A DNA stretch of 33,967 nucleotides from Myxococcales bacterium. Its GTDB lineage: Bacteria; Myxococcota_A; Polyangia; Polyangiales; Polyangiaceae. Shown here piece by piece: positions 1 to 33,967 of this stretch. The stretch lies in the NCBI GenBank assembly GCA_903642325.1, contig CAHJWM010000053.1, positions 1-33,967 of the forward strand. The letters are read 5' to 3'. Made by a program: the position numbers and the translations under genes. Every line of letters starts with the position of its first letter. Positions within the stretch are counted from its first letter, which is position 1. The notes beneath the pieces were generated by a model. That model was not told where the DNA came from. It worked only from the letters and a program-made list of their open reading frames with translations, and did not search any database.

Positions 1-1375
1 GGGCGGCGCCGGAACGACGTCCAGCGCGGGCGGCACGGGGGGCGCGCCGCCGATGGCGCTGTGCTCGACCGGCGCGGTGCCGGTCGGCAATGGCCGCTGT
101 GCAACCAACAAGACCATCGCCAAAGGCTCGGCGATCACGATTCACGACTTCGAGGATCCGGGCTCCGATACGCCGAAGGATTACCTGGGGATCTTCTTCG
201 GGGACGGCCGCTCGGGTCGCTGGTTCGACTCCCACGACACGGCCGCAAAGGCCACGGTCAGCATGCTCGCGGAGCCGACCACTGGGGGGCCGAGCGGCAA
301 CACCCACGCGCTACACTATCACGGTGCCGCACCAATGGGCTTCGGCGCCACCATCGGTGTTCCGGTCGCCAGTTGCTACGACGCGAGCGCGTACAAAGGC
401 GTCAGCTTCTGGATGAAGGGCGATCCGGCGGCGGGCAACACGCAGGTCAAGTTCTCGGTAGCGACGCCGCCGACCGAGCCGGTTGCTTCCGGCGGTGGTT
501 GCACCATGGCCGACGAGCTTGCAGGTAAATGTTATGACCACTATGCGCAAACAGAGACGATTACCAATGAGTGGGTGCGACACAATATCCACTGGCAGGA
601 TCTGAAACAGAATTGCTCGAGCGGAAACGGCTACAAACCGCAAAGCGAGATCCTCAACTTTAGCTTTTCGATCTTGGACCCGAGCAAGGGCTTCGATTTT
701 TGGGTCGACAATTTCAGCTTCGACACCGGCGATTTGCCGAGCGATGGCTTTCAGCAAATTGTCCCGGAAGCAACCTTCAATGAAATGTGGGAGACGCGCA
801 CGGCCGGCAAAGTGATCGACCAGCGCAATGCGTTTTATACTTACGCCGGGTTGCTGGCGGCCATCAGCTCATTTGGTAAGGGCACGTTCGCAACGACGGG
901 CACGCCCGATCAGCGGCGGCGTGAAGCCGCGATGTTCTTGTCCAACATCGGACATGAAACGGACAGCCTTGCGCTCGTGGAGGAAAAAGCATGTGTCACC
1001 GCGGCCTGTCCTCAATATGGCCAAGCCCCCAACGGCAAGTACTATGACGGCCGCGGGGCGATTCAACTCTCTTACGCCGCCAACTACGCGGCCGCCGGCA
1101 CTGCGCTCGGCGCTGACTTGACCAATCATCCCGAGCTCGTCGCCAGCGACCCGAGAATCGCCTTCGGGACCGCGGTTTGGTTCTGGATGAATCCGCAATC
1201 CGGCCAGGGCAGTCCGCACGATGCCGTAAATAGCGGCTTGGGCGCGACGATTCGCATCGTAAACGGGATCGAGTGCAACAACGGTAACGCGCCCGCAGTT
1301 GCCGACCGCATCAGGCTGTACCACCGCTTTTGCAACCTGCTCGGCGTCGAGCCGGGGACTGCGGACGGCTGCTGA
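1..1375 (+). CDS. Secreted GH19-type chitinase with N-terminal binding domain (5' partial)
   Basis: The reading frame is already open at base 2 and begins inside a Gly/Thr/Ser-rich linker (GGAGTTSSAGGTGGAPP), so the ATG at 53 is internal and the true start and signal peptide lie upstream of the window. About 200 residues with a beta-sandwich look follow (FEDPGSDTP, then WFDSHD, and a FWVDNFSF end), resembling carbohydrate-binding domains found beside glycosidases. The last ~190 residues match family 19 chitinases: an acidic GHET motif with a second Glu pair shortly after (VEE), then YYDGRGAIQLSY, which corresponds to the family's substrate-cleft motif, and a conserved FGTAVWFW segment. The family hydrolyses chitin beta-1,4 bonds with inversion. 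Given the linker it is probably an exported or surface lipoprotein used on fungal or insect chitin. GH19 assignment is firm; the binding-domain family is not. Confidence 0.85.
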   Translation, partial: GGAGTTSSAGGTGGAPPMALCSTGAVPVGNGRCATNKTIAKGSAITIHDFEDPGSDTPKDYLGIFFGDGRSGRWFDSHDTAAKATVSMLAEPTTGGPSGNTHALHYHGAAPMGFGATIGVPVASCYDASAYKGVSFWMKGDPAAGNTQVKFSVATPPTEPVASGGGCTMADELAGKCYDHYAQTETITNEWVRHNIHWQDLKQNCSSGNGYKPQSEILNFSFSILDPSKGFDFWVDNFSFDTGDLPSDGFQQIVPEATFNEMWETRTAGKVIDQRNAFYTYAGLLAAISSFGKGTFATTGTPDQRRREAAMFLSNIGHETDSLALVEEKACVTAACPQYGQAPNGKYYDGRGAIQLSYAANYAAAGTALGADLTNHPELVASDPRIAFGTAVWFWMNPQSGQGSPHDAVNSGLGATIRIVNGIECNNGNAPAVADRIRLYHRFCNLLGVEPGTADGC

Positions 1376-1456
1376 GCGCCGCCGGTACGACCAAGTCCAC
1401 TCGAGCGAAAAGCGCAGCTGCTTTCTAAACCGGAGTGAGGCGTCGACGCACAGTGA

Positions 1457-1486
1457 CCGGTGTTTGGTGCGCACCCGAAACACCGG
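1457..1486. terminator. Long near-perfect palindrome, probable terminator hairpin
   Basis: CCGGTGTTT (1457-1465) pairs with AAACACCGG (1478-1486), and between them GGTGC (1466-1470) pairs with GCACC (1471-1475). The result is a 14-bp stem broken only by a 2-nt CG bulge, with essentially no loop. It lies 82 nt after the chitinase stop and about 90 nt before the next gene. It is followed by a pyrimidine-rich stretch but not a clean T-run, so it may be a terminator or a dyad operator for the downstream gene. Confidence 0.5.
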
Positions 1487-1575
1487 CGACTTCTTTCGGG
1501 TGATCGCCGTCACGCGCCTCGCGCATTTGCTTCATCGACGAGCGGGGAAATCGCTCGTACGATTCAGACGTCATC

Positions 1576-2892
1576 GTGATCGATTCTCGCGTTCGAGCTC
1601 GTAGGATTTTGTCGCTCGCGGCATTCGCATCCGCGAGCGCGCTCGGCGCGTGGGGGCTCACGACTTGCCGTTCGACGCAAGCGCGCGCGAGCGATGCGCC
1701 GAGCACAATCAGCGCGCTAGGCAGCCCCGGCGCGTACGACGGCGCCCTCTATCGGGGGCTGACCGCTTTTCGCGCATCCGTTTCAGCGCAAGGTGCAGTT
1801 GCCGCGGACAACAACGGCCCATTCGGATTGCAGTGGACCAAGTGCACGAACCTCGCTTTCGATCTGCTCACGGAGCTCGTTGCCGAAGCACTCGGCCTGG
1901 TTGGCCAGGCGGATGCGCAGAACCACGTGCAGACGGTGGTCGAGATGCTCGAACAACTTCCAGCCTATCACGGCATTTTCCCCGAGTTCATCCAGCTGAA
2001 CGGCGGGCCACACGCAGAGGTAAAGGACGGCAAGCGCAGCTACTCGTCGCTCGACTCTGCGTGGGTCACGTTGGCGTTGAGCGTCGTGGAGGGCCGGTAT
2101 GCAGAGCCGCAGCCTGCGCTTGCACGACGCAGCCAAGCGCTGATCGAAAAGCAGGACTACGGTGTATTCGTCGACTCGAATCTGCTACTCGGCAACTTGT
2201 CGGTGGATGCGACGAGCGGTGCGGTCGTGGACAAGTCGACATTCTCATATGGTGATCGCAACAGCGAGGCGAGGCCGCTCGTACTCTCGCTCATTGGCAT
2301 GCACAAAGTGCCGCCGGAGGTTTGGGATACTATGGCTTACTCTTGGGTCGATCGCGCGGGCCTCTCAATTGCTTCGAGCTACCGCTGGAGCGCATTCGTC
2401 GAGCTTTCCGGGCAGCTTTTTTTCGATGAAATGACGCTGGCACCGCGGTCTTTGGCGCGCAGCCACGAAAATTACGTCGCGGCGAGCGCCAAGATTGCAG
2501 AAGCCAAAGGGCAGCGGCTCTGGGGCTACGCGCCGAGCTGCGAACCGCCTGACGGCTACGCTGAGTTTGGGCTCGACCGACCCGACGTCGTGACGCCGTA
2601 CGCTGCGGCAGAGCTTGCCACGACCGGGCTGCCGCTGGCTGCGGCTAACCTTCAACGCGTGCTCCAGTCGCTCGATTGGAGCGGCGCGCCCGCAGCCGAT
2701 GCGCTCGATCCCGTCAGCGGACGCTCACTGTGTACGAGCGCCAGGATGCTCGATCAATCGCTGCTATTTTTGGCGTTGCACGTGGACATCGTGCGAGGCC
2801 TGTCACGGCAAACCGCTTGGTACCCTTCGGCCGAGGCTCGCATTCGGGACATGGATCGCACGCATCCCGCACCAGGGTTGGGTCTCCAGTGA
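1576..2892 (+). CDS. Exported glycoamylase-like protein (PF10091 / GH144 type)
   Basis: A 438-residue protein with a Sec-type signal (RVRARR then a hydrophobic Ala/Leu stretch). The body looks like an all-helical alpha/alpha toroid. Around residues 314-345 the motif LWGYAPSCEPPDGY, followed by a Pro-rich VTPYAAAELATTGLP, matches the WGL-T-x-x-DGP-GY / TPxAA hallmark of the PF10091 glycoamylase family. That family includes GH144 endo-beta-1,2-glucanases and the middle domain of cyclic beta-1,2-glucan synthase NdvB. The end (MLDQSLLFLALHVDIVRGL) also fits that family's closing helix. The GTG at 1576 is used; a strong ribosome site is not visible. The stop overlaps the start of the next gene by 4 bp, so the two are translationally coupled. 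Probable role: periplasmic cleavage or trimming of a glucan made by the minus-strand operon. The exact linkage is inferred. Confidence 0.7.
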   Translation: MIDSRVRARRILSLAAFASASALGAWGLTTCRSTQARASDAPSTISALGSPGAYDGALYRGLTAFRASVSAQGAVAADNNGPFGLQWTKCTNLAFDLLTELVAEALGLVGQADAQNHVQTVVEMLEQLPAYHGIFPEFIQLNGGPHAEVKDGKRSYSSLDSAWVTLALSVVEGRYAEPQPALARRSQALIEKQDYGVFVDSNLLLGNLSVDATSGAVVDKSTFSYGDRNSEARPLVLSLIGMHKVPPEVWDTMAYSWVDRAGLSIASSYRWSAFVELSGQLFFDEMTLAPRSLARSHENYVAASAKIAEAKGQRLWGYAPSCEPPDGYAEFGLDRPDVVTPYAAAELATTGLPLAAANLQRVLQSLDWSGAPAADALDPVSGRSLCTSARMLDQSLLFLALHVDIVRGLSRQTAWYPSAEARIRDMDRTHPAPGLGLQ

Positions 2893-4100
2893 GGGCCCTT
2901 CATGCGTCGCTACTGGGCGTTGCCTGTCTGCTGACGAGCTGCGGCCATGGCTCCGACACCGGCTCGAGCTGCGGGAACGCCACCGCTCTGGAACGCACTC
3001 GTGCGAACGCACAGCTGAAGGCCGCGTCGGACCCGGCGATGCCGCAGGTCGAGTCGTGCTCGGAGGTGGATGCTCCGAGCGATGGGCTCGCGAGCTCGCC
3101 AGGCCTGACCGCGGCGGAGTACGCCGGCTTGCTTCACGAGGACAAAGGCAACTTCTTCGACGACGGGACGTGGTGGCTCAAGGCCGCACCGCGCGGCGAG
3201 ACCCATGTCGAGCCATTGGACGTGGTGGCCGAGAACTGCCAGCAAGCCAGCTTCGAAAGTTTCAATTACGACTACGCTTCGGCGACGCCGCCGCTCAGCT
3301 CTGCCCCGGAGTGCGGCCGATACTTGGTGGCAATTCAAGCCGGACACCGCATCGGCAAGCTATGGCCGCAACTGCTGAGCCTGGAAGGGTCTGGGCTCGT
3401 GCGGTTGGCACCGCTCAGAACGATCACGGCCTTTGGCTCCTACTTGCGTGTGCCAGGCGGTTTGCCGGCAGACGATAATTTCCAGTCACACGTGACACAG
3501 GTCAACGTCATCCGACACGACGAGAACACGCTCGAGCTCGTCGCGTTGGCTGAAGCGCTGACTTTTACGGCCGCCATTCATCTGACATTCACCGCCGGCC
3601 AAGCGACGCGGCTCAAGCTGGAGCTCGACATTTTCTTACGCGGTGGTGCCCCGCCGCCTTCCGATCTTTCGCTTGGAGCCCTCACCGGTACATTTCGGGT
3701 TGGCGGGGGCAACGTCGATTTCGACCAATTGACGGCAGCCTTTTCGGACGGGACATCACGGGTGAAAGGCCTCGCAGATGTGAAGCTCGATGACCGCGAC
3801 CCGGCGTGGCGCACGACTTCAGTCGGCAGCGGAGGCGCGAGCCTCAGCGCGTTTGCGCTCGTGCAGGGAGCGCGCGCGCCGAGTCAACCCGGCGACGATG
3901 CCGCGAGCTCTGCCGAGCGGCCCGACATGACCGTTTCGGACATTCATTCCGACGTGCCACTCACGCTCGCGCTGTCACTGACCTCGCAACCTGAGCTCGA
4001 TACCAACGTTTCTGCCGATCTAGTCATGAATGCGGAGGATGCTGGCAAAGCGGCTAGCCCCATCCATGTGTCGTATCAGGTGACGGCATCTTTGCCGTGA
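2889..4100 (+). CDS. OpgG/OpgD-like (GH186-type) glucan lipoprotein, diverged copy
   Basis: The start is the GTG at 2889, inside the previous gene's stop (GTGA). It gives a clean lipoprotein signal ending LLTSC at Cys18. The 403-aa protein is a clear paralogue of the minus-strand lipoprotein at 4107-5348: compare GNFFDDGTWWLKAAPRGE with GNFLDDNTWWIKALPRGE, and FNYDYASATPP with FHYDYSAATPP. Through that copy it joins the OpgG/OpgD family, periplasmic proteins needed for osmoregulated glucan synthesis, of which E. coli OpgD is a beta-1,2-glucanase (GH186). The family's HDSDG-like site survives as VDFDQL (residues 276-281): both Asp are kept but the His is lost. The region equivalent to the family's RPS segment is reduced to ERPDMTVSDI. 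It may be a non-catalytic or specificity-shifted partner. Its stop is 6 bp from the convergent OpgG-like gene. Confidence 0.7.
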   Translation: MRALHASLLGVACLLTSCGHGSDTGSSCGNATALERTRANAQLKAASDPAMPQVESCSEVDAPSDGLASSPGLTAAEYAGLLHEDKGNFFDDGTWWLKAAPRGETHVEPLDVVAENCQQASFESFNYDYASATPPLSSAPECGRYLVAIQAGHRIGKLWPQLLSLEGSGLVRLAPLRTITAFGSYLRVPGGLPADDNFQSHVTQVNVIRHDENTLELVALAEALTFTAAIHLTFTAGQATRLKLELDIFLRGGAPPPSDLSLGALTGTFRVGGGNVDFDQLTAAFSDGTSRVKGLADVKLDDRDPAWRTTSVGSGGASLSAFALVQGARAPSQPGDDAASSAERPDMTVSDIHSDVPLTLALSLTSQPELDTNVSADLVMNAEDAGKAASPIHVSYQVTASLP

Positions 4101-4106
4101 CCCTGC

Positions 4107-5348
4107 TCAGTTCACCGCCACTGACACGATGTAACTTACCTCGATTGGAAGTGAAGCACCCCTCGTGTCGGCGATGAAGTCGAGCACGACGTTGTCGATA
4201 TATTCGTCACTGCCGTGAACGATCGCGAGCTCGACCGAGAGCGGGACGGTCGAGGTAATGGCGCTGACGGTGAATGACGGGCGGTCTGCATAATGCGCGG
4301 CATCGTAACGCGCATATTTACGCGGATCTCGCTCGGTTTGCCGAAGTGCGACCGTATCGAAGGGCCCCTCGAACGCGATCCTGTGCCAGGGATCTGGAGC
4401 CGTCGAAGGCTCGGGATTTTCTAGCCTTGTGGTCGTTTCGGTGCCGTCCTCCGAGCGCACGTAGAGCTGATCGGCGTCGTGAGCTTCGTCGTCGACAAGG
4501 TCCTGGGTGTCGGCATCGCGCTTCCAGAACATAGAGCTGAATGCCAGCACTCCGAGTGGCAAGGTGGTGTCGGCATCCGCGCGCGGATAAACCCGTAAGC
4601 GCACCTTGAGGCTCGTGTTGGCGGCGGGTGTGAGCTCGGCCTTCAGCACTCCTTCGAACGCGACGCCGCTGAGCCTACCCACGAAGCTCAAAGATTGCGG
4701 GTCGTGGCCGGTGAGCTCGAGCAGGCCGAGCGAGGGAAAAGTCTCGCCTTGATGCGTGGCATTTTCGGTGGCGAAACGCAGGGTCGTTCCGAACACCGGG
4801 CGCAAACCCAAGTTGACGAGCCGCGCGTACGCCGTGCTCTCGACCTCCAACACTTGCGGGGCAGTTTGGAAAAAGCTGTGCCCGATCTCCAGCGCACTCA
4901 GGCTTTTTGCGCAACTGGGCGGTTCGAGGATGGGCGGCGTGGCCGCCGAATAGTCGTAGTGAAAGCGGTCGTAGGTAATCGGCGCGCACGACTCGTCGCT
5001 CAAGTGGAGCTCGGCCTCGTGAATCTCACCGCGCGGCAGGGCCTTGATCCACCAAGTGTTGTCGTCCAAGAAGTTGCCGGCGCTGCCTCCGGTAATCGCT
5101 GCGTATTCTTCGAACACCAGGCCTTCGGCGGCCTTATTTCCATCAGGGGGTCGGTCAACCTCCGGACAGGCGACAGGCACCTGCTCCAAATATGGTTTGC
5201 GGGCGGCAAGTATCGCCGCCGCGTCGAGCCGCTCGAAGGCGGGGTCCGCTGAACAGTGGTCTTCGGCCGACTCCTCCTGCGCGAGGCACCCTTGCAGGGA
5301 CGAGATCAGCAAGACAATTAGGCAATATCTATCCACAATTGACGTCAT
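4107..5348 (-). CDS. OpgG/OpgD-like (GH186-type) periplasmic glucan lipoprotein
   Basis: Lipoprotein signal with lipobox SLQGC (Cys21); 413 aa in total. Recognisable OpgG/OpgD landmarks occur in order: an early AAILAARKPYLEQ helix and FEEYAAI; PVFGTTLRFATENA (family: GxSxRGLAIDTA); GETFPSLGLLEL (family: GEEFPxFREFWLE); LKVRLRVYPR; LGVLAFSSMFW (family: LGIAPLTSMF); HDADQL at 290-295 (family: HDSDGL); a QTERD segment; YADRPSFTV (family: YERRPSLWVEP); and YIDNVVLDF (family: IHDNIVAFW). The family acts in the periplasm on the osmoregulated glucan backbone. E. coli OpgG is soluble, whereas this copy is lipid-anchored. Its ATG overlaps the upstream gene's TGA (ATGA), making it the last gene of the operon. 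I am sure of the family; activity and linkage are inferred. Confidence 0.78.
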   Translation of the reverse strand: MTSIVDRYCLIVLLISSLQGCLAQEESAEDHCSADPAFERLDAAAILAARKPYLEQVPVACPEVDRPPDGNKAAEGLVFEEYAAITGGSAGNFLDDNTWWIKALPRGEIHEAELHLSDESCAPITYDRFHYDYSAATPPILEPPSCAKSLSALEIGHSFFQTAPQVLEVESTAYARLVNLGLRPVFGTTLRFATENATHQGETFPSLGLLELTGHDPQSLSFVGRLSGVAFEGVLKAELTPAANTSLKVRLRVYPRADADTTLPLGVLAFSSMFWKRDADTQDLVDDEAHDADQLYVRSEDGTETTTRLENPEPSTAPDPWHRIAFEGPFDTVALRQTERDPRKYARYDAAHYADRPSFTVSAITSTVPLSVELAIVHGSDEYIDNVVLDFIADTRGASLPIEVSYIVSVAVN

Positions 5349-8300
5349 TTCATACCCTCCGCGCTGATTGCTGACTGAGCCGCTAGTGCCGCACCCTTTG
5401 CTTCGATCAGCGCCCGCTGTGCATCGAAGGAAACTTGCCGCGCTCGGACTACGTCATCCAGAGTCGTCTGGTCTTCGCCTGCACGGAGGCGGCGCTCGAG
5501 CTCGCCCCGCGCCCGCTCACTCGCTCGCTCGGCTTGCAGCGCAACGGCGTAGCTCTGGCGACGCGCGTACAGCTCCGTGCGCAACAGGGCGTCCGAGCGT
5601 TGGCGCTCGCGCGAGGTCGCGCCTAGCTCCTCGTTGGCCAGCTGCGAGCGTGCCAGCTCCACCCCAACGCTGCCCAGCACTTTGGGCCTAACCGGCACGA
5701 TCATCGATAGCACCCACAAAAGCTCGCCGCTCGAGACGTTTTGTTCAGCGCCCGGGCGACCAGTTTCGCTTCTGATATTTGCCGGGCGCAATTCGACCAG
5801 TCCCGTGACCGGAGATACCACGCGTAGCGCGGTCGCTAAGGCTTCCGCTCGCGCCGCGCCGCGCCGCGCCCTCGCCGCCCCCTCTCGGCTGTTCACCCCT
5901 TCGGAGCCGGCTCTGCTCGGGGCTAGCGCAGCGCCGACGTCAGCCGAGAGCAGCACGTCCGTCTTGGAAGCGTATTCGTCGAGCACCATATCGCTCACGA
6001 GCGCGCCTCGTGCTTGCAACGACGCAAGCTGCAATTTGAGGCGTGACTCCGCCGCGGACCGGCGAACGGTCGCCCGTGCCGAGTCGTTCTGGGCGGCGGT
6101 GACCAGCTCGGTTGCGACGAGCCCGAGCTTGAAGCGAGGCAACACCGAATCTTCGAAGTAGCGGCGCGCTTCAGTCTCCTCTAACGCGCCGAGTCTTGCT
6201 AACTCACGCGCAGTCCAAGTCTGAGCGATATCGCGAAGCGCCGCCCGTGCCGCGGCCGTGCGAGCGGCGCGACGCTCCAGCTGCGCGGACTCGAGAACAT
6301 CGGCGTTCGCCACGAAGGCAACCGCCTCGTCGAGGCCGATTGATGCGCCGAGCCCGAGGTTTGCTTGTAGCGTTCTCGTCGTTGACGGACCGGCGACGCG
6401 CGTCACGGGGTAGGAACCCGCGACGAAGGGTCCGGCAAGGTGCAGCGATGTAACGACCGGCGCGGGATTGGCGCGTTCGGCCTGTCGCGCAGCAGCGTCG
6501 GCTGAAGCCACATCAGCATCGGTCTCGGTCAAAGTGGACAGCGCCGCCCGGAACGTTCCTGACCTCAGGTCAGTACGTTCCAGCCCGGCGCCCAAGGAAA
6601 GAGCTTGCAGGCCAGCCGTGCTGCGCCGTTCGTCATCGTCGAGAGCGCGAGCTTCGGATTCGAGCAGAGCGGCTCGCAGCGCCGCGAGCTCGCGCTGTTT
6701 GAGCGTCGAGCTTTCTCCGGTCGCCCCCGCCTGCTCGGCGCGAACAGACTGTATTCGTGAGTGAATGTCACGTTGAATGCTTGCCTCGACGTTCATCAGG
6801 TCGGCCGCTTCCGCCGCCCTGTGAGTGGCCTGAGCGCGCTGGTCGTCCAGCTCACGGCGTAAAGCGCCCAACCGACCCGTGGCTGCCCCAGCGAGCTCGG
6901 CCGCCCGCACGATTTTCGTCGGTTCACGCGTCGGATCCAGCGCCACGCCTACCCCCAACGTCAACGAGTACGCTCCGCCTAAAAGGCCCTGAGTCGCCTC
7001 GGCCGTCAACGTGACGCTACGGGGCGGTGACGTCAGCGATTCCGCTTGCGCTTCGGTGTAGCCGACCTGCAGCTCTGCGACGCGCTGCGTGAGCGCGCTC
7101 GCGAACCCCAGCAGTTGTTGTTGGGGGATAAAGCGGTCGCGAGCCCAAGCCTCGAGCGCCGCTGGAGTTTCAGCGACGGTGACGCGCGATCCGCGCGGCG
7201 CGCCTAGCTTTTGTGCCAGCATCAGCTCGGCGGCTTCCAGCCGAGCCGCAGCGCGGGCGCTAACGGCAAGCGCGGTGTGAGCCGCGCGCTCTGCGCTTCG
7301 CACATCCTCCGCCGTGGCCGCGCCCTCCGCGAACGAGTGATGCTCCTGTTCTAGGTTCTCGCGGAAAAATGCCGCTCGCAGCTCTGCATGCTGGCTACCG
7401 GCGCGAGCATGGCTGACCTCCAAACGCGCGAGGAGCTCGTCCCACAAAAAGCTCTTCCGCGATAACTCGGCCTGAGCCTGGCGAAGCGCGGATTCGCGCT
7501 CGAGCACATGAAAGCTGCGACCCGTGTCCAATAGATTCATGGACCAACGTCCAAGTAGGCTCGTTTCACGCACCGCTATCGGCGCCAAGCCTGCCCCCGC
7601 CAAGCCGAGCTCCGGGCGCAATTCCAAGATCGAGCTTTCACGCTGAAGAAGCGGACATAAGACGCCCGCTTCGAGCGAATAGCGGAGTCGATAGCTTTCG
7701 GCACGAGCCGCCTGTGCCGCACGCTCGGCTTCTGCGCGTGCGGCATTGACGCTCGGGGCGTCTGCGACCGCGCGCGCGGAGAGACGCTCGACCTCGACCA
7801 TGTCGATCTGACGGGCACGGGAGGTCGGCGGCAGCGCGGTATCCGCGCCACTCGCGGCCGTGAGTGCGATCTGCGCGACGACCGCTTGTTCGAAGACGAC
7901 TTCTCGTTCGAGCCGCGCGTCGGTCAGGGTGCGGCTCGCTTCGGCAAGCTCGGCGGCGGATCGTTCACCACGCGCGAAGCGCCGGCTCACGTCGTCGAAA
8001 CCAGCGCTCGCCGAAACGAGGCCACGCTCGTCGCTCCATAATTCACTCAGAGCGTCCCGAAGAACGCGCGCTTGGTCTGCAATCCGTGCACGCGTCGAGC
8101 GGGCCTGTCGTGCGAGCCATCTGCTCCTCGCCACGCCCTGAGCCGCCGCCGCCCGCAAAAATGGCTCCCCAGGGAACGCATGGAGATCCAAAGTCAACTC
8201 CCCTGTGATGCTCTCCAGGTGAAATGCGCTATTGCCCGATCCGGCAACATCACTCTTCGGCAGCAATGCGACGGCGGCGGCGCGCAGCTCTGGCACATAC

Positions 8301-9127
8301 CAACGCCGCGTTTCGGCTAGGTCCACACGTTTCTGCGCAAGCTCCAAATCCGATTGCTCGACATCGTCGGCTCGAGACGGCGAATCCGCCATCGCCTCGC
8401 GCACCAAGCTCAGCATGGCGTTCAGATCCATGTGTGGATCGAGCCCGCTCGAGTCGTGTAAGGACAGAGAAATGAGCCGGCTCGACGCTCGTTGCCGCTC
8501 GAGCTCGATCTCCGCAAGGGAGCTTCGGAGCTCTTCAACGCGTACTTTAATTAGAAGCTCCTCGCCTCCGCCCTCGGGCGCCGGGAGCTTGCCGGTTCTC
8601 ATGCCATCGACCAGCTCACCCAACTCGGTCAAGTGCTCCTCGACCACGAGAGCTTTGCGCTCGGCCACATATCGAGCAAGGCAGCTGATGAGGGTCGTCA
8701 CCGTCAGCGTGTGCTGCGTTTCAGCGAGCTCGGCATGAGCTTTAGTCTGCGCGGCCCTCGCACTGGCCACGGTCGCCAATTTCTGTAGGGACAGAACCGC
8801 CTGCGACTGGATGTCAACGCGCCAGCGTGGCGTAGAAGCGCCGGGGTCGGAGCCTTTTGCGATTTGCCTCCGTAGCGCGGCCGAAAAGTCCGGTAGCCAG
8901 TCCAGCCAAGCGTCGGTAGTTTGTGCCCCTGCCAGCTCGTAGCGTCGCCGCGCCAATGCGATGTCGCCACCGCGGCGTTCTTCCTGTGCAGATTCAGCCA
9001 GCAACAACCGCCGCAATGCCGTCCGCGAGGGATCAAGTGTGGTCGGCTCGATTGCTCCGGCCCGTGCATGCGAGACGACCAAGCAACACGAAAGTATGCG
9101 CAAGACCCGCGCAGAGATGAGACGCAC
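5345..9127 (-). CDS. Triplicated TolC-like outer-membrane efflux protein (six half-repeats, 1260 aa)
   Basis: A signal peptide (RVLRILSCCLVVSHARAGA) is followed by six consecutive OEP/TolC half-units of about 200 aa. Each is a long Ala/Arg/Glu-rich helix, a short beta-rich section and a second long helix. The beta sections are near residues 77-118, 276-324, 482-540, 704-735, 889-938 and 1109-1150, typified by ITGELTLDLHAFPGEPF and AYSLTLGVGVALDPTREP. A normal TolC protomer is about 430-490 aa with two half-units contributing four strands, and three protomers make the 12-stranded barrel; this single chain has enough for all 12. The GTG at 9127 is used. A TTG at 9133 overlapping the upstream TGA (TTGA) is equally possible, with GGAGG at 9138-9142 serving either. 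Probable role: outer-membrane channel of the glucan locus. Confidence 0.75.
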   Translation of the reverse strand: MRLISARVLRILSCCLVVSHARAGAIEPTTLDPSRTALRRLLLAESAQEERRGGDIALARRRYELAGAQTTDAWLDWLPDFSAALRRQIAKGSDPGASTPRWRVDIQSQAVLSLQKLATVASARAAQTKAHAELAETQHTLTVTTLISCLARYVAERKALVVEEHLTELGELVDGMRTGKLPAPEGGGEELLIKVRVEELRSSLAEIELERQRASSRLISLSLHDSSGLDPHMDLNAMLSLVREAMADSPSRADDVEQSDLELAQKRVDLAETRRWYVPELRAAAVALLPKSDVAGSGNSAFHLESITGELTLDLHAFPGEPFLRAAAAQGVARSRWLARQARSTRARIADQARVLRDALSELWSDERGLVSASAGFDDVSRRFARGERSAAELAEASRTLTDARLEREVVFEQAVVAQIALTAASGADTALPPTSRARQIDMVEVERLSARAVADAPSVNAARAEAERAAQAARAESYRLRYSLEAGVLCPLLQRESSILELRPELGLAGAGLAPIAVRETSLLGRWSMNLLDTGRSFHVLERESALRQAQAELSRKSFLWDELLARLEVSHARAGSQHAELRAAFFRENLEQEHHSFAEGAATAEDVRSAERAAHTALAVSARAAARLEAAELMLAQKLGAPRGSRVTVAETPAALEAWARDRFIPQQQLLGFASALTQRVAELQVGYTEAQAESLTSPPRSVTLTAEATQGLLGGAYSLTLGVGVALDPTREPTKIVRAAELAGAATGRLGALRRELDDQRAQATHRAAEAADLMNVEASIQRDIHSRIQSVRAEQAGATGESSTLKQRELAALRAALLESEARALDDDERRSTAGLQALSLGAGLERTDLRSGTFRAALSTLTETDADVASADAAARQAERANPAPVVTSLHLAGPFVAGSYPVTRVAGPSTTRTLQANLGLGASIGLDEAVAFVANADVLESAQLERRAARTAAARAALRDIAQTWTARELARLGALEETEARRYFEDSVLPRFKLGLVATELVTAAQNDSARATVRRSAAESRLKLQLASLQARGALVSDMVLDEYASKTDVLLSADVGAALAPSRAGSEGVNSREGAARARRGAARAEALATALRVVSPVTGLVELRPANIRSETGRPGAEQNVSSGELLWVLSMIVPVRPKVLGSVGVELARSQLANEELGATSRERQRSDALLRTELYARRQSYAVALQAERASERARGELERRLRAGEDQTTLDDVVRARQVSFDAQRALIEAKGAALAAQSAISAEGMK

Positions 9128-9129
9128 TC

Positions 9130-12100
9130 TCAACGAGCCTCCACTCCTGCGTCGCGATCGCGGCAGTGACTCGGGAAGCGGCCCTGGAGCGCGCGCGGAT
9201 TCAGTGTGGCGGCCCACAAGAGCAAACCACCGAGCTCGCTGCTGCTCCCGAAGTCTGCGATACCCTCGTGTCGAAATATCATCTGATACGGACCGCTGAT
9301 GCCAACCGCATGAACGCCGTGACGTCGTGTCATCTGCTCTAGGCCATTTGCGTAGAGCATACGCGCTCGCGGGGAGATGTCCGACCATGCCTTCAACCCC
9401 GCCAACAGCGCATAATGGCCGGATGGAGTGCGTTCTTCGCCAATGCCGGCCGGCGCGTAGCGTTCGAAGGCCCGCGTGGTGCCGGTGAACAAGTGATCCT
9501 CGGGACGCACTCGAACCCAGTGTTCCATGAAGAGCTCCGCCGAACGCAGGTATCTCGGGTCCAAGGTTCGCTCGTAGGCGATGCGCAACGCCCACAACTT
9601 CACGCCCTGATCCCCGACGCGACTCACACCCTCCACGCTTTTCTGAGGAGTCGAAAGATAGCCACCATAGCTCGGGCTGTGAGGATCGGTGATCTGTAGT
9701 CCACCCCCGCGTGCTGGCCGGGCAATTTCATCGGCAAGCGCCAGGAATGCATCGCGGTAACGCACGTCGCAGGTGTTTCGAAAAGCCTGATCGAAAGTCG
9801 CAAGGTGAAAGCCGTAGTCGTTGCCATTCGCGTAGGTTGGCAGGAGATCACGGCGGTTCTGCAGCTGCGTCACCGTCTGCAGCTCGAGCTGCGCCGCGCG
9901 CAAGGCGGCTTGCTTCAAGCGGCCGCCGAGCTCGGCGAAGCGAGACTTGCCCGTGGCCGCGCCGAGCTCGTTGCCGGGTTCCGACAACAAGTTCGCCGCC
10001 AGCATCCATGAGTAGGTCAGCGCCGCCTGGCCTGAATCCGTCTCGAAGGCAGTAGAGGTGAAGCCAGTCGCTGCGCCGCTAACGAGATTCGTCCAGAGCG
10101 GAGCCAGCTCTTGTAGCTGATCGGGGATGACATCGCCGTCGACCGACTGGAGCGGCGCTCGGATCGTGTACGACAAGACCTCGGGCAGCGTGTACGAACC
10201 GTGTGGCTCGATCGTCGTATTCAAGTCATAGCCGACCTCGAGCCGAACGAACCCGTTCTGACCTCCGGCGCCGTCACCCGCATTTTGCAGCATCACCCGC
10301 TGCGCCGGGCGCGTCAGACAGTATATTTGGGCCTTGTCGAAGCCGAAAACTAGCAAGAACCGCGCACCTTCCTGCTGGTATTGCTGACTCAAGTCGACGG
10401 TCCCCGAAGGAAAGTGGTCGCCCCACACCGGCGCTTTCATGCCCTCCATCCAAAATCCTATGGGGGACCGCACGCCATCCACGACGCGACTCAGGCCGTA
10501 GCGGTTCTGCGAGCTTTCGTTGGCGCCCGTCCCGTGGTCGAAGAAGTCACCGACGACGATGTGAGCTTCACTCACGACCGCGGGCTCGTCGCCAGTATTA
10601 TCCAAGTGGTATCCGACGCTGACGGCCGGCACGCCCCGCCTGAGCAACGCGGTTTCTCGAACACGCAGCGCACCGTTCGTCTGCGTGAAGAGTCTCGAAA
10701 CGCTCAACGTCGGCTGGTCTGCGCGGAACGCGCTTGGAATTGAAGTCGGGTCGAGGGCAAATGCGAATCGCGCATCGTCTACGCTGAACCGATCGCCATT
10801 TGCGGTCGCGCCGAAAGCGCCCCAGGTCGCGCCTGGACTGCGCGTCTCGCCGCTGGCCAGCACCAGACGCCGATGGTTGATGCTGACCGCGGCGCCTCCG
10901 TTGTCCAAAAAGACATCGAAACGCCCGGTGTTCTCCGCGTGCTCCCCCACGAGCGCCATCTGGTCGAAGCGCTTCGAAAGCGTCGCGCCCGAAGCCGTCA
11001 ATGCATCCAGGCTCGACTCGGCGATGCCCGCGATGGCCTGCAGAATCTCCGGGTCATGGTGGGCGCGATATGAGGAAGTCAGCCCCCGAATAGCGCTGGC
11101 GGCATCGCTAGAATAGCGGATGGCGCTCGAAAATTCCGTCACGTTGTCGGGTAACGTGGTGTCACCATACGAATATTCGGTGAGCGCGCGTGGATCACGC
11201 TGGCTGCGATGAGATGAGACGAAGTCCCGCGCTGCCCCGGCCGCAAACGCCAACGGGGAGCCGGCAAGCAGCGCTCGTCGCGTCGCGCCCAACCGTGAAA
11301 GCGCGAGCGCGGCGCTGGCTATTAGCGCTGGCACCTCGTTCGGATCCCGAACCAACCCCGAGAGTAGGCTGCCGCCGGTGGCGTTGGGCAGTAAGAGCGC
11401 TATGGCGGAACCCGGGCCCGCCGTTCGCGATTCGCTCGCCGAAGTTGCACTGAGCGTGAGGTCGGCTGACGCAGCCGCAAAAGTCCAACTGGGGCGAAGG
11501 GGGAGCGCTGCCGCCAGAAAGTAGCTCTCCCCGGTGACGGCCGTAGCCAACACCACGCGGTAGCCGTTGCTCTCGAAGGACACCCGATTCGCCCACGTCG
11601 AGTCGCGAAGGGGCGTGAGCCCCACCGCGAGGGTAAGCGGTTGGAGCTCGGCGCGGATCGGCGTCGGCTCAGCGTCATCGGCCGTAGAATCCCGATCGAA
11701 GATCGTGAATTCGTCGAACGATACCGGCATGCCCGGCACTAGCCCCTTGTGCTCGAGCACGCTCGCGCGGCTTGCTTCTAGCTCGTAAACGTTCTCTGAA
11801 TCCTGCGCATTGATGCCAGTCGGTTCGAGCAGTGCACGCAACGTGGCGACACGAGAGGAGTCTTCGTTCGAAGCCGGCGCAAAGGTCGCAAAGCTGCGCG
11901 CAGACTCGAGCGCGAAATTCATGAACGCGGGGGCCCGTCCCCAGTACGCCGTGACAAAGCCATTCGTCGTGCTGATCTTGGGTTCCGGCAGGCGCAGCGC
12001 ATAGCGACGTAGTACGCCGCTAGCGTCGGGCTCAGGGTAGACGAAAACGCGGCTCCGATTGTCGACGGCCGATGACAAATAAGCGCGGGGCAAGCGCTGC

Positions 12101-12345
12101 GCCTCGTGAAGCAAAGTGCCCGGCCAGCCCGTGGTGTCCACGCTCGCAGTGCCGGGTACGAGCTGAGCGGCCCGACCCACCTCGAAAAAGCTGGGAATGC
12201 CCCAGAGGCCCGGCGCGTGATGGCCGCGGACCTGGGGCGCCTTCGTGGATCGCCCGAGCTCGGCAACGGGCGGCGGTGCATGCGCACAGCCGCTGCAGGC
12301 GATAGCGGCAAGTGAGCGAGCTACTCGACAGAACAGTGATGCCAC
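9130..12345 (-). CDS. Large lipoprotein with beta-sandwich and alpha/alpha-toroid domains, possibly glycan-active
   Basis: The start is the GTG at 12345, 2 nt after the giant gene's stop, giving a lipoprotein-like signal (VARSLAAIAC then SGCAHAPPP). The open frame continues upstream only through overlap with the giant gene. Of 1071 residues, 30-400 are a mixed region (FVTAYWGRAPAFMNF). Residues 400-450 are helical. Residues ~470-720 are strand-rich, with alternating hydrophobics as in VSVGYHLDNTGDEPAVVSEA and RLEVGYDLNTTIEPHGSYTL. Residues ~738-1071 are a helical series (YANGNDYGFHLATFDQAF, QGVKLWALRIAYERTLDPRY, HYALLAGLKAWSDISP) typical of alpha/alpha-barrel glycosidases, epimerases and lyases. 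A sandwich followed by an alpha/alpha barrel is the GH94/GH65/GH15 layout, and GH94 is the chain-length domain of NdvB. I see no catalytic motif that proves GH94, so the activity stays open. Confidence 0.6.
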   Translation of the reverse strand: MASLFCRVARSLAAIACSGCAHAPPPVAELGRSTKAPQVRGHHAPGLWGIPSFFEVGRAAQLVPGTASVDTTGWPGTLLHEAQRLPRAYLSSAVDNRSRVFVYPEPDASGVLRRYALRLPEPKISTTNGFVTAYWGRAPAFMNFALESARSFATFAPASNEDSSRVATLRALLEPTGINAQDSENVYELEASRASVLEHKGLVPGMPVSFDEFTIFDRDSTADDAEPTPIRAELQPLTLAVGLTPLRDSTWANRVSFESNGYRVVLATAVTGESYFLAAALPLRPSWTFAAASADLTLSATSASESRTAGPGSAIALLLPNATGGSLLSGLVRDPNEVPALIASAALALSRLGATRRALLAGSPLAFAAGAARDFVSSHRSQRDPRALTEYSYGDTTLPDNVTEFSSAIRYSSDAASAIRGLTSSYRAHHDPEILQAIAGIAESSLDALTASGATLSKRFDQMALVGEHAENTGRFDVFLDNGGAAVSINHRRLVLASGETRSPGATWGAFGATANGDRFSVDDARFAFALDPTSIPSAFRADQPTLSVSRLFTQTNGALRVRETALLRRGVPAVSVGYHLDNTGDEPAVVSEAHIVVGDFFDHGTGANESSQNRYGLSRVVDGVRSPIGFWMEGMKAPVWGDHFPSGTVDLSQQYQQEGARFLLVFGFDKAQIYCLTRPAQRVMLQNAGDGAGGQNGFVRLEVGYDLNTTIEPHGSYTLPEVLSYTIRAPLQSVDGDVIPDQLQELAPLWTNLVSGAATGFTSTAFETDSGQAALTYSWMLAANLLSEPGNELGAATGKSRFAELGGRLKQAALRAAQLELQTVTQLQNRRDLLPTYANGNDYGFHLATFDQAFRNTCDVRYRDAFLALADEIARPARGGGLQITDPHSPSYGGYLSTPQKSVEGVSRVGDQGVKLWALRIAYERTLDPRYLRSAELFMEHWVRVRPEDHLFTGTTRAFERYAPAGIGEERTPSGHYALLAGLKAWSDISPRARMLYANGLEQMTRRHGVHAVGISGPYQMIFRHEGIADFGSSSELGGLLLWAATLNPRALQGRFPSHCRDRDAGVEAR
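9138..9142 (-). promoter_or_regulatory. Ribosome binding site of the TolC-like gene
   Basis: The minus strand reads GGAGG here, inside the last codons of the upstream lipoprotein gene. It sits 4 nt before a TTG (9133) that forms a TTGA overlap with the upstream stop, and 10 nt before the in-frame GTG (9127). It supports coupled translation but does not decide between the two starts. Confidence 0.55.
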
Positions 12346-12347
12346 TT

Positions 12348-15300
12348 CTAGCGAACCCCCGTGCCCGGCTCGGCGCGGCGCGAAAAGACACTCCACGGCC
12401 GCGTCTTGGCGAGTTGTGCGGATGCGCCACGAAGGCTGGTCTGACCGTTGACCGAAGGACCGAGCAGCCGAACCGCGCGAAGCGGCTCGCCCGCGAGTGT
12501 ATTTGCGCGACCGGGGTTCGCAACGATCCAAAATGGCAGCGCGCCAAGTGCAAGCGGAAGAGCTACGCCGGCGACGCGCAAACCACGCCCGGCGCGGCGC
12601 AGGTACTTCGGAAGGTTCCGTGCACCGAGCGCGGCGAGAGTCCCCAGAGTAAGAACCACAAGCAGCCAAATAAAACTCTGCCAGAGTGCCTCCGAGTAGT
12701 CTCGGCTAGCGGCCACATAGAGGGCGCCCGAGCGACGCGCTATCTCCTGCACCAACCTGACTTGACCATTGAAAGAGTCGAATTCTCCCTCGAGGTCGAG
12801 CAAACGTTGTCGTTCGGCGCGGACGCTCTTTCCACTCGCCTCGCCGGTCCGGATACGTTCGCGATAGTGCGTCAGCCTTCGCTCGTAATTGCGTACCGCC
12901 TCGGTATAGGGATTCCTTCCGATAGGCTTTCCGTCGAGTCCGACCTCACCATTCTCGATCAGCCACCCGACCCATGCGCCGAGATCGCGCGTTCCCGTCT
13001 CTCGCAAAAGTAGCGACGGCAACCGCGACTCGAGAAATTCCCCGACCTCGTCGCCCACCGTGCGGGGCAGGATGCGATGTAACCGTGAGTCGGCTGGCAC
13101 CGTCGCCGGATCATCCTCGTCCAGATCTCGGTCGAACAAGATTTTGTACGCTTGTTTGAGGACAAACGTCTGAGTCCAACTCTGCAGCCCGCGCTGCACC
13201 ATCTTGAGCCGACGGAGCAATTCAGTGCCGGGACGGGCTTGCTGCTCCGTGCGCGCGAACGAGCTGAAGGCATCGTAAAATGGCACACCAGACTCCAAAC
13301 CGGGAATGAAGCCTAGGCCGCCTCGGTAATCATCTTGCACACCGGGCAGGAAGCTCGCAACGCGACGCGTGGCGGCTGCGCTCTGTTCCGGTGTTGGGTA
13401 CAGGCGGTCGAGGACATGGAGTTTGAATTGCGCGATCGCAAATTCGACGCCATCCGCCAAAAACGGATCCTGTTGGCTCAGTCGAGCGAGCGCTGTGTCG
13501 AAGCCCGGCGTGTGGCGAACGAGCGATGCGGCATCGAAAAATTCACGCAAGAAGGCGCGAAAACCGCCGAACCGCGCGAACGCGGCGCGCGCGTCGGGCG
13601 CCGCGCTGTTCGAGAATGCAGCCTGCTTCAAGAGAGCGAACGTGCGAGAGAGCGCGATTAGCTTGCCACGCGAACGCTTCACGAACTCGCCGCGCTTCTC
13701 GAACCACCCCGCATACTCCGATGAACGTTGCCACGCCTCGTACCCAGGGTCCGAGGGTTGCTTGGCACCGGCCTGACGGTCCAATGCAGCAAGGCCCCTT
13801 CGATACTCTTCACGCATGTCGGCGCGGTTACGAAGCTCGTTGAAGATCTCGAAGAGGGTAACGACGTAGCTTTGACCTTGACCGATTTCTCCCGCGTAAA
13901 GCACCTCGTACAAGGCGAAGTCGGCCACGACGTCGTCGTCCTTCACGTCTGGGACGCTGAGGGCGTTTGCAGATAGCCCGCTCTGCTGCGCGCGGCGCGT
14001 GTTTTCCTGTTCGGCGTCGCGTCTAATCGCTTGCTCGTAATACTGAAGCTCTTCCTCGGGGAAGCTCTGACGCACGAGTGCGTAGATCCGATTCATGTCG
14101 GCCAGAAACTTGGCTTCGAGCAGCTGCACCGCGGCCGCCGGAAAGCTCGGATCGTCCAAGCGTCGTCCCGTGAGCAACGCCTGCTTCGTGGCGATGGCGG
14201 CCAAGCGGTCGGCAAACCCTGCGCGCGGCGAGTGGTCTTCGCTGGCGACGATGTGAAGCGCTGGGAAGCGGTCAGCCAATGCCCGCACCAGGGCCCGTAC
14301 TCGCACGAGTGCGATGACCGAGTCCAAGCTAGGCGGAACCTCGGGCACGAACTCCTTCATCAAGAACAACCCGTCGCGCAAGGCCTGGAAGGCCACGACG
14401 CGATTCGAAGACGGCGTACGGCCCGTTTGCGCAATCATGATCGCGCGCGTGTCCGAAAGGACATCGCACGGCAAATCGTCGCGTTCGCCAAGCTCGCCCC
14501 GGCAGCTCGGGGCCGGGGTTGCATGGTCGAAGCGTGACGAGGCCTCCCCCAGCAAGGCATCGACCATCGGTATGTCGATGAACGTGACGTATTTCCAAAC
14601 GTCATCCCGAAAGTCGGGGCGCTCCGCCGCCACCACGAGCGACTCGACGAAACCTTTCGCCGACCACGGCACGTTCGGCAGTCGGCGCGGACCCTCCTGT
14701 CGAACCGCGACAATGCGCTTGGCAACGTCCGTTGGATTCGCTTCCTCACCGTAGGCGATACGGATTTGCGCTAGGACGTCGGAGAGAACGAGGAGAGCGT
14801 TTTGGGGCAAGAGCTCGCGGTCTTCCAGGGCCAGAACGTCGGCGTCGGCGACGGTCGTGACGGCTACGCCGCGACTGGCAGCGAGCTTACGCTTGAGCTC
14901 ACTTTGCGAGTCGCTTGCGACCAACTCGACGAACGCCTCTGGCAGCGCCGCACGCCGCTGCGCAAGATCACTTGCGACACGCCAGGCTTCCTTGCGTACG
15001 TCACGCAGTAATTGGAGCTCCGCACCGGAGCTACGCGCTACGAACAGCTCGGTCTCGACCGTCGAGCCATTCTCCCAGTCGAAATGAGGGCCCTCGGCGC
15101 GCATCGCGCTCAGCAGCGTTCCGAAGTCGCGCGCCAAGCCGACGGCCCACGTGGCCGTCTCTCGATCTAGCGGGCCTGGGTCGATGGCCCCTGCCCAGCG
15201 CCGTACGCGCTCCTTGTCCCACGGGTCGCCGCGCTGCATTGGGATCTGCCCTTCCTCTCCGGCGCTCAGCACGAGGCTCGAGAGCGCCATGAGCGCATTC

Positions 15301-18300
15301 ATGGCGGTCGAGCGTGAGCTGCGGGGTTTCGCGCCGGTCTTCTTTTCTAGCCTAGACGTCTGCGTATCGATGAAAACGCGGAGCGCGCGGTCGTTGGGCG
15401 TGAGCATCGCGACGTCTCGCTTCGAAAGCTCGTCGAATTGCTCGAGCACACCGGCCGCGGCGAGAGCATTGGCCAGGGACCACTCGGGGTCGAATTCACG
15501 AACCGCCCGGTATAAGTCCCAACCTCTGACCAGAGACAGCATCAGATACGATTCGATGATTCCTTCGCCGTCCCAGTACAAGGCGGGATAGTCCTTGGCG
15601 GCCTTCTCGTGCAGCAAAGACAAAGCGTCGCCCAACTTGGCCGCGCCAGTGGAGTCTATTGGCAAACCATTTCGAGCCGCCGCGTCCCAGAGCTCGGCTA
15701 GAGCCAACGTAGCGTTGGCGCGGCGAATGAGTGGGTCGAAATTTGGAGTACCCGTCTTTTCGGCAATGCGCCGCTCGACCAGCGACTCGAACGCGCCGGA
15801 CGGGACCACGTGTCTCGTGCTCAAATCTTCCGCGCGAGACAGCTGGCGGTCGAAGCGTTGCCAGAGCGTAGGCAAAGTGAGCCCCTCCAGCAGCTGCAGA
15901 TTCAGAAAATATTCGGCGAAGCCCGGAACACGCCAAGGCAAGTGAGGCCAGCGCTCGAGCCCAGAGCGCGAAAGCTCGCCCCATGCCTCGGCGATGTCTT
16001 GAACACGAGCCTTCTTGGCGAGGTGGTGGCGGTCGAAGTTGTTTTGTACGACGCGTGCTAGCGCGGCTACGTTCCACCAAGCGAAGAAACGGCGCGCCTC
16101 CGGGCTCCGGCTCGCCCTGCCCTGCGTCTTGGAGAACGCCGCGTCCGTGAGCTCTTGAACGATGGGCGGAGGAGCTTTACCCATCGCGTCATTTGCCGCC
16201 TCGAACACAGGCGCGAAAGCAGTCATGAACTCGGCAGGAGTGCGGCCGGTCTTACCATTCGCACTGGAGAAATAGGCAGTTTGGCAAACGAACTCAGCGA
16301 CTAGATCAGCGCGAGCGGGGACAGCTGGGTAGTGCCGCGGTAGCTCTCGCCACACTGATAGCAAATCACGCCACAGCTGCTCGGGCGCGATCACGGGTGC
16401 GCGACGCGGACCGGTCGCGGCAATTGCCTGTTCCTCGAGCTCGTTTCGGAATCGGTCGTAGCCGTCGGCTAGCTCGCGATAGGTCTCGCTCGCATCGATC
16501 AGTACGAGCCAGTCCAACGCGCGACGCTGCAGGGGGTCGAAGGCGTCGTCCGGGTAGCGAGCGTGCGATATTTCGGAGATCAGCTCTCGATCCTCGGCAT
16601 CACCGGGCAGCGGCGTGTTGGCGCCAGAACGCGACGCGATCTGAGCGATTCGTCCAGACATGGTCTGGGTCCAGAGCCGTGCCCTCAGCAAATCCGAGCC
16701 GGCATCTGGCGTATCCGAGCCGCCTGGGTCCGCCCCTTCCACACGAAACATCTGCGCGAGCGCGCCGCCGATTCCGGCCCGTTCGCGGGAACGCAACGGC
16801 GCGAAGGCGCCGTCCACGAGCCGCATCACGTCGCTAAGCTGCTGAAGGCTCGGCAAGTTCGTCGCGAGCGCCACCGTGAGTATCTTCGACGCGATGAACT
16901 GTTCGGTTTCTAGTCCTTCGAAACGGCTGCGAGCCTCCTCGCTGTCGCCCCAGTCGAGGGTCAAGCGATCGCGTTCCTCTACCTCCAAACGATCGCGGAA
17001 CGCCTCCCGCACATGAGGCGCAATCGGGGCATCGTTCCAGTGGGCGTTCACGTAGTCGAGGCGCAGCCGCCGGGCGAGCTGGTCGAAGCTCAGACCGTAA
17101 AGCAGAATGTGGCGTGCAACTTGGAAAGCGCCGCTCGGAGCCCCGGCCACGCTTTCGCGCACGGGGCCGAGAGGAACATTGGGAAACTCGCGCGACCAAC
17201 GCTCGCCCACCTCGAGCTGCGCCGCGACGAAGCGTTGCACGTGCTCTTCGTTTGGCTCGAGCCCTAGGCTCCCCGCACCATCGATACCGTCGAGTAAACG
17301 GGCGAACCGCTGCGCTGGCGTCACGTCGCCTTGACGTGCGGCCGGCACAGCGTCCCAGAGAGCTTTGATTTGTTGAAAACGGTGTACGCGCGCCATCTCG
17401 ACGAGCGGCAGGCGAGCACCGCGAGCGTCTGCTGCGCCTAGCTTCGCCAGCTCCTCACGGTCGATCCACGGAAACGACGCGCGTTCCACGAAGCGCACCT
17501 GCTCCGCTAGCTCGGCGGCCGATAGGATTCTCGACGACATGGCGCGCGCGTTGCGACGAGCCGCCAAGACCGCCGCCAAACGTTCGTTCTGAGCTGGTGC
17601 CGGAGTCACGTACGGCTCCGCCACCGATAGTGTGAAGTCTCGTCGTGGTTTGTTGGTTGGGATTCGTTCGGAGACAGGCAACGCATACAGCTCGGGCAGC
17701 ACCGGCGTATCGCGACGCGCCATCGGCTTCGGCTTCGGCGAAGGGATGCCGCGCAGCCCGCGAACGTCCAGCACCGGCCCCTCTGCCATTCGACGGAGCG
17801 TCAGTTGATTGCCGGCGGCGCGAAGCAGCGGCTGCGGATCGACGTCTCGCGTCAGCTTGAGCGCCGTGCCGACAGACGCATACACCCGAAGCTCGACTTC
17901 CGGTATGCGAAAGCGCGCTCGGTCAGCGGCAAAAAAATGCTTCGCGCGGCCCCGCACGGCTGGCATCAGCGCAAGCACGGCGGCAACGCTCAGTACCGCG
18001 CCGACCAGTAACTTGGGCCGCGGCGCCGACTTCGCACTCGGCCCGATACGTTCATGACGACGCCGCTCAGCCTGATGATAGCTTGGAAAAAACGCGGCAA
18101 ACCCGCTCGTGGCGGTCAAGAACAACGCGACCCACCCCGTCGATGCTTCGAACGCTGGCACGGGATAGAGCCCGGCCGCCAACAAGCCCGCCGAGACCGC
18201 GAGCCCCAAAACCCCAACCAGCGTCAATCCCCACAGCTCGCGCCGCGATAACTCGTATTGCGGTTTACCACTCTCGACCGCGTGCGGCAGGGCGGCGTAC

Positions 18301-19298
18301 CAGGCGTAAAACCACGCAGTCAAAAACGAGGCCAGAAAAACACCGAAGCTGTTCAGGCCCAACAGGTCGAGCGGCGCACCGAGCAGGATCAACCAACACA
18401 GGAACAGCAGCGCGCCCAACCCAACCTTGGCGGTGGGCCCGTAAACTTCGATGAACTCCGACACGGGCCAACCGCGCATGTCTTGCCCGGCGCTGACGGA
18501 AGATGCCTTCCATTCCAGCGCCTTGCCGCGGCGCACCTGCCAGAAAGACCAAAAGATCTTGAGCGGGTTGATGACCAGATTGGTCAGCCCGATCATGGTA
18601 TTGATAGCCACCGCAGCCAGCCCTAAAACGAGCTGTGACAGCACGATACCCGGCAGCTCCAGCAAGCTCGAAAGGCGATCTCCCTGCCAACGGATCTCCC
18701 GCAGTTTGAGCCAACGATAGCGAACTGGCTCCCAGAATCGGTCGAAACCGATAATGGCAATCATCGAAGCCAGCTGCAGAACGAGCGCCAGCCGCTCGAA
18801 GCCCGCGTGAGCGCGCGTTCTCAACCAAAACGCGCTCGTGAATAGAATGAGTCCCAGAAAGGCGGCGTCGGCGAACACCCGGCGGAACAGCTGGGTCACG
18901 TGGAACTGCGCCGACGGGAAGAGCTCACGCACGTAGTGAAACGCCGTGCCGAGCATCTGGATATCCCCGGGAAACCAACGGAGATTACGGGTCAGGGCGC
19001 TCGTCGGCGAGAGCAAATCGCGTTCGCCCACGCTCACGCTTCCGTTCAAATAGCCGAGGGCATGGCGGATGGCACGCTGAAGTCTGCCTCGTCGATCGGC
19101 GTCACGGGGCTCGAACCCTTCGCGCCGAAAGACCCGGGCCGGCAAAAATCCTCCGTTTTCGTAGCGCTCTAGCGATGCATCGCCATTGTCGAGAAGCCTT
19201 ACCCGGTAAACTTCCGTGAGCTCGCCCAAGGTAACGCAAAGAATTTCTTCGGAAACCAATCCCAAGCCTGAGGTGCCAAGTTGTTCGGCGGAAGCCAC
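12348..19298 (-). CDS. Giant OpgH-like membrane/periplasmic repeat protein (2316 aa)
   Basis: Residues 104-114 (RNLRWFPGDIQ) match the Q/R-x-x-R-W motif of processive GT2 glucan synthases (OpgH RDRRWCHGN; NdvB RWIRGDWQ). Residues ~142-410 resemble the membrane C-terminus of OpgH: ELPGIVLSQ, NLVINPLKIFWSFWQVRRGKALEW (family: APIxMLFHSxFVxxxLLGRxxGW), then paired helices and LTAWFYAWYAALPHAVESG. A further helix at 430-448 leads into about 1750 residues, almost all helical and probably periplasmic. Between ~875 and 1730 there are degenerate repeats built from two blocks: E-K-T-G-x-x-P...R...AL..L, and (Y/W)PxLPW...GF.E..L. Two helices (~2206-2226, ~2242-2260) and a short tail close the protein. 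The catalytic GT residues are in the preceding gene. An ATG at 19388 would force a 70-nt overlap with that gene; the GTG at 19298 has AGGA 6 nt upstream and leaves a 20-nt gap, so I chose it. Confidence 0.72.
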   Translation of the reverse strand: MASAEQLGTSGLGLVSEEILCVTLGELTEVYRVRLLDNGDASLERYENGGFLPARVFRREGFEPRDADRRGRLQRAIRHALGYLNGSVSVGERDLLSPTSALTRNLRWFPGDIQMLGTAFHYVRELFPSAQFHVTQLFRRVFADAAFLGLILFTSAFWLRTRAHAGFERLALVLQLASMIAIIGFDRFWEPVRYRWLKLREIRWQGDRLSSLLELPGIVLSQLVLGLAAVAINTMIGLTNLVINPLKIFWSFWQVRRGKALEWKASSVSAGQDMRGWPVSEFIEVYGPTAKVGLGALLFLCWLILLGAPLDLLGLNSFGVFLASFLTAWFYAWYAALPHAVESGKPQYELSRRELWGLTLVGVLGLAVSAGLLAAGLYPVPAFEASTGWVALFLTATSGFAAFFPSYHQAERRRHERIGPSAKSAPRPKLLVGAVLSVAAVLALMPAVRGRAKHFFAADRARFRIPEVELRVYASVGTALKLTRDVDPQPLLRAAGNQLTLRRMAEGPVLDVRGLRGIPSPKPKPMARRDTPVLPELYALPVSERIPTNKPRRDFTLSVAEPYVTPAPAQNERLAAVLAARRNARAMSSRILSAAELAEQVRFVERASFPWIDREELAKLGAADARGARLPLVEMARVHRFQQIKALWDAVPAARQGDVTPAQRFARLLDGIDGAGSLGLEPNEEHVQRFVAAQLEVGERWSREFPNVPLGPVRESVAGAPSGAFQVARHILLYGLSFDQLARRLRLDYVNAHWNDAPIAPHVREAFRDRLEVEERDRLTLDWGDSEEARSRFEGLETEQFIASKILTVALATNLPSLQQLSDVMRLVDGAFAPLRSRERAGIGGALAQMFRVEGADPGGSDTPDAGSDLLRARLWTQTMSGRIAQIASRSGANTPLPGDAEDRELISEISHARYPDDAFDPLQRRALDWLVLIDASETYRELADGYDRFRNELEEQAIAATGPRRAPVIAPEQLWRDLLSVWRELPRHYPAVPARADLVAEFVCQTAYFSSANGKTGRTPAEFMTAFAPVFEAANDAMGKAPPPIVQELTDAAFSKTQGRASRSPEARRFFAWWNVAALARVVQNNFDRHHLAKKARVQDIAEAWGELSRSGLERWPHLPWRVPGFAEYFLNLQLLEGLTLPTLWQRFDRQLSRAEDLSTRHVVPSGAFESLVERRIAEKTGTPNFDPLIRRANATLALAELWDAAARNGLPIDSTGAAKLGDALSLLHEKAAKDYPALYWDGEGIIESYLMLSLVRGWDLYRAVREFDPEWSLANALAAAGVLEQFDELSKRDVAMLTPNDRALRVFIDTQTSRLEKKTGAKPRSSRSTAMNALMALSSLVLSAGEEGQIPMQRGDPWDKERVRRWAGAIDPGPLDRETATWAVGLARDFGTLLSAMRAEGPHFDWENGSTVETELFVARSSGAELQLLRDVRKEAWRVASDLAQRRAALPEAFVELVASDSQSELKRKLAASRGVAVTTVADADVLALEDRELLPQNALLVLSDVLAQIRIAYGEEANPTDVAKRIVAVRQEGPRRLPNVPWSAKGFVESLVVAAERPDFRDDVWKYVTFIDIPMVDALLGEASSRFDHATPAPSCRGELGERDDLPCDVLSDTRAIMIAQTGRTPSSNRVVAFQALRDGLFLMKEFVPEVPPSLDSVIALVRVRALVRALADRFPALHIVASEDHSPRAGFADRLAAIATKQALLTGRRLDDPSFPAAAVQLLEAKFLADMNRIYALVRQSFPEEELQYYEQAIRRDAEQENTRRAQQSGLSANALSVPDVKDDDVVADFALYEVLYAGEIGQGQSYVVTLFEIFNELRNRADMREEYRRGLAALDRQAGAKQPSDPGYEAWQRSSEYAGWFEKRGEFVKRSRGKLIALSRTFALLKQAAFSNSAAPDARAAFARFGGFRAFLREFFDAASLVRHTPGFDTALARLSQQDPFLADGVEFAIAQFKLHVLDRLYPTPEQSAAATRRVASFLPGVQDDYRGGLGFIPGLESGVPFYDAFSSFARTEQQARPGTELLRRLKMVQRGLQSWTQTFVLKQAYKILFDRDLDEDDPATVPADSRLHRILPRTVGDEVGEFLESRLPSLLLRETGTRDLGAWVGWLIENGEVGLDGKPIGRNPYTEAVRNYERRLTHYRERIRTGEASGKSVRAERQRLLDLEGEFDSFNGQVRLVQEIARRSGALYVAASRDYSEALWQSFIWLLVVLTLGTLAALGARNLPKYLRRAGRGLRVAGVALPLALGALPFWIVANPGRANTLAGEPLRAVRLLGPSVNGQTSLRGASAQLAKTRPWSVFSRRAEPGTGVR

Positions 19299-19304
19299 GC
19301 GAAA

Positions 19305-19308
19305 TCCT
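19305..19308 (-). promoter_or_regulatory. Ribosome binding site deciding the giant gene's start
   Basis: Minus-strand AGGA lies 6 nt before the GTG at 19298 and just after the upstream TAG (19321-19319). The alternative ATG at 19388 has no comparable site and overlaps the glycosyltransferase gene by 70 nt. Confidence 0.5.
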
Positions 19309-19318
19309 GAACGGTTAT

Positions 19319-22141
19319 CTAGAACTTGATCGATGATATGAGGCGCTGTGTCGTCGCCGCGAGGACTTGGGCGAGAGGCCTCCGCCATGCAACTGACCAG
19401 TTGACAGCCGGTTGCAGCTGACGCCGTTGTACCGTCGCGTGTACTCGACTGGCACCGTACAGCGCTTCGGAAAAGCCACCCAGACGCCCGGCGGCCCCGG
19501 CAACCAAATACGATTGCTGGAAGTCATGGCTCAGCGCGTGCGCCGGGTTCAGCACCTCACGTGCGTAGTGTGCGAGGTAGGCGCGCGGGCGGTGTAGCCA
19601 CTTACCAAAGGCCGCCGAAGAAGACGCGTACACCGCGGCCTTACTGCGGCTATCGGACACGTTGTGACAGTCACGAGCGATACGAGCACCGAGGATATAT
19701 TCCGAGGTGATGGCGGCGCCGCGGTGTTCGGGCAGAGTTACATTGATGCGCGGGACCCCAATTACGATGTGGCGGTTCTCGGGGTGCAGAAAAATTGCGA
19801 TGCCTTTCTCGAGCTCGCCTGGACCGAAGTCGTTCTTGTCGTCGAGGATAGCGCCCACCTCCGGCACGCTCGCGACGGGGATATCGTAGCCCGCCAGAAT
19901 GGCAGTTTGGATCTCCTCGTTCGTTCCACTAAGACCAGTATAACGAGCGAAGTTCCCGCGAACGCCGACGAAGTTCGGTCGCGAAGGGTCTTGAACGTGT
20001 TCTCCTCGACTGCGATCGAGGTACATCGTGGGGCGCGTCTTGCCCGCAACGATCAACTCTTGGACCGCGATGTCGTTGCCGACTTTTTTGAAAAAATCCC
20101 CGTTGATCTTGGCGGGAACTACCGTGAGGAGCAGCTCACGGTTGAGAGTGCGTAGCTCGTCGGGAGTGAGTGAGGCCCGCTGGCGAGCGCGCTCGAGCAA
20201 TGCCCGAGTGCTGGCCGTTGGGCGGAGCTCGGGCGGCACCGAAGCGAGCTCGACGTCGCCAAACGCTTCGCAGAATTTGCTGTCCGACAGCGCATGGTTG
20301 AACGCTCGCGCGAAGTCGCGTGCCAAGCGACCCTCCCCAAGCTCTGTCGACAGGTAGCCCTTAGCGGGAAATTCGTCTTCGGCGAAGCGCCGTTTGAATT
20401 CGGGGAGAGCACGCACGAAGTCCTTGTCCGCGGCGTCGAATGCTAGCAGGCGTGAGTTGAAGTTGTACCACTGGCCACCGCGCAGCAAATGCAAAAAACC
20501 TACTTGGCCAGAGAAGCATTCATCCGAGTACTGCTGAAGCTTGCCGACGTGATCGATCTCGTATTGGACGGCATCGGGATCCTTGGTGTTGCTACAGAAC
20601 AAGAACACCGGCTGAAATTTTGGCCCCAAGTGAGACAGTGTGTCTTGCATGGCCTCCAGATTGCGACGCAAGTAGATGAAAGCTTGGCTGGCATCTTCAC
20701 CGACCAGCTCCCATATCTTCTCGTCATCCGCGAGCAAGCGGATGATCACGCGTGGAGCGTCGATCAACACTTCGGCATCCAGCGGGAATTTGGCGCGGTT
20801 TCGAGACAGCTCGCTGGTCAACGCCGCTTGAATTTGTAGCAGTCGCTCTGGGGTCTCGCTCGAGGCGAACTCGAGCACGGTATCCTTGTTTCCATCACGT
20901 ATCGCAAACGGAACGACTTTGATACTTGGTGCGCCAACACGGCCGAGTGCGCCGTGGATCACCGCCTGTAGGTTGGCCCAGGCGGGATTGGAGGAAAACT
21001 TCGGCACGGTAATCGGAACCCGAAAAATTCCTTGGGCAGGAACGCACGTGTCGAGATACCGCTTTACGTCGACCAGCTTGTGCCCTGGGCTGTCCAGCAA
21101 CAAATTGAAGGTGCTGATATGAAGCTTCTGTACGACAGGCTCGATCACGTACAGATTCAGCGCCAAAAGCGCGATGCTCAATACGAGGTAAGAAGGATCG
21201 AAAGTCGCGAGGAAGACGTACGCCAGGATCGCTCGTCCGACGAACATCCCGTACTCGAAAATATAGGTCAATTTCCCCGGCACGAGGCCCTGTGGAAGCA
21301 ATGCCTCGGGTTCGCCAGCCGGCTGTTGCAGCTGTTCGAGCACGCTATCGTAAACGTCGCGACCCATCTGGCCGGACACGAACATGCTTCGCCAAGCTTG
21401 GGAAAACTCCTCGACCATACCGGCTTGAATGTCTAATCGCCGGCGGAATATGCGTGTTTCGAGCACGCCGATCTCGGCGCCCAGCGCGAACGCCTGGCGA
21501 CCGTAGGTGGAGGCCGAGCTGTCGGCCGCGCCCAGCAGCCGCCCGGCATGAAGCATTAGCTTGCGTCGCTCGTCGAGCAACGAGCGGCGCGATGCTTGAA
21601 GCACGCCGAGGGCCGCATCCGCAGCTTCCACGCGCAGGCAAAGCCGTTTGAGCTCACGCTTCAGCGCTATCGCACCGCAGGCAATGTGGGCACCGACGGT
21701 GTTGTAGCCGCGCGCCGGCTGATTGAGGAACTCTGCAAGCCAGCGTGCCTTTCCGCGAAGCAGCGAGGCGTTGTCACCAAAGAGCCACGGGGCGTTGATT
21801 GGAACTCCGAAGAGCGCCGCAACGAATAGGGCCACTCGGCTACCCGCTCGGACTCCGAGCGTCGTCAACAACACGCAGACGGCAAAACCGATCAACAGTG
21901 AAGGTCGCCGTGGAAAGGTGCCTGGCTCCGATGCGCCAAAAGCCGCCGCCACCAACCAAAATCCGGCCAAAATCGCGAGTACGAGCGGGACCTTGTTTAG
22001 CCAGCGCCGCGCCTGCCTTCGCGGCGCTCCGCGGACGTCGCACAGGGTATCGGCGTATTCGTAACTGCTCGCCGAGCCCGCGGCGGACTCCACGTCGCGG
22101 AGCTCTTGCAAACCGTCTTCAGTTGATTCTCTCGTCCACAT
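19319..22141 (-). CDS. OpgH/NdvB-like glucan glycosyltransferase core lacking its R-x-x-R-W segment
   Basis: The ATG at 22141 is preceded by GGAGAG 4 nt away; a GTG 24 nt further upstream is less well placed. The 940-aa protein has helices at ~51-69, 80-98, 100-118, 293-313 and 316-336, a helical region between, then a GT2-like core. Core landmarks, compared with OpgH and NdvB: VFLFCSNTKDPDAVQYEID (512-530; family: LSDTxDPxxxxxE); MYLDRS then NFVGVRGNFARYTG (706-736; family: YRRR..KAGNIADFxRRWG); AILDDKND (764-771) at the position of LDADS/LDSDT; HIVIGVPRINVTLP (791-804; NdvB: LQPRVSVSLP); and NPAHALSHDF (865-874; family: ILSHDF, the catalytic-base motif). It ends before the R-x-x-R-W motif, which is found in the next gene 20 nt downstream. 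Predicted reaction: processive polymerisation of UDP-glucose into a periplasmic glucan. The family is convincing but diverged; the linkage is inferred. Confidence 0.7.
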   Translation of the reverse strand: MWTRESTEDGLQELRDVESAAGSASSYEYADTLCDVRGAPRRQARRWLNKVPLVLAILAGFWLVAAAFGASEPGTFPRRPSLLIGFAVCVLLTTLGVRAGSRVALFVAALFGVPINAPWLFGDNASLLRGKARWLAEFLNQPARGYNTVGAHIACGAIALKRELKRLCLRVEAADAALGVLQASRRSLLDERRKLMLHAGRLLGAADSSASTYGRQAFALGAEIGVLETRIFRRRLDIQAGMVEEFSQAWRSMFVSGQMGRDVYDSVLEQLQQPAGEPEALLPQGLVPGKLTYIFEYGMFVGRAILAYVFLATFDPSYLVLSIALLALNLYVIEPVVQKLHISTFNLLLDSPGHKLVDVKRYLDTCVPAQGIFRVPITVPKFSSNPAWANLQAVIHGALGRVGAPSIKVVPFAIRDGNKDTVLEFASSETPERLLQIQAALTSELSRNRAKFPLDAEVLIDAPRVIIRLLADDEKIWELVGEDASQAFIYLRRNLEAMQDTLSHLGPKFQPVFLFCSNTKDPDAVQYEIDHVGKLQQYSDECFSGQVGFLHLLRGGQWYNFNSRLLAFDAADKDFVRALPEFKRRFAEDEFPAKGYLSTELGEGRLARDFARAFNHALSDSKFCEAFGDVELASVPPELRPTASTRALLERARQRASLTPDELRTLNRELLLTVVPAKINGDFFKKVGNDIAVQELIVAGKTRPTMYLDRSRGEHVQDPSRPNFVGVRGNFARYTGLSGTNEEIQTAILAGYDIPVASVPEVGAILDDKNDFGPGELEKGIAIFLHPENRHIVIGVPRINVTLPEHRGAAITSEYILGARIARDCHNVSDSRSKAAVYASSSAAFGKWLHRPRAYLAHYAREVLNPAHALSHDFQQSYLVAGAAGRLGGFSEALYGASRVHATVQRRQLQPAVNWSVAWRRPLAQVLAATTQRLISSIKF

Positions 22142-22145
22142 TTTT

Positions 22146-22151
22146 CTCTCC
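22146..22151 (-). promoter_or_regulatory. Ribosome binding site of the glycosyltransferase gene
   Basis: Minus-strand GGAGAG followed by AAAA and the ATG at 22141. It favours this start over the in-frame GTG at 22165. Confidence 0.5.
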
Positions 22152-22171
22152 AGCACAGCGGGCACGACAGC

Positions 22172-22185
22172 GTGACTTTGGTCAC
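22172..22185. promoter_or_regulatory. Perfect inverted repeat GTGAC-TTTG-GTCAC, candidate operator
   Basis: Two 5-bp arms separated by 4 nt lie 31 bp upstream of the glycosyltransferase start. A third GTGAC half-site follows at 22197-22201. Position and symmetry suggest binding by a dimeric regulator. No regulator gene is adjacent, so its identity is unknown. Confidence 0.35.
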
Positions 22186-22274
22186 TCTTTGAAACCGTGA
22201 CTTATTGCCGCAGCGAATTTAGATCGTCCTTCAATCAACATTCGTTTTTCTGTTCGGACTCTCAGATGATAGCG

Positions 22275-22293
22275 AGCTTAGATTTCCTAAGCT
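22275..22293. promoter_or_regulatory. Perfect inverted repeat AGCTTAG-ATTTC-CTAAGCT
   Basis: Seven-base arms with a 5-nt spacer, about 135 bp upstream of the glucan operon start, in the AT-rich part of the intergenic region. It could be an operator or an RNA hairpin in a leader transcript. No T-run follows on either strand. Confidence 0.35.
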
Positions 22294-22385
22294 GCATGCT
22301 CACTGTTTCAATACGGTTCGCATTGCGCGGTTTTACTGAGCACCAAAATGGCCTTTGCTATCTTCGGTTGCGGTTAATCACCCCT

Positions 22386-22398
22386 GGCGATTATCGCC
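22386..22398. promoter_or_regulatory. Short inverted repeat GGCGA-TTA-TCGCC
   Basis: Five-base perfect arms with a 3-nt centre in the same AT-rich region. It is short enough to arise by chance and is listed because it is the third dyad within about 230 bp. Confidence 0.2.
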
Positions 22399-23414
22399 GC
22401 ACGAGAAACGAACGAAGAGGACCCTGCGCACATCAAGGGCTCTTTCAGCTAAACGACGAATAGCCACGTCAACGCGTCACCTGCTCGCCACCCGCCACCG
22501 TTCGTTTGCCACTTCAAAAGCGGCGTATGGCCCGGCAAAACGCCGGTTTCGGGCTGCGCGTAAAGACGCGCGTGGAGCGGGCGTGAAGGCATTGCGCGGC
22601 ACCGCCCGCGGTTAGCAATTGAAGCTCATCGCGCGATCCACCGCGGCAGTAAACAGTCATTAATCGTACTGAATGAGACATGAATAAAAGCGTTTTGGTT
22701 ACGTCTCGCGCCACGCGCGAGTGCGCGCGAAACAGCACGAGAGGATTTAGTGTTCGGCTAGCTCACGTGCAGATGCGCGCGCGTTAGACACCGGCGCAAA
22801 GGACCTCAGTTGCCGCGAAACCAAGACACCTGGGTCAGGGCTGCTGCTACTCACTGCCCAAGTTTTGCCGTGAAGGCCCACAAACGTGCACCGAGACGAG
22901 CGGAAAAGCATCTCAGATCGAGAAGGATTAGGTGGTTCGGAAGTCGCCCTTCCGCCGATTCGCTCCACGTTGAGAGGAGCGAGGGCGAGACTCATCACCG
23001 ACTGCGACGAGCTCGTCCGGGGTGACGCGCAGGAACGCGCCGCGCTTAACGCGGGCTCTTCTCGTCGAGACTTGCCGGCGCTTGGAGGCGGGTAATCCGG
23101 TACCCGGCGGGGTGAAAGCGAACCACAACGGCGTGCGACTTGATGCCGCGGATCTTGATGCCCCGGTCGTGGGTGCGGCCCTTGACGGCCCGATCGTGCT
23201 CGCCCGCTGCGCGCGCCGGGTTTCCCCTTACGCCGGCTTCGCCGACCCGGGGAAACAACGCGCTCGCAACGGCGGTACCGGGCGCGTGCCTGATTGCCGC
23301 ACGAGGCGCCACTCTCGCTGAAGATCGACAAGAACGTCGGGGTTGCTCTGCTTCGCAATCGACCACTGACGAGCGGGCTTGCTTCCCGTTTCTTCCGCCC
23401 GTACGCGGAGAAGC

Positions 23415-23609
23415 TTGTCTCACTTCCCCCATCCGCACGACCCAACGCATGCCAAGCCCATCCCCGAGACACCGCGCTGGAGAAAGCGCCACCTCGGGCT
23501 GGTGGTTGCGATATTGCTCTTCGGCGCCATCGCGACCGCCGCATGGCACTACAGCCACCGCTCGCTGCCACCCGCGGCAGTACAGCCTGGAGTGCCGACG
23601 CAGCCCTAA
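23415..23609 (+). CDS. Small single-pass membrane protein (64 aa)
   Basis: A TTG start has GGAG placed 4 nt upstream. The protein has a His/Pro-rich N-terminus (SHFPHPHDPTHAKPIPETP), a basic patch RWRKRH, one transmembrane helix at ~27-44 (LGLVVAILLFGAIATAAW), and a short Pro-rich tail. The positive-inside rule predicts a cytoplasmic N-terminus and an external tail. It belongs to no family I recognise. The distinct charge-then-helix pattern makes it more likely real than the surrounding frames. It stands alone, downstream of a gene-free stretch. Confidence 0.55.
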   Translation: MSHFPHPHDPTHAKPIPETPRWRKRHLGLVVAILLFGAIATAAWHYSHRSLPPAAVQPGVPTQP

Positions 23610-23944
23610 GCGCGGCAACTATTCGTCGAAGTATCTAGTCAATGACGAGCGCCCAGTTGAGCTCGCGGGGTGTCATGCGGCCTTCGCGCTCGTCCCTCTC
23701 CACTTCGTAGGAGGTGGCAGCCTTCGCTGTTCACGCGCCAGCACCGAGCTCCCGAGCTCGCCGTCGGCGCGCAAAGGCAACCTAGGCCTGCTGACGTGAC
23801 GGTTCGGCGCGCTGAGCCAGCACCCGAGGTTGGCTCAAACTCGCCGCGATCGGCCTTCTACGCCGGCTTCGGACGGATAAACGCTCACGCTGCCGACTTG
23901 GCAAGCACTGAGCTCGATCCGCGGCGGCGCACATTTCCTCGTTT
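23610..23944. other. Non-coding gap between the small membrane gene and the fabF-type gene
   Basis: This is a convergent interval, with ends of a plus-strand and a minus-strand gene. Open frames here give Arg-rich translations with no recognisable pattern. I see no strong terminator hairpin. Confidence 0.4.
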
Positions 23945-25204
23945 TCAAGGCGGCGGTCCGAAGATCAGCGCTGCATTGGTACCGCCGAATCCAAACGAGT
24001 TCGAGAGCGCATAACGAATGCGCTTCGGGCGAGCTTCGAGCGGTACCAGATCCAAATCGCAGTCGGCGTCGGGCTCATGGAGATTGAGCGTAGGTGGGAG
24101 CACGCCGTCGCGCAGCGCAAGCAGGCTGAAGATCGCTTCGACCGCACCTGCGGCACCCAGTAAGTGTCCGGTGGCCGACTTGGTTGACGAAATGGCTAGC
24201 GAGCGCGCGTGCGCGCCGAATAGCGCCTTGACTGCGGTGATCTCGACTGGATCGCCGACGGGCGTCGAGGTCGCGTGGGCATTGATGTAATCGATCTGGT
24301 TCGGATTGAGCTTGGCGTGTGAAAGGGCGGCGCTCATCGCTCGACGTGCGCCGCCGCCTTGCGGATCCGGAGCGCTCAAGTGATGCGCATCTCCCGACAG
24401 CCCGTAGCCCATTAGCTCGCCGTAGATGCGTGCGCCGCGACGCTTGGCGTGCTCCAACTCTTCGAGCATGCACGCGCCGGCGCCTTCGCCAATCACGAAC
24501 CCATCGCGAGCGCGATCCCACGGACGCGACGCCTCCAGCGGGCACTCGTTGAAGCCGGTGGAAACGGCACGCATGATCGCGAAGCCGGCCAGCGTAAGGC
24601 GACACGTTGCCGCCTCTGAGCCGCCGGCCAGCATCAGGTCGGCATCGCCCAGGGCGATCAAGCGTGCGGCGTCGCCGAGCGCGTGTGCGCCGGTTGCGCA
24701 GGCGGTCACCACGGCGTGATTCGGTCCCTTGAAGCCGTGTCGAATCGAAACCACCCCCGATGCTTCGTTGATCAAGCTGCCCGGAATGAAATACGGCGAG
24801 ATTCGCCGCGGGCCTTCTGTCTCGAGCTTGACCGCGTTTTCCGCAATGCTCGGGAGCCCGCCGATGCCCGAACCGATGAGCACGCCCACGCGTTCGCGAT
24901 CTGCTTCTGTCTCTGGCTGATAACCGCTATCTGCGACGGCCTCGTCCGCGGCTGCGAGCGCGAACAAGATGAATTCGTCGTAGCGGCGCACTTCTTTGGC
25001 GTTGGCCACCCGCAACGGATCGTATTGGCCAAGCTCACTGCCGCGAGGCACTTGGCCGGCGATTTTCGTGGGTAAATCACTGACGTCGATGCGCTCTAGC
25101 CGGCTGATGCCCGAGCGGCCGGCAAGCAAGGCCGAGAAACAGCGCTCTGCGCCGACTCCCAATGGTGAAACAACGCCCAGCCCCGTAACGACGACGCGCC
25201 TCAC
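23945..25204 (-). CDS. fabF: Beta-ketoacyl-ACP synthase II type condensing enzyme
   Basis: A 419-aa FabF/KAS-II. It starts RRVVVTGLGVVSPLG and has the nucleophile Cys169 in VVTACATGAHAL, His310 in NAHATSTPVGD, Lys342 and His347 in STKSATGHLLGAAGA, and the closing NSFGFGGTNAAL motif. All members of the Cys-His-His active site are present and length is normal. The enzyme condenses malonyl-ACP with acyl-ACP. The GTG at 25204 is used because it begins at the family's usual start, has GGAG just upstream, and overlaps the regulator's TGA by GTGA. There is no acpP, fabG or other fatty-acid gene beside it in this window, so it is probably not the housekeeping copy and may serve a special lipid or secondary metabolite. 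Confidence 0.9.
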   Translation of the reverse strand: MRRVVVTGLGVVSPLGVGAERCFSALLAGRSGISRLERIDVSDLPTKIAGQVPRGSELGQYDPLRVANAKEVRRYDEFILFALAAADEAVADSGYQPETEADRERVGVLIGSGIGGLPSIAENAVKLETEGPRRISPYFIPGSLINEASGVVSIRHGFKGPNHAVVTACATGAHALGDAARLIALGDADLMLAGGSEAATCRLTLAGFAIMRAVSTGFNECPLEASRPWDRARDGFVIGEGAGACMLEELEHAKRRGARIYGELMGYGLSGDAHHLSAPDPQGGGARRAMSAALSHAKLNPNQIDYINAHATSTPVGDPVEITAVKALFGAHARSLAISSTKSATGHLLGAAGAVEAIFSLLALRDGVLPPTLNLHEPDADCDLDLVPLEARPKRIRYALSNSFGFGGTNAALIFGPPP

Positions 25205-25716
25205 GACGCACTCCGCACGCAACCGCCGAACACCCGGCGCTTCACTTTCATTGATTGGCGTAGCGGCGCGGAGGCGCCCGGCCCTGGCCGCAGAGCGACT
25301 GTGCCTGCGGTCAGCTCGCGCCCCGTGCGTGCATCCACCAAGGCGGGCTCGATCACCGCGCCCGACACGGGGTCGACCAACTCGAGTGGGGCCCCGCCCG
25401 GCGAAAGCCAACGGCCACCCCACGCCGCGAGCAAGAGCAGCACGGGTAAAAAGTCGAGCCCCTTTTCCGTGAGCTCGTATTCTTCACGCGGCGGGTGCGC
25501 TTCATACTCACGGCGCACGAAGAAGCCGCTTTCGGTGAGCGCGTGGAGGCGCTTGGCCAACGTCGTCGGCGATGCGCCAAGGCTTGCTTGGAACTCCTGA
25601 AAGCGTTTCGCCCCGAGCAGCGCCTCGCGCAAAATCATTAGACTCCAACTGTCGCCCACTTCTTCGACGGACCGGGCGATGTTGCATTCCATCGCGGCAA
25701 AGCTCTTTCGTTGCAA
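25201..25716 (-). CDS. HxlR-family winged-helix transcriptional regulator
   Basis: A 171-aa protein starting at a TTG (25716). The N-terminus MQRKSFAAMECNIARS is the usual opening of this HxlR subgroup, which supports the TTG over the ATG at 25692. The winged helix is evident: GDSWSLMILREALLGAKRF, LGASPTTLAKRLHALTESG, HPPREEYELTEKG. Cys11 sits where redox- or electrophile-sensing HxlR proteins (HypR, QorR type) carry their reactive Cys. A tail of about 60 residues after the domain (from WLSPGGAPLELVDPVSG) is unusual and may be a small ligand or zinc-like module. It is translationally coupled to the ketosynthase gene, so it probably controls that gene and itself. Confidence 0.85.
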   Translation of the reverse strand: MQRKSFAAMECNIARSVEEVGDSWSLMILREALLGAKRFQEFQASLGASPTTLAKRLHALTESGFFVRREYEAHPPREEYELTEKGLDFLPVLLLLAAWGGRWLSPGGAPLELVDPVSGAVIEPALVDARTGRELTAGTVALRPGPGASAPLRQSMKVKRRVFGGCVRSAS

Positions 25717-26112
25717 TCGCGGCTCGTAAGACAGAAACTATCATGATGCAAGTGAGTGTAGGAAGCACGGCTCGAGTCAGGGCGCGGCCGCGCCGTGGAG
25801 GTTCGGTCATCACTACCGATTCGCGTGCGCGCGCGCGTGGCACCTGCTTCACTCAGTCGGCTCGGCGTGCGGGTCGCTATCGCGGCGGCAGGCTGAGCGA
25901 TTGAAGCCGCTCGTCGCGATCCGGCTTTTGACGCGATCTTGGCCTTTTCCGATGATGGCGCGCTTCCACTTCCTGTCGCCGATAGGCGAACCGGACGTTT
26001 CCCTGCACGTCGACTTCGGAAGCCACGCGGGCAACGATTTGCCGCCCGCGACTCATGCTGCACGCTCTTGGGCACCCTCCGTCCGGCGTCGCGACCGCTG
26101 AGTCAGGTCCGG
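25717..26112. other. Intergenic region upstream of the HxlR gene
   Basis: It should hold the promoter of the HxlR-ketosynthase pair. A minus frame ending at 25877 with an ATG near 26056 (about 59 aa, SRGRQIVARVASEVDVQGN at its start) is possible but lacks a ribosome site and family. I see no convincing hairpin or promoter box. Confidence 0.35.
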
Positions 26113-26430
26113 TCAATCGCTCGGCACCCAGCTACACGGTCCGTCGGATCGGGCCGCGGAGTGCGCTTCACCTTCGGTGAGTGGAGTTTGCTGGAGAGGA
26201 GCCTGCGCAGAGCCTTGGGATTGCTGGCAGGAGTACACGAGGGACTGCCCACAACCAGAAGCGCGAGCAGTATGCGGCCCCCATTCTTCCACGTCGATTC
26301 GCGACTCCGCGCACGAAAAACGCCGCGCGGCATCCGAACGAACCACGTTCTGGCGCCCGCTGCCGCAGCCCGCGACGAGACTCGCCAAGCTTGCCAGAAC
26401 CACCGGCATGCGGCGTAACCTGCGCTTCAA
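26113..26430 (-). CDS. Small Cys-rich lipoprotein
   Basis: A type II signal is clear: KRRLRRMPVVLASLASLVAGC, lipobox LVAGC. The TTG at 26430 is chosen because it supplies the basic n-region; the ATG at 26409 would start directly in the hydrophobic part. The total is 105 aa. The mature part has four further Cys (FSC, GCGQ, YSCQQ, PCSW) and a Gln/Ser-rich middle, suggesting disulphide bonds in the envelope. It is not a family I recognise and is an orphan facing away from the diguanylate cyclase gene. Confidence 0.55.
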   Translation of the reverse strand: MKRRLRRMPVVLASLASLVAGCGSGRQNVVRSDAARRFSCAESRIDVEEWGPHTARASGCGQSLVYSCQQSQGSAQAPLQQTPLTEGEAHSAARSDGPCSWVPSD

Positions 26431-26793
26431 CGGTGAGGTCGCCACCTGAAGTGCATAGCATTGTCGGCGACAGCTCCAACCGGCAAAATCGAGGCTGACC
26501 GAGTCGTCATGCAGGGGTGCTGGCCCATTGGCGACAGCGCCGGTCTTCCCCATCCCGCGCGCAGTGGCCGCTTCGGACACGAGCACGGGATCGGGGGAAG
26601 ACCGCAGGCGCGCAGGGCGGCGTAGCCGGCCGAGCACCTACGAGTTGGGGCAACTTCTGCCCCGATGGGCGCTTAATTTGCCATCGCGGGTGGGGGTCTA
26701 TTGCGGCATTCACCGGCGGACGTTGGAGGCTCTGGAGCCTTCCAAGGCGCAGGGCTCCGGCGCGAGCTGGATCAGCAGCCACGGCTCAGCCCC
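26431..26793. other. Divergent intergenic region between the small lipoprotein and the GGDEF gene
   Basis: Both flanking genes point outward, so promoters for each should lie here. I see no clear sigma-70 or sigma-54 boxes and no gene. The frame of the GGDEF protein is open back to 26701, but residues before 26794 lack signal or domain character. Confidence 0.35.
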
Positions 26794-29130
26794 ATGCTCT
26801 CCATTTGGAATCGACAAACGGCCTGGCTCATCGCGCTATTGGCGGTGTTGTGCGCGGCGTTTCTGTCGCGGATCACTGCACTCAGCTATGTTCGCAATGA
26901 GGCTGCGGTTCGTCACACCCTCGCACTACGCGCGGCCATCAGTGACACGCTTTCACTATTGAGCGATGTCGAGACGGGTAGGCGCGGTTTCCTGCTCACG
27001 GGCGACCCCGCGTTACTGTCCCCTCACCCACGCACCGAACGCGACCTCGGAGCTCAACTCCAGCACCTTCGCGCCCTGACGAGGGGGGATGTCACCCAGG
27101 CCCGCAGCGCGGAAGAGATACAGCGGCTGGCGACGGCCGAGCACGACGAGCTCGCGCGGATCATTTCGCTTTTGGATGACGGAGAGGCCGAACGAGCTTC
27201 AGCCCTGGTGCGGGAGGGTCGAGGGCGCCGGCTCATGGACGCTTTGCGGGTCGAGACCGATCGCATGGCGGCGCGGGAGAACGCTCGGCTCTCCGAACGT
27301 GAGCGTGCCGCCGAAATCGGCCAAGAACGGACTTGGGCGGCCAGCGGAGCCGCTCTCACGGTCGCACTAGCGATCGTGCTCGGTGGGCTGATTTCTGGCC
27401 GTCGCGACGCGGCCGAAGCCGGGCGTGCCCGCGAGAAATTGCTCGAGAGCGAACGCGCTTTCCGAACACTCGCTGACAACGCTAGCGATCTGGTGCGCAT
27501 TCTCGAACTAGACCTGACGTTGTCTTATGTGAGCCCATCGAGCCAGGCATTGACTGGCTATACTAGCCAAGAAATGCTGGCACTACGGGACTACAGCTGG
27601 CTCCCCGAAGAGGAACGCGCACCGGCCGCCGCCGTCGCCGCGCGGGTACGGGCGACCGGCCTGCCGATGCTAAACGTGCATCGCATTCGCTGCAAAGACG
27701 GCACGACCCGCTGGTTCGAAACGACCGTGAACGTCGCGCTCGACCAATCCGGTAAATCAGGCCGCCTGCACTTGTCCTCGCGCGACGTCACTTCCCGCAG
27801 GCTCGCCGAAGAGGCTTTGAAGAAGCAAACCGCGCGGCTCGAGTCCATTCTCGCAAGCATGGGGGACGGTGTGCTCGTGCTCGACCACGAGCGACGCGTG
27901 GTCGTCGTCAATCCGGCGGCGCAAGAGCACGTGCGGCACGAGGTGGGCGAAATTATTTCCGCGGCGAAGTGGTCCGATGAGTACCGCGCGTTCCAGGCAG
28001 ATGGCCGCACGCCCTTCGTTGCGGACCAGGGCCCGTTGTCGCGCGCGCTCCGAGGTGAGTCCTGTGACCACATAGAAATGGTGCTCCGAGATCAATCAGG
28101 GCGCGTGCGTGTTTACAGCATTACGTCGCGACCGCTCCAGGACGAGAGCGAAGCCGTCGGTTGCGTGGGCGTCTACCACGACATCACCGAGCAGCGGCTT
28201 GCCGAACGAGCGCTCGGTGAGAGCGAGCGGCGCTGGCGAGTGCTCTCCGAGGCCAGCTTCGAAGGCATCGCCGTCAGCCGCAATGGCGTGATCTTGGACA
28301 GCAACGCGACGTTCGCGAGCTGGCTCGGTAAAACCCAGGCAGAGCTGGTTGGCATGGCCGGGCTGGACGCGTTCGCAACCGAAGACCGCGGGCTCGTCGC
28401 CAGACAAAACCCGCTATCGGAACGAGTCTACGAGGCCCGCATGAAGCACGCCGACGGCAGCCTGTTCCCCGTGGAGGTTCGTGGGCGAGCGGCCGTGTTG
28501 AACGGCGAACCGGTGCGCGTGGCGGTGATTCGTGACGTCACGGAAAAAAAGCTGCGTGAAGCGGAGCTGAAAGAACAAGCCGAGCTCTTGCGCTCATTGT
28601 CACTGCGCGACGAGCTTTCGGGGTTGTACAATCGGCGAGGATTTTTCGAGCTCTCGCGCCAGCAGTTGCGCCTCGCCGCACGCGGTCAACGCGGAGCGTG
28701 TTTGTTCTTCGCCGATCTCAATGGCATGAAGACCATCAACGATAACCTTGGACACGAGATGGGTGACCGAGCGCTCGTCGCCATGGCGGCGCTGCTGACG
28801 CACGTGTTCCGCGATTCGGATATCGTGGCCCGGCTCGGCGGGGACGAGTTCGCCGTGTTCGCATCCGAATGTGATATGGCCGGCACGGCGGTGCTCCGCG
28901 CGCGAGTGCAGGCCGCCGTCGACCATTTCAACCGAACCAGCGCGGAACCGTTCCAACTTTCCGTCAGCGTCGGAGCCGAGCTCTACGATCCCGCAAAGCC
29001 GGTCGAGCTAGAAGCGCTCATAGAAGCGGCCGACGCCAAGATGTACGAAGAAAAGCGCGTGCGCGCGCGGTCGGGTACCGAATATGCACTCGACGCTCGG
29101 CCGCTCGCGCCGACCAATGCGGGAACGTGA
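26794..29130 (+). CDS. Membrane diguanylate cyclase, CHASE3-PAS-PAS-PAS-GGDEF
   Basis: A 778-aa protein starting at the ATG of MLSIWNRQ. TM helix 1 is at ~9-24. A periplasmic CHASE3 domain (~28-165) is recognised from SLLSDVETGRRGFLLTGDPALL and an EHDELARIISLLDDGE segment. TM helix 2 is at ~180-200. Three PAS domains follow (~220-342, 345-470, 477-598), starting at FRTLADNASDLVRI, LESILASMGDGVLVLD and WRVLSEASFEGIAVS. The GGDEF domain spans ~600-765 with DELSGLYNRRGF, the active-site loop RLGGDEF (682-686), and an I-site RDSD (673-676) five residues before it. The intact GGDEF predicts synthesis of c-di-GMP, and the I-site predicts product inhibition. There is no EAL domain. It stands alone; its targets could include pilus or envelope-glycan functions but nothing here proves that. 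Confidence 0.9.
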   Translation: MLSIWNRQTAWLIALLAVLCAAFLSRITALSYVRNEAAVRHTLALRAAISDTLSLLSDVETGRRGFLLTGDPALLSPHPRTERDLGAQLQHLRALTRGDVTQARSAEEIQRLATAEHDELARIISLLDDGEAERASALVREGRGRRLMDALRVETDRMAARENARLSERERAAEIGQERTWAASGAALTVALAIVLGGLISGRRDAAEAGRAREKLLESERAFRTLADNASDLVRILELDLTLSYVSPSSQALTGYTSQEMLALRDYSWLPEEERAPAAAVAARVRATGLPMLNVHRIRCKDGTTRWFETTVNVALDQSGKSGRLHLSSRDVTSRRLAEEALKKQTARLESILASMGDGVLVLDHERRVVVVNPAAQEHVRHEVGEIISAAKWSDEYRAFQADGRTPFVADQGPLSRALRGESCDHIEMVLRDQSGRVRVYSITSRPLQDESEAVGCVGVYHDITEQRLAERALGESERRWRVLSEASFEGIAVSRNGVILDSNATFASWLGKTQAELVGMAGLDAFATEDRGLVARQNPLSERVYEARMKHADGSLFPVEVRGRAAVLNGEPVRVAVIRDVTEKKLREAELKEQAELLRSLSLRDELSGLYNRRGFFELSRQQLRLAARGQRGACLFFADLNGMKTINDNLGHEMGDRALVAMAALLTHVFRDSDIVARLGGDEFAVFASECDMAGTAVLRARVQAAVDHFNRTSAEPFQLSVSVGAELYDPAKPVELEALIEAADAKMYEEKRVRARSGTEYALDARPLAPTNAGT

Positions 29131-29334
29131 CCGCGCGGCCGACGCGAGATCACGACGAGGCGAGCTCACGACGCGCGCAAAGCAAAAGAGTGCCAGGATG
29201 TCTTGCAGCGCAAGCTCAGCCATCGAGGCAGCATATCTCGGGCTTGTTCCGTCTACAGAACAGTGCTCGCCCGACAAGCCCCGTGGAATTCTGCGCGCGG
29301 CGCGCGCCGACATTCGTTGCACGAAGATGCGCCG

Positions 29335-29820
29335 CTACACCGTCACGTCGCAGCCGCACTCGAGACTGAGCGCCTGGGGCGAGGTCAGTCGCACGGTCTT
29401 GTTGCGTCGCGCATGCAATACGAGGAGGCTCGTGGGGTCGAAAATGATCACGTCTTTGACCCCCTGCGAAAGATAAAACGGCGGCCCGATTTCCAGATCT
29501 TTCGCTTCATAGCCCTTGCTGACCACCTCAATCACGGCCTCCGGCACCAGTAAGATCGCGTCTTCCGCCTCGTCCGGTTCGCGGCAGAAAATGGCGATAT
29601 CCGGGCGCTTGAGCGAGCCGTCTTGGAATTGCACATAAACGTCGCTGGCGTGAACACAGGCGCAACTCGCCCCCGCCCTCACGGCGATGGTGGCTCGAAT
29701 GCTGTCAATCGCTTTCTGGTGCTTCCAAACTGGATGCGCCTCCCAAATCGGCAGGCCGGAGACGACTTCCAAGCGAATCCCAAGCTCTTCAGCTCTCAGG
29801 AATTTCGGGTCGAGCGGCAT
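29335..29820 (-). CDS. Uma2-family (PF05685) restriction-endonuclease-like protein
   Basis: A 161-aa protein with the family's core: RPDIAIFCREP (Asp73), VPEAVIEVVS (Glu98), and GVKDVIIFDPTSLLVL (Asp128). These are the acidic positions of a PD-(D/E)xK-like fold. The Lys usually found after the ExV strand (D..K...Y) is not evident: the segment reads KDLEIGPPFYLSQGV, so activity is uncertain. Two Cys pairs (SCAC and CGC) are unusual. Uma2 proteins are scattered in multiple copies in cyanobacteria and myxobacteria with no settled cellular role. Start ATG at 29820. Confidence 0.75.
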   Translation of the reverse strand: MPLDPKFLRAEELGIRLEVVSGLPIWEAHPVWKHQKAIDSIRATIAVRAGASCACVHASDVYVQFQDGSLKRPDIAIFCREPDEAEDAILLVPEAVIEVVSKGYEAKDLEIGPPFYLSQGVKDVIIFDPTSLLVLHARRNKTVRLTSPQALSLECGCDVTV

Positions 29821-29950
29821 CGACTAGATTTAGCAGTTCTCGTGGCCTGTTGCTCGCGCCTCGACGGCAAGCGGCGCATGTGACCTCGAAGGCCTTGCCG
29901 GTCTCGGCTCGTAGGTTGTCCGCGAGGCCGAATAAACCGCCAAGGCACAT
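29789..29950 (-). CDS. Possible small protein upstream of and overlapping the Uma2 gene
   Basis: A 53-residue frame starting MCLGGLFGLADNLRAETG, preceded by GGTGAG at a reasonable distance, and ending 32 nt inside the Uma2 gene. It contains a CAAC motif. Codon third positions are only moderately GC-rich, so coding is uncertain. It matches no family I know. Confidence 0.25.
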   Translation of the reverse strand: MCLGGLFGLADNLRAETGKAFEVTCAACRRGASNRPRELLNLVDAARPEIPES

Positions 29951-30214
29951 CAATTGCTCACCTGACGCTGCCACTTTGCTTTCTGATCCTCGAGCTGCTG
30001 CCGCGTTCGCGAGGCGAGAGGGGCTCTCACCGAGCGCCAGCGATGTTCTTTCGGTCGAACCGGCGGGGCTCGTGGCTCACTCTTTCGCTCTACATCCGCG
30101 CCCCCCGCATCACGGCCATGGTGCAGTTTTATATCTGGGCTGTTAATCAGCGCGCAAGACCACGGTGACTCGTTTTCTTGGTCTGAATTTGTCCGTCCCG
30201 CACTCATTTGAGCC

Positions 30215-31561
30215 ATGAAATACGGGACTCGGCGCGGCGCTGGATCGATCCTGGCTGCTTGCGGCTTGCTGGCGAGCGTGAGCGCAATCTCTGGGTGTAG
30301 CTCCGACGCTCTTTCGCCACCGGGTAGCGAGGTGGGCGGGGCCGCTGCCGGCGGAGCCGCGACCGGCGGCGGGGCACCGACGGTGCCAGCGGCGGGGGCT
30401 GCACCAGTCACCGGTATGGGGGGCGCCAACGCGGGTGCGAGCCCGGGTGGGGCGAGCGCTGGAGACACCAATGCAAGCGCCGGCAACGGAGGCGCGCTGG
30501 GTACTGCCGGCGCTGGCGGCATGGGCGAGCTTGGCGGATCCGGCGGCACGTCGAGCCCGCCGTCGGACGTCGGTACGGTGGGCGACGGTGACCTCACCAT
30601 CGGCCCCACTTATACCAAAGACAAGCTGCTGACCGATCAGGGCAAGACCAAGGGCAAGCGCTTCGCCTTCACGATGCACTCCCAAGACAGCAGTATCTTC
30701 AAGGGGGACGACAAGACCCTCTCGAAGCCCGCTAAGAAGACGAACTGGGATCGTGTAATCACCATCTACGTGCCCGACCAATACAAGGACGGCACCGAGG
30801 CGCCACTGCTGGTGCTGCTAGAGGGCGCAGGCGGCCCGAACAGCCCGGTGAACACGCTCGACAGCGTTTCGCGCGCGCTCGACAATATGACCATCGCCAC
30901 GGATCCGTCGAAGAAGCTGCCACCCTTCGTGGTCGTCGCCGTCGCCAACGGCAGTGACCGTGACGGGACCGATGGCAAAGGCTCGGAGCGCGGCTTGGAG
31001 TTCGATACCATGTCCGACCGCTTTACCCGCTTCGTCGAGACGGAGGTGCTGCCGGCGGTGCTAGCCGATACCACCCTTCACGCCGCGTATCCCAACCTCA
31101 AGCTCACCCGCAACCCTGACGGGCGTGGCGTGATGGGGTGTAGCTCGGGCGGGGCGGCTGCGTTGACCATGGGCTGGTTTAGCCCGGACAAGTACCGTCG
31201 CATCATCACCTATTCCGGGACATTCGTGAATCAGCAGAACCCGACCCAGCCCGAAGAAGTGATGTACCCATTCGGCGCTTGGAACTACCACTCGGAAAAA
31301 GAGCTGATCAAAAACGCCGACGCGAAGCCGTTGCGCATTTTCATCGCCGCCTCCGAGCGCGATGCGGGCTACACGAACGACCCCGCGGGTCACAACAATT
31401 GGCTGATTGCGAACCAGCGCACGGGCGCGGCGCTAAAAGCCAAAGCTTATCACTACCGCTTTACCTACGGCCTCAATGTGGGCCACTGCGACGGAAAGGT
31501 CTTCGATCTGACGCTCGCCGATACACTGGCTTGGATGTGGCGCGGTTACCCAACGCCGTGA
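30215..31561 (+). CDS. Secreted esterase lipoprotein (alpha/beta hydrolase, esterase D / Fes type)
   Basis: The lipoprotein signal ends AISGC (Cys28) and is followed by a Gly/Ala-rich linker of about 90 residues typical of myxobacterial surface proteins. The catalytic domain (~135-448) has an early strand ITIYVPDQYKDGTEAPLLVL as in putative-esterase (PF00756) members, the nucleophile elbow VMGCSSGGAAALTMGW with Ser at ~310 (G-x-S-x-G), a likely acid in FIAASERDAGYTND, and a catalytic His in LNVGHCDG (~423). The family covers feruloyl and acetylxylan esterases and enterochelin esterase; substrate cannot be told from sequence. In a chitin- and plant-debris-degrading myxobacterium a polysaccharide esterase is plausible. 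Confidence 0.8.
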   Translation: MKYGTRRGAGSILAACGLLASVSAISGCSSDALSPPGSEVGGAAAGGAATGGGAPTVPAAGAAPVTGMGGANAGASPGGASAGDTNASAGNGGALGTAGAGGMGELGGSGGTSSPPSDVGTVGDGDLTIGPTYTKDKLLTDQGKTKGKRFAFTMHSQDSSIFKGDDKTLSKPAKKTNWDRVITIYVPDQYKDGTEAPLLVLLEGAGGPNSPVNTLDSVSRALDNMTIATDPSKKLPPFVVVAVANGSDRDGTDGKGSERGLEFDTMSDRFTRFVETEVLPAVLADTTLHAAYPNLKLTRNPDGRGVMGCSSGGAAALTMGWFSPDKYRRIITYSGTFVNQQNPTQPEEVMYPFGAWNYHSEKELIKNADAKPLRIFIAASERDAGYTNDPAGHNNWLIANQRTGAALKAKAYHYRFTYGLNVGHCDGKVFDLTLADTLAWMWRGYPTP

Positions 31562-31570
31562 GCCTGCATC

Positions 31571-31613
31571 GAGCGCGCGTTGAACATTTTTTTCGCGCTC
31601 CTCCTCGCGCGCT
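31571..31613. terminator. Possible bidirectional terminator between convergent genes
   Basis: GAGCGCG (31571-31577) can pair with CGCGCTC (31594-31600), and AGCGCGCG (31572-31579) alternatively with CGCGCGCT (31606-31613). A T7 run (31587-31593) lies between the arms. The esterase and pilin genes converge here, which fits a shared terminator, but the T-run is in the loop rather than after the stem. Confidence 0.35.
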
Positions 31614-31643
31614 TAATTGAGGCGGGATAGGGCTCGCGGCTCG

Positions 31644-32234
31644 TCATTCGTCCGGGGCAATTTCCGCGATATTTGGCGCGAGAATCGCGACCTTCTTGTT
31701 GCCGTCGGTCTTGATGGCGCCGGCCATACTGAAGGTCGAATAGGTTGCGTCGCCGTCCAAATCGCCAGTCGCAGTGCAGCTAAATGTCGAAGTGATATCA
31801 CCGGCCGCGGCGTTGACCGCGGTATAGGCATATTGGAAGTATTGCGGATCGTTCATCATGAACTTCACGCAATTCCAGCCATCCGCCGGACCCGTGGTCA
31901 CGCCCTTCCAATCGCTCGGTTGCGACTGGTATTTCTTAGCCGCAATTTTGGTCGGATCAGAGGGTACGGCGGACGAAGACGTGCAGAGTTGATTGGAGAC
32001 CGCAGTGCTCGTTTGGAGAGCCATCACGGTAGTAGCCATGCGTTCGCGTGCGTACGCGCTGACGGCATCTTTACCCATCTGGCCGAGCGAGTTGCGGGCT
32101 TCGGCGGTTTTGGCATTCGTGATGTAGTGCTTCACGCCGTAAATGGCGAGCGCGGCGAGAATGCCGATGATGGCGACGACAATCATGAGCTCAACTAGGG
32201 TGAAGCCGCGCGATGCTCGAAGTTTCTCCGACAT
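31644..32234 (-). CDS. pilA: Type IV major pilin
   Basis: A 196-aa prepilin. The leader MSEKLRASRG is cut by prepilin peptidase before Phe (G10|F), followed by the conserved FTLVELMIVVAIIGILAALA with Glu5 of the mature pilin. The N-terminal alpha-helix continues to about residue 60 of the mature protein. The globular part has three Cys (LCTSS, NCVKF, SCTATG). Length and the LGQMGKDAVSAYARERM segment resemble PilA of Myxococcota, which drives S-motility. The ATG at 32234 with a GGA-containing leader is chosen because it gives the correct short leader peptide; the frame is open further upstream but would add 40 residues without function. No other pil genes are in the window. Confidence 0.92.
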   Translation of the reverse strand: MSEKLRASRGFTLVELMIVVAIIGILAALAIYGVKHYITNAKTAEARNSLGQMGKDAVSAYARERMATTVMALQTSTAVSNQLCTSSSAVPSDPTKIAAKKYQSQPSDWKGVTTGPADGWNCVKFMMNDPQYFQYAYTAVNAAAGDITSTFSCTATGDLDGDATYSTFSMAGAIKTDGNKKVAILAPNIAEIAPDE

Positions 32235-32303
32235 TGATCCGGGTTCCTTGTTGATTGATGTCATCAGCGGTTGGAGGCGGCCGTGACACCCGCCGGCTTG
32301 CGC

Positions 32304-32318
32304 GCCAATCACCGGCCA
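32304..32318 (-). promoter_or_regulatory. Candidate sigma-54 promoter of the pilin gene
   Basis: The minus strand reads TGGCCGGTGATTGGC. The GG at -24 and GC at -12 have correct spacing against TGGCAC-N5-TTGC, but with mismatches in both boxes. A start site about 12 nt downstream would give a leader of about 58 nt. In Myxococcus xanthus pilA is sigma-54 dependent, which makes this worth noting. Confidence 0.3.
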
Positions 32319-32811
32319 AATGGCGGCGCTTCGCTCAACACAGCCTTCCATCACCTTGCAAACGGGCCAAACAGTCGCAAATTTACTTTTTTTTTATGAT
32401 CAACCCTTCGCTGGATGACAAACTCCGGTTTCGGACCCGCCATGACCGCGGCTTGGGGCTGCTTTGCGGCCGCTGCTCACGACCGCTTGTCGCGCTCCGG
32501 GAGCCGACCTGCGCTTGACCCCAGGTTGACGGGATTGGGTCGACACGCATCGAGAGGCCGCGCCCGTATCCACACGGGACTTGCCGTCGGCCATCAATGC
32601 ATTGGCCGCTGGCCGTACGGGGCTTCAGGGGTAGTCGAATGGTTACGCGCGGCGGAGCCCGAGCGCGGGCAAAGCTACGTCGTAGAACTTGGCGGAACGA
32701 GCGACGCGGGCATGACGACTGGTGAAACGCCGATTTGCTGGGGGCTGCTGCCGCGGCGCTACGCGTGGCGCCAATGTCGTTGACAACATTTTACGTGGCC
32801 CTTGGTTTGCT
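32319..32811. other. Divergent intergenic region between pilA and the outer-membrane protein gene
   Basis: An A/T-rich block with a T9 run near 32387-32396 lies about 155 bp upstream of the pilin start and may be an UP-element or regulator-binding site for pilA. A plus frame at 32415-32783 gives a low-complexity Arg/Gly/Ala translation and is not a convincing gene. TTGACA occurs about 30 bp before the downstream gene's ATG, but no well-spaced -10 box follows before the start. Confidence 0.35.
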
Positions 32812-33477
32812 ATGCACCCTCAACTGCTCTCCAATTCACTCTTCCTGACGCTGGTCAGCGTCACTTCTGCGTCGTCGGCGTTCACACTGTCGCCGCCCGT
32901 CGACAGTCCGAACCCGATCCAAGCCCCTGCGGCGCCACCAGCAGCGCTTCGATCTCCGTTCGAAACGCGACCGCTCTCGCTCGAGCTTCGGTTTGGCATC
33001 GCTACGCCGACGGGTGCGTTGGGCGTGGCCCTCGAATACTCGTTCCTCAAAGAGCTGGCGCTCGGCTGCGGATTAGGCTCGAACGTGCTGGGCTGGGAGC
33101 CTGCCTGTTGGCTGCGCGGGCGCATGGTGACGCAGCCCAATCATGCCATCACCTTATCGAGTGGCTTCAGTACGTCTAACTATAGCCAAAACGAAGGGAC
33201 GAACGCAGGCGCCTTCGACCTTCTGATCGGGCCCCTGTCGATGATGGGTGAGTCGAGAACGAGCGAGTTGGATTTCGAGCATGCCTATTGGTGGAACACC
33301 GACATGGGCTACGAGTCGCGGTACGAAGCGTTCGTGTTTCGGGCATTCGTGGGCATTGCCGCCTTGTTGAACCCCAGCAGTGGAGTGCCATCTATTTACG
33401 CATCGAATGACAAGCCTGCTCAAACCCCAATCCACGTGCTGGCTTATGCGGGAGTGGGCTTTGGCTTCGCCCCATGA
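32812..33477 (+). CDS. Outer-membrane beta-barrel-like exported protein
   Basis: A 221-aa protein with signal peptide (LLSNSLFLTLVSVTSASSA), a Pro-rich spacer, then alternating amphipathic strands: PLSLELRFGIATPTGALGVALEY, NHAITLSSGFSTSNYSQ, YEAFVFRAFVGIAALL. It ends IHVLAYAGVGFGFAP, an aromatic/hydrophobic C-terminal strand typical of barrels. GLGSNVLGWEPACWLRGRM contains paired Cys. It belongs to no named family. The frame is open 30 codons further upstream, but the ATG at 32812 gives the signal peptide. Confidence 0.65.
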   Translation: MHPQLLSNSLFLTLVSVTSASSAFTLSPPVDSPNPIQAPAAPPAALRSPFETRPLSLELRFGIATPTGALGVALEYSFLKELALGCGLGSNVLGWEPACWLRGRMVTQPNHAITLSSGFSTSNYSQNEGTNAGAFDLLIGPLSMMGESRTSELDFEHAYWWNTDMGYESRYEAFVFRAFVGIAALLNPSSGVPSIYASNDKPAQTPIHVLAYAGVGFGFAP

Positions 33478-33734
33478 CTCGCCCGAAGAAATCCGACCGG
33501 ATCGTGCGCCAAGTTGTGCCGCGCCCTGATCGTTCTGTCGTGCACGGCCTCCGCTCAACCGCTTGCGGTCCGCCCGCTTGCTCGCGGAAGGGTGGGAGGC
33601 TCGCCGCCCTCCGGTTGCTCCGGGCGCAAGGTCGTCCTGCGAGATGAGCACGTGAGAGCTCGGAGCTGAATCACCTTCTGCTCGGTGAGGCGCGTGGTTT
33701 ACCAATTCCTAGCTTCGCTCGCTAATGCTGAGCA

Positions 33735-33967
33735 ATGCCAAAGGCACACGGCTTGCAGCTGTCAGATCGGATCATGAATGCGATGCTCTGGGTGGTTGCG
33801 GCGCTGGGGTTTAGCGGCGTTGCGTGCGGAGGAAGCGCAGCGCTTGGGGATGGGGCGAACGCTGGCGCTGGCGGGCGCGCTATGGGGAGCAGCACCGCGA
33901 CAGAGGGCGCGGCCACGGCGCCAGGCGTGCCCGCGACGCCAGGCGTGCCCGCGGCGCCAGGCGTGCC
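33735..33967 (+). CDS. Lipoprotein with repetitive linker (3' partial)
   Basis: An open frame from the ATG at 33735 runs off the window. The leader reads SDRIMNAMLWVVAALGFSGVAC, lipobox GVAC, followed by a Gly/Ala linker and then APGVPATPGVPAAPGV. The upstream ATG gives a charged n-region; an in-frame ATG at 33774 would lack it. As with the chitinase and esterase here, the linker probably separates a surface catalytic or binding domain located beyond the window. Confidence 0.6.
   Translation, partial: MPKAHGLQLSDRIMNAMLWVVAALGFSGVACGGSAALGDGANAGAGGRAMGSSTATEGAATAPGVPATPGVPAAPGV
33920..33967 (+). repeat. 18-bp tandem repeat encoding (A/T)PGVPA
   Basis: The unit GCCAGGCGTGCCCGCGAC occurs at 33920-33937, 33938-33955 (one change) and partially at 33956-33967, continuing out of the window. 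It is in frame with the lipoprotein, so copy-number changes would alter linker length without a frameshift. Confidence 0.85.

Follow-up and report, generated by a model that had tools for sequence, protein, structure and literature searches.

The question raised by this locus is whether a set of genes resembling those for bacterial periplasmic glucans (OPG) is joined here to an outer-membrane channel in a single system, and what such a system would do. An earlier note had described a diverged OPG locus with its own channel, packed in two converging units. The window, by which we mean the whole stretch of DNA that was analysed (33,967 nucleotides), is a complete contig (C53) of a draft genome of 5.83 Mb with a completeness of 98.97% and a contamination of 3.49%. 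Gene limits were derived from the ORF listing, from translation, and from inspection of a codon model and of start sites, and start codons were read from the sequence. All motifs quoted in the earlier note were found within positions 1576-22141, and the two tightly packed converging units were borne out. The five genes on the minus strand (22141-4107) meet at junctions of -70, +2, +2, and -4 bp, so they overlap or nearly abut. The two genes on the plus strand (1576-4100) overlap by 4 bp, and 6 bp separate the stop codons of MdoG2 and MdoG1 (Table 1). The locus seems to be a rare cluster that joins diverged beta-1,2-glucan-type enzymes with a fused TolC-like channel.

Table 1 Features of the cluster and its neighbours in the window. 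Genes of each unit are given in gene order, with motifs placed below the gene that carries them; neighbouring genes follow.
Feature	Position	Strand	Description
Transferase part 1	19319-22141	minus	about 940 aa, residues numbered from 22144; motifs (residue): PVFLFCSNTKDP (512), VRGNFARY (728), ILDDKND (766), ALSHDF (870)
ALSHDF motif, part 1	19520-19537	minus	
Giant	12348-19388	minus	transferase part 2 plus repeat segment, 2346 aa
RNLRWFPGDIQ motif (R..RW..GD.Q)	18957-18989	minus	giant aa 134-144
Epi	9130-12345	minus	about 1,070 aa, secreted, possibly lipidated
TolC-like protein	5345-9127	minus	about 1,260 aa, N-terminal hydrophobic stretch, six OEP repeats
MdoG1	4107-5348	minus	OpgG/OpgD (GH186)-like, 413 aa, probable lipoprotein (LQGC)
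GA1576	1576-2892	plus	PF10091/DUF3131-type secreted protein, lipobox LTTC
MdoG2	2889-4100	plus	MdoG1 paralogue, probable lipoprotein (LTSC), T at general-acid position
GH19 chitinase-class protein	53-1375	plus	directly upstream of GA1576
KAS	23958-25757 (with the stretch just upstream)	minus	neighbouring gene
Diguanylate cyclase	26701-29130	plus	CHASE3-PAS-GGDEF, 4.5 kb from the cluster; might supply a c-di-GMP signal to it
Putative secreted esterase	30215-31561	plus	

The GC content of the contig (0.63) was compared with that of 18 partly overlapping stretches from eight other contigs of the genome (0.63-0.67). In two of the seven other genomes of the genus, the best match to the neighbouring KAS gene has 69-70% identity, compared with 48% for the paralogue in its own genome. 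Stretches of 26.7 and 24.7 kb from those two genomes, which extend 8-9 kb past KAS on the cluster side up to the contig ends, match the window only at KAS and just upstream of it (68-69% DNA identity). Since the GC content fits, KAS has relatives in the genus and the match there is confined to KAS and its immediate upstream stretch, the contig most likely belongs to its genome and the cluster most likely sits in a variable region. Among the other genes of the window, the GH19 chitinase-class protein was recognized through PF00182 (6.7e-39) and the putative esterase through PF00756 (1.3e-13). Rfam yielded no match, and PHROG yielded none for four proteins.

Judging from its sequence, MdoG1 is a clear OpgG/MdoG relative and a putative beta-1,2-glucanase that keeps the three catalytic positions of GH186. 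The motifs LGVLAFSSMFW, HDADQL, and YADRPSFTV are all located in its gene, and it matches the Pfam family MdoG with an E-value of 4.7e-19 (69.1 bits, cut-off 25). MdoG2 scores 12.3 bits against the same family, under the cut-off, and is recognized as a paralogue of MdoG1 (1.0e-46, 34% identity over the match and 32% in a separate alignment). The two OpgG/OpgD-like lipoproteins proposed earlier are thus paralogues, with only MdoG1 passing the Pfam cut-off. A profile made from both proteins retrieved two distinct sequences from the PDB at E<=1, both of them OpgG (1txk, 9.4e-4; 8ip2, 0.0021). MdoG1 and MdoG2 both stop about 110-130 residues short of their OpgG relatives; the absent segment is presumably the C-terminal Ig-like domain with Loop A of OpgG.

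OpgG and OpgD are described as glucanases of the OPG pathway, tested members of GH186 as acting on beta-1,2-glucan, and the catalytic residues of the family as D300, R359, and D388 in EcOpgD numbering (PMC10514313). In an alignment with seven of the eight fetched OpgG relatives, MdoG1 retains these positions as D291, R356, and D385, and MdoG2 keeps the D and the R, with the acid replaced by T. The acid position was mapped through the single D-to-N difference between 8ip2 and 1txk, which aligns with MdoG1 D385 and which is taken to be the D361N mutant of PMC10514313, and the other two positions were mapped by conservation. With MdoG1 as query, relatives were found in at least 8 other genomes of 377, which is a lower bound for the family.

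GA1576, in which LWGYAPSCEPPDGY is located, had been called a PF10091 glycoamylase-like protein. Pfam gave no direct PF10091 match to it or elsewhere in its own genome, the family being present in 18 of 188 genomes, and DUF3131 reached 0.0021, under its cut-off. The assignment holds by an indirect route: GA1576 matches two standalone proteins from the phylum, at 4.9e-27 and 8.1e-20 and with 26-30% identity across 353-373 aa, the better of which itself scores 1.7e-18 to PF10091. Two of the five PF10091-locus proteins tested matched GA1576. The strongest PF10091 protein among them (L047) gave no BLAST match, and the other two non-matching proteins (L052 and L059) were poorly read frames. GA1576 also matches the middle domains of NdvB proteins (up to 6.7e-4), and hhalign with the NdvB middle domain scored 35.2 versus at most 24.5 for 13 other queries. 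We regard GA1576 as a probable (alpha/alpha)6 glucanase or transglycosylase from the GH144/GH189 group; the GH144, GH162, and GH189 enzymes discussed in PMC11842490 act on beta-1,2-glucans. The neighbourhoods of its two matches (32 and 22 kb) contain no other relative of a window gene at E<=0.05. The genes of these two standalone PF10091/DUF3131 proteins, at L104:6378-8069 (G201:C10) and G244:C40:10146-12002, have a MalK-type ABC ATPase beside them in one case, and a TonB receptor with a possible binding protein nearby in the other; they perhaps mark loci for beta-1,2-glucan uptake.

An OpgH/NdvB-type transferase had also been proposed. Its motifs are present and correctly ordered, and membrane helices follow RxxRW, but the motifs are distributed over two ORFs, not one: LDDKND and ALSHDF are on the ORF ending at 19319, and RNLRWFPGDIQ is on the neighbouring ORF, which encodes the giant protein. 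Ahead of the motifs of the GT region, four TM segments are predicted in part 1 (aa 52-122 and 306-324). The distance from LD.. to LSHD is 104 aa in part 1, 101 in five OpgH proteins and 112-113 in five NdvB proteins. Among the 17 GT84 references used for the motifs, 10 contain the LD..-LSHD pair, which the other 7 did not fit, 15 contain LSHD and 16 the RxxRW pattern. When each protein was shuffled 20,000 times, LD.. followed by LSHD[FL] at 80-135 residues arose once, a somewhat optimistic figure since the LD.. pattern had been widened to admit the LDDKN of the window. LSHD[FL]-type motifs alone arose 37 times, R..RW..G[ND].Q three times, and the combination of LSHD and R..RW..G[ND].Q did not arise at all. 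LD.., LSHD[FL], and [RQN]..RW..G[ND].Q occur in GT84 order, but across two polypeptides, and LSHD and RxxRW are about 183 codons apart in different frames here, versus 34 residues in nine NdvB and 40 in six OpgH references.

Profiles were built from six OpgH and ten NdvB proteins of the same phylum. A combined GT84 HMM matched aa 131-333 of the giant with 8.7 bits (best of 100 shuffles, 5.8), from ALTRNLRW to beyond LEWKA, and HMMs made from NdvB or OpgH only gave no match over shuffles for this RxxRW/TM/LEWKA region. Part 1 matched no Pfam family, its score with the NdvB-only HMM was within shuffles, and the OpgH-only HMM gave -0.7 bits, the same score as the best among 100 shuffles. Aligned by hhalign, part 1 scored 26.2 with OpgH (controls up to 23.5), in a register that we read as right. 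With the GT84 domain of NdvB the alignment was off register, at 22.6, below its own reversed control of 27.3. Six PSSM tests on part 1 were mostly within shuffles; one of them beat all 60 shuffles, at the wrong place. Single-sequence models computed with no alignment were poor (mean pLDDT 41.5 and 41.9) and had no PDB match at E<=0.001. In the model of part 1 only about 100 residues reach a block pLDDT of about 50-85, and Foldseek returned no glycosyltransferase for part 1 among the 50 matches listed. By motif statistics, the transferase is a GT84-like enzyme and not a proven member of GT84. Two further observations concern part 1. Its best-predicted piece (20690-20989, minus strand, block pLDDT up to 85) is modelled as a small alpha/beta domain that precedes the GT region and that, in Foldseek, weakly resembles designed proteins and TcpA. 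In the ORF 19319-22165, the N-terminal TM region (aa 19-82) matches the NCBIfam SCO2584 spore-wall family at 3.8e-4, a score well short of the cut-off (21.2 of 80 bits).

The two halves might instead belong to a single gene that a frameshift in assembly or sequencing has disrupted, an explanation that we find rather doubtful and that is compatible with any other reading of the locus. The ORFs do overlap by 70 bp in different frames, and between 19,502 and 19,286 the codon model gives no positive window in any frame before that of part 2 takes over. However, an in-frame GTG at 19298, preceded by AGGA and just past the stop of part 1, is an alternative start for part 2, the giant. The other junctions of the operon are also tight, and the roughly 145 extra residues from LSHD to RxxRW would not be explained by a frameshift alone.

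The giant protein had been regarded as periplasmic. This description probably applies to a segment of about 1,760 aa, whereas the N-terminus is the second half of the GT84-like transferase. A TM scan gave the order RNLRWFPGDIQ, seven TM segments (aa 171-478), LEWKA, the segment of about 1,760 aa free of TM helices, and two C-terminal TM segments. Within the long segment, self-alignment revealed tandem repeats spaced about 123 aa apart at roughly aa 1008-1490 (score 35.3 versus about 20 in four shuffles), with a weaker unit at aa 1552-1584. A seven-copy repeat was considered and rejected, as leave-one-out HMMs recovered three units (1147, 1266, and 1570), missed two and placed two at shuffle level. 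At the thresholds used, searches of protein families and of the PDB returned nothing for the giant except a single NCBIfam row at chance level (0.42).

The claim of a TolC-like protein was confirmed, with a Pfam OEP score of 24.7 bits (cut-off 22), for a chain about three times the usual length. When it was cut in sixths, the first (2.3e-4), second (0.0023), and last (2.3e-5) matched Pfam OEP, and the third, fourth, and fifth did not. We then used an HMM built from 18 repeats of the nine other OEP proteins of the same genome (three segments were cut at a stop), with bias correction off throughout, controls included. It found six in-register stretches, at aa 57-193, 257-431, 449-646, 722-839, 846-1041, and 1086-1243, with a total of 126.5 bits; the best of 20 shuffles reached 41.6 and the reversed sequence 41.0. 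Stretches 2, 3, and 5 are strong alone (41.1, 24.3, and 28.2 bits; best shuffled domain 10.3), stretches 1 and 6 (8.4 and 5.2 bits) are backed by Pfam, and stretch 4 (6.2 bits) rests on spacing. In hhalign, stretch 2 was clear, 1, 3, and 5 were weak, and 4 and 6 were unsupported. The nine other OEP proteins gave two matches each, in frames of 428-604 aa. Comparison of the chain with itself, made with no OEP profile, was not significant, and the full-chain model, computed with no alignment, was too poor to show a barrel; TolC, OprM, and MacA were among its weak Foldseek matches (E 0.8-3), which were given no weight. The presence of six OEP repeats is well supported by these sequence comparisons.

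Outer membrane factor protomers are reported to have two repeats and to work as trimers (PMC8277102), so that six repeats amount to one whole trimer. The channel is probably a pseudo-trimer made of a single chain, a fusion of three TolC subunits that are normally separate. A survey gives 472+/-30 aa as the length of the TolC/OMF family and reports fusions for other families (PMC4827864). The literature searched yielded no fused or single-chain TolC; one paper merely contains the words 'monomeric TolC'.

Epi matches PF06662, the C-terminus of C5-epimerases, at E 0.0083, under the cut-off. An identity as GH94 was rejected, as hhalign of Epi to the GH94 domain of NdvB stayed at control level; neither this alignment nor Pfam detected a GH94 in the window. 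The only match to Epi in 376 other genomes of the phylum (G375; 1.8e-5, 76 aa) has a stop inside and was set aside.

The transferase has no convincing relative outside its own genome, while ordinary OpgG-OpgH loci and fused NdvB proteins occur in the phylum, the latter in other families and with 2,762-3,439 aa. No match to the transferase was found in 143 other genomes of the order, no relative of its C-terminal 593 aa in the 316 other genomes of a class sample (317), and only one doubtful fragment in 376 other genomes of the phylum, these three sets overlapping. The fragment (G169; 6.7e-4, 138 aa, three stops) was dropped. For the N-terminal 529 aa of the giant, 107 other genomes of the family gave three spurious matches (E 1.4e-4 to 7.6e-3): two were of low complexity, in frames without Pfam families, and the third had no BLAST match at E<=0.01 once fetched. 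Exact 8-residue patterns, a weak test, found nothing in genome contigs, and scans of viral contigs and plasmids were also empty.

Like the OpgGH operon, the cluster has an OpgG-type protein with the three catalytic positions, the GT84-like order of motifs and membrane helices after RxxRW. Unlike it, the cluster distributes the synthase over two genes with an added giant segment, includes PF10091-like and TolC-like genes, and encodes OpgG-like proteins that have lipobox-like starts and lack the C-terminal part. With NdvB, ChvB, and Cgs, in which GT84, cyclase, and GH94 are fused, it shares the GT84-like motifs, LEWKA after the TM bundle, and in GA1576 a relative of the middle (cyclase) domain. 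In contrast to these proteins, the modules are on separate genes, as the earlier note had stated: an OpgG/GH186-type protein and its paralogue, a PF10091-type protein, GT84-like motifs and a TolC-family protein in one operon pair. GA1576 is, moreover, secreted and not cytoplasmic, whereas all soluble domains of Agrobacterium Cgs are described as cytoplasmic (PMC10901819). The channel resembles TolC/OprM outer membrane factors (TCDB 1.B.17) in its OEP repeats and N-terminal hydrophobic stretch and differs from them in having six repeats instead of two. GA1576 resembles standalone PF10091/DUF3131 (GH144-like) proteins, whose fetched neighbourhoods differ from the window in holding no other relative of its genes. 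The description as a diverged OPG locus was incomplete, as ordinary OpgG-OpgH loci in another family of the same order look different, and the six-repeat channel and the two-gene split of the synthase had been overlooked. Overall, the earlier interpretation is partly supported, and its observation of the gene set is confirmed.

Around the observed gene order and the homologies of MdoG1, MdoG2, GA1576, and the channel, we propose, at about even chances, a dedicated trans-envelope machine that would make, trim, and secrete a beta-1,2-glucan-type polymer. Part 1, with the sugar-nucleotide side, and the N-terminus of the giant, with the RxxRW helix and the TM bundle, would form one GT84-like processive synthase, which would elongate the chain in the cytoplasm and pass it through the inner membrane. 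The tandem-repeat segment of the giant, anchored in the inner membrane at both ends, might guide the chain or bridge to the channel. MdoG1 would cut or remodel beta-1,2 linkages, MdoG2 may act as a pseudo-enzyme that binds the chain, and its further processing may fall to GA1576 and Epi, both as lipoproteins. The product would leave through the TolC-family protein, whose six repeats could build a complete tunnel of 12 strands and 12 helices from one chain, not three.

This machine is favoured by the packing of the operon, the homology and catalytic positions of MdoG1, the homology of GA1576, the order of the GT84 motifs with the GT84 C-terminal half in the giant, the six OEP repeats, the TM layout, and the fit of the contig to its genome. 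The profile tests on part 1, the poor models, the LSHD-RxxRW spacing, the absent acid of MdoG2, the failure of L047 to match, and the secretion of GA1576, set against the cytoplasmic domains of Agrobacterium Cgs (PMC10901819), count against it. A more specific arrangement is put forward only tentatively: a single-chain pseudo-trimeric TolC would be docked by the giant, which would serve both as one half of the inner-membrane synthase and as the periplasmic bridge, so that a single assembly would carry out synthesis and export through the two membranes with no separate adaptor. No HlyD/MFP-type adaptor was found among the 15 ORFs scanned with Pfam.

The secreted polymer could also be another glycan, perhaps one with uronic acids, made by a GT2-like synthase, with the OpgG- and PF10091-like proteins recruited to new linkages. 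We consider this unlikely, even though all proteins are strongly diverged, the PF06662 match of Epi might hint at uronic acids, MdoG2 lacks the general acid, and the nearest matches of GA1576 are standalone proteins whose substrate is unknown. MdoG1 keeps its three catalytic positions, and those members of its family that have been tested act on beta-1,2-glucan, as do the GH144, GH162, and GH189 enzymes treated in PMC11842490. It is likewise improbable that the locus is a diverged periplasmic OPG system, with the glucan retained and the TolC-like protein serving another substrate or the relief of excess glucan: six of the eight fetched loci of MdoG1 relatives do carry an OpgH-type ORF, as in ordinary OPG operons, and OpgG and OpgD belong to that pathway (PMC10514313), but the gene for the channel is flanked by Epi and MdoG1 within the operon and overlaps MdoG1 by 4 bp, which argues for one pathway.

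The literature searched yielded no outer-membrane exit dedicated to OPGs or to cyclic beta-1,2-glucans. If the proposed trans-envelope machine is real, the combination of a GH186 protein, a PF10091-type protein, a GT84-like synthase, and a TolC-family duct would be a candidate for such an exit, and a sugar that normally stays in the cell envelope may be secreted here. A natural single-chain TolC, if confirmed, would permit asymmetric mutations and would help to ask why these channels are trimers.
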